From Halichondria panicea (lineage: Eukaryota; Porifera; Demospongiae; Suberitida; Halichondriidae), in NCBI RefSeq assembly GCF_963675165.1, contig NC_087392.1:4485442-4549441 (forward strand): a stretch of 64,000 nucleotides of DNA, read 5' to 3'. The position numbers and the translations under genes were made by a program. Positions within the stretch are counted from its first letter, which is position 1. Each line of letters opens with the position of its first letter. The notes below the pieces were generated by a model, which saw only the letters and a program-made list of their open reading frames with translations, made no database searches and was not told the DNA's origin. This document shows, one piece after another, positions 1 through 64,000 of this stretch.

Positions 1-1090
1 AAATTTCAATGTCTTTTGTATATAACTGTTCATTGTTACGTGTTATTGTTTCTTGATTTTCTGCTGTAATCTGTTCATTTGCTTGTATTTGCTCAGTTAA
101 AATCTGTTGATTTGCTTGTAGTTGTTCTCTAAGCATCTGGTGCAGGTCTTGTTGGGAGCTTTCCTCGTACCGTTGTGTCCTCTTGAGAGCATCTAGTGTT
201 TGGCAAAGCTGTTGGGAAGATGGCCGTTCAACATCTCTGTCTTTGAGACAGTGACGAGCAATCAGCAGTAGAGGGTGGGTTGGCTCAATCAGGTTCATGT
301 GTGCTTCTCGTCTTTCCAGTTCTGGAATCGGCAATCTAGCTTCAACTGTGCGACCTGGACTTCGTGGATCAGGAAGTTGAACAGTGTCAAATCGATCTGT
401 TGGCTTTGGAAACTGTCGAGTTGTGGTCTGAACTAGAAGCACACCAAATGAGAAGTTGTCTAGTTTCTCTGTGTACACTGGTGGTTCGTTTAGTGCCTCG
501 GGAGACATGAAGGCTGGTGTTCCCGGGCATGTGGTCATTGTGGCTAGTCGGGAGACGTTTATGTCCGTGAATTTGGACATTCCGAAATCGGTGACTTTGG
601 CTCGACTGCCTGCAATCAGTAGGACATTGTTGCTGGAGAGATCGCGATGGATGATCCCATTGGAGTGGAGAAAGGCAAGTGCTTGAGCTATGTCATAGCA
701 TACGTTGATTTGGATGTGGTATGGAATGTCTCCAGGTGATGACTCCAGGAAGTGCGTCAGACTCTCGTCCATGAGCTCCATGAGAAGAACTGGTGCATTT
801 GTATCGAGATCGCGATAGGTCCCCAAGTACTGTACAATGTTAGGGTGGTTGATACGACTCAGAAATGCACACTCTGTTTCGAATCTTCTAAACGGGTGTC
901 TATGTTCTTTACCAGGATCTGGAGCAGTCATTTGGAAGAGCACTGGATAGAGTAGCTTGGCAGCACAGGGTAGCTGGTCACACTTGGCTTTACACACTGC
1001 CCCGTAGGAGCCAGTACCAAGGATATCATTCTTAAAGAGTTGAACATTTCTGAATATGTACTCTTGTTCACTTTCTTGTCTCTCAGCCAT
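1..1090 (-). CDS. K0: kinase-coiled coil-kelch protein, N-terminal part, cut by window edge
   Basis: The frame opens at the ATG ending at 1090 (protein begins MAERQESEQ) and runs off the left edge of the window. It contains the whole kinase domain (P-loop GTGSYGAV, catalytic loop HRDLSSNN, DFGMSKF, then RPSSQQLC in the C-lobe) and the start of the coiled coil. The sequence matches 18195-19284 of K1 almost base for base; I noticed a single difference near 807, giving Tyr instead of Asp in the strand after the helix-C region. It is probably a soluble cytoplasmic TKL-type kinase, because no signal peptide or membrane segment is visible. The kelch half lies outside the window, so whether this copy is intact cannot be judged. 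Confidence 0.8.
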   Translation of the reverse strand, partial: MAERQESEQEYIFRNVQLFKNDILGTGSYGAVCKAKCDQLPCAAKLLYPVLFQMTAPDPGKEHRHPFRRFETECAFLSRINHPNIVQYLGTYRDLDTNAPVLLMELMDESLTHFLESSPGDIPYHIQINVCYDIAQALAFLHSNGIIHRDLSSNNVLLIAGSRAKVTDFGMSKFTDINVSRLATMTTCPGTPAFMSPEALNEPPVYTEKLDNFSFGVLLVQTTTRQFPKPTDRFDTVQLPDPRSPGRTVEARLPIPELERREAHMNLIEPTHPLLLIARHCLKDRDVERPSSQQLCQTLDALKRTQRYEESSQQDLHQMLREQLQANQQILTEQIQANEQITAENQETITRNNEQLYTKDIEI

Positions 1091-1385
1091 AGCTATATAG
1101 TGACTTGTTAGCAATTAAACTATACAGGAGTGTACAAACTATAGTGAATAGTTATTTGTGCATGTGCTTGTTGGGTGTTTTAGATTATAGCCCTTGATTA
1201 TAGTGATTATGTGCAGAGTAGGTATTCTAGCCGGATGTGCATCATTAATATCTATGGTTTCAAAACCTTATAAAAATTGATGGCGGTTACCTAGCAACAA
1301 AACTTCATTGAATGTATGACCTGCATGTTCATTGTAGATTTTTGTACCCCATACTGAGCACCGTCTGTCTCTCCACTATATACAG

Positions 1386-1901
<516 letters not shown>

Positions 1902-2284
1902 AGATTGGAAAATAAAAAATAAAGTCGCGTGTATACACGTCCATTGAAATCCGGGTCTCTGACTCAAACGGGATTTCTATCAAAAGATGACCGTCTTCCT
2001 TGTAGTTCATTGAATACACATTATCTATATACATCGAGCCCGTCTTATAAACAGTTTCTAATTTGTATGCTGTGTACTAATGCTGAGAACACCCTGTTGG
2101 AGGCACTAAAGCTAGAACAGCAATTATAGTTAAACACATTGGAATAGCAACCGGGGGTAGCTATAGATATCCGACCTTGAGAATCAGAAACGGTTGGTTA
2201 AGAGGCGCGCCAACTCTCCCCACACATCTAGCACATTCCCAGTTGCATATTTTAATTACAGATTTTAATTACAGTCACGTGTTA

Positions 2285-2880
2285 CTATTATGCCTTGGTG
2301 TGCATGCGCATGCAAGCGAGGTATATCTATACGGTAGTGTTTTTGTGTGTGTGTGTAGACAGACACAGACATAGACACAGACAGCTGCTCAAGGATCAAT
2401 CAAGTGCAAGTAAGAGTTTCTATAGGCTTCTAGTCATGTTTTCTTGGATCTTAATTCGTGGATTTGCAAAATAATGCTTCGTTCTCAAGTTATGCCTACT
2501 TTTGCTTACTTGGAATGCCATTGCAGCCTTTTCAGAAGAGCACGTAGCAAAACTTGTCCATGTAGTGTTGCTGCTCTACTTAGTAGTTAGCTCTGCACTA
2601 GAACACTAGCTATTGGTAGCTGCAAGAGTGAGAAGAGAGTTGCAAGCCTCTGCTGCTGCAGCCATTCATCTTAGACTTCTTTTGGCATCGATCGTTTTTA
2701 ACAACAATAATGGTCGATCATTACCCACTCGTTTAGTTCTGTGATTCTCTGCATGCATGCAGCAAAATAAAAATGTTCATCATGATAATTATAATAATTA
2801 TCATATGTGTATAAAAGCTATAGCTTTGCTTTGATACCTCCATGCACCGAGGCATCAGCACCCGCGGTGCTTTCATTAGC
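2285..2880. repeat. Interspersed repeat R1, copy 1
   Basis: A block starting near a GCGCATGC-rich end and closing near GCACCGAGGCATCAGC is repeated at 8300-8850, 26105-26700, 31004-31555 and 48612-49480, and partly near 38000-38130. The left end (TGCCTTGGTG) and right end (CACCGAGGCA) are inverted relative to each other, which suggests a small DNA transposon of about 570 bp. No coding capacity was seen. Confidence 0.55.
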
Positions 2881-3090
2881 TCTGCACTAGAACACTAGCT
2901 AGCTGCAAGAGTGAAAAGAGAGCTGTAAGGCTCTGCTGATGCAGCTAGACTGGCATCGATCGTTTTTAACAACAATAGTGGTCGATCATTACCCACTCTT
3001 TGAGTTTCCCTGTGATTCTGGATTCTGCCTGCATGCAGCAAAATTAATATGCAAAAATGTTCATCATGATATAATGTGTGCATGTATAAA
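2587..3090. repeat. Direct repeat of about 200 bp, two imperfect units
   Basis: The unit starting AGCTCTGCACTAGAACACTA at 2587 recurs at 2878. Each includes GGCATCGATCGTTTTTAACA and a GGTCGATCATTACCCACTC segment followed by GCATGCAGCAAAAT. The second unit lies just outside the R1 right end, so this is probably a partial tandem duplication of R1. The same pair is present at 26407-26915. Confidence 0.6.
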
Positions 3091-3274
3091 AGCTTTAGCG
3101 TGGCACCATGCACAGTTACAATGTTGTGCTATTGTGACAAACAAAAAAGGAAACTATATATAAAATTATCTCATTCACATAATTATAGAGACTTAGCTTT
3201 ATTGTAGGAATAGCTAGTTGATAGAATTACTAAGTATCATGCTGTTTAGGCTTCAAGTGTATAACACTTATTTA

Positions 3275-3418
3275 CAATGTGAAAAATTGCTAGGATTGGC
3301 CAGAGGAACCACCAAAAAGCGTGGAAACAAGAAATCAGACGAGAGCATAACTCCAATCCATTACAACGTCATTCACATTAATATTGTCATTTTTAAAATG
3401 ACAATATTAATTCATTAA
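3275..3418. repeat. R2 half-element with perfect terminal palindrome
   Basis: Bases 3278-3375 resemble one arm of the R2 foldback element at 6471-6900 (AATGTGAAAA, CGAGAGCATAACTCCAATCC, CAACGTCATTCACA). They run into a palindrome at about 3380-3414, with 17-base arms ATTAATATTGTCATTTT and a single-base loop. This looks like a solo arm left by deletion. Confidence 0.5.
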
Positions 3419-3948
3419 AACGTTCATGGATTATGAAATGAGAGATACAAAGAGAGAAAAGGCGAAATAAACTATCTGTCCAGCCAGTTTCTTGATGTGG
3501 CCTTTCCCTGCAGAGATTGAACATGAGTCAAAATATGTAAATTATTGCTAAACACAGGCAAACCCACTGCCAATCCTATGTAAAACCTACTGGTTTTACT
3601 AATGCACAATATTCATTTGCTTACTGCACGGTTACTTTCTCGCCATTTTTATCAAGTTCCATGTGCTTTTTGGGTTCCTTTGTTTTAGTTATTTATTATT
3701 GTGATGCTCTTAGGACGGCAGGGGCCGGGGTGTTGTGTTCTTTTAACCTTGTGGTTATTGTGTTGTATTGGTTGAGAGAAGCCATAAACTATGCCCACGC
3801 TGCTTTTTTGTACCACTAATTTTTTGGGGTGTTTTGGTCATTCGGCAATGCGTATGTGAATGGGTTTGTTTTCTATTGGGAATGTATTGGTTTTTAGAAT
3901 CATCCACTGGCAGGTGCATGCAGAAAAATGCAAAAATGTTCTTATCAT
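3419..3948. other. No gene recognised
   Basis: AT-rich spacer between the R2 arm and the MULE-like insertion. It is present almost unchanged at 27245-27774. I see no coding region, RNA gene or clear repeat. Confidence 0.5.
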
Positions 3949-3958
3949 GATATAATGT

Positions 3959-5070
3959 TAGCCTCGATCCCAGGCCGAGTTTTCGCTTTTATAACGGTTA
4001 GGCGAACAACTGGGCCTGGTACTAGTTGTCTGCGCATGCGTCAAATTTTCATTGTATATTTGTGGTCGGCAAAAATATTTAATAAATCAATAATCGAAAT
4101 TTGTACACAGAAAATGCACAGAGTGAGTACACAAAAGATGCACATAGGGAGCTGCTTCACACAAAGGCCTGGGGAGTTGCCAGTTGTGCTGCAGCACAAT
4201 TACAGTGACCCAGGGCAACTTCAGGATGATTGAATGCCTTCAAATTACATTTCAAAAAGATTTAGCAGGCTGCTGGACTTCTGTGATTCTAGGCCCCAAC
4301 TCGTAACTCAGTTAAATTTTGCTTGAGAAAACGTAGATTCTCTTGATGTCTCTGAGCTACCCAGCAACGCTCGAATGAGCAGGTCATACTCCAGTCCTGT
4401 GAGTATAGGACAATATTAAAAGAAACCAAAGATGGTTAAACCCTTACCTTAAACTGTCCAGTCTCGTCCGTTAGTATAGCCAAGAGGAGCACTGTTGGGA
4501 TAGCTGGATATTAGCCATTGCTCCTAGATCCTGTACAGAGAAGTAGACATTTTAAATAATTATGTGTAGATCTATACATATTAAATTTCTCGGTTATAGT
4601 GTCATTGTCGACGAGCTGATGATGGCAGCACCAAGTTCTCTAGCTCACACTCTTCACTTGATCCACCATATTAATGATGAAACTATATATAGTCTACCTA
4701 CGTACCGGTAGATCTTGCCAAACATGAACAACACTTGATAGCATAGCCATAGGGCCCACACAAAAATATCTGACCTTAACAAGCTTGACAAAGCTTTATA
4801 CCTCTTCCCTTGTTGTTCAGTCTTCAGAATAAGCTTCAGAGAAGAGAGAAGCTTCAACTAAGAGCCATTCCAATCGATTCCAATAATGATAAAACGGGAA
4901 CTGACTTCTAGTACACGATAGTACACGAATATAAATGTCACGAAAGTGAACAAGAATATCCATTCGTCAGAATCTGACGAACGACTGACGCATGCGCAGA
5001 CAACTAGTACCAGGCCCAGTTGTTCGCCTAACCGTTATAAAAGCGAAAACTCGGCCTGGGATCGAGGCTA
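3959..5070. mobile_element. MULE-like non-autonomous DNA transposon, 1112 bp
   Basis: The element begins TAGCCTCGATCCCAGG and ends with its exact reverse complement. Terminal inverted repeats of 85 bp (3959-4043 and 4986-5070) match perfectly by eye. It is flanked by a 10 bp target duplication GATATAATGT (3949-3958 and 5071-5080). The homologous site at 27775-27784 is empty and carries one copy of that 10-mer, which fixes the boundaries. Long inverted repeats with 9-10 bp duplications are typical of Mutator-like elements. No transposase frame is present, so it is non-autonomous. Confidence 0.9.
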
Positions 5071-5131
5071 GATATAATGTGTGTATAAAAGCTATTGCTA
5101 AGTTATGTAGCTTTGACACCTCCATGTCTTA

Positions 5132-6389
5132 ATGAGCATTTGTACACTGAATACCACCATCAGTTTGTTCCCAGGGAGGGCAGCAGTGAGGCATGATGAT
5201 CGAGGTGTTATAACATTTGACTAATTATATTCCATGATGTCATGTTGTAGTGATATATGTCAGTCTTATCTTCATTGGAGTCCCTCCCATCCACTGCCAA
5301 CAGGAGCCCATTGATGGTAACAAGAGAAGACCCGTAAACTGGCAAAGGGGCAATCTTTTCCCATATAGCTGAGCTTGGTTGGGATTGAGTTAGTTGTCTT
5401 AATGAGCATTTGTACACAGAATACTTCTCTTGAGCATCTCTATATAGTGTGAGGGTGTATGTACACATAGTCTTCACAGATCGTTGATGATGATTGAGTG
5501 GTTGGCACAGGTAGTGAGCTAACAATAGACCATTGCATGTTAGCAGTGTTTAACATCTCGACTGAAGTTAAATTTTTTGAATCACCCCATCCGCTAGCCA
5601 CTACAAGTGTGTTGTTAGCGTACACAGCTCCAGGTCCCCACCGTTCGCTTGGCATAGGAGGGAAGTGTTCGACCCATTTGTTGTTTATGAAGCTGTAGAG
5701 TTTATTACTAAAGGGTTTTGTGTCTGACCCCCCCACAGTTGTGAGAATGTCATCAACACTGACAATAGTGAAGTACTTGTTAGGGCAAGGTGGTAACTTG
5801 TGCCACTGATTGTTGCTGAAGTCATAAACAGTGTAACTTCGATATGGATTAAAGTATGCCTTGTCTCCAATCACGGCTGATGATCCTGACCTCATACCAA
5901 CAGGTGGCTCAGGTAGTGACTCCATTATAACATGATTCATTGGTGTAGCTTGCTCATCTTGCAGCGCGACTTGGTGCATTCGAGTCGATAAATGGTGAGA
6001 TTCCTCGTTCTTGCTTGCCAACGTTTGTCTCAGTTGGGTCCCTTCTCTGTCTCGTTGATCGATGGCTTGTTGGAGGGCAGCAGTGTTCTCCTCACTTGAT
6101 TGCAACTCTTGGTTGAGTCTCCTCAGCTGTCTCTCTCTGGCTCCAGCCTCATGTTGAAGGGTTGCTTTGTCTTGTTGAAGAGTTTGGTTTTCTTGTATTG
6201 CTTGGCCTAGTCTTGTAGTGAGTTGACCATTTTCAATGTCCTTTGTATGTAAATGTTCATTGTTTTGTATTATTGTTTCTTAATTTGCTTGTAGCTCACT
6301 CTGGCTGCTGTGTGTCTTTTTGGGCAATTTGTTCATCTTTCTCTCTGAGCATCTGCATGGTGCAGGTCTTGTTGGGAGCTTTCCTGGTC
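5132..6389 (-). pseudogene. Decayed kelch/coiled-coil fragment of the kinase-kelch family, copy 1
   Basis: It reads from the post-kinase linker (ESSQQDLHH) through a coiled coil (RERQLRRLNQEL) into kelch blades (FSNNQWHKLPPC, SIVSSLPVP, AIWEKIAPLPV). A 4-base insertion TATA around 5441-5444, relative to the K6 copy near 52270, shifts the frame after HPHT. An in-frame stop also follows the coiled-coil start upstream. At the 3' side a short piece from the middle of the kelch domain (GAGCATTTGTACACTGAATA) is joined directly to the normal last-blade sequence. The kinase domain is absent. A near-identical copy lies at 27836-29093, so the damage predates the block duplication. Confidence 0.85.
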
Positions 6390-6470
6390 AGTGACAGCAT
6401 GCATACCAAAAGCAAATACATTGGGACACGCGGCTACAATGGATACAGAGACAATTATATTATTATAAGT

Positions 6471-6900
6471 AGACCCACAAAAACATTTGCAATGTGAAAA
6501 TTGCTTGGATTGGCCAGGGGAAGCATCAAGAGACAAGAAAGCAGGCGAGAGCATAACTCCAATCCGTTACAACGTCATTCACATGTATACGTTAAAGTTT
6601 ATCGCTGGTACAGTTTTTCCATGCTATTTTGTAGTTTTCCCGGCCAACCCTAACACATGCATACAGTCAATATATAGCTAGGACATGCATCTTGGGGGAC
6701 AATTTAGGGGACAATTATATTAATTAGCATCATGTGATGCTAATATAATGTACCTCAGCTGTACATGCATGTTCATGACATTGTAACGGATTGGAGTTTT
6801 ACTCTCGCCTGCCTTCTTGCTTCTACGCTTTTTGGTGTTTCCCCAGCCCAATCTTATATAATTATAACAATTTTTCACATTGCAATGTTTTTGTGGGTCT
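6471..6900. mobile_element. R2 foldback MITE, 430 bp, copy 1
   Basis: The ends AGACCCACAAAAACAT and ATGTTTTTGTGGGTCT are inverted copies. Similarity continues inward for about 120 bp on each side, with shared CGAGAG and ACTCCAATCCGTTACAA blocks. A 10-base-arm palindrome ATTAGCATCA/TGATGCTAAT lies near the centre (6723-6745). I could not define a target duplication. Related solo arms occur at 3275, 16150-16260 and 27100. Confidence 0.7.
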
Positions 6901-8299
6901 TGTCCCATGCTTTTTTCAGTCAGATCGTCGAATAGAGATGTTGAAGTTAGGGGGTGGCATGTAAATTTATGGTTATTCAGGTGATGTTTAATAATCCTTG
7001 TTTTCTTCAGATCTTCAAAGGACCCAGAGACCATGTTATTAATTAGATCTGACTTTATGTAATAGTTGTACCATGGATATCTACATTTGCACCCAAAGGC
7101 AGTTCTATGTAAGGGCACAGCCCAGCCCGAGGGAATACATACAACTGCACGAGGGTAAAACCCAATACACATGACACATGCACTGGTACAGGTGGCTTGT
7201 ACTATGAAACACCTATTGATTAGAAGCTGTTACCAAACCCATTTACAACTGAGTAGTATAGTCAACGATCTCTGCCGTGCATGCACTGTGTATATACTAT
7301 TGTGTGCGTGAAGACATGCAGAGTAACTGAGTGCAACAAATTAGATCTATAGCCTATAGGAGTACCAGAGTGCAACATGTATGAGATCTGGAAAACAATA
7401 CTAATTTGTAAGACGGAGTAGCTGAGGTTCTTCTGTTTCCATGCAATACCAACATTTTTTTGGGGTAAAAAAATTCGTTTAACTTGAAAATGCATGGTGA
7501 TTTTCGTGAGTAAATTTCGTTTGACTTCATCTTGCACTGCATTGCATGCATTCGGGTAAACCACGCCTACGTTTTCGGTCAACAATCACGCGTAATTAGC
7601 TATCCACTACTATTATAGAAACCCCCACAGCTTGTTTTTAGGAATATTACGGAAATTACAGGATTTGTTCGTGCGCACACTAAATACTCACTGTATATTA
7701 CACACCCCCAAACTTGTTTCTAATATCTCGAAAAGTAAGGGGCCAATTAAACTGCCACATGTAGCGGTATACGTGGCACAACCTGCTGTTATGAACCCAA
7801 GGTGAGCAGTCAAGCACTATAACAAATCTAATAGTGTAATGGAGTTTAGGGGTCACGTATATAGTGTTTAGATCCCACTTGTGTGTGTTTAGCAGGGAAT
7901 TATGAGCCATAATTTCATACTTCCCAGGGAATTATAAGCTTGAGGGTATAAAGTACAAGTATAATTTGTGTTTTTTTTATACAGAAGCATGTGCATGTGC
8001 ATGTGCATGCATGTGCATTCAGTATCTATGGTTAGTCCCTCATCTCTCAGGATTTTGTTTAGTTAAGGAGTATCTGTCATTCAATCAATATTGCTTGGTT
8101 TCAACCCGTTGGTCCTGCTACACTCAATACCTTAATGTAATACTGGCTGATGAAAATTATGGTGAGCCAGTCTCCTAGTGTGTACTCTCCAATGCATAAT
8201 GTGCTGCAACCTGGTTCTGTTCTGGTCAGGGGAAATCAGAATGAATGTGTTGTCTAGGACCAGCCACTGTTTGTGTATATAAATTGGAGTAATTATACT
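6901..8299. other. No gene recognised; AT-rich spacer
   Basis: No open frame here resembles a known family. It contains short GTGCAT repeats near 7990-8015 and a poly-T/G stretch near 7448. It is repeated almost unchanged at 29605-31003. Confidence 0.5.
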
Positions 8300-8850
8300 G
8301 TGGCTGTAGTTATGCCTCGGTGCGCATGCGCAAGCAAGGTATACGATATTGTGTGTGTGTGTGTAGACTGCTACAGCCGGATCAATCATGTGCAAGTAAG
8401 AGTTTCTATAGGCTTCTAGTCATGTTTACTTGGATTTTAATTCGTGGATTTGCAAAATAATACTTCGTTCTCCTAGTTTCACTTACTTGGAATGCCGGGC
8501 CATTGCAGCCTTTTCAGAAGAGTGCGTAGCAAAACTTTTCCCTGGAGTATTGCTACTCTACTTAGTGCATGGTTAGCTCTCCACTAGAATGCTAGCTATT
8601 GGTAGCTCCAAGAGTGAGAAGAAAGCTGCAAGGCTCTGCTGATGCAGTCATTATCTTAGGCTTGAGCTTTGGCAACGATCGTTTTTAAAAACAATCACAA
8701 TCGTGGTCGATCATTACCCAAGTTTCCATGTGATTTTGAATTCTGCCTGCATGCAGCAAAATTGCAAAAATGTTCATCAAATTCATGATAATTATAATGT
8801 TTGTATAAACGCAGCTTTATGTTTTGTAGCTTAGTTCCATGCAGGAAGAG
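8300..8850. repeat. Interspersed repeat R1, copy 2
   Basis: It shares with 2285-2880 the ATGCCTCGGTGCGCATGCGC start, a short GT run, GTGCAAGTAAGAGTTTCTAT and GGTCGATCATTACCC. It is more diverged from copy 1 than the two large blocks are from each other, so R1 spread before the block duplication. Confidence 0.6.
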
Positions 8851-8962
8851 AGCTTTGTGTTAGTGGTGAGGAGTGGCCCCCTTCCCCTTTGTAGACTGTT
8901 ACCATCAAAGTTCCTGGTGTGTTTGTCAATTTACATTGCCTGAGGGCAATACCCATTGTCTA

Positions 8963-10199
8963 CAGTGGCGGATCCAGACAGGTTCCATGGGTTCAACGGA
9001 ACCCCCCATTCACACAAGAAACACTGGAGATCAACCTATATACCATGCATGCATCCAAGCTAGCTAGCAACTCAGCTTGAATGATCGTGATCTGTAGGTA
9101 CTAGTCATAATTGATATGTGGGCAGGGCTCTGTAATGCGCATGCTCATTGCTTAGGAAAAGTGTGTGCCCTGTCATCCTCCTCTTCCCACCTGAATGGCT
9201 CAATCTCGATGACATAGACATCCCTCTACGTCAGCGCCACTTGACGTTGTCCTGTGCCATTGATGAAGCCATGCACCAAAACCTCTTGGACACCTCACCT
9301 TCAACCAGAGCTCGTGCTTTGGCAAACTCGTCTGCTCTACTCCATGCTGCATGGAGATTGGTTGAACGGGGTGCCATCAGATGTGCTTGGCCTCCACATG
9401 CAGGACAAGGAATTCAACAGCTGCTTGAAATATTGGCTCGGCATCCCTCTCCACAGTGCCCCCCACCTCTGCCCAGCATGTCGCACCTTCGCAGACGAGT
9501 ATGGTGACCATCAAGTTGGCTGTGGCGGAAATGGAGACAGAATCACCCGCCACAATGCGGTCAGAGATGTCATTTTCTCAGCCGCTCAATCTGCAGCTCT
9601 CGGACCATCCCGCGAGGCCCAAGGTTTAATCCCAGAATCCCTGTCAAGACCCGCTGACGTCTTCCTCCCAACTTGGCAAGGTGGCAGGCCCGCTTGCCTT
9701 GGACGTCCATGTAATATCACCGCTCCAGCAAACCCTCATTCATGAAGCTGCCTTCTCCCCTGGACACGCCCTAGAAGTTGGAGTTAGGCGCAAGCTCACC
9801 ACCCATCTACAGGCCTGCCGCTCCATAGGTGTAAACTTCATTCCCATTGTGGCAGAAACACTAGGAGGTCTAGGCGAAGGAATATAGGTGCCATCGGAAA
9901 TGCCATCGACCGGAGAGTAACCATGACATCCTCCACCAAGAAGCACCTGTTTCATCCCCTGGCCATTGCACTTTGGAGAGGAAATGCCTGCCTGTGGCTT
10001 CATCGCCAACAAACTTTACCTCCTCCAGCGGATGGTATCCGCTAAACTGTATGCCCCCCCCCTCTTATCTTTTGGCCTGTTGCTTTTGTACATTTGTACT
10101 GTTTGATATTACATGAAAAAAAAAGGAAAAGTGATGACACTTTTTTTGTTTTTTTACTATTTTGGAATCTCCCTCTTAACATTCCTGGATCCGCCACTG
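8963..10199. mobile_element. hAT-like MITE with CAGTGGCGGATCCAG ends, interrupted by a LINE fragment, copy 1
   Basis: The terminal inverted repeats are CAGTGGCGGATCCAG and CTGGATCCGCCACTG. GTCTA occurs directly outside both ends (8958-8962 and 10200-10204) and may be a target duplication, although hAT elements usually give 8 bp. The uninterrupted relative at 44283-44549 is only 267 bp in the opposite orientation. Comparison shows that bases 9163-10123 are a later insertion inside the MITE. Confidence 0.8.
9163..10123 (+). mobile_element. 5'-truncated LINE fragment nested in the MITE, copy 1
   Basis: A 961 bp insertion ends in an A run and is flanked by the 10 bp direct repeat AGGAAAAGTG (9153-9162 and 10124-10133), the mark of target-primed reverse transcription. 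Frames within it read GDWLNGVPSDVLGLHMQDKE, then CPACRTFADEYGDHQVGCGG, then GDRITRH, and in another frame LALDVHVISPLQQ. I recognise this as the part C-terminal to the reverse transcriptase of a retrotransposon family common in corals and sponges. The reading is broken by frameshifts, so it is a dead fragment. The C/H-rich segment (CPAC...GDH...GC) could be a zinc-binding motif. Confidence 0.75.
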
Positions 10200-10204
10200 G
10201 TCTA

Positions 10205-10653
10205 TTGTGGTTTGTGTTTGTCAATTTTGCCACCAGATTTGGTTAAAGCAAATTTCTTTGTTAGCTAAGCCAATGTATTCAACAGTATCCCCCACTTATG
10301 CAGGGTATTGGTAAGAAAATGGAGGCAATATTGTTCCTGTCCCACCTCTATCAGCTGGGTCACTTCCTTGTCGTCCCTAACCCCTCCTCCACTATAGGTA
10401 CTCGCTAGGGGAGAGGAAACAAAAACTATACACTAGATAAGTTCTGTTGTAGGGGCGTATTAGTCCCTTGCATGGAACGACCCATAACCAATTTAGATAG
10501 TAGCTATGATGGAAATAGCTTATACATATTTTAGCTTACAAAATTTGATTGAGCCAAATTTTTATGTTTTCTCCCTGTATACAGTTCACAGTTTTTACTA
10601 CACTGCTCCCCCCCCCCCACACATGCACACACACACACACACACATTCCATAG
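10205..10653. other. No gene recognised; intron-like spacer
   Basis: This stretch ends in a C-run and a CA-run (10610-10645) immediately before the helicase exon. The same poly-C/CA polypyrimidine arrangement precedes the other AKQIM exon copies and probably served as their acceptor tract. Confidence 0.5.
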
Positions 10654-10868
10654 AGAGTGGACGACTTGGGTGCCTATATATCCACCAAGACCAGTACGTA
10701 AGACAGGCCAAGCAGATCATGACACCCTTCACACTACGGAGTCACAAGTGCTGAGTCAGCTCACGGCCAAGGTGTCCAGTACGGAGCACTATCAGCTGAC
10801 ATAGAATAAGTGGACGTTGTACAAGGGCATGGCAGAGAGGTCAGTCAGGGTCAATTAGGGCTGACATG
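10654..10868 (+). pseudogene. SMARCAD1-like helicase exon remnant (AKQIM exon), copy 1
   Basis: After a mutated acceptor (CCATAG) the block reads in pieces as RQAKQIMTPFTLRS, then VSSTEHY, then WTLYKGMAERSVRVN. This matches the segment of SMARCAD1 with the pattern AKQIxKPFILRR, then a leucine-rich KQEQLYxGLF stretch. Frameshifts, an in-frame TAG in GACATAGAA and a donor changed to GTCAG make it nonfunctional. The downstream neighbour on the minus strand is the kelch fragment at 12315-13190. Confidence 0.6.
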
Positions 10869-11074
10869 GTCAGTGCCTGCAAGGGAATGTTGTGTGCCGG
10901 TTGGAAGAGTGTAGGTAGTTTGTGTTGTGGGTTAAGAGAATGGTTTAGCTAATGTGCAGAAGATTGCTTCCGTTCACAGTCCCTCAAACATTGTGCTGTC
11001 CTCAATATTGTAGCAGATGGTTGTTAATTCGGACCTGCTATGTTAACATGTACATTTTTAACTCTTAACATAAT

Positions 11075-11524
11075 CAAGAGTGCATAAGAAGAGAAGAGTG
11101 TCGAACTACTGATGCTTCTACACAAACACTGTACACAAAGTAACATGACATCCTGTCAATTGCACGTGAGCAACTCGCAATTGATGACGTTTGAGCATAA
11201 TTACGCAACTGCACAAAGGTTGTTAATAGTGAGTAAAGAGTGCAAGTGAAGAGGATCAACTCGACTATTGTCTCTATTTAGATGATTTTTGTGAAGAGAT
11301 CGTCTCCTATCAGTGTGCAGTGAGCAGCTCCACAAGCTCTGAACGTTGAATGCGAACAACTAGCTAGAATTGTTCGATTACCATACTCCTAAAAACGTCA
11401 CTGTTAACATTTATACTAGGAGATTACTATTAAATTTACGATACTTTATCACGTGCGAGTCAGGTTACTTTGTGCACAGTGAAGTATCAGTAGTTCGACA
11501 CTCTTCTCTTCTTATGCACTCTTG
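11075..11524. mobile_element. Foldback MITE, 450 bp, copy 1
   Basis: Imperfect inverted repeats of about 80 bp start CAAGAGTGCATAAGAAGAGA and end with the complement. A 7 bp ACATAAT lies on both sides (11068-11074 and 11525-11531). The homologous position near 38955 (TTAACATAATTATTGCAC) is empty and has one copy, which supports insertion. No coding region was seen. Confidence 0.8.
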
Positions 11525-12314
11525 ACATAATTATAGTTACTGCATGGGTATACTGCTCGTTCAGTTGAAGTAATTGACCTACTGTATAACTGATACCATA
11601 ATAATAGAAACTGGATTATTAGCGCTTACTCAACTATAAGCGTATCTTTATTTTAAGCGCATGCTCGCGCTTTTCTACGAAGGATACATTAGTGAATATT
11701 TAGAATTGATTCAGCTACTTTCGTTTATCTGTAAGCTAGCTAGCTTATCAATCTGGAAGCGCTCTCTGAGCACTGTTACCTTGTCTGATTATGCTGAGAA
11801 AATGTGAGACATATAGATGAGGTGACTTGGACCCTTTTGTTCCAGTTTCTGGTGAATATATGATTTTAATGTTGTAAAATATATAGATCCATGCAGTTAG
11901 GGTTGCCTGCTTGCCTTGCTTGCTCACTTTTAGCTAGCTTACGAGTCAGCTCTCATCACAGAGACATCCGGTTACTGGGTGGGGCTGGAAAATAACTGCA
12001 TTATAGGTCGAATATAAGCGTATTGAGCATTGCTATTGACCCCATGAGCGGCATGCGCTATAATAAATCAGTTTCTACGGTAATCTATTAATTTTGGTGA
12101 ATTAGGTTAGAGATCACCATAGTTTGCCTTATCTTAACTGTGTATGCATCAATCTATCTCACGTAATTAGAATAGAAATTGCCTATTATATTTCATCTAT
12201 CAAATTTAATGCTCACCAAATTTACTCTTGTATATGTCATGCTGATTGATAACTTTCAACAGAATGATCAAATCTTTTATTTGGTATAGCCTATACAATA
12301 TGACAAATTAGATA
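11525..12314. other. No gene recognised; spacer 3' of the kelch fragment
   Basis: It is homologous to 34233-35036 with scattered substitutions and small indels, clearly less similar than the region left of 10930. No gene was seen. Confidence 0.5.
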
Positions 12315-13190
12315 CTATACAAAAGTAAATACTTCACATTTTCTGTTTGTAGCATCTCCTCCCACCACCATCAGTTTGCTCTCAGGGAGGGCAGCAATGG
12401 AGCATGATGATCGAGATGTTGACATTTGATTAACGACAATCCATGATGTCATATTGTACTGATATATGTCCTTAGATCTACCTATATTGGAGTCCACCCC
12501 ACCCACTGCCAGCAGGTGGCCATTGATGGTAACAAGAGAGGAATAGTAAACTGGCAAAGGGGCAATCTTCTCCCATATAGCTGAGCTTGGCTCAGACTGA
12601 GTTAGTTGTCTTAATGAGCATCTGTACACTGAATACTTCTCTTGATCATTAGTTCGTGGGTGTATGTACACATAGTCTCCACAGATCGTTAAGGATGGGT
12701 GATCATTTGGCACAGGTAGTGAGGCAACGACAGACCATTGCCTGTTAGCAGTGTTTAAAATCTCGATAGTAGTTACAATTATTGAATCAGATCCCCTAGC
12801 CACTATAAGTGTGTTGTTAGCGTACACAACTCCAGGTCTCCTCCGTCTGGTTGGCATGCGAGGGAAGTATTCGACCCATTCGTTGTTAATGTAGCTGTAG
12901 AGTTTGTTACTATAGATGTGTGTGCCTGACACTCCCCCCACAGTTGTGAGCATGTCATCAACACTGACGATAGTGAAAGCGTTTTTAGGGCAAAGTGGTA
13001 ACTTGTGCCACTTATTGTTGCTGAGCTCGTAAACAGTTTTACTTCCATTGTTAAAGTATGCCTTGTCTCCTGTCACGGCTGATGATCCATACCACATATC
13101 AACGGGTGCATCCGGTAGTGACTCTATTGTAACAGGTTTCATTAGTGTACATGTAGCTTGATCATCTTGCAGTGTGACTTGGTGCATTAT
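12315..13190 (-). pseudogene. Kelch-only fragment of the kinase-kelch family (partner of K3)
   Basis: An open frame covers the complete kelch propeller (about 290 codons), ending in the family's usual CEVFTFV. Blades read YELSNNKWHKLPLC, SYINNEWVEYFP and WSVVASLPVP, and the last repeat ends KLMVVGGD. It matches the K3 kelch domain at 35037-35912 closely. At about 13190 the match ends abruptly in the last coiled-coil residues (MHQ), and kinase and coiled coil are absent. The first Met at 13205 lies in unrelated sequence. It is probably a truncated duplicate; expression from a new upstream promoter cannot be excluded, because the kelch frame itself is undamaged. Confidence 0.8.
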
Positions 13191-16100
13191 TACACCGATC
13201 AGCAATAAGTAGGTTTTTACGTACGCCCTTGTGCTGTACTGCTAACACAATCTTGCCCTATAGGGCTCGAGTATAGTATTAGCTCAGTGTACATCCCTCG
13301 TGCATGCATGAGTAATAACCCGCTATATACTTATAGTGCTATTGTATATTAATGTCCAAGTGGTGCTTAATAAAGGGTTTCAAAGAAGTATGATAATTAT
13401 GCCCTGTGTTCGGAAGCTACACTCGCTCCCCCTCCCCCGCTCACAATGATTATCTTTTGTTGTTGCTCATTAATGCAGAATGTAGCTACACTGTATCTGA
13501 AGTCATCAGTCGCCAGGCATGCAACCATAAGAGCTAATTCTTTGCTACTCCGATGCTCACTTGGTACTGTTGGGCATGTATAGCTCACGGCAAGTCCACT
13601 CTGGTCAAAGCTATCTCAGGAGTTCAGGTATAGAATAGCGGAATATCTACCATTGCACTGAAATCAGTGCTGTCTAGACCACTTGCATTCAAAGACTTTT
13701 GATACCATTCCTTATAGAGGCCTGTAATTGGTTGCATCAGGAGTAGTAGCGTAGTACATCATGCAGTTATGTGCCTGAATTAGTGGCGTGGGTCTATACT
13801 GTACAGCTGCTGCACATGCATGGCCTAATGGTTGCAGGCATAAAAGTCTATTGCAGTATATACATGCTGGACACTTCTGTGATGCTATAATTATGTGTTT
13901 TGTTTGTGTGCAGACTGAAACATCACCATCAAGCTGGAATATGCCACGCTAAGGTAGGTACAGTTTTATTTATGTTTCTGCCCAAGAAAAGATCTTCAGT
14001 TCTGAAATGTCTTAAAAATGGCAGCTACAATTGTTTATATCTTCATCTATGCCCTTTAAGTGTGTTTAGAGACTACTTTCCCAATAAGAGGTGTCCTCGA
14101 CCTGGTTGCTATCGGTCGTGCAGCAGCTAAGGAAAATATATGTGTTAAACTATTCCCCTGCGCTAGACCAGGCTGCAAGAGACACTTTAGATAACTCACG
14201 TGTGTTTATAGAGCTTTAGATAAGATCACCTTTGCCATGTTTATACGGCCTCAATATAATTATGTCAAAGTCTGCCTTATAGTTACAGTGCCACAAACAA
14301 TAATGAAGTGCAATAACTGACTATTACTAATTACATACAGGTATGTATAATCGTTTGTGGACTGTCCCAGTCACGATATTCTCAGGTGCAAAGAAACACC
14401 CCGGATAGTTCTTATAGCAATCATGCTGAACGGAGCATGCTGTTATGGACGCAGCACTCTTATTAATAGGTACAGAATGTGCATGGTACGGCATGACACT
14501 GTATGAATTTAATGATACCTCATTAGTGCAAATGATGTTATCGCTCTGTTTGAAGGTATTCTACTGATATCAACACCTTGCTAGATAGTATCTGATGCAC
14601 TGACTTATTGTATCCCTTTCTTTTCCCATTCTAACAAGCCTCACTGGACACGCACACTCCACCTGCTCTCATGCATGCACACACACCCCACCACCCCTCA
14701 CACAGCGGGCAACGAGAGTCGTGTTCCCAGCCCCAAACATCCGAGCATCTGGCAGCCATTAGGATTATGAAGGTGGCACATTCTCACCCAGTCCCTTGAT
14801 TGACTTAATCCGAGACACACATGCAAGCCAAAGACAAGTACCAGGAGGTCCTCAAGTTTGTACAAGGTAGCCATTAATTATCATGTGCATGTAGGTTATT
14901 TTGCTTTGGTTAATTATGAAAATGTAGTATTGAATAATTCTCACTTTGTTGGGCGTAAAAATTAGAGGTGCCTATGCTTGTTGCTTTGAGTCAGTGCAAA
15001 TGATGTGATTGCTCTTTTTGAAGATATTCTACTGATATCAGCACCTTGCTAGATAGTATCTGATGCACTGATTTCCCCCTACACACGTGTGCCTGCACAA
15101 TACAGTGGAGGAACAGCTATAGAAATTACTGTCCCGATTACTTTTCTCTATAATAGTGCAGTAAGCTATACTTTTTCCTAGCAATACTTTGACCACCCAC
15201 GACAGGACGCCTCCTTTATATTTAATCATCTCCCCCAAATTTACCCATCCACTACCACCCACCCCCTACACATGCACACGTAGGTACAGTGGAAGAAGGT
15301 GCTCCAATAATTCCCAGCTCAAGTATGTAATCATCATACTTCATATCAGAGGCAGGATAATAGAATCCAGTAGTATAGTGCAAAAGTAAAGCATTCCGCC
15401 GACGCGGAATGAATAATAACAGATAAAGTTTGATTAGTCTGAGAATAGCCGAGTTGTATTTTTTATAACCTGGTGATACCATTGCCTTTAGCCATGAGAT
15501 TGTGAGTATTCGCTATAGGCTGCCTGCTAAAGCCTTGTGCCCCCCCCCACACACACACAGTATTATAGCAAGAGTAGATATAGTTATGAGTACTCTTGAT
15601 TATCGTTACAAAATGTCAGCCCTAACTTCAATATCATAATAATTATACCCTCACACACACACAGCGAGATTCCCTGGCCAACCCACAGGGCCTCATCACG
15701 ATCGACCATAATGATTGATATGAACAGAAGAAAGAAAATTACCATGTGGAAATCACAAGGTGAGCTACTCATTAATGTATAAGCTTTTATACTAGCTCAG
15801 ATTTGTTTGCGCCTGGCATACAATGTGTAGTGAATCAAGGCCCCGGCCAACCTCTATAGGATCATCTCTATTTATCAATGTTATCTATTTATCGATGTTT
15901 ATTGTTCCCTGCTTCAGTGGAGATGAAGACTACTAGAGATGTGCACACATGCAGATGAAGGTGAGTGTATAATATAGAGTCAATCCGTTACAATATGTCA
16001 TGACATGTACAGCTAGTGTTGATACATTACATTCACATCACTATAATATTCCCGGTTGAAAATTAGTGGTTGAATTTGTAATTGAAGTTGTAATTGTCTA

Positions 16101-16316
16101 TTGACTGTGTTCCCGCTCCATGCATTTACTAGTTTATACTCATGATGTTACAACAGATAGACGTACGGCTCATTCCTGCTTGCTTGTTTCTACGCTATAA
16201 TTTTGGTGCTTTCCCCGACGAATCCTATAGCGATTTTTCAGATTGACAATGAATGTGTGTTTTGGAAAGATGTACTGTAATTTTGTATCACCAGAATGGC
16301 AGATAGCTTTCCCTTG
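13191..16316. other. Region without a recognised gene; candidate decayed exons
   Basis: There is no long open frame and no match to the repeated blocks. Two copies of an 85 bp segment lie at about 14525-14608 and 14993-15073; the second can be read as SANDVIALFEDILLISAPC before a stop. Exon-like segments with AG and GT borders occur near 13916-13954, 14703-14869 and 15662-15770. I could not assign them. They lie upstream of recognised SMARCAD1-like exons on the same strand and could be earlier exons of that gene. An R2 arm is present at 16150-16260. Confidence 0.4.
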
Positions 16317-16759
16317 TAGACGATTGGGTTCGTGAGTTTGAGGCCTGGTGTCCAGCCATGACAGTCATAGCGCACTAGGGTGAGTGCTTGTGTGTACAGT
16401 ACTGCTCTCACTAGAGCATGTCATCTACACAGTGTATGGTATTTGCTCTATGCATGTGAAGGGGCTGACTTGTATATGATTCACTGCAGGTTCCCAACAG
16501 GACATCAATCGTGATAACTTTGATGTCATCCTCACAACGTATGTATACAGTCACTATAATTTTATATTATACTCTGGCACTTGTTTGTTCCCGTGGTTCC
16601 AACTTCCAACTTATTGTTGACATTTGGAGGTACAATGTGTCAGGCTGAGGACAGGAAGAGTTCTTAGGAAGCTCTCTATAGACTGTCTCGTATACTGGAC
16701 GAGGGACACATGCTCAAGAACATGAACCTATTGCGATACACACACCTCTGAAAATACAG
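16317..16759 (+). pseudogene. SMARCAD1-like helicase exons upstream of K1 (three exons, decayed)
   Basis: Three exons are separated by short GT-AG introns. The first (about 16317-16380) reads DDWVREFEAWCPAMTVIAH then a stop, matching the SMARCAD1 motif DNWLREVNLWCP. The second (about 16489-16540) reads GSQQDINRDNFDVILTT, matching YNVIVTT. The third (about 16643-16759) matches the DEGH exon but carries changes that break the frame. TGTP and AKQIM exons are missing before K1. These match Fun30-family chromatin remodellers, which use ATP to slide or exchange nucleosomes. This copy is dead. Confidence 0.7.
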
Positions 16760-17067
16760 GTATAATAATTATACTCATATGCAAACATTCACAGTCCCTC
16801 AAACATTGTGTTGTCCTCAATATTATCGTAGCAGATGGTTGTAAATTGACCTACGTATATACCGTATAGCTATTAATTTTGATGATTAGGTTAGCTAGGG
16901 ATCACCTTAGTTTGCTAGTGTTATAGGAACTGCTTATGCTATCCAACAAATTTAATGCTCGCCAAATTTACTTTTACAACTGTTATGCTGATAACTTTCA
17001 ACATAATTATCATATCTGATAATGTTGTATAGCGTACTATAATAAGACATAAAGAACTAGTTAAGTA

Positions 17068-19284
17068 CTATACAAAAGTAATTGTTTCACATTTTCTTTC
17101 TGTACGATCTCCACCCACTACCATCAGTTTGTTCCCGGGGAGGGCAGCAGTAAGGCATGCTGCTCGAGATATCGACATTTGACTAATAACAATCCATGAT
17201 GTCTCGTTGTACTGATATATGTCCTTAGTGTTATCTCCTTTGGAGTCCAGCCCACCCACTGCCAGCAGATGGCCATTGATGGTAATAAGAGAGGAATAGT
17301 AAATTGGCAAAAGGGAAATTTTCTCCCATATAGCTGAGCTTGGCTGGGACCGAATTAGTTGTCTTAATGAGCATTTGTACACTGAATACTTCTCTTCAGC
17401 ATCACTAGTTCGTGGGTGCATGTACACATAGTCTCCACAGATCGTTGTTGATGGGTTATCGGTTGGTACAGGTAGTGAGCTAACAATAGACCATTGCATG
17501 TTAGCAGTGTTTAGTATTTCGACTGTATTTAAATATTTTGGATCGCACCATCCCCCAGTCACTACAAGTGTGTTGTTATCGTACACAGCTCTTGGTCTCC
17601 TCCGTCCAGTTGGCATGGGAGCGAAGTGTTCGTCCCATTTGTTATTAAAGTAGGTGTAGAGTTTGTTACTATACTTTTGTGTGTCTGACCACCCCCCCAC
17701 AGTTGTGAGCATGTCGTCAACACTGACGATAGTGAACTCTTTGTTAGGGCAAGGTGGTAACTTGTACCACTGATTGTTGCTGAACGCATAAATAGTTTTA
17801 CGTCCGTATGTATTAAAGTATGCCTCGTCTCTAATTACGGCTGATGATGATCCATACCCCATACTAACAGGTGCATCAGGTAGTGATTCTATTGTAACAG
17901 GTTTCATTGATGTAGCTTGCTCATCTTGCAGTGCGACTTGATGCATTTGAGTCGATAGATCGTGAATTTCCTCGTTTTTGCTTTCCAACGTTTGTTTCAG
18001 TTGAGTCACTTCTCTGTCTCGTTGATCGATGGCTTGTTGGAGGGCAGCAGTGTTCCCCTCACTTAATTGCAACTCTTGGTTGAGTCTCCTCAGCTGTCTC
18101 TCCCTGGCTTCAGCCTCCTGTTGAAGGGTTACTTTGTCTTGTTGAAGTGTTTGGTTTTTTTGCATTGCTTGGCCCAGTCTTGTAGTGACTTGACAAATTT
18201 CAATGTCTTTTGTATATAACTGTTCATTGTTACGTGTTATTGTTTCTTGATTTTCTGCTGTAATCTGTTCATTTGCTTGTATTTGCTCAGTTAAAATCTG
18301 TTGATTTGCTTGTAGTTGTTCTCTAAGCATCTGGTGCAGGTCTTGTTGGGAGCTTTCCTCGTACCGTTGTGTCCTCTTGAGAGCATCTAGTGTTTGGCAA
18401 AGCTGTTGGGAAGATGGCCGTTCAACATCTCTGTCTTTGAGACAGTGACGAGCAATCAGCAGTAGAGGGTGGGTTGGCTCAATCAGGTTCATGTGTGCTT
18501 CTCGTCTTTCCAGTTCTGGAATCGGCAATCTAGCTTCAACTGTGCGACCTGGACTTCGTGGATCAGGAAGTTGAACAGTGTCAAATCGATCTGTTGGCTT
18601 TGGAAACTGTCGAGTTGTGGTCTGAACTAGAAGCACACCAAATGAGAAGTTGTCTAGTTTCTCTGTGTACACTGGTGGTTCGTTTAGTGCCTCGGGAGAC
18701 ATGAAGGCTGGTGTTCCCGGGCATGTGGTCATTGTGGCTAGTCGGGAGACGTTTATGTCCGTGAATTTGGACATTCCGAAATCGGTGACTTTGGCTCGAC
18801 TGCCTGCAATCAGTAGGACATTGTTGCTGGAGAGATCGCGATGGATGATCCCATTGGAGTGGAGAAAGGCAAGTGCTTGAGCTATGTCATAGCATACGTT
18901 GATTTGGATGTGGTATGGAATGTCTCCAGGTGATGACTCCAGGAAGTGCGTCAGACTCTCGTCCATGAGCTCCATGAGAAGAACTGGTGCATTTGTGTCG
19001 AGATCGCGATAGGTCCCCAAGTACTGTACAATGTTAGGGTGGTTGATACGACTCAGAAATGCACACTCTGTTTCGAATCTTCTAAACGGGTGTCTATGTT
19101 CTTTACCAGGATCTGGAGCAGTCATTTGGAAGAGCACTGGATAGAGTAGCTTGGCAGCACAGGGTAGCTGGTCACACTTGGCTTTACACACTGCCCCGTA
19201 GGAGCCAGTACCAAGGATATCATTCTTAAAGAGTTGAACATTTCTGAATATGTACTCTTGTTCACTTTCTTGTCTCTCAGCCAT
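17068..19284 (-). CDS. K1: TKL-type kinase-coiled coil-kelch protein, intact
   Basis: A single open frame of 738 codons starts at MAERQESEQ (ATG ending at 19284). An in-frame ATG eight codons upstream exists, but MAERQ is conserved in all paralogues. Kinase domain residues about 18-290: P-loop G25-T-G27-x-x-G30, Lys45, acidic helix-C FETECAFL around 70-77, HRD 148-150 in HRDLSSNN, DFG 168-170, then CPGTPAFMSPEAL and RPSSQQLC. Residues about 305-445 form a Q/E-rich coiled coil. Residues about 460-738 are five or six kelch repeats (paired GG and W, for example MLTTVGGW and HLLAVGGL). HRDLSSNN fits the TKL group. No signal peptide or membrane segment is visible. Substrate and role are unknown; kelch propellers usually bind proteins, and the coiled coil may dimerise. 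Confidence 0.92.
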   Translation of the reverse strand: MAERQESEQEYIFRNVQLFKNDILGTGSYGAVCKAKCDQLPCAAKLLYPVLFQMTAPDPGKEHRHPFRRFETECAFLSRINHPNIVQYLGTYRDLDTNAPVLLMELMDESLTHFLESSPGDIPYHIQINVCYDIAQALAFLHSNGIIHRDLSSNNVLLIAGSRAKVTDFGMSKFTDINVSRLATMTTCPGTPAFMSPEALNEPPVYTEKLDNFSFGVLLVQTTTRQFPKPTDRFDTVQLPDPRSPGRTVEARLPIPELERREAHMNLIEPTHPLLLIARHCLKDRDVERPSSQQLCQTLDALKRTQRYEESSQQDLHQMLREQLQANQQILTEQIQANEQITAENQETITRNNEQLYTKDIEICQVTTRLGQAMQKNQTLQQDKVTLQQEAEARERQLRRLNQELQLSEGNTAALQQAIDQRDREVTQLKQTLESKNEEIHDLSTQMHQVALQDEQATSMKPVTIESLPDAPVSMGYGSSSAVIRDEAYFNTYGRKTIYAFSNNQWYKLPPCPNKEFTIVSVDDMLTTVGGWSDTQKYSNKLYTYFNNKWDEHFAPMPTGRRRPRAVYDNNTLVVTGGWCDPKYLNTVEILNTANMQWSIVSSLPVPTDNPSTTICGDYVYMHPRTSDAEEKYSVYKCSLRQLIRSQPSSAIWEKISLLPIYYSSLITINGHLLAVGGLDSKGDNTKDIYQYNETSWIVISQMSISRAACLTAALPGNKLMVVGGDRTERKCETITFV

Positions 19285-19579
19285 AGCTATATAGTGACTT
19301 GTTAGCAATTAAACTATACAGGAGTGTACAAACTATAGTGAATAGTTATTTGTGCATGTGCTTGTTGGGTGTTTTAGATTATAGCCCTTGATTATAGTGA
19401 TTATGTGCAGAGTAGGTATTCTAGCCGGATGTGCATCATTAATATCTATGGTTTCAAAACCTTATAAAAATTGATGGCGGTTACCTAGCAACAAAACTTC
19501 ATTGAATGTATGACCTGCATGTTCATTGTAGATTTTTGTACCCCATACTGAGCACCGTCTGTCTCTCCACTATATACAG

Positions 19580-21063
<1,484 letters not shown>

Positions 21064-21118
<55 letters not shown>
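21064..21118. repeat. (GT)n microsatellite, 27 units
   Basis: A pure GT run between the downstream 1.1 kb repeat and the hairpin at 21121. The equivalent tract after the upstream repeat is 25588-25720. Confidence 0.95.
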
Positions 21119-21119
<1 letters not shown>

Positions 21120-21120
21120 C

Positions 21121-21178
21121 TTTACCCACAAGGGTGGGGGATTGGGACCCCACCCTTGTGGGTAAAGGTCCCAATCCC
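21121..21178. other. Strong hairpin with alternative pairing
   Basis: Arms 21121-21139 and 21148-21166 are exact 19-base complements (TTTACCCACAAGGGTGGGG) with an 8-base loop. A second complementary pair, GGGATTGGGACC (21138-21149) and GGTCCCAATCCC (21167-21178), uses the loop, so two mutually exclusive folds or a pseudoknot are possible. It lies just beyond the 3' end of the Penelope-like ORF2, so it would be in the 3' UTR of the element RNA. I did not find a hammerhead core here. Confidence 0.7.
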
Positions 21179-21307
21179 CTACATGGGGAACGGTACGCGC
21201 ATGCGCAATCTCAGTATCTGTTTTAGATTTTGCACAGCTATCTTTTTAAATGGATCGAGGTGTATTTACTGCAAGTCATGTGACTTAATTAAAAACACGT
21301 GGATACA

Positions 21308-23659
21308 TTATGATAATACATTTAGTCCATGTGGAATAATTGTTCTAAGTGTAGCTATCCAGTAGTGTTCTAAAGCTTGGAGTTCTGTGAAGGACGTTGT
21401 TGCGTCAATACACTGTACTTTCAGGTTTCTGACAGAGTGATCGGTAAAGTTGAAGTGGTTGCTTATATACGTTCTTACTTTGTTGAAAATATTGCTACGA
21501 TGATGATTGATTCTAGTTCGAAGCGTTTGAGTGGTGTAACCCACATACTGTTTCTTGCAATGTGAGCATGTAATTAGATATATGAGATATCTTGAATTGC
21601 AGGAAAATTGGTGTCTGATTGGATACGTTTTTTCTGATTTCGATGATCTGAAAAATCTATTACATACTAGGTGTTGACATGTTGCACAGCTCGGTTTCAT
21701 ACACTTACTTATTCGAGTGTGTTGTGTGAGAGTGGGAACGCTTCTTGTAATTGTGTGTTGGTGGACTTGATCAAAGGTTATTTCAGTTCTGAGCGTTTGT
21801 TCTTCGTTTAAACTGATTTTGGCCCTAACGAGTTCTTTACCGAGATTTTGGTGTTTCAGATTGATTATTCTGGGACTGGGTAATAGTAAGCCTTTGTAGT
21901 GCTGTAGTGTGACACTTTTTAGTAATTGGAAATTTGGAGGCGAGAGGCACTTGAAAATGGGTGGTCTTACTCTGGCAGGAGGTTTTTTCATTTTCCGAAG
22001 TAACTGAGGTCTTCTCTCATATGACACGGAATTGATGGTTTTGTCAATGAGGGTTTGGGGATAGTCTCGTTTTTTAAGGCGTATGCTAAGGAGCTGAGTC
22101 ATGGTTTGAAACTCCTGGATGGTGGTGTTTGTGCGCACAAGTCTGGTACATTCTCCGGTAATGATGGATTTGAAGATGTGTTTCGGATGGTTTGATGTAT
22201 AATGTAGGTACTGGTAGAGATTTTGTTGTTTTTGGAAGGTTTTTGTGTCTAGTTTTCGAGATTTGTGGAAGTGGGGACCTTTGTAAATTGTCATATCTAG
22301 AAACGAGACTTGTTGAGATGAGTAGGAGTATTTGTAACTTAATTTTTGGTGGGATATATTGAGTTCGGATAGGAAGCTGATTAGCGAGTTTTCATCATGC
22401 TGCCACACTATAAAAATGTCATCTATGTATCTTTTAATCAGGAGAGGTTTAGCTGGTTGTTTTTCTAAAAATCTTCTGATGATTACCGACATGAATATGT
22501 TAGCGATGGTGGGTGAGAACGGGGCTCCCATTGCTGTACCTTGTATTTGTTGGAATGTAACTGGTCCAAACTCGAAATAATTGTGATTAACGCATATTTG
22601 TAGAAGTTGGATGATTAGATTTGGGTCTAGCAGCGACGTGTACCTATGACTTAACATTTCGGTGTATATTATCTGCAGACATTCCTCTTGAGGAATGGAG
22701 GGATACAATGAGTCGACGTCAATTGCTACTAATAGCGCATTGTCGGGAATTTGTAAGTCTTCTAGAATTAGTGACAAACAAGCGGAATTTTGTAGGTAAT
22801 CTTCGTACGTTTGAGCTAGGGGTTGAAGCACATGATCTAAGAGCTTACTAGCTGGCGTTAGTGGAGAATTACAGTTTGCAACTATGGGTCTGACTGGTGG
22901 CAGTTTTTTGAATTGTTTATGAATTTTCGGAATGCCGTAAAATTGTGGAATTTGGAAAATGTCTTTATTGGGGAGAACGAATCGTTTTAGCCGCTTATCG
23001 GTACTAGTGAGTGTGGTATGGTATTTTGACAGAACTTCTTGGAGTTGGTTGGTGATTTTGGTGGTGGGATACTCGGCGGTTCTTTTATATACCTTATCGT
23101 CTAGTAAGATTAGGAGGCATTGTTGGACGTAGTCTGTGGTGTCCATTATAACTACGCCTAAGTTCTTATCTGCTGGCTTAATGGTGACTCGATTTTTTTG
23201 TTTTTTGAATTTTTGTAGTGCTAAAGATTCTGCGAGTGTGACATTTGTTTTGGGCTTGAAGATTTCGTGTAACTGGTCATTGATATTATCTTTTGTGACG
23301 GAAATGTATTGTTCGACATTTCTGTATCCACTATTGTATGTATCATTAAAAGAAGAGTATGTGGTTGTTGGTAGGAATCGCATTGGTCTATGTACTTTTT
23401 CTGTCGTTGTGGGTATACCACTTTTTACTGGTTTCGGCGTGCGATAATATATAGAGTTAGTGTATATTCTTCTAAGTGACTTTGAGTATTCGTTAAACTC
23501 TCGTAACAGTTGTAATTTGGGTTCCGTACTACATAAGTTTTTGGTGAGTGCGAAGCTTAGGCCTTTATTTAGTAATTGTGATTCGGCAGTGGTGAGGGTG
23601 AGTGAGCTCAGATTGTGGACGCACCTGGTGGGTTGTGTTTCGGTTGGGGGCCTTCCCAT
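21308..23659 (-). CDS. Penelope-like element ORF2: reverse transcriptase with GIY-YIG endonuclease
   Basis: An open frame of 783 codons. RT core motifs in order: KPADKNLGVVIMD near residue 165, YGIPKIHK near 245, LVAIDVDSLYPSIP near 310 (motif A Asp), QGTAMGAPFSPTIANIFM near 365, RYIDDIFIVW near 409 (catalytic DD), VSFLDMTIY near 455. A Cys-rich stretch (CMKPSCATCQHLVC) precedes a GIY-YIG endonuclease (LIYLITC near 690, KKQYVGYTTQTLRTRI near 700). This order, with the endonuclease at the C-terminus, is that of endonuclease-positive Penelope-like elements. The frame is intact, so the copy may be young. It overlaps ORF1 by about 52 bases in another frame. Confidence 0.95.
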   Translation of the reverse strand: MGRPPTETQPTRCVHNLSSLTLTTAESQLLNKGLSFALTKNLCSTEPKLQLLREFNEYSKSLRRIYTNSIYYRTPKPVKSGIPTTTEKVHRPMRFLPTTTYSSFNDTYNSGYRNVEQYISVTKDNINDQLHEIFKPKTNVTLAESLALQKFKKQKNRVTIKPADKNLGVVIMDTTDYVQQCLLILLDDKVYKRTAEYPTTKITNQLQEVLSKYHTTLTSTDKRLKRFVLPNKDIFQIPQFYGIPKIHKQFKKLPPVRPIVANCNSPLTPASKLLDHVLQPLAQTYEDYLQNSACLSLILEDLQIPDNALLVAIDVDSLYPSIPQEECLQIIYTEMLSHRYTSLLDPNLIIQLLQICVNHNYFEFGPVTFQQIQGTAMGAPFSPTIANIFMSVIIRRFLEKQPAKPLLIKRYIDDIFIVWQHDENSLISFLSELNISHQKLSYKYSYSSQQVSFLDMTIYKGPHFHKSRKLDTKTFQKQQNLYQYLHYTSNHPKHIFKSIITGECTRLVRTNTTIQEFQTMTQLLSIRLKKRDYPQTLIDKTINSVSYERRPQLLRKMKKPPARVRPPIFKCLSPPNFQLLKSVTLQHYKGLLLPSPRIINLKHQNLGKELVRAKISLNEEQTLRTEITFDQVHQHTITRSVPTLTQHTRISKCMKPSCATCQHLVCNRFFRSSKSEKTYPIRHQFSCNSRYLIYLITCSHCKKQYVGYTTQTLRTRINHHRSNIFNKVRTYISNHFNFTDHSVRNLKVQCIDATTSFTELQALEHYWIATLRTIIPHGLNVLS

Positions 23660-24279
23660 AAAAAAGGAGTTTGTGATGTTTTGGGAATTTTTTGGGCTGT
23701 TGGGTGTTGAGACATTTCTCTACACCGTTTTCTGCGAGTATTGCGTTTCGCACCGAGAGAAAGCCTTGGCGGCCGATGTTTTTTATTTAGTCTGATTTGC
23801 AACTCAGGTGTGGGGACGTGTCCGTGGATCTTGTTTTCTTTTAGGAATTTTCTGTATTGTATTTGGATATCTGTGTCACGTATTTCAAATTTAAGTAAAT
23901 CTCGTTCTGTGTCATTCACAAGAGATTCTAGTGCCGTCTTTGTTTGGGCCAAACTCTGGTTGTTGCTGGTTATTACTGCTTCTAGATATTTTGTGAAGAT
24001 GTGGGAGTATTCTGATAGAAATTGTTGATGGAAAGTGTCGTTTTCGCAGGTTAAGTTAGGTTTCGGTATGAATTCTTCCGGGATCGCTCCTAATTTCAGT
24101 TGGTTTTGCCTTTGAATGTTTTCCTCTAGGATAGAGACAGCTGAGCGAAGTTTCTGATACTGAGCCGATTTGGCTTTTAGGAATTCTTTAGCTTGTTTAT
24201 TCATGGCTGTGAAAACATTTAAGTGTTGAAATTCAGTATGTATATAGCCGATATTCAAGTAGCCATTCAGTCTCTTCAA
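23608..24279 (-). CDS. Penelope-like element ORF1 / N-terminal region
   Basis: An open frame of 223 codons just upstream of and overlapping the RT frame. It is Gln/Glu/Lys-rich with coiled-coil character (AKSAQYQKLRSAVSILEENI) and ends in a basic, proline-rich tail (KKHRPPRLSLGAKRNTRRKR). It could be a separate nucleic-acid-binding ORF1, or the N-terminal extension of the RT joined by frameshifting or reinitiation. A second possible start is MNKQAKEF, 25 codons in. I recognise no domain. Confidence 0.7.
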   Translation of the reverse strand: MKRLNGYLNIGYIHTEFQHLNVFTAMNKQAKEFLKAKSAQYQKLRSAVSILEENIQRQNQLKLGAIPEEFIPKPNLTCENDTFHQQFLSEYSHIFTKYLEAVITSNNQSLAQTKTALESLVNDTERDLLKFEIRDTDIQIQYRKFLKENKIHGHVPTPELQIRLNKKHRPPRLSLGAKRNTRRKRCREMSQHPTAQKIPKTSQTPFLWEGPQPKHNPPGASTI

Positions 24280-24488
24280 ATTAATTGGTTTTCAGTTAAA
24301 TAAATTTCAGTTAAATAACCTAGGGTTGTGAGAAGTGGACCACATAAACTAAGGGCAGTGACTTCATATCGAAACCAGATTCCTCGACTGAGCCCGAAAC
24401 GAGAGGCCCAGCCACATAAGGCGCAATGCCAGAGGGCATAGACCCAACGCCACAGACTCAGCCCCGTACTCGAGGAGCACGTGTGTGT

Positions 24489-25721
<1,233 letters not shown>

Positions 25722-26104
25722 AGATTGGAAAATAAAAAATAAAGTCGCGTGTATACACGTCCATTGAAATCCGGGTCTCTGACTCAAACGGGATTTCTAT
25801 CAAAAGATGACCGTCTTCCTTGTAGTTCATTGAATACACATTATCTATATACATCGAGCCCGTCTTATAAACAGTTTCTAATTTGTATGCTGTGTACTAA
25901 TGCTGAGAACACCCTGTTGGAGGCACTAAAGCTAGAACAGCAATTATAGTTAAACACATTGGAATAGCAACCGGGGGTAGCTATAGATATCCGACCTTGA
26001 GAATCAGAAACGGTTGGTTAAGAGGCGCGCCAACTCTCCCCACACATCTAGCACATTCCCAGTTGCATATTTTAATTACAGATTTTAATTACAGTCACGT
26101 GTTA

Positions 26105-26950
26105 CTATTATGCCTTGGTGTGCATGCGCATGCAAGCGAGGTATATCTATACGGTAGTGTTTTTGTGTGTGTGTGTAGACAGACACAGACATAGACACAG
26201 ACAGCTGCTCAAGGATCAATCAAGTGCAAGTAAGAGTTTCTATAGGCTTCTAGTCATGTTTTCTTGGATCTTAATTCGTGGATTTGCAAAATAATGCTTC
26301 GTTCTCAAGTTATGCCTACTTTTGCTTACTTGGAATGCCATTGCAGCCTTTTCAGAAGAGCACGTAGCAAAACTTGTCCATGTAGTGTTGCTGCTCTACT
26401 TAGTAGTTAGCTCTGCACTAGAACACTAGCTATTGGTAGCTGCAAGAGTGAGAAGAGAGTTGCAAGCCTCTGCTGCTGCAGCCATTCATCTTAGACTTCT
26501 TTTGGCATCGATCGTTTTTAACAACAATAATGGTCGATCATTACCCACTCGTTTAGTTCTGTGATTCTCTGCATGCATGCAGCAAAATAAAAATGTTCAT
26601 CATGATAATTATAATAATTATCATATGTGTATAAAAGCTATAGCTTTGCTTTGATACCTCCATGCACCGAGGCATCAGCACCCGCGGTGCTTTCATTAGC
26701 TCTGCACTAGAACACTAGCTAGCTGCAAGAGTGAAAAGAGAGCTGTAAGGCTCTGCTGATGCAGCTAGACTGGCATCGATCGTTTTTAACAACAATAGTG
26801 GTCGATCATTACCCACTCTTTGAGTTTCCCTGTGATTCTGGATTCTGCCTGCATGCAGCAAAATTAATATGCAAAAATGTTCATCATGATATAATGTGTG
26901 CATGTATAAAAGCTTTAGCGTGGCACCATGCACAGTTACAATGTTGTGGC
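26105..26950. repeat. R1 repeat and partial tandem copy, second block
   Basis: Counterpart of 2285-3130 at offset 23820. The first difference noticed is a 6-base net insertion near 26948-26965, in a spacer. Confidence 0.6.
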
Positions 26951-27835
26951 TATTGTGACTTCAAAAACAAAAAAGGAAACTATATATAAAATTATCTCAT
27001 TCACATAATTATAGAGACTTAGCTTTATTGTAGGAATAGCTAGTTGATAGAATTACTAAGTATCATGCTGTTTAGGCTTCAAGTGTATAACACTTATTTA
27101 CAATGTGAAAAATTGCTAGGATTGGCCAGAGGAACCACCAAAAAGCGTGGAAACAAGAAATCAGACGAGAGCATAACTCCAATCCATTACAACGTCATTC
27201 ACATTAATATTGTCATTTTTAAAATGACAATATTAATTCATTAAAACGTTCATGGATTATGAAATGAGAGATACAAAGAGAGAAAAGGCGAAATAAACTA
27301 TCTGTCCAGCCAGTTTCTTGATGTGGCCTTTCCCTGCAGAGATTGAACATGAGTCAAAATATGTAAATTATTGCTAAACACAGGCAAACCCACTGCCAAT
27401 CCTATGTAAAACCTACTGGTTTTACTAATGCACAATATTCATTTGCTTACTGCACGGTTACTTTCTCGCCATTTTTATCAAGTTCCATGTGCTTTTTGGG
27501 TTCCTTTGTTTTAGTTATTTATTATTGTGATGCTCTTAGGACGGCAGGGGCCGGGGTGTTGTGTTCTTTTAACCTTGTGGTTATTGTGTTGTATTGGTTG
27601 AGAGAAGCCATAAACTATGCCCACGCTGCTTTTTTGTACCACTAATTTTTTGGGGTGTTTTGGTCATTCGGCAATGCGTATGTGAATGGGTTTGTTTTCT
27701 ATTGGGAATGTATTGGTTTTTAGAATCATCCACTGGCAGGTGCATGCAGAAAAATGCAAAAATGTTCTTATCATGATATAATGTGTGTATAAAAGCTATT
27801 GCTAAGTTATGTAGCTTTGACACCTCCATGTCTTA

Positions 27836-29093
27836 ATGAGCATTTGTACACTGAATACCACCATCAGTTTGTTCCCAGGGAGGGCAGCAGTGAGGCATGA
27901 TGATCGAGGTGTTATAACATTTGACTAATTATATTCCATGATGTCATGTTGTAGTGATATATGTCAGTCTTATCTTCATTGGAGTCCCTCCCATCCACTG
28001 CCAACAGGAGCCCATTGATGGTAACAAGAGAAGACCCGTAAACTGGCAAAGGGGCAATCTTTTCCCATATAGCTGAGCTTGGTTGGGATTGAGTTAGTTG
28101 TCTTAATGAGCATTTGTACACAGAATACTTCTCTTGAGCATCTCTATATAGTGTGAGGGTGTATGTACACATAGTCTTCACAGATCGTTGATGATGATTG
28201 AGTGGTTGGCACAGGTAGTGAGCTAACAATAGACCATTGCATGTTAGCAGTGTTTAACATCTCGACTGAAGTTAAATTTTTTGAATCACCCCATCCGCTA
28301 GCCACTACAAGTGTGTTGTTAGCGTACACAGCTCCAGGTCCCCACCGTTCGCTTGGCATAGGAGGGAAGTGTTCGACCCATTTGTTGTTTATGAAGCTGT
28401 AGAGTTTATTACTAAAGGGTTTTGTGTCTGACCCCCCCACAGTTGTGAGAATGTCATCAACACTGACAATAGTGAAGTACTTGTTAGGGCAAGGTGGTAA
28501 CTTGTGCCACTGATTGTTGCTGAAGTCATAAACAGTGTAACTTCGATATGGATTAAAGTATGCCTTGTCTCCAATCACGGCTGATGATCCTGACCTCATA
28601 CCAACAGGTGGCTCAGGTAGTGACTCCATTATAACATGATTCATTGGTGTAGCTTGCTCATCTTGCAGCGCGACTTGGTGCATTCGAGTCGATAAATGGT
28701 GAGATTCCTCGTTCTTGCTTGCCAACGTTTGTCTCAGTTGGGTCCCTTCTCTGTCTCGTTGATCGATGGCTTGTTGGAGGGCAGCAGTGTTCTCCTCACT
28801 TGATTGCAACTCTTGGTTGAGTCTCCTCAGCTGTCTCTCTCTGGCTCCAGCCTCATGTTGAAGGGTTGCTTTGTCTTGTTGAAGAGTTTGGTTTTCTTGT
28901 ATTGCTTGGCCTAGTCTTGTAGTGAGTTGACCATTTTCAATGTCCTTTGTATGTAAATGTTCATTGTTTTGTATTATTGTTTCTTAATTTGCTTGTAGCT
29001 CACTCTGGCTGCTGTGTGTCTTTTTGGGCAATTTGTTCATCTTTCTCTCTGAGCATCTGCATGGTGCAGGTCTTGTTGGGAGCTTTCCTGGTC
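27836..29093 (-). pseudogene. Decayed kelch/coiled-coil fragment, copy 2
   Basis: Same frame breaks, same truncated linker and same misjoined 3' end as 5132-6389, at a constant offset of 22704 bases. The MULE-like insertion next to the first copy is absent here, where the single target sequence GATATAATGT is at 27775-27784. Confidence 0.85.
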
Positions 29094-29174
29094 AGTGACA
29101 GCATGCATACCAAAAGCAAATACATTGGGACACGCGGCTACAATGGATACAGAGACAATTATATTATTATAAGT

Positions 29175-29604
29175 AGACCCACAAAAACATTTGCAATGTG
29201 AAAATTGCTTGGATTGGCCAGGGGAAGCATCAAGAGACAAGAAAGCAGGCGAGAGCATAACTCCAATCCGTTACAACGTCATTCACATGTATACGTTAAA
29301 GTTTATCGCTGGTACAGTTTTTCCATGCTATTTTGTAGTTTTCCCGGCCAACCCTAACACATGCATACAGTCAATATATAGCTAGGACATGCATCTTGGG
29401 GGACAATTTAGGGGACAATTATATTAATTAGCATCATGTGATGCTAATATAATGTACCTCAGCTGTACATGCATGTTCATGACATTGTAACGGATTGGAG
29501 TTTTACTCTCGCCTGCCTTCTTGCTTCTACGCTTTTTGGTGTTTCCCCAGCCCAATCTTATATAATTATAACAATTTTTCACATTGCAATGTTTTTGTGG
29601 GTCT
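29175..29604. mobile_element. R2 foldback MITE, copy 2
   Basis: Counterpart of 6471-6900 with the same AGACCCACAAAAACAT ends and central palindrome. Confidence 0.7.
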
Positions 29605-31003
29605 TGTCCCATGCTTTTTTCAGTCAGATCGTCGAATAGAGATGTTGAAGTTAGGGGGTGGCATGTAAATTTATGGTTATTCAGGTGATGTTTAATAATC
29701 CTTGTTTTCTTCAGATCTTCAAAGGACCCAGAGACCATGTTATTAATTAGATCTGACTTTATGTAATAGTTGTACCATGGATATCTACATTTGCACCCAA
29801 AGGCAGTTCTATGTAAGGGCACAGCCCAGCCCGAGGGAATACATACAACTGCACGAGGGTAAAACCCAATACACATGACACATGCACTGGTACAGGTGGC
29901 TTGTACTATGAAACACCTATTGATTAGAAGCTGTTACCAAACCCATTTACAACTGAGTAGTATAGTCAACGATCTCTGCCGTGCATGCACTGTGTATATA
30001 CTATTGTGTGCGTGAAGACATGCAGAGTAACTGAGTGCAACAAATTAGATCTATAGCCTATAGGAGTACCAGAGTGCAACATGTATGAGATCTGGAAAAC
30101 AATACTAATTTGTAAGACGGAGTAGCTGAGGTTCTTCTGTTTCCATGCAATACCAACATTTTTTTGGGGTAAAAAAATTCGTTTAACTTGAAAATGCATG
30201 GTGATTTTCGTGAGTAAATTTCGTTTGACTTCATCTTGCACTGCATTGCATGCATTCGGGTAAACCACGCCTACGTTTTCGGTCAACAATCACGCGTAAT
30301 TAGCTATCCACTACTATTATAGAAACCCCCACAGCTTGTTTTTAGGAATATTACGGAAATTACAGGATTTGTTCGTGCGCACACTAAATACTCACTGTAT
30401 ATTACACACCCCCAAACTTGTTTCTAATATCTCGAAAAGTAAGGGGCCAATTAAACTGCCACATGTAGCGGTATACGTGGCACAACCTGCTGTTATGAAC
30501 CCAAGGTGAGCAGTCAAGCACTATAACAAATCTAATAGTGTAATGGAGTTTAGGGGTCACGTATATAGTGTTTAGATCCCACTTGTGTGTGTTTAGCAGG
30601 GAATTATGAGCCATAATTTCATACTTCCCAGGGAATTATAAGCTTGAGGGTATAAAGTACAAGTATAATTTGTGTTTTTTTTATACAGAAGCATGTGCAT
30701 GTGCATGTGCATGCATGTGCATTCAGTATCTATGGTTAGTCCCTCATCTCTCAGGATTTTGTTTAGTTAAGGAGTATCTGTCATTCAATCAATATTGCTT
30801 GGTTTCAACCCGTTGGTCCTGCTACACTCAATACCTTAATGTAATACTGGCTGATGAAAATTATGGTGAGCCAGTCTCCTAGTGTGTACTCTCCAATGCA
30901 TAATGTGCTGCAACCTGGTTCTGTTCTGGTCAGGGGAAATCAGAATGAATGTGTTGTCTAGGACCAGCCACTGTTTGTGTATATAAATTGGAGTAATTAT
31001 ACT

Positions 31004-31555
31004 GTGGCTGTAGTTATGCCTCGGTGCGCATGCGCAAGCAAGGTATACGATATTGTGTGTGTGTGTGTAGACTGCTACAGCCGGATCAATCATGTGCAAG
31101 TAAGAGTTTCTATAGGCTTCTAGTCATGTTTACTTGGATTTTAATTCGTGGATTTGCAAAATAATACTTCGTTCTCCTAGTTTCACTTACTTGGAATGCC
31201 GGGCCATTGCAGCCTTTTCAGAAGAGTGCGTAGCAAAACTTTTCCCTGGAGTATTGCTACTCTACTTAGTGCATGGTTAGCTCTCCACTAGAATGCTAGC
31301 TATTGGTAGCTCCAAGAGTGAGAAGAAAGCTGCAAGGCTCTGCTGATGCAGTCATTATCTTAGGCTTGAGCTTTGGCAACGATCGTTTTTAAAAACAATC
31401 ACAATCGTGGTCGATCATTACCCAAGTTTCCATGTGATTTTGAATTCTGCCTGCATGCAGCAAAATTGCAAAAATGTTCATCAAATTCATGATAATTATA
31501 ATGTTTGTATAAACGCAGCTTTATGTTTTGTAGCTTAGTTCCATGCAGGAAGAGA
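31004..31555. repeat. Interspersed repeat R1, second-block copy of 8300-8850
   Basis: Same sequence at offset 22704. One C is missing in a C-run just after it (about 31579), after which the offset becomes 22703. Confidence 0.6.
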
Positions 31556-31665
31556 GCTTTGTGTTAGTGGTGAGGAGTGGCCCCTTCCCCTTTGTAGACT
31601 GTTACCATCAAAGTTCCTGGTGTGTTTGTCAATTTACATTGCCTGAGGGCAATACCCATTGTCTA

Positions 31666-32902
31666 CAGTGGCGGATCCAGACAGGTTCCATGGGTTCAAC
31701 GGAACCCCCCATTCACACAAGAAACACTGGAGATCAACCTATATACCATGCATGCATCCAAGCTAGCTAGCAACTCAGCTTGAATGATCGTGATCTGTAG
31801 GTACTAGTCATAATTGATATGTGGGCAGGGCTCTGTAATGCGCATGCTCATTGCTTAGGAAAAGTGTGTGCCCTGTCATCCTCCTCTTCCCACCTGAATG
31901 GCTCAATCTCGATGACATAGACATCCCTCTACGTCAGCGCCACTTGACGTTGTCCTGTGCCATTGATGAAGCCATGCACCAAAACCTCTTGGACACCTCA
32001 CCTTCAACCAGAGCTCGTGCTTTGGCAAACTCGTCTGCTCTACTCCATGCTGCATGGAGATTGGTTGAACGGGGTGCCATCAGATGTGCTTGGCCTCCAC
32101 ATGCAGGACAAGGAATTCAACAGCTGCTTGAAATATTGGCTCGGCATCCCTCTCCACAGTGCCCCCCACCTCTGCCCAGCATGTCGCACCTTCGCAGACG
32201 AGTATGGTGACCATCAAGTTGGCTGTGGCGGAAATGGAGACAGAATCACCCGCCACAATGCGGTCAGAGATGTCATTTTCTCAGCCGCTCAATCTGCAGC
32301 TCTCGGACCATCCCGCGAGGCCCAAGGTTTAATCCCAGAATCCCTGTCAAGACCCGCTGACGTCTTCCTCCCAACTTGGCAAGGTGGCAGGCCCGCTTGC
32401 CTTGGACGTCCATGTAATATCACCGCTCCAGCAAACCCTCATTCATGAAGCTGCCTTCTCCCCTGGACACGCCCTAGAAGTTGGAGTTAGGCGCAAGCTC
32501 ACCACCCATCTACAGGCCTGCCGCTCCATAGGTGTAAACTTCATTCCCATTGTGGCAGAAACACTAGGAGGTCTAGGCGAAGGAATATAGGTGCCATCGG
32601 AAATGCCATCGACCGGAGAGTAACCATGACATCCTCCACCAAGAAGCACCTGTTTCATCCCCTGGCCATTGCACTTTGGAGAGGAAATGCCTGCCTGTGG
32701 CTTCATCGCCAACAAACTTTACCTCCTCCAGCGGATGGTATCCGCTAAACTGTATGCCCCCCCCCTCTTATCTTTTGGCCTGTTGCTTTTGTACATTTGT
32801 ACTGTTTGATATTACATGAAAAAAAAAGGAAAAGTGATGACACTTTTTTTGTTTTTTTACTATTTTGGAATCTCCCTCTTAACATTCCTGGATCCGCCAC
32901 TG
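31666..32902. mobile_element. hAT-like MITE with nested LINE fragment, copy 2
   Basis: Counterpart of 8963-10199. The nested LINE fragment is at 31866-32826 with the same AGGAAAAGTG duplication. The nested insertion is therefore older than the block duplication. Confidence 0.8.
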
Positions 32903-33356
32903 GTCTATTGTGGTTTGTGTTTGTCAATTTTGCCACCAGATTTGGTTAAAGCAAATTTCTTTGTTAGCTAAGCCAATGTATTCAACAGTATCCCCCACTT
33001 ATGCAGGGTATTGGTAAGAAAATGGAGGCAATATTGTTCCTGTCCCACCTCTATCAGCTGGGTCACTTCCTTGTCGTCCCTAACCCCTCCTCCACTATAG
33101 GTACTCGCTAGGGGAGAGGAAACAAAAACTATACACTAGATAAGTTCTGTTGTAGGGGCGTATTAGTCCCTTGCATGGAACGACCCATAACCAATTTAGA
33201 TAGTAGCTATGATGGAAATAGCTTATACATATTTTAGCTTACAAAATTTGATTGAGCCAAATTTTTATGTTTTCTCCCTGTATACAGTTCACAGTTTTTA
33301 CTACACTGCTCCCCCCCCCCCACACATGCACACACACACACACACACATTCCATAG

Positions 33357-33571
33357 AGAGTGGACGACTTGGGTGCCTATATATCCACCAAGACCAGTAC
33401 GTAAGACAGGCCAAGCAGATCATGACACCCTTCACACTACGGAGTCACAAGTGCTGAGTCAGCTCACGGCCAAGGTGTCCAGTACGGAGCACTATCAGCT
33501 GACATAGAATAAGTGGACGTTGTACAAGGGCATGGCAGAGAGGTCAGTCAGGGTCAATTAGGGCTGACATG
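33357..33571 (+). pseudogene. SMARCAD1-like AKQIM exon remnant, copy 2
   Basis: Counterpart of 10654-10868 with the same stop and mutated splice sites. The next minus-strand gene is K3. Shortly downstream (about 33640) the two blocks begin to diverge. Confidence 0.6.
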
Positions 33572-33787
33572 GTCAGTGCCTGCAAGGGAATGTTGTGTGC
33601 CGGTTGGAAGAGTGTAGGTAGTTTGTGTTGTGGGTTAAGAGAAGCAGTAGGTGTGGTTTAGCTAATGTGCAGAAGATTGCTTTCGTTCACAGTCCCTCAA
33701 ATATTGTGCTGACCTCAATATTCTAGCAGATGGTTGTTAATTCGGACCTGCTATGTTAACATGTACATTTTTAACTCTTAACATAAT

Positions 33788-34232
33788 CAAGAGTGCATAA
33801 GAAGAGAAGAGTGTCGAACTACTGATACTTCTACACAAACACTGAACATGACATCCTGTCAATTGCACGTGAGCAACTCTCAATTGATGACGTTTGCGCA
33901 TAATTACGCAACACACAGAAATTGTTAATAGTGAGTAAAGAGTGCAAGTGAAGAGGATCAATTCGACTATTGTCTCTATTTAGATGGTTTTTGTGAATAG
34001 ATCGTCTCCTATCAGTGTGCAGTGAGCAGCTCCACAAGCTTTGAACGTTGAATGCAACAACTAGCTAGAATTGTTCGATTACCATACTCCTAAAAACGTC
34101 ACTGTTAACATTTACTAGGAGATTACTAGTAAATTTACAATACTTTATCACGTGCGAGTCATGCTACTTTGTGCACAGTGTTTGTATAGAAGTATCAGTA
34201 GTTCGACACTCTTCTCTTCTTATGCACTCTTG
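33788..34232. mobile_element. Foldback MITE, copy 2
   Basis: Same ends and ACATAAT flanks (33781-33787 and 34233-34239) as 11075-11524, but with several substitutions and small indels, showing the lower similarity on this side of the identity step. Confidence 0.8.
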
Positions 34233-35036
34233 ACATAATTATAGTTACTGCATGGGTATACTGCTCGTTCAGTCGAAGTAATTGACCTACTGTATAACTG
34301 ATACCATAATAATAGAAACTGGATTATTAGCGCTTACTCAACTATAAGCGTATCTTATTTTAAGCGCATGCTCACGCTTTTCTACGAAAGATATATTAGT
34401 GAATATTTAGAATTGATTCAGCTACTTTCGTTTATCTGTGAGCTAGCTAGCTAGCTTATCAATCTGAAAGCGCTCTCTGGGCACTGTTACCTTGTCTGAT
34501 TATGCTGAGAAAATGTGAGACATAATAGATGAGGTGACTTGGACCCTTTTGTTCCAGTTCCTGGTGAATATGATTTTAATGGTGTAAAATAATTATATAG
34601 ATCCATGCAGTTAGGGTTGCCTGCTTGCCTTGCTTGCTCACTTTTAGCTAGCTTACGAGTCAGCTCTCATCACAGAGACATTCGGTTACTGGGTGGGGCT
34701 GGAAAATAACTGCATTATAGGTCGAATATAAGCGTATTGAGCATTGCTATTGACCCCATGAGCGGCATGCGCTATAATAAATCAGTTTCTACGGTGATCT
34801 ATTAATTTTGGTGAATTAGGTTAGAGATCACCATAGTTTGCCTATCTTAACTGTGTATGCATCAATCTATCTCACGTAATTAATGCAGCAAGAATAGATT
34901 GCCTATTTATATTTCATCTGTGAAATTTAATGCTCACCAAATTTACTCTTGTATATGTCATGCTGATTGATAACTTTTCAACGGAATGATCAAATCTTTT
35001 ATTTGGTATAGCCTATACAATATGACAAATTAGATA

Positions 35037-37256
35037 CTATACAAAAGTAAATACTTCACATTTTCTGTTTGTAGCATCTCCTCCCACCACCATCAGTTTG
35101 CTCTCAGGGAGGGCAGCAATGGAGCATGATGATCGAGATGTTGACATTTGATTAACGACAATCCATGATGTCATATTGTACTGATATATGTCCTTAGATC
35201 TACCTATATTGGAGTCCACCCCACCCACTGCCAGCAGGTGGCCATTGATGGTAACAAGAGAGGAATAGTAAACTGGCAAAGGGGCAATCTTCTCCCATAT
35301 AGCTGAGCTTGGCTCAGAATGAGTTAGTTGTCTTAATGAGCATCTGTACACTGAATACTTCTCTTGATCATTAGTTCGTGGGTGTATGTACACATAGTCT
35401 CCACAGATCGTTAAGGATGGGTGATCATTTGGCACAGGTAGTGAGGCAACGACAGACCATTGCCTGTTAGCAGTGTTTAAAATCTCGATAGTAGTTACAA
35501 TTATTGAATCAGATCCCCTAGCCACTATAAGTGTGTTGTTAGCGTACACAACTCCAGGTCTCCTCCGTCTGGTTGGCATGCGAGGGAAGTATTCGACCCA
35601 TTCGTTGTTAATGTAGCTGTAGAGTTTGTTACTATAGACGTGTGTGCCTGACACTCCCCCCACAGTTGTGAGCATGTCATCAACACTGACAATAGTGAAA
35701 GCATTTTTAGGGCAAAGTGGTAATTTGTGCCACTTATTGTTGCTGAGCTCGTAAACAGTTTTACTTCCATTGTTAAAGTATGCCTTGTCTCCTGTCACGG
35801 CTGATGATCCATACCACATATCAACGGGTGCATCCGGTAGTGACTCTATTGTAACAGGTTTCATTAGTGTACATGTAGCTTGATCATCTTGCAGTATGAC
35901 TTGGTGCATTCGAGTCGATAGATCGTGAATTTCCTCGTTCTTGCTTGCCAACGTTTGTCTCAATTGAGTTACTTCTCTGTCTCGTTGATCGATGGCTTGT
36001 TGGAGGGCAGCAGTGTTCTCCTGACTTGATTGCAACTCTTGGTTGAGTCTCCTCAGCTGTCTCTCTCTGGCTTCACCTTCATGTTGAAGGGTTTGGTTGT
36101 CTTGTTGAAGGGTTTGGATTTCAGTAGCTTGTGTATGTAGTTGCTGTTCTTTAGTTGTAATTTGTTTATCTTTAGCTCGAATTTGCTCAGTTTTTTGTAT
36201 TATTGTCTCTTGGTTTGCTTGTATCCGCTTTTGATTTTCTGTGATAAGGTTTTGTAGCTGTGTGCCTTTTTGTGTAATTTGGTCATCTTTCTCTCTGAGC
36301 ATCTGGTGCAGGTCTTTTTGGGAGCTTTCCTGGTATCGTAGTGTCCTTTTGAGAGCATCCAGTGTTTGGCAAAGCTGTTGGGAAGATGGTCGTTCAACAT
36401 CTCTGTCTTTGAGGCAGTGACAAGCAATCGGCAGTAGAGGGTGGGTGGGCTCAATCAGGCTCATGTGGGCTTCCCGTCTTTCCAGTTCTGGAATCGGCAA
36501 GTTAGCTTCAACTTTGCGACCTGGACTTCGTGGATCGGGAATTTGAATAGTGTTAAATGGATCTGTTGGATTTGGAAACTTTCGAGTTGTGGTCTGAACT
36601 AGAAGCACACCAAAGGAGAAGTTGTCTAGTTTCTCTGTGTACACTGGTGGTTGCTTTAGTGCCTCGGGAGACATGAAGGCTGGTGTTCCCGGGCATGTGG
36701 TCATTGTGGCTAGTCGAGTGACATTTATATCTGTGAATTTAGACATTTCGAAATCTGTGACTTTGGCTTGACTGCCTGCAATCAGTAGGACATTGTTGCT
36801 GGAGAGGTCGTGATGAATGATCCCATTGGAGTGGAGAAAAGCAAGTGCTTGAGCTATGTCATAGGAGAGGTTGACTTGGATATGGTAGGGAATATCTTCG
36901 AGTGATGACTCCAGGAAGTGTGTCAGACTCTCGTCCATGAGCTCCATGAGAAGAACTGGTGCATTTGTGTCGGGATCACGATAGGTCCCTAAGTACTGTA
37001 CAATGTTGGGATGGTTGATACGTTTCAGAAATGCACACTCTTTTTTGAATCTTCTAAATGGATGTCTATGTTCTTTACCAGGATCTGGAACAATCATTTG
37101 GAAGAACACTGGATAGAGTAGCTTGGCAGCACAGAGTAGCTAGTCACACTTGGCTTTACACACTGCCCCGTAGGAGCCAGTACCAAGGGTATCATTCTTG
37201 AACAGTTCCACATTTCTGAATATGTACTCTTGTTCACGTTCTTGTCTCTCAGCCAT
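35037..37256 (-). pseudogene. K3: kinase-coiled coil-kelch gene with nonsense codon and degenerate catalytic motifs
   Basis: Homology runs from the MAERQ start (ATG ending at 37256) to CEVFTFV. In the P-loop-to-Lys segment the Gln codon of KCDQLLCAAK is TAG (plus-strand 37140-37142), which ends translation at about residue 38. Downstream Met starts would begin inside the kinase N-lobe and lose the ATP-binding loop. The catalytic loop reads HHDLSSNN instead of HRDLSSNN, and the metal-binding motif reads DFEMSKF instead of DFGMSKF. The coiled coil and kelch domain are undamaged (690 codons open from 37109). If expressed, it could only give an inactive pseudokinase-kelch protein. Flanked by an AKQIM exon downstream and an NHPLL exon upstream. 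Confidence 0.85.
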
Positions 37257-37517
37257 ATAGCTAGTGATTAGTTAGCAAACTAATTTTCGAGAAAATATGA
37301 ATGGTTTTTATCCTAATTGGGTGTGTTATATTTGCAGATGAGTTTGTATTGTCAGATGAATACATGTAGTGAGTATTGACATATTTACAACAATATAGCT
37401 TTGTAACATACAAACTTGTCATTGTTAAACACATGACTTTTATCACTGCTTATAGTACAACATCTGTTCATTGTATAGGTATTTATACCCATACTGAGCA
37501 CCCCTCTGCCACTAGAG

Positions 37518-37640
37518 GTGATGAGCTCAACAATTAAGAGGATGGACGTGATGGTAGACCTTCGCAAGGCCACCAACCACCCCCTACTCCTGAGACACTA
37601 CTATTGGTACTGGCAACACCCTACACTAGCTGCATAGTAA
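37518..37640 (+). pseudogene. SMARCAD1-like NHPLL exon remnant upstream of K3
   Basis: It reads DELNN then a stop-containing stretch, KRMDVMVDLRKATNHPLLLRHYYW. It starts about 262 bases from the K3 ATG on the other strand. The second half of the exon (EDMSVM region) is missing. Confidence 0.6.
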
Positions 37641-38554
37641 TTATTCACATGCACTCTGTACTGTAAGTGTATAAAACCTTAATTAGCACCTTCCTTAACC
37701 CTTTCCCGCATTGCAACTGATAAACTTAAAAAGTTTGCTGTGCAAGGTGTGTTTGAGCTATATGTCTACACTGTATAGGTACCTGCACATGCTCATTGAG
37801 CAGCTCTTTCACGTGGTATTAATAATATGCTGACTCGAGGTACAGTTCGATTAGAATAGTCAAAGAAGAGCGACCTTTTGATAATAGCTACAATATCTTG
37901 ATAGGGCAACCTCGGAGAGATTCCAGAGCAGCTATATAGTGAGAATATCGATACTAATTAATGGCCTCATTGAGCCGATGGACAGTGAATGGAGAAGAAG
38001 GTATGAATAGGCTTCATGTTTCTTGGATTTGATTCGTGGATTTGCACAATAATGCTTAGTTCTCTAGTTTTGCTTACTTGCATGGAATTCCATTGCAGCC
38101 TTTTCATAAGTATTGAACAAAACTCCATGTGTGATGTGGGGTAGTTGAGTAGTAGTACCCCCTAAATGTTTAAACCGAGTAAAGTGTGTGCACAAAATCA
38201 TAACCTCCAAACGTCACATCACTCTCCCTATTCTTGCAAAAGCCACGCCCCTTTACGGAAATAAGGGTTTGGTAACAGTGTGCATGAGGAGTTTTCTCAG
38301 TGCCTATATTTGTGAAGTGTTATAATCCACCCACTCATATCTTAAAACCACACCCACTAATGTCTAAATGAATGTGCTGATAATTAAATTCCATTGGGAC
38401 AACTCCACATGCACACTGCTGTTTTTCCATCCACTTTACATACCCCCCCCACCCCACACACACACAACATAATCTATTCCCCTGTATACAGTTCACAGTT
38501 ATTGCTACACCTTGCCCCCCCCCCCCCCCCCCTACACACACACATGTTCCACAG
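37641..38554. other. No gene recognised; spacer with partial R1
   Basis: Holds a partial R1 segment (about 38000-38130) and, at 38440-38545, C-runs and CA-runs that form the polypyrimidine stretch before the next helicase exon. Confidence 0.5.
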
Positions 38555-38761
38555 AAGGGACGAGTCGAGTGCCTATATTACAAGGAGCAAGTGAGACAGG
38601 CCAAGCAGATCATGACACCCTTCACACTGCGGAGTTACAAGTGCTGAGTCAGCTCCCGGCCAAGGTGTCCAGTACGGAGCAATGTCAACTGACGGATACT
38701 CAGTGGACGTTGTACAGGGGCGTGGTGGAGAGGTCACTCAGGGTCAATCAAGGTCGACATG
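38555..38761 (+). pseudogene. SMARCAD1-like AKQIM exon, copy at the 3' side of K4
   Basis: AG acceptor at 38553-38554 and GTGAGT donor at 38762. The block reads RQAKQIMTPFTLRS, then frame change, then LPAKVSSTEQC, then TQWTLYRGVVERSLRVNQGRHG. Splice sites look usable, but a deletion of the RRLKSQ part breaks the frame. It sits 470 bases from the K4 stop. Confidence 0.65.
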
Positions 38762-39231
38762 GTGAGTGCCTGCAGGGAAATGTTGTGTGTTGGGAGATTG
38801 TGGCTAGTTTGTGTTGTGGGTTAGTCGTAAGAGAGGCAGTGGGTGTGGTTTCATGCAGAGATTGCTTCCGTTCACAGTCCCTTAAACATTGTGTTGTCCT
38901 CAATATTGGAGCAGATGGTTGTCAATTGACCTGCTATGTTATCATGCAACTCTTAACATAATTATTGCACTGAGTAAGTATACTGCTCATTTTGTGAAGT
39001 AATTAACCTACCGTATAACTGACGATCTGGCTAATCTAAGTTAGAATCTTGGGTATATTAACAAATGTCCTATTCTCGCAATAATTATTACTTTTCATCA
39101 CCAAATTTGTTACTTGTTGTGTGCTTCTATGCTGTCTGATAACTTACGATCAACTCTAGATCTTTTATATAATAATTTTTTTAAGCATAATAAAACACAC
39201 AAAAAACAAGTTACGAGGTACAGTACAGTAA

Positions 39232-41469
39232 CTATACAAAAGTAACTATTTCACATTTTGTCGGTGCACCATATCCACCCACCACCATCAGTTTGTTCCC
39301 AGGGAGGGCAACAGTGTGGCATGATGATCGAGGTATTGACATTTGACTAATGACAGTCAATGATGTCTCGCTATACTGATGTATGTCCTTAGTCTTATCT
39401 CTATTGGAGTCCCTCCCACCCACCGCCAGCAGGTGGCCATTGATGGTAACGAGAGAGGAGTCACTAACTGGTAAAGGGGCAATCTTCTCCCATATAGCTG
39501 AGCTTAGCTGCGACTGAGTTAGTTGTCTTAATGAGCATTTGTACACTGAATACTTCTTCTCAGCTCGTGGGTGTATGTACACATAGTCTCCACAGATCGT
39601 TGTTGATAGGTCATCGGTTCGCACAGGTAGTGAGGCAGCAATAGACCATCGCATGAGAGCAGTGTTTAATATCTCGACTGTATGTTTTGAATCGCAATAT
39701 CCTCCAGTCACTACAAGTGTGTTGTTAGCGCACACAGCTCCAGGTCCCCACCGTCTAGTTGGCATGGGAGGGAAGTGTTCGACCCATTTGTTGTTAATAT
39801 AGCTGTAGAGTTTGTTACTATAGCCTGGTGTGTCTGAATATCCCCCCACAGTTGTGAGCATGTCATCAACACTGACAATAGTGAAGTTCTTATTAGGGCA
39901 TCGTGGTAACTTGTGCCATTGATTGTTGCTGAACTCATAAACAGTTTTACTTCCGTATGAATTAAAGTATGCCTTGTCTCCAATCACAGCTGATGATCCA
40001 TGCCCCATAGTATCAGGTGCATCAGGTAGTGACTCTATTGTAACAGGTTTCATTATTGTAGCTTGTTCTTCTTGCAGTGCAACTTGATGCATTCGAGTCG
40101 ATAAATAGTGAATTTTGTCGTTCTTGCTTGCCAACGTTTGTCTCAGGTCAGTCACTTCTCTGTCTCGTTGATCAATGGATTGTTGGAGGGCAGTAATGTT
40201 CTCCTCACTGGATTGCAACTCCTGGTTGAGTCTCCTCAGCTGTCTCTCCCTGGCTTCAGCCTCATGTTGAAGGGTTGCTTTGTCCTGTCGAAAAGTTTGG
40301 TTTTCAATATCCTTGGTGTGTAAGTGTTCGTTGTTTTGTGTTATTGTCTCTTGATTTGAATGTAGCTGTGTCTCTTTTTCCGTTATAAGCTGTTGACTTT
40401 CTTGCAGTTGTTCGTTTTTTTCTGTTATATTTTGTTCGCTCAATTGTATTTGCTCTTGATTTTCTGTTATAATTTGTTGTTTTCTTAGTAGTTGTTCATC
40501 TTTCTCTCTGAGCATCTGGTCTAGGTCTTTTTGGGAGCTTTCCTGGTATTGTGGTGTCCTCTTGAGAGCATCCAGTGTTTGGCAAAGCTGTTGGGAAGAT
40601 GGCCGTTCAACATCTCTGTCTTCGAGGCAGTGATGAGCAATCAGCAGTAGAGGGTGGGTGGGCTCAATCAGGCTCATGTGGGCTTCCCGTCTTATCAGTT
40701 CTGAAATTGGCAATTTAGCTTCAACTGTGCGAGATGGACTTCTTGGATCAGGAAGTTGAACAGTGTCAAATCGATCTGTTGGTTTTGGAAATTTTCGAGT
40801 TATAGTCTGAACTAGAAGCACACCAAATGAGAAGGTGTCTAGTTTCTCTGTGTACACTGGTGGCTCGTTTAGTGCCTCGGGTGACATGAAGGCTGGTGTT
40901 CCCGGGCATGTGGTCATTGTGGCTAGTCGGGTGGTGTTTATGTCCATGAATTTGGACATTCCAAAATCGGTGAGTTTGGCTCGAGTGCCTGCAATGAGTA
41001 GGACATTGTTGCTGGAGAGGTCGCGGTGGATGATCCCATTGGAGTGGAGAAAGGCAAGTGCTTGAGTTATGTCATAGGAGAGGTTGACTTGGATGTGGTA
41101 GGGAATGTCTCCAGGTGATGACTCTAGGAAGTGTGTCAGACTCTCGTCCATGAGCTCCATAAGAAGAACTGGTGCATTTGTGTCGGGATCGCGATAGGTC
41201 CCCAAGTACTGTACAATGTTGGGGTGGTTGATACGTTTCAGAAATGCACACTCTGTTTCAAATCTTCTAAACGGGTGTCTATGTTCTTTGCCAGGATCAG
41301 GAACAGCCATTTGAAAAAGCACTGGATAGAGTAGCTTGGCAGCACAGAGTAGCTGGTCACACTTGGCTTTACACACTGCCCCATAGGAGCCAGTACCAAG
41401 TGTATCATTCTTGAACAGTTGAACATTTCTAAATATGTACTCTTGTTCACTGTCTTGTCTCTCAGCCAT
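39232..41469 (-). CDS. K4: TKL-type kinase-coiled coil-kelch protein, intact
   Basis: Open frame of 745 codons from MAERQDSEQ. Kinase motifs are at the same residues as in K1: G25/G27/G30, Lys45, HRD 148-150 (HRDLSSNN), DFG 168-170. The coiled coil is slightly longer, with repeated EKxEQLxxxQQxITEN-like units, and reaches about residue 455. The kelch propeller ends CEIVTFV. One local change is a shortened blade where other copies read DSKxLNTVEIL. Neighbours are the AKQIM exon at 38555 (downstream) and the NHPLL exon at 42391 (upstream, pushed away by a 685 bp MULE-like insertion). Function beyond a cytoplasmic kinase with a protein-binding propeller is unknown. Confidence 0.92.
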   Translation of the reverse strand: MAERQDSEQEYIFRNVQLFKNDTLGTGSYGAVCKAKCDQLLCAAKLLYPVLFQMAVPDPGKEHRHPFRRFETECAFLKRINHPNIVQYLGTYRDPDTNAPVLLMELMDESLTHFLESSPGDIPYHIQVNLSYDITQALAFLHSNGIIHRDLSSNNVLLIAGTRAKLTDFGMSKFMDINTTRLATMTTCPGTPAFMSPEALNEPPVYTEKLDTFSFGVLLVQTITRKFPKPTDRFDTVQLPDPRSPSRTVEAKLPISELIRREAHMSLIEPTHPLLLIAHHCLEDRDVERPSSQQLCQTLDALKRTPQYQESSQKDLDQMLREKDEQLLRKQQIITENQEQIQLSEQNITEKNEQLQESQQLITEKETQLHSNQETITQNNEHLHTKDIENQTFRQDKATLQHEAEARERQLRRLNQELQSSEENITALQQSIDQRDREVTDLRQTLASKNDKIHYLSTRMHQVALQEEQATIMKPVTIESLPDAPDTMGHGSSAVIGDKAYFNSYGSKTVYEFSNNQWHKLPRCPNKNFTIVSVDDMLTTVGGYSDTPGYSNKLYSYINNKWVEHFPPMPTRRWGPGAVCANNTLVVTGGYCDSKHTVEILNTALMRWSIAASLPVRTDDLSTTICGDYVYIHPRAEKKYSVYKCSLRQLTQSQLSSAIWEKIAPLPVSDSSLVTINGHLLAVGGRDSNRDKTKDIHQYSETSLTVISQMSIPRSSCHTVALPGNKLMVVGGYGAPTKCEIVTFV

Positions 41470-41660
41470 ATAGCTATTGAGTTATTAGCAAACTATAGGT
41501 GTACGGTTTAAGCTAGCTAGAAAAGAGGTTGTGGCTTTTGTGAGCTTTTTGAATGTTAGGTTTATTCATGAGTGATTTGTATTTTCTTGTACCATGGTTA
41601 CAGTAGCTTAATTATAATCATGCATGTTTTGTTGTCCACCTTTTCATTGTGTGTGTATCT

Positions 41661-42345
41661 TAGTCTCGCGGGCCATACTCCACAATCTGATACTACGTAT
41701 GGTGACTATTGCCAGGTTTTTGTGTACAGTTCTGGAATTTCGGAACGATGGCATTTCAAGAATTTCCACACAAAAATGCAAAAATGTACCGCAAGCATTC
41801 AAAAGGGGTGTGGTTTAAAATTGTTCACCAAGCTACACTGTACTGATCTGAGTCTGTTGGTTTGTACAATCAGGCACTCTAAAGGATCAAGACTATCATT
41901 GTATTGCTTTCTTGAATATGTAGCTGATGGATAGCTGCAGTCAAGAATGAAAAGAAAGATTAGGGAGCCCAAAAGTTGGCAAAACTATGGTTTCATTTAT
42001 TCCAAGCAGAAATAGCCATGGCAAGACCTCTTCTCCAGAGTTTAATACTGAACATGAGATAATGTGATATGGAAGCAGAAATCAATGCATGCAATAGACA
42101 ACATTTTCTTGTATTATTTTGCAGCTCTACAGATCTAGATCTACAATTGTTGAGTATGAATCATCTATTGTCTTGATACTGAGTCTATGTTCACATGATA
42201 GCTTCTTCCACTTGAGATACTTTCAGTCGCTGTAGAGTATGGTAACATTGTGGTTAATTGACAGGATACATTCCACTGCGACACGAAAACCTGGCAATAG
42301 TCACCATATGTAGTATCAGATTGTGGAGTATGGCCCGCGAGACTA
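41661..42345. mobile_element. MULE-like non-autonomous element, 685 bp
   Basis: It begins TAGTCTCGCGGGCC and ends with the complement GGCCCGCGAGACTA. Inverted repeats extend about 60 bp (41661-41720 and 42286-42345) with about one mismatch. It is flanked by a 9 bp target duplication TGTGTATCT (41652-41660 and 42346-42354). Removing it restores a K4-to-NHPLL-exon spacing of about 228 bases, like that at K6 (240). The first bases TAG(T)CTCG resemble those of the 3959-5070 element, so both may use one transposase type. No transposase is encoded. Confidence 0.9.
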
Positions 42346-42390
42346 TGTGTATCTGTTCATTGTGGGTCTTTGTACCCCTTCTCCACTACC

Positions 42391-42600
42391 GGTGATGAGC
42401 TCAACAAGAAAATGGACGTACATGTTGGTAGAGTTTCGCAAGGCCACCAACCATCCTCTACTCCTGAGACACCACTACACTGACGACACCCTCCATGCAC
42501 TGCATTACCAGTCACAGATATATGCTGCTGCATGCAACCTTGTGTAGGAGGATATGAGTGTAATGTCTGATTTTGAGCTGTACCTCTGTACACTGTACAA
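42391..42600 (+). pseudogene. SMARCAD1-like NHPLL exon remnant upstream of K4
   Basis: It reads DELNKKMDVHVGRVSQGHQPSS in one frame and EFRKATNHPLLLRHHYTDDT in another, then EDMSVMSDFELYLCTLYK before a TGTGTG donor region. The first part is frameshifted and a TAG precedes EDMSVM. The DELN...NHPLL...DFEL order matches Fun30/SMARCAD1. Confidence 0.65.
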
Positions 42601-43110
42601 AGTGTGTGGGTGTGTGGGTGTGTTCATTGTATGGGAGGTGCATGACTGCATGCATGTGCATTGCAGGCTCATTCTTATGATACAGGAAATGGTTGCCAAA
42701 TATGACGTTTTGGGTGTGGTTTGGTAGATAAAATGATTCTTTATCCTTCATTATCCTCGCGACAGAGACTTTATGTTTTTAGTAGCTCAATATGTGTGCA
42801 TGCACAATGCATGCACACACATAATTATACGTATAATAGTCACTCGGGAAATATCAGTAAAATGAAAAAGAACAGTATAACTTTGATTATCCGGCTTGGC
42901 AATTTTCTCTAAAAATGGGCGTGTCTCTTGATGCGCATGCGTAATTAACAGCTGTTACCATGGACACAGGCATGTATATTTTCTGCCGCAGAATGATTCA
43001 TTCAGACGCCCAAGTGCACTAAATTAATGGGTGCGCATGGATCAAGATATTGTTTATTTTCAATTATCTGCAGTTATCCGGAACCATATATAGATGTCTG
43101 GGTTCTACTG
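42601..43110. other. No gene recognised
   Basis: Contains short segments similar to the interior of the Tigger-like element at 50856-51271 (ATATGACGTTTTGGGTGTGG near 42700, CCTTCATTATCCTCG near 42747), so it is probably a decayed copy of that family. Otherwise AT-rich. Confidence 0.45.
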
Positions 43111-43244
43111 CTACAAGCTAAGAGGATACTCCTGCTCACGGGGACTCCACTACAGAACAACCTGCTGGAATGTCTCTACTCAGTTTTGTTATTCCTTTCA
43201 AACTGTTTTCTACTCAAATCAGAAAGACCTTCTCTAGAGCTAGG
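43111..43244 (+). pseudogene. SMARCAD1-like helicase exon (TGTP exon), copy 1, frameshifted
   Basis: It reads [20 protein letters not shown], where the intact copy near 57480 reads LLEL and continues [10 protein letters not shown]. The LLLTGTPxQNNLLEL motif is SNF2 helicase motif III. A 4-base deletion (CTGGAATGTCTC for CTGGAGCTCATGTCTC) shifts the frame. Confidence 0.7.
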
Positions 43245-43464
43245 GTGAGTGGAGGTTGCCCTTGAGTCATTTTAAATGACAAAAATGTAGTCCAATTGAC
43301 TGTATAATTTTAGAACGTTCTAGAATTAAAAGTATAAAAATCTCTTTATAAGATGCATATGGTGTGTTTTTTAGGTCACAAACTTTAGTTTTTCTGTACA
43401 GTTCACAGTTCTTACTACACTGCCCCCCCCCCCCCCCACACACACACACACACACATCCCACAG

Positions 43465-43671
43465 AGAGTGGAACGCTCAGGTGCCTACTACCAGGAGTAA
43501 GTGAGACAGACCAAGCAGATCATGACGCCCTTCACTCTAGATCTGGAGGCTCAACGGTCACAAGTGCTGAGCCAGCTCCTGGCCAAAGTGTCGAGCCAGC
43601 ATTGCCTGCTGACAGAGACTAAGTGGAGATTGTACAGAGACGTGGTGGAGAGGTCAATCAGGGTCCACATG
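43465..43671 (+). pseudogene. SMARCAD1-like AKQIM exon, copy 3
   Basis: AG acceptor at 43463-43464 and GTAAGT donor at 43672. It reads RVERSGAYYQE, stop, VRQTKQIMTPFTLDLEAQ, then SQVLSQLLAKVSS, then RLYRDVVERSIRV. The TAA in place of the Gln codon (CAGGAGTAAGTG) is the main lesion; most of the rest is open. Confidence 0.65.
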
Positions 43672-43724
43672 GTAAGTGTCTACAGGGGAATGTTGTGTGT
43701 CTGGAGATTGTGGCTATACAAGTA

Positions 43725-44573
43725 CAGTGGAACCTCTGAATAAAGGACACTTTGGGAGCAGAGCTTTAATTTTGTCCTTTTTTCGGAGGTTGTCCTCTGG
43801 TGGGAGGTTCATTCAAATAGCCATCAGCATGTATGGTCTGTATACAGTAGACTTTCGTTAATCCGGCCATCCTTGGAAAAGTGCAGCTTGGCCGGAATAG
43901 CGAGGTGACCGCATTTCAGAAAATAGCCCCGGCTAAAAACCGACCTTACCTTGATTCTAATGACTAATTTTGCAGTTCCATCTCTAGGGGATAATCATCC
44001 TGCTCTCTAGCTATTTAAGTGTAATAAAAAAATTATGCTCAAACTATGAATTATGCAATAACATAATAAACGATCTAGGTGTGGTTACCTTTTTGTTCGT
44101 TATGAGAGGCAGTTTTGCACAGTTGGGAGCACGAAGCTTGTCCTCTGTCCGGAATCAAGAAGGTCTGCTCGTGCATGGGGGTTGCTTTTGTGTACTTATA
44201 CATAGTAATTTCAATTCGTGTCATATATATATATATCTAGATCTAGTGTCCTTTAATTAGAGAGGTTGTCCTCTATTGGAAGCAGTGGCGGATCCAGGAA
44301 TGTTGAGAGGGAGGTTCCAAAACAGTTAATTTTACTAAAGAAAAGGTCATCATCACTTTTCCTAAGCAGTGAGCATGTGCATTAGAGAGCGCTGCCCACA
44401 TATCAATTGCATAGCATCAGCCTATAGTACTACAGATCACGATCGTTCAAGCTGAGTTGCTAGCTATAGTAAGTTGATCTCCAGTGTGTTCATGTGTGAA
44501 AGGGGGTACGTTCCATGGAACCCATGGAACCTGTCTGGATCCGCCACTGGCCCGGAGGGTATAGGTTCCACCG
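43725..44573. mobile_element. Tigger-like element (CAGTGGAACCTCT end) carrying nested insertions
   Basis: A TA precedes CAGTGGAACCT at 43725, and the right end AGGTTCCACCG at 44573 is followed by TA. Flanking host sequence matches the uninterrupted 38795-38830 region, so the whole span is an insertion after the AKQIM exon. Inside are a segment starting CAGTAGACTTTCGTTAATCC at about 43852, related to the element at 50856-51271, and the MITE at 44283-44549. No transposase frame was found. Confidence 0.7.
44283..44549. mobile_element. hAT-like MITE with CAGTGGCGGATCCAG ends, uninterrupted, 267 bp
   Basis: Same ends as the 8963-10199 element, read in reverse orientation. Matching internal blocks include TTGATATGTGGGCAG and CACTGGAGATCAAC. 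It shows what the MITE looked like before the LINE fragment entered at AGGAAAAGTG. The target duplication is unclear. Confidence 0.8.
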
Positions 44574-45239
44574 TATATATATACTTTGTGTTGTGGATCA
44601 GTTGTAAAAGAGGCAGGAAGTTCTCGAAGTATCATGTAGCACTCGGCTTCGCCTCGAGCTACATGAGCTTCTCGAACTTCGGCTTGGCCAATAATATCCA
44701 TAGAGTACTCGCAACCGTGCATTAACTAGTACGTAGAGCTGATAAGAACATTTTTTTCTATGTAATCCCTGGCATATGACTTGTCACAACCATAATTGAC
44801 CACGTAACTTCCAGGTCCGAAAACTCAACACAAATAGACTTTAACCGTTCTTGTGCAGAGCTACCTACTAGCTAAGTTATATCGAAAGATGTTGCTACGC
44901 ACAAGTCTGAATAGTCTGCAATGGCCTCCATAACTCGAGGCCAAAGCATTACTTTTTAAATCCACAAATTGAAGTCAAAGGAAATATATTAATAGATCAA
45001 GCCTGTATATAGATGCTCTTACTTGCAGTTCATTTGATCGTGAGCAGCTTAACACACACACACACACACACATTATACCTTGCTTGTCTATGCACATATT
45101 AGTGTATACTGCTCGTTAAATGATGTACTGCTGGGATGATTTGATGAGTTTAGGTTAAGGGATGATTTGATGAGTTTAGGTTAAGGGATCGCCAAATAAG
45201 CCATGTTTAGGAACTGCATATACCCCTAATGTATGTACA
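44574..45239. other. No gene recognised; spacer
   Basis: Contains an imperfect inverted repeat at 44613-44678 (GAAGTTCTCGAAG with CTTCTCGAACTTC), a CA run at 45052-45072 and a 30-base direct repeat GATGATTTGATGAGTTTAGG at 45134-45188. Confidence 0.5.
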
Positions 45240-46060
45240 CAGGGTTTCATCTAGTTGGGGGGGGAAGCTTCCCCCCCAGAATGCTCAGCTTTCCCCCCCA
45301 AAGAGAGGGGAAATAGGAGGAGAGAGAGGGAGAGGGGGAGGGAGAGAGAGGGAGAGGGAGGGAGGGAGAGAGAGAGGGGGAGGGAGGGGGAGAGAGAAAG
45401 AGAGGGAGAGGGAGAGGGAGGGAGGGAGGGAGAGGGAGAGGGAGAGGGAGGGAGAGAGAGAGGGAGGGAGGGAGGGAGGGAGAGAGAGGGGGAGAGAGAG
45501 GAGAGGGAGGGAGGGAGAGAGAGAGGGAGAGGGAGGGAAGGGGAGGGAGGGAGGGAGAGAGAGAAGGAGAGGGAGGGAGGGGGAGAGAGAGAGGGGGAGG
45601 GAGAGGGAGGGGGAGGGAGGGAGGGGGAGAGGGAGAGGGAGGGGAGAGAGAGGGAGGGAGAGAGAGGGAGAGGGAGAGAGAGAGAGAGAGAGAGAGAGGG
45701 GGCGGAGGCGTACTATACCCAACATTATCTAGCACGGTTTAGCTTTGCTAGAGGATGATTGGTCATCACCTAGTCTTACCACAAATCTATCCATTGCTTT
45801 TGTATATAATTAGTATACATATGGTTTCTATAGTGTTCTATAGATACGGTCCACAATTTCAAACCAGCATACCAATTAAGTTACAGTAATATGGAGTTGC
45901 CTGTCAATGCACATTGCCAGAAGTACATCGCTAATAGGCACCAACAACAAACATATAGTGGGTGTGGTTAACTGAAGTGGGTGTGACCTCAACTTTTTCG
46001 CGCTTACGCGCAGTTTATTTTAAAACTTCCCCCCAAACTTGAAATCCTGGATGAAACCTG
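45240..46060. mobile_element. Probable MITE with expanded polypurine core
   Basis: The left end CAGGGTTTCATCTAG and right end CTGGATGAAACCTG are imperfect inverted repeats, followed inside by G-run/C-run blocks (GGGGGGGAAGC and CTTCCCCCC) that also pair. The target duplication is unclear. The interior holds the polypurine tract. Confidence 0.55.
45303..45709. repeat. Polypurine (GAGGG/GAGA)n tract, about 405 bases
   Basis: The plus strand is almost pure G and A, in mixed GAGA and GAGGGAGG units. All six frames through it are open, but they give only R/E/G or S/L/P low-complexity peptides, so I treat it as noncoding. Such a tract has mirror symmetry suitable for triplex (H-DNA) formation. Confidence 0.95.
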
Positions 46061-46230
46061 GTATATATAATAATTATTATTAACAACACTGGCATGGTGC
46101 AATCCAAAAAACAGTTATTTTTCATTGCTTCTGCATGCTGTCATGCTGATTCAAATACATAACGAATAAATCTATAATTATTATGCAAATTAATTTTAAT
46201 GAACAAATTTGATACATGTACATGCATGTG

Positions 46231-48348
46231 CTATACACAAGTAGCTATTTCACATTTTCTCCTTGTATCGTCTCCTCCCACCACCATCAGTTTGTTCCCA
46301 GGGAGGGCAGCAGTGACGCATGCTGCTCGAGGTGTTGACATTTGATTTTTTATAATCCATGATGTCTCGTTGTACTGATATATGTTCTTAGTGTATTCTC
46401 CATTAGAGTAGTGCTCCCCACCCACTGCCAGCAGGTGGCCATTGATGGTAACAAGAGTGGACCAGCTAACTGGTAAAAGGGCAATCTTCTTCCATATAGC
46501 TGAGCTTGGTTGTGACTGAGTTATTTGTCTTACTGAGCATTTGTACACTGAATACTTCTCTTGAGCATGAATAGCTCGTGGGTGTATATACACGTAGTCT
46601 CCACAGATTGCTGTTGATGGGTGACGGGTTGGCACAGGTAATGAGCTAACAATAGACCATTGCATGTTAGCAGTGTTTAATATTTCGACTGTATTTAAAA
46701 TTTTTGAATCACGAAATCCTCCAGCCACTACAAGCGTGTTGTTAGCGTACACAGCTCCAGGTGTCCATCGTCTAGTTGGCATGGGAGGGAAGTGTTCAAC
46801 CCATTTGTTGTTAATGTAGCTGTAGAGTTTGTTAGTATAGTATTGTGTGTCTGACCGTCCCCCCACAGTTGTGAGCATGTCATCAACATTGACAATCGTG
46901 AAGCACTCGTTATGGTAAGTTGGTAACTCATGCCAATGATTGTTACTGAACTCATAAACAGTTGTGCTTCTATTATTAAGGTATGCCTTGTCTCCAATCA
47001 CGGCAGATGATCCAGACCCAATATTAACAGGTGCTGACTCGATTGTAACAGGTTTCTTCAGTGTAGCTTGCTCATATTGCAATGCAACTTGGTGCATTCG
47101 AGTCGATAAATCATGAGATTCCTCTTTCTTGCTTGCCAACGTTTCTCTCAGTTGAGTCACTTCTCTGTCTCGTTGATCGATGGCTTTTTGGAGGGCAGCA
47201 GTGTTCTCCTCATTTGATTGCAACTCTTGGTTGAGTCTCCTCAGCTGTCTCTCCCTGGCTTCAGCCTCCTGTTGAAGGGTTGCTTTGTCATACTGGAGGG
47301 TTTGAATTTCATTAGCTTGTGTATGAAAATGTTCATTGTTTTGTGTTATTGTCTCTCGATTTGCTTGTAGTTGTTCATCTTTCTCTCTGAGCATCTGGAG
47401 CAGGTCTTGTTGGGAGCTTTCCTGGTACCGTGGGGTCCTCTTGAGAGCATCCAGTGTTTGGCAAAGCTGTTGGGAAGATGGTCGTTCAACATCTCTGTCT
47501 TTGAGGCAGTGCCGAGCAATTGGTAGTAGAGGATGGGTGGGCTCAATCAGGCTCATGTGAGCTTGTCTTCTCTCTAGTTCTGGAATCGGCAATCTAGCTT
47601 CAACTGTGCGCCCTGGATTTCGTGGATCGGGAAGTTGAACAGTATCAAATGGATCTGTTGGATTTGGAAACTGTCGAGTTGTGGTCTGAACTAGAAGCAC
47701 ACCAAATGAGAAGTTGTCTAGTTTCTCTGTGTACACTGGTGGTTGGTTTAGTGCCTCTGGAGACATGAAGGCTGGTTTTCCCGGGCATGTGGTCATTGTG
47801 GCTTGTCGGGTGATGTTTATGTCCCTGAATTTAGACATTCCAAAATCGGTGACTTTGGCTCGAGTGCCTGCGATCAGTAGAACATTGTTGCTGGAGAGGT
47901 CGCGATGGATGATTCCATTGGAGTGGAGAAAGGCAAGTGCTTGAACGATGTCATAGGAGAGGTTGACTTGAATGTGGTAGGGAATGTCTCCAGGTAATGA
48001 CTCCAGGAAGTGTGTCAAACTCTCATCCATAAGTTCCATGAGAAGAACTGGTGCATTTGTGTCCGGATCGCGATAGGTCCCCAAGTACTGTACAATGTTG
48101 GGATGGTTGATACGTTTTAGAAATGCACACTCTGTTTCGAATCTTCTAAACGGGTGTCTATGTTCTTTGCCAAGATCAGGAACAGTCATCTGGAAGAGCA
48201 CTGGATAGAGTAGCTTGGCAGCACAGAGTAGCTGGTCACACTTGGCTTTACACACTGCCCCGTAGGAGCCAGTACCAAGGGTATCATTTTTGAAGAGTTG
48301 AACATTTCTAAATATGTACTCTTGTTCACGGTCTTGTCTCTCGGCCAT
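46231..48348 (-). CDS. K5: TKL-type kinase-coiled coil-kelch protein, intact, short coiled coil
   Basis: Open frame of 705 codons from MAERQDREQ. Catalytic motifs are intact: GTGSYGAV, Lys45, HRDLSSNN, DFGMSKF; the activation segment reads CPGKPAFMSPEAL (Lys for the usual Thr). The coiled coil is about 35-40 residues shorter than in K4, lacking several QxITENxEQ-like units. Before the kelch domain, three to four residues of the ESLPDAP linker are missing. The propeller has the standard repeats and ends CEIATCV. The usual NHPLL exon is not found upstream; an R1 repeat, MITEs and spacer occupy that side. Downstream lies the polypurine MITE. Confidence 0.91.
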   Translation of the reverse strand: MAERQDREQEYIFRNVQLFKNDTLGTGSYGAVCKAKCDQLLCAAKLLYPVLFQMTVPDLGKEHRHPFRRFETECAFLKRINHPNIVQYLGTYRDPDTNAPVLLMELMDESLTHFLESLPGDIPYHIQVNLSYDIVQALAFLHSNGIIHRDLSSNNVLLIAGTRAKVTDFGMSKFRDINITRQATMTTCPGKPAFMSPEALNQPPVYTEKLDNFSFGVLLVQTTTRQFPNPTDPFDTVQLPDPRNPGRTVEARLPIPELERRQAHMSLIEPTHPLLPIARHCLKDRDVERPSSQQLCQTLDALKRTPRYQESSQQDLLQMLREKDEQLQANRETITQNNEHFHTQANEIQTLQYDKATLQQEAEARERQLRRLNQELQSNEENTAALQKAIDQRDREVTQLRETLASKKEESHDLSTRMHQVALQYEQATLKKPVTIESAPVNIGSGSSAVIGDKAYLNNRSTTVYEFSNNHWHELPTYHNECFTIVNVDDMLTTVGGRSDTQYYTNKLYSYINNKWVEHFPPMPTRRWTPGAVYANNTLVVAGGFRDSKILNTVEILNTANMQWSIVSSLPVPTRHPSTAICGDYVYIHPRAIHAQEKYSVYKCSVRQITQSQPSSAIWKKIALLPVSWSTLVTINGHLLAVGGEHYSNGEYTKNIYQYNETSWIIKNQMSTPRAACVTAALPGNKLMVVGGDDTRRKCEIATCV

Positions 48349-48611
48349 AGCTATTGACTTGTTAGCAAACTATAGGTGTACAGTTTAACATGGCTAGCTA
48401 TAGAAGGGGTCATGTGCAGAGTAGATATTCATGACCCATATGACATCATTAGTAACTATAGTTACAGTACCACGGAATGCCTTACATTGCATGTGGTGGC
48501 CGTTCCTTAGTAACCATAAGCAAATACTGATCTAGCGTGTTGAGCTCTTAATTATCTATTGGTGCATGTTTAGCTGTGAGCTGGCTATATTGGCTATACA
48601 ATGTAGGCTAT

Positions 48612-49478
48612 AGCTAGTTATGCCTCGGTGCACATGCGCAAGCGAGGTATACCGTATAGCGGGTATATTTCGAGGGTATAAATGTTCGCGGTTTTCGCGG
48701 ATTGAGCCTGTACTGCGAAAATTTATACCCACGAAAATTTATAATAGTATAGGCATGTTCAGTATTATGCATTTGAGGCTAACGGTGTGGAGGTACAGCT
48801 GCATGTTGATGTGCGCATGCGCCAAAAGGCTGGAACTCAGACCACGAAAATAAAATCCGTGAAATCCTTTGTAATGGTCCATCCGCGAAAATTTATACCC
48901 TCGAAATATACCCGCTATACGGTACGGTAGTGTTGTGTGTATGTGTGTGTAGACTGTTACAGCTGCTCAAGGATCAATGAAGTGCAAGCATAGATAGAAG
49001 AAGGAAACTTCTATCTATGGTGCAAGTAAGAGTTTCTATAGGCTTCTATAGTCATGTTTTCTTGGATTCGTATTTGTGGATTTGCAAAATTAAGCTTTGT
49101 TCTCGAGTTATGCCTACTTGGAATGCCATTGCAGCCTTTTCAGAAGAGTGCGTAGCAAAACGTGTTCACCGAGTGTTGCTACTCTACTTAGTAGTTAGCT
49201 CTCCACTAGAACGCTATAGCTATTGGTAGCTGCAAGAGTGAGAAGAGAGCTGCAAGGCTCTGCTGACTTGTCGACTTAAACTTTTGGCATCGATCTTCAA
49301 TCAACGTCGATTATTACCCACTCTTTGAGTTTCCCTGGATTTTGCATGCAGTAAAATTAAAAATATTCATCATGATAATTATAATCAATGTGTGTATAAA
49401 AGCTAGCTATTAGTAGCTTTATGTTATGTAGCTTTGGCACCTCTACCGAGGCATCAGCACCCACGGTGCATTCATTAT
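48612..49478. repeat. Interspersed repeat R1, copy interrupted by a MITE
   Basis: It starts TTATGCCTCGGTGCACATGC and ends at ACCGAGGCATCAGCACCCAC, like 2285-2880. The MITE at 48652-48922 lies between the GAGGTAT end and the CGGTAGTGTTGTGTG segment. Confidence 0.6.
48652..48922. mobile_element. MITE with about 32 bp inverted repeats, 271 bp
   Basis: The ends are CCGTATAGCGGGTATATTTC and its complement; the arms extend through CGAGGGTATAAA. It is flanked by TA on both sides (48650-48651 and 48923-48924), consistent with a mariner-like TA duplication. Interior CGCGAAAATTTATACC blocks recur in both orientations. Confidence 0.85.
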
Positions 49479-49719
49479 TAAAGTCACTGTCAAATTCTCA
49501 ATTAAGTCTAAGCTTTTCATCGCTAGTATAGCGATTCATCAGAAAGAATAACATGAGGGAGTTTTTATACAATGTGATGTGTGGGGAAATATTTCAGACG
49601 AAAGACATCATGTCATCGAACATACCAGACATACAATTTCCAAACACGCTTTACCACTCATGTTATTCTTTCACCTGATGAATCGCTATACTAGACATAA
49701 GAGTTTGAAAGTGACTTTA
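49479..49719. mobile_element. MITE with TAAAGTCACT ends, 241 bp
   Basis: The left end TAAAGTCACT and right end AGTGACTTTA are complementary. Subterminal inverted blocks include CGCTAGTATAGCGATTCATC and GATGAATCGCTATACTAG, together about 75 bp per arm. The interior is short and AT-rich. Confidence 0.75.
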
Positions 49720-50543
49720 ACTAGCCTATATAGCCTATAGCCTAGCCAGCTCACAGCTACAACACCAATATAATGATGTTGAGTTCTTATCTTTGTGTGG
49801 AGGGATATCGATTCTATAGACAGGCTAGACAAATTAGCTAGAGACAGGCTCCTATATAGCTATATAGGTAACAACAACTAGAGTAACCACCGATTTCGAA
49901 CACATGATATTTTCAAACGCTTGTTCTCGAAGACAGCGGCTCAGATCACTAAGCTGATAGTACCTTTGTATAGACAAGGTAGGCTATGTTTGAACTAAAT
50001 TAGTTGAGTGTTTGGCCTCCGCCGAGGAAGCTTTTGTTGGCCGTAAGAATAGAGCCTTACGTAGTCTATATACCTAGTTACTATCAGCAAAAAATAACGA
50101 AAATAATGGTGCATGCGAATTGTTCGTTTTAGCATGGATTTATGTTTTCTCCTTTCTTGCATGTCATTTCTTTGGTGTAACGGTTACTTCGAAGCAGTCT
50201 ACAAATTTTAAGTGACATATAATTATTATCACATATCACATACAAACACGCACTTTGAAATGTGAATTACGCATTAACCGTGCATTTATCTTATGGCTTA
50301 CAGATTGTGTGTACACAGCAAGATCATCTCATACCATACCGTGAGTGATTCGATTGGAGGTTGCCCTTGAGTTATTTTGAATTACCATCTAACTTGAACT
50401 TGGATAGTCCAAATGTATGATTTTATAATCTTCTGAAAGCGTAAATAGATAGATGCATATCTTTAGAACTTCCTTGTACAATTCACAGTTCTTACTACAC
50501 TGTCCCCCCCCCCCCCCCCCATACACACACACCCATTCCACAG
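49720..50543. other. No gene recognised; spacer
   Basis: No coding region was seen. The last 70 bases carry a C-run of 17 and a CA-run forming the usual polypyrimidine tract before the AKQIM exon. Confidence 0.5.
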
Positions 50544-50763
50544 AGAGTGGACGAGTCGAGTGCCTACTACCAGTATAGCAAGTGAGACAAGCCATGCAGA
50601 TCATGACACCCTTCACACTGCGGAGGCTCAAGTCACATTTAAATGCTGAGTCAGCTCCCGGCCAAGGTGTCCAGTACGGAGCATTGTCATCTGGCGGAGA
50701 CTCAGTGGACGTTGTACAGAGGCGTGGTGGAGAGGTCACTCAGGGTCAATCAGGACGGACATG
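50544..50763 (+). pseudogene. SMARCAD1-like AKQIM exon, copy at the 3' side of K6
   Basis: AG acceptor at 50542-50543 and GTGAGT donor at 50764. It reads RVDESSAYYQY, then QAMQIMTPFTLRRLKS, a short extra segment, then LSQLPAKVSSTEHCHLAETQ, then WTLYRGVVERSLRVNQDG. Small insertions (ATTTAAATG in place of a Gln/Val pair) break the frame. Confidence 0.65.
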
Positions 50764-50855
50764 GTGAGTGCCTACAGGGGAATGTTGTGTGTTGGGAGAT
50801 TGTGGTTAGTTAATAGTGTAGCAGATGTTGCCTGTTATATGCAACTCTTAACATA

Positions 50856-51271
50856 CAGTAGACTCTCGCTATTCCGGCTCTCTGAAGTACGGTCACCTCG
50901 ATATACCGGCAATTTGGTTTGGCACGGAATGCTAGCTAGATGTTTACTGCACAAAACTTGCCCTGAAATGCTGCTACTCGCTATTCCATATACTGGCCAG
51001 TGCTGGCTGCCCCAAACAAGGTTTTCAATGTAATTTTAGTTTATTACGGCCGGATATGACGTTTTGGGTGTGGTTTTGCAAATAAAATTAGTAAATAGAA
51101 AGCAGAATGATTCATTATATCCTTCATTATCCTCGAGGCAGAACCGCAAAATTAGATTCGAGGTAAGGTCGTTTTTTTTATAGCCGCGGCTATTTTATGA
51201 CATACAGCCACCTCGCTATTCTGGCCAAGCTGCACTGTCCCAAGGGTGAACGGATTAACGAGAGTCTACTG
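50856..51271. mobile_element. Tigger-like MITE, 416 bp
   Basis: The ends CAGTAGACTCTCG and CGAGAGTCTACTG are flanked by TA on both sides. The motif CAGTAGACTCTCGTTAATCC is typical of pogo/Tigger-type ends. Host flanks match the 38940-38985 region (AACTCTTAACA ... TACTGCTC), confirming insertion in the spacer between the AKQIM exon and the K6 3' end. Confidence 0.85.
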
Positions 51272-51591
51272 TAGTTATTTACTGGGTGTACTGCTCGTTC
51301 AGTTGACCTACCGTATATAGCTGGTTGATAGGAACTGCGTACCCCCACATACACAGCAACAAATTTAATGCTCATCATATTTACTTCTATGCTGTCATAA
51401 TTATTATGACTAGGGTGACACAAGGTGTCATGGGGCGAGCGTGTTAGCAGTACAGGTGTTTTGATGCATGTTGTTAGACCCTGTTTGAACTCATTGGGAA
51501 CAAAAGTACTGTATATAGGTGCTGATATAAGCATAAACGTTTGTGAAAAGCTGTTTTAAGAACAGGGCTTTGTTGTTTACGTTTGGCTAGC

Positions 51592-51695
51592 CTGACTTCT
51601 TTCTCTTCAGCTGTTTCTTGGGCTCTTGCTTGTCTCTCTCGATCCCTCCTTATTCGAAGTCTTTCTTGTTTGTGTTCGTTGTCAGGATTCATTTT
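51592..51695 (-). pseudogene. STPR-like coding fragment
   Basis: A short open stretch reads MNPDNEHKQERLRIRRDRE then RQARAQETAEEKEVRLAKR. This has the spacing of the 23-residue STPR repeat (charged, with RxxETxEExExRLxxRR), found in FMBP-1-like DNA-binding proteins and in many proteins encoded by mobile elements of marine invertebrates. Only about one and a half repeats remain before the frame turns to noncoding residues. Confidence 0.45.
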
Positions 51696-52436
51696 ATGCA
51701 ACTTTTTCTTCAGTTATGCAAAATACACGAGGAATACACGAAATTGGTAAGGACCGCGTGTGTAAAAACCGGCTATCAGGCCGGACGTACCATACATACA
51801 GAGAAATTTTCTACCGTCGTCACTACGTTAGGGCTCGCTACGCTCTCGCCCCAATAACTTTCATTAAATCTTTTACATATAATACAAAATAAAAAAGAAC
51901 AAATTAGGGGCACTATACAAAAGTAAGTATTTCACATTTTCTCCATTTATCATCTCCTCCGACAACCATCAGTTTGTTCCCAGGGAGAGCAGCAGTGTGG
52001 CATATATATCGAGGTTTAGAAATTTGACTAATGATAGTCCATGATGTCACGTTGTACTGATATATGTCCTTAGTCTTATTTCCATTGGAAAACCATCCTC
52101 CATTGGAGTCCTCCCCACCCACTGCCAGCAGGTGGCCACTGACGGTAACAAGAGTGGAATAGCGAACTGGCAAAGGGGTAATCTTCTCCCATATAGCTGA
52201 GCTGGGCTGGGACTGACTTAGTTGTCTTAATGAGCATTTGTACACTGAATACTTCTCTTGAGCATCTCTAGTGTGAGGGTGTATGTACACATAGTCTTCA
52301 CAGATCGTTGATGATGATTGAGTGGTTGGCACAGGTAGTGAGCTAACAATAGACCATTGCATGTTAGCAGTGTGTAATATCTCGATTGTATTTAATTTTT
52401 TTGAATCACAATATCCCCTGGCCACTACAAGTGTGT

Positions 52437-54517
52437 TTTTTTTTTTTTTTTTTTTTTTTTATAATAATTCTGCAAAATGCATGGATACACTAGTAGCATA
52501 TTACGCTAACCTAATGTGCGCCCTGTATATATTACTTACAATAGCGAGTACAAATTAAAAATAAAGACTAATATTATACTAATGCAAGTGACAGAGTACA
52601 TTTCTCTTAAATGACAAAATCGATGTACTTTCCTGCAGCTCCAGTGGTAATTCATTCCACACAGATATTGCCTTTGGGAAAAAAGAGTTCGCATATGCAT
52701 TTGTTCTGCAAATTGGTCTTTCAAACTGTATATTTTTTGTGCTTCTTAGATTGAGAGGGCATACTCTTCTTTCCAGTGGTGGATCAGGGAATTTAAAGTT
52801 ACCATTTATTACCTGGTAAAGGTATGATAGCTTCAGGTACAATCTTCTTGTAGAAAGGGACGGTAGGTCCACAGTATCTAATAGGGAGTCGTAGTCCATA
52901 TTCCAAAGTTTTGTGCAGATTTTAAGGGCAAACTTTTGTACTTTTTCTATTTTGTGAGAATTTGTTTTTTGGTGTGGATCCCAAACAGGGGCAGCATATT
53001 CCAGTTTTGATCTCACAAGGGAGATGTAGAGTTGTCTTAAACATTCTAGTGACGAGTGGCCATAGAACTGTCGGTAAATTATACCAACCTGCTTGCAGGC
53101 ATTTCTGCACATTTCTTCTATGTGTTTTGACCATGAGAGGTCGTGAGAGATCCACACGCCAAGGTACTTGTAGTGGTCAACTTTAAGTAGGGGACGTCCA
53201 CTGATATTGAGACACATGTTGGGAAGTGGTGGGCTGAATTTTCTTGATATAGTCATGTATTTACACTTGCTTTGGTTAAACAAGAGTACATTTCTTTCAG
53301 ACCATGCTTGGAGTTGATCAATATCTCCTTGCAATTTTATATAATCTTCAGGAGATTGAATAGGATGGTAAAGAAGAAGATCATCAGCATAGAGCAAGAG
53401 ACTTCCTTCATTTTGATGTAGATCGATGTCATTTATATAGATTAGGAAAAGAAGAGGTCCCAGCACCGAACCCTGGGGAACTCCTGACACAACCTCCGAG
53501 ATATTTGATGACTTTCCATTTATTATGACATATTGTGATCTATTCCTGAGGTAGCTTGCTACCCAAGATACCAGGTGGGGATCTAGGTTCAGATTGGTTA
53601 GCTTACTCATCAATATCGAGTGAGGAACCTTGTCAAATGCTTTTTTGAAATCAAAAAAGACTGCACATACACTCTGACCATCTTCAAGCAGTTTGTGCCA
53701 ATTGTGCACTGCCGTAAGCAGCGCACCTGTGGTGGATTTTCCTTTAGTGAAACCCCATTGTTTATTCGAGAGGAAAGATATATCTTTTAGCTGTTCTAAG
53801 ATTTTACTATACATATGTTTTTCCAGGAGCTTTACAAGGATGGAGAGTAGCGATATAGGGCGATAGTTTAAGGGATCAGACTTGTCGTTTGATTTGGGTA
53901 TTGGAGTGACATGAGCCAATTTCCAGTCGTATGGCAGTTCACAGTTTTTTATCGATATATTGAAAAGCATTGTTATACTTGGGGTGATCGTTTCAGCAGT
54001 AGCCTTTAGCATTTTGGCGGAGATTCCATCAGGACCATTTGCTTTTGTGGTGTCTAGATTTGATAACAGGTTGAATACTTCATCTTCTGTGCAGCGTAAG
54101 TTCTCAGGTAAGTCTCTTGTTGGTTGTTTAAAGGAATTTGGGTCAAGAGGAGGAAGTGAATGGTTGAAATTTGCATAAAACTGTTTGTTAAGGACCTGGG
54201 CCTTTTCTTCATCCTGTTCGATTTTGCAGCCATTTACTACAAGACATGGGATAGAGCTATCTGATTTTCTCAGGTATTTCAGAGCTGTCCAAAATTTTTT
54301 TGACTGAGGCTTGAGGGTGCTAAAGAAATCTTGTTTACTCCGTCTGAGAGTGGTCACAACCTTATTTCTGATCTGTTTGTAGGTTGCAAAATCAGAGGGT
54401 TCGTTGTATTTTCTGGCAAGTCTGTAGTAATAGTTTCTCTTTTTGATATCTCTTATTATATTTTTCGTTAGCCAAGGAAGATTCTTTCGGGTTGCGATTT
54501 CTGCTGTGGGAATACAA
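52437..54517 (-). mobile_element. 5'-truncated LINE inserted in K6
   Basis: A poly-T run at 52435-52460 (poly-A tail on the minus strand) marks the 3' end. The other border is at about 54517, where the K6 kelch sequence resumes as TGTTATTAGCG (intact copies read TGTTGTTAGCG). Only a four-base TGTT is plausibly duplicated, so the target duplication is short or eroded. No endonuclease domain is present. Confidence 0.88.
52579..54357 (-). CDS. LINE reverse transcriptase (CR1/Jockey-like), N-terminally truncated
   Basis: An open frame of 592 codons; coding similarity extends a little upstream, through RLARKYNEPSDF, to the truncation. RT motifs in order: KSNDKSDPLNYRPISLL, KQWGFTKGKSTTGALL, AVFFDFKKAFDKVPH (motif A), VSGVPQGSVLGPLLFLIYIN (motif B), LLLYADDLLLY (motif C, catalytic DD), then a YKYLGVWI thumb motif. 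This order is usual for CR1/L2/Jockey-type non-LTR retrotransposons. The frame is intact to its stop although the element is 5'-truncated, suggesting a recent insertion. It cannot move by itself. Confidence 0.92.
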   Translation of the reverse strand: MTTLRRSKQDFFSTLKPQSKKFWTALKYLRKSDSSIPCLVVNGCKIEQDEEKAQVLNKQFYANFNHSLPPLDPNSFKQPTRDLPENLRCTEDEVFNLLSNLDTTKANGPDGISAKMLKATAETITPSITMLFNISIKNCELPYDWKLAHVTPIPKSNDKSDPLNYRPISLLSILVKLLEKHMYSKILEQLKDISFLSNKQWGFTKGKSTTGALLTAVHNWHKLLEDGQSVCAVFFDFKKAFDKVPHSILMSKLTNLNLDPHLVSWVASYLRNRSQYVIINGKSSNISEVVSGVPQGSVLGPLLFLIYINDIDLHQNEGSLLLYADDLLLYHPIQSPEDYIKLQGDIDQLQAWSERNVLLFNQSKCKYMTISRKFSPPLPNMCLNISGRPLLKVDHYKYLGVWISHDLSWSKHIEEMCRNACKQVGIIYRQFYGHSSLECLRQLYISLVRSKLEYAAPVWDPHQKTNSHKIEKVQKFALKICTKLWNMDYDSLLDTVDLPSLSTRRLYLKLSYLYQVINGNFKFPDPPLERRVCPLNLRSTKNIQFERPICRTNAYANSFFPKAISVWNELPLELQESTSILSFKRNVLCHLH

Positions 54518-56511
54518 TGTTATTAGCGTACACAGCTCCAGGTCTCCTTCGTCCAGTTGGCATGGGAGGGAAGTGTTCGATCCATTTGTTGTTGATGTAG
54601 CTGTAGAGTTTGTTACTATAGACTTGTGTGTCTGACCCCCCCCCACAGTTGTGAGCATGTCATCAACACTGACAACAGTGAAGTGCCTATTAGGGCAAGG
54701 TGGTAACTTGTACCACTGATTGTTGCTGAACTCATAAACAGTTTTACTTCCGTATGGACTAAAGTATGCCTTGTCTCCAATCACGGCCGATGATGATCCA
54801 TAATCCATACTAACAGGTGGCTCAGGTAGTGACTCTATTGTAACAGGTTTCATTGGTGTAGCTTGCTCATTTTGCAGTGCGACTTGGTGCATTCGAGTCG
54901 ATAGATCGCGAATTTCCTCGTTCTTGCTTGCCAACGTTTGTCTCAGTTGAGTCACTTCTCTGTTTCGTTGATCGATAGCATGTTGGAGGGCAGCAGTATT
55001 CTCCTCATTTGATTGCAACTCTTGGTTGAGCCTCCTTAGCTGCCTTTCTCTGGCTTCAGCCTCATGTTGAAGGGCTTGGTTTTCTTGTGTTGCTTGGCCT
55101 AGTGTTGTAGTAAGTTGACCATTTTCAATGATTTTTGCATGTAACTGTTCATTGTTCTGCATTACAGTTTCTCGATTTGCTTGTATTTGTGTGTCTTTTT
55201 CCATTATAAGCTGTCGATTTTCTTGCAGCTGTTGTTCTCTCATTTGTATTTGTTCATCTTTTTCTATGATAAGGTGTTGATTTGCTTGTAACTGTTCATC
55301 TTTCTCTCTAAGTATCTGGTGCAGGTTTTTTTTGGAGCTCTCCTGGTATCGTGGTGTCCTCTTGAGAGCATCCAGTGTTTGGCAAAGCTGTTGGGAAGAT
55401 GGTCGTTCAACATCTCTGTCTTTGAGGCAGTGGCGAGCAATCGGCAGTAGAGGGTGGGTGAGCTCAATCAGGCTTATGTGGGCTTCCCGTCTTTCCAGTT
55501 CTGGAATCGGTAAATTAGCTTCAACTGTGCGACCTGGACTTCGTGGATCGGGAATTTGAACAGTGTAAAATGGATCTGTTGGATTTGGAAACTGTCGAGT
55601 TGTGGTCTGAACTAGAAGCACACCCAATGAGAAGTTGTCTAGTTTATCTGTGTATATCGGTGGTTGCTTTAGTGCCTCTGGAGACATGAAGGCTGGTGTT
55701 CCCGGGCATGTGGTCATTGTGGCTAGTCGGGTGATGTTTATGTCCCTGAATTTGGACATTCCGAAATCGGTGACTTTAGCTCGACTGCCTGCAATGAGTA
55801 GAACATTGTTGCTGGAGAGGTCGCGATGAATGATCCCATTGGAGTGGAGAAAGGCAAGTGCTTGAGCTATGTCATAGGAAAGGTTGACTTGGATGTGGTA
55901 GGGAATGTCTCCAGGTGATGACTCCAGGAAGTGTGTCAGACTCTCGTCCATGAGCTCCATGAGAAGAACTGGTGCATTTGTGTCAGGATCGTGATAGGTC
56001 CCCATATACTGTACAATGTTGGGATGATTGATATGTTTTAGAAATGCACACTCTGTTTCGAATCTTTTAAACGGGTGTCTATGTTCTTTGCCAGGATTGG
56101 GAGCAATCATTTGGAAGAGCACTGGATAGAGAAGCTTGGCAGCACAGAGTAGCTGGTCACACTTGGCTTTACATACTGCCCCGTAGGAGCCAGTACCAAG
56201 GGTATCATTCTTGAAGAGTTGAACATTTCGGAATATGTATTCTTGCTCAGGGTGGTCTTGTCTCTCAGCCATAGCTAGTGACTTGTTAGCAAACTACAGG
56301 TGTACAGTTTATAAGCTCAGTTAGAAAAGTGTAATAATTTTTGTTTTTGGGGCGTTTGTTTATATAGGCATTGAAGTTTATTCATGAGTGACTTGTGTAT
56401 GTTAACAATGAATGCCGTTGTTTAAATCATGTGTTGTTGCTCACCTTTTCATTACAAGTGTGTATCTGTGCATCTTTGTACCCCCATACTGAGCACCCTT
56501 CTCCACTACAG

Positions 56512-56735
56512 GTGATGAGGTCAACAAGAGGATGGACGTGATGGTAGACCTTCGCAAGGCCACCAACCATCCCCTACTCCTGAGACACCACTACACTGAC
56601 CACACCTACACTGCATGGTGAGGGCCATCCAAAGGAGTCTAGTCACAGAGATGCTGCTCCTAACCTCATGTGAGAAGATATGAGTGTAATGTCCGTTTTT
56701 GAGCTGCACAACCTCCGTACCCATGCCATTATAAG
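56512..56735 (+). pseudogene. SMARCAD1-like NHPLL exon upstream of K6
   Basis: Acceptor CTACAG at 56506-56511 and a GTGTGTG donor at 56736. It reads DEVNKRMDVMVDLRKATNHP, then LLLRHHYT, then VRAIQRSLVTEMLL in a shifted frame and EDMSVMSVFELHNLR. A TGA precedes EDMSVM. It lies 240 bases from the K6 ATG on the opposite strand. Confidence 0.7.
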
Positions 56736-56885
56736 GTGTGTGTGGGTGTGGTTGTGGGTGTGTTTATTGTAAGGTCAATGTCTGGGTTTGTGGATTGCAA
56801 ATTAATGTATTTAGTAGCCAACAGAGGAGATTGGTCACATATCATAGGAATATGCATGCAGGGAGAAAGATATTAGGTATGAGCC

Positions 56886-57607
56886 AATTGTGATAAATTT
56901 GATGTCATCCTCACAACGTATGTACTGTCACTAATTTAATATCGTACTACTCTGGTACTTGTTTAATTTCCGTGATGGTTCCGATTTAAGACTGTTCACA
57001 TTTGTGTTAACCTGACCTACATGTATTATAGCTGTAGGTACAATCTGTGCATCTGCTGTGAGCATTTCTACACAGCTGCTATAGATCTCATGCACACAGT
57101 TGAATCTGTTTACTCAATGCCTCATGCAGTTATGGTCTATCCCTGTGTCCCATGCATGTACAATGTGTGCATAGGTCAGGCTGAGGACAGGATGTTCTTT
57201 AGGAAGCTCTCTCTAGACTGTCTTGTACTGGACGAGGGACACATGCTCAAAAACATGAACTCACTGCGATACACACACCTCATGAAAATACAGGTATATA
57301 TGCTCACAAACATAGTGTGCTTCTGTGTTTACCAGAGACTGTAATAATCTTTTTGTGCCTGTACGTGCATGTAGTGCTTGTGTTAGCTGTACAGTAAATC
57401 TCTGTACTGGCCCTGTCATGCTCAAACCTTGTCCCAGTGATCGACTCACACAATCCTGTGATGGTATTGCTACAAGCTAAGAGGAGGCTCCTGCTCACGG
57501 GGACTCCACTACAGAACAACCTGCTGGAGCTCATGTCTCTACTCAGTTTGGTTATTCCTTTCGAGCAGTTCTCTGCTCAAATCAAAAAAACCTAGATAGG
57601 GTAGGGT
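56886..57607 (+). pseudogene. SMARCAD1: SMARCAD1-like helicase exons: ILTT, DEGH and TGTP exons
   Basis: The best preserved stretch of the host helicase. The end of the first exon reads DKFDVILTT (to 56917, donor GTATGT). The second (57180-57293, AG acceptor, GTATAT donor) is fully open: AEDRMFFRKLSLDCLVLDEG, then HMLKNMNSLRYTHLMKIQ, containing the Walker B-type DEGH box (motif II) used by SMARCAD1. The third (about 57470-57607) reads [20 protein letters not shown], then [19 protein letters not shown], containing motif III. Family knowledge: Fun30/SMARCAD1 remodellers act on chromatin in the nucleus. Whether this copy connects to usable upstream exons cannot be seen; a TAG at the end of the third exon and the decayed neighbours suggest not. 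Confidence 0.75.
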
Positions 57608-57803
57608 GAGCCTCGGTGATTTGATTTGCCCTTGAGTCATTTATATTGGAATTTCAGTGGATGTATTAGATGCATTTTTCCAGTTTACAAAACTAAATTT
57701 TGATTTAGCCAAAATAATGTTGCTCTATTCCCCATGCAGTATATATAGTTCACAGTTCTTATACTACACTGCCCCCCCCCCCCCACACACACACATCCCA
57801 CAA

Positions 57804-58027
57804 AGAGTGAACAAGCCTTGAGTGCTTACTATACCAGGAGCAAGTGAGACAGGCCAAGCAGATCATGACACCCTTCACACTGCAGAGGCTCAGGTCACAA
57901 GTGCTGAGTCAGCTCTCGGCCAAGGTGTCCAGTATACGGAGCATTGTCAGCTAACGGAGACTCAATGGACATTGTACATGCAGGGGCGTGGTGGAGAGGT
58001 CACTCAGGGTCAATCAGGGCCGACATG
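57804..58027 (+). pseudogene. SMARCAD1-like AKQIM exon, copy at the 3' side of K7
   Basis: It reads QVRQAKQIMTPFTLQRLRSQ, then VLSQLSAKVSS, then TQWTLYMQGRGGEV in a shifted frame, with donor GTGAGT at 58028. The acceptor AG is mutated (CACAAAG) and small insertions (ATA, CATG) break the frame. It continues the exon order of the preceding feature at the expected spacing. Confidence 0.65.
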
Positions 58028-58393
58028 GTGAGTACCTGCAGGGGAATGTTGTGTGTTGGGATATTGTGGTTAGTTTGTTGTGGGTAAGAGAGGCAGTGGG
58101 TATGGTTTGATGAGCAGAGATTGCTTCCGTTCACAGTCCTTCAAACATTGTGTTGCTCAATATATTGTATCAGATGCTGCTATTTACTGCATGGGTTTAC
58201 TGCTCGTTTAGTTGAACAAATGTGGACCTACCATATATATTATATATATAGCTGGTACATATTGAATGGTCGTACAGTTACCAATGTTGTAGGAAGTGCT
58301 TATGCCTCAAAGCAGCAACAAACCAAGTGTATAATTATCATATAAAATTTTACACAATACAAAAAACACAATAAAGCACATGCAAAATACTTA

Positions 58394-59150
58394 TTAATGT
58401 ACAAAAGTAAATATTTCACATTTTCTGTGTGTATCATCCCCACCCACCACCATCAGTTTGTTCTCAGGGAGGGCAGCAGTGGGACATGATGATCGAGGTG
58501 TTGAAATTTGAATAATTATATTCCATGATGTCAAGTTGTACTGATATATGTCCTTAGTCTTATCTCTATTGGAGTCCCTCCCACCCACTGCCAGCAGGTG
58601 GCCATTGGTGGTAACAAGAGTGGAATAGTAAACTGGCAACGGGGCAATCTTCTCCCATATAGCTGAGCTTGGCTGGGACTGAGTTAGTTGTCTTAATAAG
58701 CATTTGTACACTGAATACTTCTCTTGAGCATCCTCAGCTCGTGGGTGTATGTACACATAGTCTCCACAGATTGTTGTTGATGGTTGAGTAGTTGGCACAG
58801 GTAGTGAGCTAACAATAGACCATTGCATGTTAGTGGTGTTTAATATTTCGACAGTAGTTAAATTCTTTGAATCGCGTAGTCCCCCAGCCACTACAAAGAT
58901 GTTGTTAGCGTACACAGCTCCAGGTCCCCACCGTCCAGTTGGTATGGGAGGGAAGTGCTCGACCCATTTGTTGTTAATGTAGCTGTAGAGTTTGTTACTA
59001 TAAGGTTGTGTGCCTGAATATCCTCCCACAGTTGTGAGCATGTCATCAACACTGACGATAGTAAAATACTTGTGAGAGCAAGGTGGTACCTTGTGCCACT
59101 GATGGTTGCTAAACTCATGAACAGTTGTATAGATCCGTATGTATTAAAGC
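58394..59150 (-). pseudogene. K7: 3' kelch fragment of a kinase-kelch gene, truncated by unrelated sequence
   Basis: The kelch frame is open for about 215 codons (MLTTVGGYSG to CEIFTFVH), and further kelch homology without the frame reaches about 59150 (SNHQWHKV, then a frame break at GTTGTATAGATCC). There the family sequence stops abruptly, at the position of the FNTYGS segment of blade 1, and is followed by CAGAGGAGGTTGAACGCG, which is not found in any other copy. Kinase, coiled coil and first blade are missing. Confidence 0.85.
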
Positions 59151-59262
59151 AGAGGAGGTTGAACGCGCGTCATTCAGTGTCACATATCATGTGACACAAC
59201 TTCAATTGCTGATTGCTCGCGTATGTACGCAGCAAGCCCCCGTGAGATCGCGAGTGGGCATC
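59151..59262. promoter_or_regulatory. Junction and possible promoter of the HIRAN-like gene
   Basis: It starts at the K7 breakpoint and contains a near-palindrome GTGTCACA-TATCA-TGTGACAC at 59177-59197. As the first bases of a foreign segment it may contain the terminus of a mobile element or a regulatory site. No further support. Confidence 0.3.
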
Positions 59263-60113
59263 ATGGCAGTTGCAGCTAATGTTGGAGAGCCTGATCTTTG
59301 TCAGAGTTGCGGAGAGGACCTTGATGATCATACTCTTCTGTTTATACATACCCGAGGAGAGGTAATTGGCTATACTGTGCCTAGTTTTCCAGTCCTAGAA
59401 GTTAAATTTACCCACGTTAAGTACGCAAAGGACGACAGCATGACTAGCTATGATGGATTTATTCGAGAAACTTCTGAGCTAGTGAAGGTGAACACTATGA
59501 TATCAGTGTGCACTGGCTGTAAGAATAGTTTTTTTATTCCTATGGATGAATTTATGAAGTCAAATGTAGAGCTAGAGCTCAACACTTTCGACAACAAAGT
59601 GTTTGTTGTTTGGAATTGGAATCTTCTACCACCAGATATACCACCATCAATGTCTACAACAAATAGTACAGCTGCTGCTGATGATGTCGATCACCAAGGT
59701 ATTGATGATGTCAATGACCAAGAAGGCGTTGTGTTTAAATGTATTGGATCTGCAAAAGAGGAGCAGTACCAAACGCATCTGCATGGCTGAAGTGAATAGA
59801 TTACACAGCAAAGGCATACCCGGTACCCATTGAAGTAAGAGTGCTACACGAGGCATTGAATCGGTACGACTCACGTGCCATAGCAGTTCAAGTTTTTCTT
59901 GACTCAAAATGGAATCGTATAGGATACCTCGTTAGAGAAGTATTGGAGAGTGTCCACCGAGCGATGCACGAAGACAAAATTGTTTTAGTTAAACTAGATT
60001 GGACAAAATTTTTATTGCACTGGCAATCTCCGGGTTGGTATTGTGGAATAAAGATTATAAAAAGAGGAAGATGGGGTGACATTGTACACAAATTTCAGAG
60101 CAAAAAGATGTAA
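59263..60113 (+). pseudogene. HIRAN-like domain gene, two frames joined by a break
   Basis: The first frame (59263-59790) starts MAVAANVGEPDLCQSCGEDL, with paired cysteines (CQSC and later CTGC) that could bind zinc, and ends VVFKCIGSAKEEQYQ before leaving the family pattern. The second frame (about 59800-60113) reads KAYPVPIEVRVLHEALNRYD, then SRAIAVQVFLDSKWNRIGYL, then VREVL, and ends KFQSKKM. The second part resembles a HIRAN-type fold, a domain known in HLTF for binding DNA ends. The two parts can be aligned as one protein only with a one-base shift near 59770 and a TGA codon just after it. An intron with acceptor TTACACAG (ending about 59803) is an alternative. It converges with the gene at 60180, 66 bases away. 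Confidence 0.55.
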
Positions 60114-60179
60114 AAGTATAACATGATACGCAAACATTAATCACTATATTATTAATTTTATGTATAGTATTGTGTTTTA

Positions 60180-63100
60180 TTATTCTTGCTGTCCATATGA
60201 ATGTTCATTTGATATTTGAGATGGTGTACATTGATTAGGTAAGGGTGGTAGGTTGATGGCGATATTGTGAAAGGTGGCTCTAACACTTAGACTATTTCTA
60301 ACAGGAAGAGTTGCTATTCGACAACCATTGCTTAGTGCGAGTTGTTCCCGTCTTGGAGCTCGGAGGGGTTCCTTAGCTTTTACGATAGGTGCATTAAAGC
60401 TCGGCAATTCTTCTTCATAATATCGACTATTACTTGTAAAATAATAGAAGAGAAGGTCAGGGTCCATTCTTTTTGTAAACTCTATACAAACTTTCCTCCA
60501 TCCATAGTATACCTATATAATTATTATAATTATTATGTACATAATATAATTATGCGTGCTGGCGTTGGTATAGATTTGGTGTACCTGCTTCATTGTAACA
60601 TTTTCTCCAACACAGTTTCTGAGAATACTAAAAAAGCACTCTACATCATCAGATGACGAAGAGCGCGGGTGCTCAGGGGCAATCTTCTGTGCCAGATTGA
60701 ATAGATATCGCCATTGTCTGGTCTCAATATTTGCTGTCAGGCCAATTAATGTTTCTCTAGTGAAACCTTTAATTCGGTCAATTCGTCTGAAATGCAAAAG
60801 TGAACAGCATCTTAATTACAGAATTTATAAATTAATGCCTTGCCTTACCTATTAATTTCAATTGTACTATAGTCTGCAGTGGGATCTGTTGCGGAGAACC
60901 AAGGAATTAGGTCTTCGTTGATGAAATCTTTGACATCTTGCAAATATGTTTGTCGAGTTTCCTCTGTTAGACCCCTTTCATCTATTGCTCTTCTCCAGTT
61001 TCGAATTACCCGAATATATTTTGCCTCTGCCTCATAATTTTTTCTCTCCATGAATTCCAATACATCTTTACCAAATAAACGTTCTGCATCGATAACAGAC
61101 TGCTTTCGAACTCCTGTAATTGCCGGATATGTTAGCCTTGTACTAGGGTCATAGAGAGCTTCTAAGAACCGTTCTAATCTCACTCCCTTTACTTTACCCT
61201 GCCGTAAGCATGTCGCCATCCTCTGTATATAATTTTCCGAGATGTAATTTATTATATACACTTTAATAAAAGTCATGGTATTACCTTTAGTAGGTGAGCT
61301 CCATCTTCTCTATGGCAAATTACATGACCTATGTGCTTGTGAACCTCAGGAACAATCAAATGACAATTGAAGGGGATTCCTTGTCCTACATATTCTTTGA
61401 TTCGTTTAGAATACTCAAACTGGGCTAAAATTGATCGCATTTTATCGTCTAGGAGTTCCTCTTTGCCTGTTGCAAGAAGTGCACATTATAATACTCAAAA
61501 ATAGTTACTACAATTGTAATAATAGTAATAGTTACGTCACATTTGTGATGTCATGACTATATAGAGTGCCCATGCATGCATGTGCTAAAAGACAAAGTAT
61601 AGCCAAGAGTATAGTAGCAAATTAGTTTAGGTGACTCATTATAATTATACTCCTACTCTATACATACAGTACACATGCCTGGATCTATAAGAACAAACCT
61701 TCTTTCCACTCTGTAGTGGAATACCCCGGCGGTACAGTTTTTGGTCGAAGGCGTGCAACCACATCTTTCATTGTACACCCTTCTTCCATCCATATATATA
61801 CTGCAATTTCTCTCAATGTGGTCTCACTGACAGGAGAATTTCTGTGCAATGCTGTAACTTCACCACTGGAGGATACTGACGTGTGTATAATTATGCACAC
61901 AACATTACAACCAACATTATTATTGCATGTAAGACCCTGCATACCTTTTGGAGTCAACATAATTATTTGTCAAAGTTCCAATGCTAGTCCTGCTATACTT
62001 ATTTCTCACGTCTGATCGAATTTCGAAAATACTTAGAGGCCTCGTACAACCTTTGGATCTCAAAGTGTTCCACTCCCCATCAGTAACAACACCTGCATTA
62101 TGCATGTTAGTGTATAATACAGCAGTATTTCTCGGAACTATATAATTATGAGACACACCCTAACACCACTTACCAGCAACCTTCATGCCTTTCTTTGCCA
62201 TCTGTTCTATAACATCATCAATAATTGAACGTACTTTTTCATCCTTTAGCGTGTTACATGAAAGCATTGAACAGGTAAAGCATATGGCTTCTTAGCTCTC
62301 TGTGCTCAGGACTAATCATTACAACCAGAGCATGAGTGGCAACTTGTCGTCTATACTTAATACTTCTTCTGAAAAAAGCTTTTAATTTCATCTTGAACTC
62401 TTCAAGCTGTCTAGGAAAATTATCAACGACAATATCGTAATCATTATCTTGTAGCTTTTCCTGCAAAACTGTACTCTCTACTCGTAACTGTCGTCCAGTT
62501 TCATTGATAGAACAAAGTTCCTGTGTGTCCCAAGCGAGTTTCATAAGTTCGTTTTCTACATGATGTTTAGCAGCTTGCTTTTCTGAGTAATCCTTAGACA
62601 CGTTTTGAAGACCTACGGAACATGGTATAATTATATAGAAGTGTCATCACATGCATTTTCTATATTTATTCTTACATTTTGTGATGTGTATTAGATCTTT
62701 GAGAAGGAGCTCATCAACTTCTTTCAGTTCAGTTATATAGCAACTTTGAACTATTCCCATGTCATCGTTAAATTTTAGTAACTTCTGATGTTCGTCATAC
62801 ATGATCTTTAAACTGCCATCATTCAAGTCAATATCCCCAGACCATTCACCTCTCATTGATTCTCCTAATCCACAAACTATATCAACCCCGTCAGTTTTAA
62901 TCCACCACCATGCGTCCGGATGCACACTTGCAGCTTGATCAAGCACTGATTGCTATAAAATTACAATAGTGCATGTATATAGTTATGAATTACACACTGG
63001 TAAATAATAATAGTAATTATAATACCTGAATTGATGCATCCAAAGTTATATTGGTTTCAGAAATATCTTTACGCAAGCTTCGCTCAGAAATTGCTGGGAT

Positions 63101-63797
63101 GTTCACCAGCGCCTGCATGCATGAATATAATTATATTGATATAGAAGTCTGAAAAGAAAATAGCATGTACAATAATTACATGTCATGCAGGGTTGGTCAC
63201 AAATGCAGCTGAACATGGTTTACATAATTATGTGCATGAAAATAACATGCAACCTGCTCGATTATTCGTTGCCGTCCAGTACTATTGTCGTGTACATTGG
63301 ATGTGCTCCAATAAGGGCCATGGTGCAACTTAGCCCATTGCTGACCGTAATGGCTATACATGGTTTGAAGCCATGACCTATAGTCGACTGGACATGATAT
63401 AACCTGTGTGCAAATAAAATAATTATTGCAGCTATACAATTATATAGCTATACATGCATATAATTATATCGGTATATACATTTTTCATGATAACCTTATT
63501 ATGATCTTTTACGGAGAAAAAACTTGCTGCATACTCTACTAAGCCCATTGGCATTCGCTTTACAGGGAAGCAAGAGTCACTCCCGTCTTCTCTCATTGTT
63601 CCAATGCCAAGGACAAGATTGTACACAGTATTTTCGCGATTATTTTCGCGTAGATTGATCATGGCAGAAGCTGAGAGTTTGAGAAAGTTATTTGGTACAT
63701 CCAAACCTATTTCTTTGCAATGTTTTGAAAATAACTTAGGTATCGAATCCATATCAATGGTTTGGTCATCATGCAGTCTCCGTCTCTTTATCGGCAT
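60180..63797 (-). pseudogene. Eleven-exon transposase-like (DDE/RNase H-like) gene
   Basis: Exons with GT-AG borders and matching phases: 63480-63797, 63254-63403, 63026-63112, 62676-62952, 62174-62612, 61945-62092, 61699-61865, 61285-61466, 60849-61222, 60585-60786, 60180-60512. Start MPIKRRRLHDD; end EHSYGQQE. Candidate catalytic acids: Asp in WWWIKTDGVDIVCGL (exon 4), Asp in GVVTDGEWNTLRSKG (exon 6), Glu in SSSDDVECFFSILRN (exon 10). The last two resemble the second Asp and Glu of P-element/THAP9-type transposases, so an RNase H-like fold is my inference. Exon 5 needs two frame changes (near 62290 and 62255) to keep the family-like QRAKKPYALPVQC and TLKDEKVRSIIDD segments, so this copy is probably inactive. 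The first frame upstream of MPIK (DHEPTVVVTKDVGIQCD) also looks coding, so the true N-terminus is uncertain. Confidence 0.6.
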
Positions 63798-64000
63798 TTG
63801 GCAAGTCTCTGCCGTAAGAAGTGGTTGTTTGTACCTCTATACAAATAGTATCTTTCTGTCTGATGTCACACTGAATGCCAACATCTTTAGTAACGACAAC
63901 TGTTGGTTCATGATCACGGCTTGGTCTTGCAAGAGAAAGCTGCATCAGCCGGTTGTGGAAACTTCTTAATTAGCTTCAGAACTTTGGAACGGCATGACGT
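63798..64000. other. 5' side of the transposase-like gene, possible missing exon
   Basis: On the minus strand a frame reads RPSRDHEPTVVVTKDVGIQC then DIRQKDTICIEVQTT and stops about ten codons after overlapping the MPIKRRR start. Its composition looks coding, but it is in a different frame from exon 1. No second gene starts before the window ends. Confidence 0.35.

Follow-up and report, generated by a model that had tools for sequence, protein, structure and literature searches.

Introduction

Nested genes have mostly been treated as single pairs. What becomes of such a pair when it is copied many times, and which of its two genes does selection keep? A 64,000-nt stretch of the genome of the sponge Halichondria panicea (assembly GCF_963675165.1, contig NC_087392.1, hereafter C16, positions 4,485,442 to 4,549,441; called the window below) raises this question. 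In the window, exons of a helicase host gene lie on the + strand and intronless kinase-kelch genes lie on the - strand, again and again (Table 1).

Results

A kinase-kelch gene is nested antisense within a single intron of a SMARCAD1-like gene

We located host exons by tblastn with human SMARCAD1 and with the H. panicea host protein. The exon blocks bore out the original prediction that the host is SMARCAD1-like and that the kinase gene occupies the intron between its AKQIM and NHPLL exons. The NHPLL exon was expected beyond the kinase start on the opposite strand. It was found there at 242-299 bases, namely 299 bases (1087 to 1386; 19281 to 19580), 283 bases (37253 to 37536) and 242 bases (56269 to 56511), and at 956 bases (41466 to 42422) in a copy with an insertion. 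The expected order of host exons was seen at 57159-58077 (+). Positions 18195-35910 arose recently as a tandem duplicate of 1-13188 and are nearly identical to it, so several of the window copies cannot be counted as independent. This repeat is 98.8-100% identical over long parts; for example, 1-1770 and 18195-19964 share 99.94% identity. Pfam searches of four window ORFs (9245-9745 +, 59113-59790 +, 60845-61309 - and 23608-24291 -) gave no matches.

Table 1 Host and kinase-kelch features of the window, in window positions
Feature	Position	Strand	Remarks
Kinase-kelch gene, 5' part	5..1087	-	runs on leftward past window edge to C16:4484318; same as copy 17068-19284
NHPLL exon of SMARCAD1-like host, decayed	1386..1595	+	tblastn
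Kinase-kelch remnant: linker and kelch, internal stops	5152..6303	-	
Host remnants, GLGKT exon and AKQIM exon, frameshifts/stops	10304..10870	+	AKQIM block 10683-10870
Kelch fragment, truncated kinase-kelch copy	12315..13187	-	
Host exons d, e, f (DEGH), decayed	16310..16754	+	
Kinase-kelch ORF, intact, 738 aa	17068..19284	-	
NHPLL exon, decayed	19580..19789	+	
Kinase-kelch remnant, duplicate of 5152-6303	27856..29007	-	
Host remnants, duplicate of 10304-10870	33007..33573	+	AKQIM block 33386-33573
Kinase-kelch copy, in-frame stop near 5' end; HHD/DFE instead of HRD/DFG	35037..37253	-	
NHPLL exon remnant	37536..37604	+	
AKQIM exon, frameshifted	38576..38766	+	
Kinase-kelch ORF, intact, 745 aa, host exons both sides	39232..41469	-	
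NHPLL exon, decayed	42422..42601	+	
TGTP and AKQIM exons, decayed	43102..43668	+	AKQIM block 43462-43668
Kinase-kelch ORF, intact, 705 aa	46231..48348	-	
AKQIM exon, decayed	50541..50768	+	
Kinase-kelch gene interrupted by reverse-transcriptase ORF (52579-54519)	51916..56269	-	
NHPLL exon, frameshifted	56511..56721	+	
DEGH, TGTP, AKQIM exons in host order	57159..58077	+	blocks 57159-57293, 57461-57592, 57832-58077
Kelch fragment, truncated copy	58400..59125	-	

More complete hosts lie at C16:5.37-5.43 Mb. Four hosts there (A1, A4, A5 and A6) retain 15/15 helicase exon cores, and all have a kinase gene in the AKQIM-NHPLL intron. When the cores were compared with A4, which was picked as the reference for being open, A4 and A6 had no lesion across the 15 cores and A1 and A5 had one each. 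A GT donor follows exon h and an AG acceptor precedes exon i in A1, A2, A4, A5 and A6, and in A4 and A6 kinase ORFs of 720 aa lie between these two exons. The prediction depended on an intron at this place in an intact host; A4 and A6 possess a GT-AG intron there with the kinase inside, and A1 and A5 do likewise. The kinase-kelch gene therefore sits antisense within the AKQIM-NHPLL intron of the host.

Two host proteins (P0121 and P0122) matched the SNF2 (PF00176) and Helicase_C (PF00271) domains in Pfam. Among the best 120 of 7,927 relatives, the two sponge proteins came first and two unnamed or JGI proteins (59-60%) next, followed by proteins at 52-55% that were mostly named SMARCAD1. For the motif V-VI exon, a fragment of human SMARCAD1 gave matches of 80-88% with five A copies and 74% with one C copy. 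The CUE domain (PF02845) gave no match at E 0.01 in P0121 or P0122, nor in several relatives named SMARCAD1 (for example P0133 and P0144). For this reason, we call the host SMARCAD1-like. Predicted proteins for both the host and the nested gene carry NCBI names.

The kinase domain is conserved and the predicted kelch face diversifies

All 10 fetched intact kinase ORFs (705-753 aa) contain the glycine loop, AAK lysine, HRD, DFG and SPE motifs. These motifs are hallmarks of an active protein kinase. The median dN/dS over 55 pairs was 0.32 for the kinase domain and 0.91 for the kelch part. Thus, by sequence comparison, the kinase domain is conserved across the nested copies. Model M2a improved on M1a by a 2dlnL of 175 in the kelch part; in the kinase part, the gain of 1.8 was not significant. 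The kelch signal persisted on the kinase topology, in each half of the kelch part and with three sequences alone.

The kelch fold was recognized by Pfam kelch models in three copies and by Foldseek (E 1e-15 to 1e-18). In Pfam searches of three full copies, BTB and BACK domains were absent, so the protein resembles Keap1 in its propeller only and is not a member of the Keap1/KLHL family. Strong diversifying selection was detected at 16 kelch positions. On an AlphaFold model, which is confident in the kelch part only, 15 of the 16 fall in alternate loops, which lie on one predicted face, and the loops between these contain none. Selected sites coincide with Keap1 ligand-contact columns in 8 of 12 cases for in-register blades and in 9 of 16 for all blades (P 1e-6 each). 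Diversifying selection on a ligand face, a trait of immune and allorecognition systems, is thus present on a face that is itself predicted. These results suggest that the putative binding face changes unusually fast and that a recognition role is likely.

Could the kelch signal instead come from gene conversion with diverged paralogues? Among A1, A4, A5 and A6, kelch dS (A4-A6 pair left out) was 0.06-0.08, and that of the adjoining intron was 0.012-0.027. The kelch dS is roughly threefold the divergence of the flanks, so gene conversion plays a part and can inflate the site tests. The trees of the two parts also conflict in part: in AU tests, the kelch tree is rejected by the kinase data (4e-5), and the kinase tree is not rejected by the kelch data (0.096). 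However, the excess lies at replacement sites in the loops of one face, it recurs in the subsets described above, and the selected sites overlap the Keap1 contact columns. We therefore regard gene conversion in place of diversifying selection as unlikely, while it survives better than any other alternative that we weighed.

Nested genes stay open beside decayed hosts

Three kinase ORFs in the window (705-745 aa, 6,564 nt in total) are all open. The three host regions that adjoin them carry 27 frameshifts in 1,187 nt, and window host regions retain only 1-4 of the 15 exon cores, with 4-10 frameshifts apiece. That the nested gene outlives its host was thus supported. The host was also predicted to be decayed in every copy. 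This holds for all window copies, and indeed for all eight regions cut within and just left of the window, but fails for the genome. The A6 host is open in every part tested, including the N-terminal exon, and rules out universal decay; the A4 host is open in its 15 cores, but a 226-bp deletion affects it in the N-terminal exon, upstream of the helicase part. Overall, 17 of 19 measured host regions have missing exons or lesions.

The nested ORFs might be open only through youth, after plain segmental duplication without selection. Several nested copies are indeed broken, and the newest copies are nearly identical, as seen in the window repeat and in the A4 and A6 kinases (dS 0.004). However, the three intact window kinases differ from one another by dS 0.20-0.23, with a kinase-domain dN/dS of 0.18-0.29, and have remained open next to the frameshifted host regions. 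Therefore, we consider duplication without selection quite improbable.

Alternatively, selection may have favoured multiple hosts for helicase dosage, with the kinase gene as passenger. Two hosts are lesion-free in all 15 exon cores, and dN/dS against A4 is 0.12 for host A5 and 0.23 for host A6. Against this, the damage in nearly all measured hosts contrasts with the 10 intact fetched kinase ORFs, and it is the kinase genes that diversify in one domain. Host dosage is accordingly very improbable as the driving force.

Host and nested gene were probably duplicated together on C16

In the 131-Mb genome, 30 of 30 DNA matches to the AKQIM exon and 30 of 31 to the NHPLL exon are on C16. An antisense host exon lies on the expected side within 3 kb in 31 of the 39 listed C16 kinase copies versus 0 of 18 copies off C16; 8 of the 39 have no such exon, and in three C16 copies the host exon on that side shares the strand of the kinase. 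Twelve C16 kinases are flanked by antisense host exons on both sides. Both exons were found on their expected sides in 13 copies; 12 are antisense to both, and the 13th (5386536) is at a rearrangement. From these counts, the association is not due to chance. Similarity matches mark about 30 units across 1.8 Mb of C16, and alignments run through host exons and kinase without a break (97.8% over 6.3 kb). The claim that the pair was duplicated as a unit was supported, and its scale, first put at six or more, is about thirty units by these matches. The 11 nested kinases that were fetched group in a single clade (support 0.927) of a 46-protein tree. This tree held only three off-C16 proteins, close copies on C8 and C12 being left out, so nested-clade members may exist elsewhere in the genome without the host.

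Repeated jumps of the kinase gene into the same intron, by site-specific insertion or retrocopying, would fit an intronless gene with 18 relatives on other contigs that have no host exons. We rejected such independent insertions as very improbable, because identity continues from host exons through intron and kinase and the fetched copies form one clade; the shared orientation in 12 of 13 copies with both exons also stands against them. False duplication in the assembly, which the near-identical window repeat might suggest, is just as improbable, since the remaining window units diverge by 8-20% with differing lesions and proteins 98.9-99.9% identical to four copies were found in other records, whose contigs differ in length. 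NCBI-named proteins are identical to A1, A5, A6, C1 and the copy at C16:4002276.

Upstream of the nested genes, the nearest 400 bases were mostly unalignable (median distance 0.86, 45 pairs; A1-A5 and A4-A6 aligned), so a promoter could not be defined. On the downstream side, 420 bases could be aligned well within the A group but not overall (median 0.67). Poly(A)-type signals occur there in eight of 12 copies, a set that includes one copy lacking a true 3' end, and are uninformative.

Discussion

We propose, with considerable confidence, that one insertion was followed by about thirty co-duplications in which the host was a passenger and the nested gene, a likely recognition kinase, was retained and diversified. 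An intronless kinase-kelch gene was probably inserted once, antisense, into one intron of a SMARCAD1-like gene on C16, and the two were then probably copied jointly. Selection likely kept and diversified the nested gene, and most host copies decayed. Size may have contributed: the host gene spans 11-12 kb in multiple exons and the nested gene 2.2 kb in a single exon, which would be copied whole by events that cut the host. By analogy with Keap1 and KLHL proteins, the nested protein would act as a signalling kinase: its kelch propeller would bind a variety of peptides or proteins by the predicted face, and its kinase domain would report the binding.

A single genome thus holds a series, from a host open in all tested parts through a host with one lesion to host scraps, each with its nested gene. 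One animal is therefore enough to test whether a nested gene needs its host. The series also suggests a route by which selection acting on an inner gene can make many copies of an unrelated conserved gene and leave most of them ruined. From the selection pattern, the kinase-kelch genes look like a large sponge family whose kelch face behaves as a recognition surface would; in this early-branching animal phylum, the family is a candidate for innate sensing. More tentatively, and as a possibility that we rate below an even chance, sponges may have a previously undescribed recognition system in which intracellular kinases carry hypervariable kelch ligand faces; in Halichondria its expansion on one chromosome, from within an intron, would have copied and wrecked a chromatin-remodeller gene about thirty times as collateral.

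Comparison with known systems

Tandem arrays of recognition receptors (NLR, KIR and plant receptor kinases) grow, accumulate pseudogenes and combine a conserved signalling part with a diversifying recognition part. The sponge array has the same features. In contrast to those arrays, its unit carries an unrelated chromatin-remodeller gene, and what varies is the kelch propeller of a kinase. The propellers of Keap1 and KLHL proteins (PDB 4xmb, 6gy5 and others) share the kelch fold, and roughly half of the sites under selection match Keap1 ligand-contact columns; the sponge protein differs in combining its propeller with a protein kinase and a predicted coiled coil and in showing no BTB or BACK domain by Pfam. 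In a study of MAMP responses in two other sponges, kelch-motif genes were among the regulated ones and are not said to belong to this family (PMC6208332). Titles and abstract openings in the mostly open-access literature gave nothing on this locus, a sponge kinase-kelch family or such an array.

Two known nested systems resemble it in arrangement. In fishes, omp is nested antisense in capn5, was duplicated with its host and is driven by its own short upstream region (PMC13378369). The sponge pair is likewise antisense and co-duplicated, but in fishes the host is conserved and a nested copy was lost, mostly the reverse of the sponge case. Vertebrate LRRTM genes lie on the opposite strand within alpha-catenin introns, in three or four pairs that presumably arose by whole-genome duplications, with one-off losses; in some lineages the host was lost and the nested gene kept (lrrtm3 in clawed frogs, presumably lrrtm4) (PMC3933685). 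Both systems have an antisense nested gene with a repeat-domain binding module, one conserved intron, a duplicated pair and a host that can be lost. The sponge differs from LRRTM in having about 30 units made by local segmental duplication, a host seen in many stages of decay within a single genome, and a binding domain under diversifying selection. Thus, antisense nested genes duplicated with their host are already known; the array of about 30 units, the graded decay of the host and the diversifying binding domain set the sponge case apart.

Kinase-kelch genes and host exons in the window

The Halichondria panicea genome assembly comprises 131 Mb in 39 contigs, and the window corresponds to C16:4485442-4549441 of contig NC_087392.1 (C16; 5,828,375 bases). 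The original prediction placed kinase-kelch genes antisense between the AKQIM and NHPLL exons (named by encoded motif) of a SMARCAD1-like helicase gene, the host, and described the host as decayed in every copy. The host exon blocks were recovered on the plus strand with human SMARCAD1 and then with the sponge's own host protein, and the kinase-kelch genes were found on the minus strand, flanked by AKQIM and NHPLL blocks. Three intact ORFs (738, 745 and 705 aa) carry protein-kinase and kelch domains. Another copy, 35037-37253, has an in-frame stop close to its 5′ start and altered catalytic residues, and one gene is interrupted by a reverse-transcriptase ORF. The remaining copies are fragments or extend past the window edge.

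Copy A4 served as the reference for measuring host integrity, over 15 helicase exon cores (1,662 nt). As cut, the eight window host regions keep 1-4 of the 15 cores, with 4-10 frameshifts each. In the units with an intact kinase, 1,187 nt of host contain 27 frameshifts, whereas the kinase ORFs are open over all 6,564 nt.

The window includes a recent tandem duplicate; insertions and missing pieces aside, the two copies are 98.8-99.9% identical, and the identity extends leftward beyond the window at 99.98%. A recent element, which we take to resemble a Penelope-like element, is absent from the other tandem copy. Its ORF is bracketed by two identical 1,162-bp direct repeats, and it sits in a (GT)n run adjoining an NHPLL exon remnant. 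Such runs are also present at the donor site of intact NHPLL exons. Pfam searches gave no match for the two identical 166-aa frames, possibly a retroelement end, or for a 225-aa frame with CxxC pairs.

Positions of features in the window and elsewhere in the genome
Feature	Position	Strand
Recent tandem duplicate of 1-13188	18195-35910	
Recent element	19957-25642	
GIY-YIG and reverse-transcriptase ORF of this element	21308-23719	-
Reverse-transcriptase ORF (646 aa, PF00078) inserted in kinase-kelch gene, splitting kelch part	52579-54519	
Long perfect (GT)n runs adjoining NHPLL exon remnants	1609-1899; 19803-19964; 25588-25720	
Identical 166-aa frames	9245-9745; 31948-32448	+
225-aa open frame adjoining last kelch fragment	59113-59790	+
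GA-rich low-complexity tract (~380 bases), producing spurious ORFs on both strands	45320-45702	
Kinase-kelch copy encoding P0028	C16:4002276-4004495	
Motif III TGTP changed to TETP, A5 host	C16:5412024-5412161	
Open TGTP exon, A6 host	C16:5426027-5426182	
Kinase-less host copies, AKQIM-to-NHPLL junction	L042 C16:5562710; L043 C16:5575661; L045 C16:5591855	
18 kinase-kelch relatives outside C16	C2, C3, C5, C8, C9, C10, C12, C13, C14	

Distribution in the genome

With one kinase as query, a genome search yielded 83 matches, which merged to at least 57 copies, 39 of them on C16 and 18 elsewhere; this count is a lower bound, with 60 of 1,316 candidates scored. The AKQIM exon had 30 DNA matches genome-wide, all on C16. 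The NHPLL exon had 31: 30 on C16 and a single 84-bp match on C1. Among the 39 C16 kinases, an antisense NHPLL exon lies within 3 kb beyond the 5′ end in 24, an antisense AKQIM exon within 3 kb beyond the 3′ end in 19, both in 12 and at least one in 31. Three C16 kinases have a host exon on the expected side that runs in the same direction; one of the three is also within the 31. No host exon was found within 3 kb of the 18 copies outside C16. The figure of about 30 units on C16 is a count from similarity matches, most units not being read individually. One distant copy, whose sequence was read directly, matches NCBI's P0028 exactly at the protein level and is flanked by a decayed NHPLL exon. 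The wider kinase family is, judged by similarity, large: at least 4,887 database proteins match at an E value of 1e-30 or better among 7,995 scored.

Better-preserved hosts

Further host and kinase copies (A1, A4, A5 and A6) were located at C16:5.37-5.43 Mb; their exons are lettered a to o, labels coined here. The A6 host has all 15 exon cores without frameshifts or stops. A1 and A5 likewise keep all 15, each with a single stop; a further stop in A1, at the end of exon h, falls just beyond the measured core. Upstream of the helicase part, the N-terminal exon is open in A6 and A5. A4 lacks 226 bp there, with a changed frame, and is open from the methionine that begins the NCBI host protein P0121; in A1 the frame changes upstream of that methionine. 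The A6 host, matched by NCBI's P0122, is open in all parts tested. Thus, decay of the host holds for the eight window regions but not genome-wide. Host regions B and C, also on C16, are intermediate in decay.

The test set beforehand was whether an intact host lacks an intron between AKQIM and NHPLL. A1, A4, A5 and A6 all have one: it follows exon h (AKQIM) and precedes exon i (NHPLL), has GT and AG ends, and carries a kinase ORF of 740 aa in A1, 720 aa in A4 and A6 and 734 aa in A5. Well-preserved hosts therefore have this intron, with the kinase gene inside it. Three copies at 5.56-5.59 Mb have lost both intron and kinase, as the AKQIM exon abuts the NHPLL exon start almost directly.

The A5 host, which has the TETP form, carries a stop in exon h as well; P0121 has TETP and omits the stretch containing the stop. 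P0122 omits the TGTP exon, yet A6 has an open one.

Origin of the nested copies

A midpoint-rooted tree was built from 46 proteins: the 11 fetched nested copies, seven other named C16 proteins, three named H. panicea proteins from other contigs and 25 further database proteins; close copies on C8 and C12 were left out. The 11 nested kinases form one clade (support 0.927). The smallest clade that also takes in P0028, likewise flanked by a host remnant, has 16 members, all from C16. The C16 proteins P0024 and P0032 are not among them; P0032 groups with a protein from another contig. The units align across host exons, introns and kinase, with up to 97.8% identity over 6.3 kb. A single insertion followed by segmental duplication would be the simplest account.

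Selection on the nested gene

Among 11 ORFs, with the broken 35037 copy included, dN/dS had a median of 0.32 for the kinase domain (range 0.18-0.45, 55 pairs), 0.46 for the linker (54 pairs) and 0.91 for the kelch domain (range 0.61-1.59, 55 pairs). We also compared A1, A5 and A6 in 300-column windows. For helicase exons, adjoining introns and the kinase domain, most windows gave a divergence of 0.00-0.05. Values for the linker (A1-A6 excepted, 0.035) and most kelch windows were 0.06-0.15. The final kelch window, which overlaps the intron, gave a low value. High values also occurred in some windows that hold an exon or gapped intron sequence, reaching 0.10 around exon h and 0.25 near exon c.

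Site models were run on nine ORFs with an implementation written for this analysis. The value of 2dlnL was 1.8 for the kinase and 175.3 for the kelch part, with omega of 8.4 at 9.5% of sites. The kelch signal persisted on the kinase topology (207.0), in each half separately (80.5 and 113.8) and with only A1, A4 and A5 (40.8, P 1e-9).

Selected sites on the kelch propeller

In the structure predicted for the 745-aa protein, confidence is high for the kelch part from residue 481 onward (block pLDDT 75-94) and low over much of the kinase domain. In structural comparison the model came closest to human kelch domains (NS1-BP, KLHL20 and others) and designed kelch propellers. Sites were taken as selected at a posterior above 0.9: 16 in reference numbering and two more at reference-gap columns. 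Of the 16, 15 lie in loops, every one in alternate loops and none in the others; site 718 is at the start of a strand. The alternate loops are predicted to form one face. Because loops on the other face hold fewer residues (39 versus 97), the face test by itself is modest.

The positions were also compared with 14 Keap1 contact residues, taken from PMC6891428, on a blade alignment built without reference to the selected sites. Keap1 contact columns make up 18 of 171 residues in the four in-register blades and receive 8 of the 12 sites there (P 1.1e-6); over all six blades, taken as aligned, the figures are 25 of 265 residues and 9 of 16 sites (P 1e-6). Because kelch dS is above that of the flank, gene conversion probably acts too in the nested copies; it fails to account for the location of the selected sites.

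Proposed mechanism and comparison with known nested genes

The nested protein has a kinase with retained catalytic motifs, a long predicted coiled-coil-type helix and a kelch propeller. Keap1 and KLHL proteins suggest by analogy that short peptides or proteins would be bound by the propeller face, and this might alter kinase activity, or assembly via the coiled coil. The helicase host would be a passenger copied along with the kinase. Extra host copies could decay because one good copy would suffice, and duplications that cut the large host would still copy the small nested gene whole.

Nested genes are frequent among animals, according to PMC8527503. The closest parallel found is the LRRTM genes in alpha-catenin introns, as described in PMC3933685: both cases have antisense orientation, one conserved intron, co-duplication and host losses. 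Relative to LRRTM, the sponge case differs in copy number, in its mechanism (local duplication), in the many decay stages within one genome and in diversifying selection.
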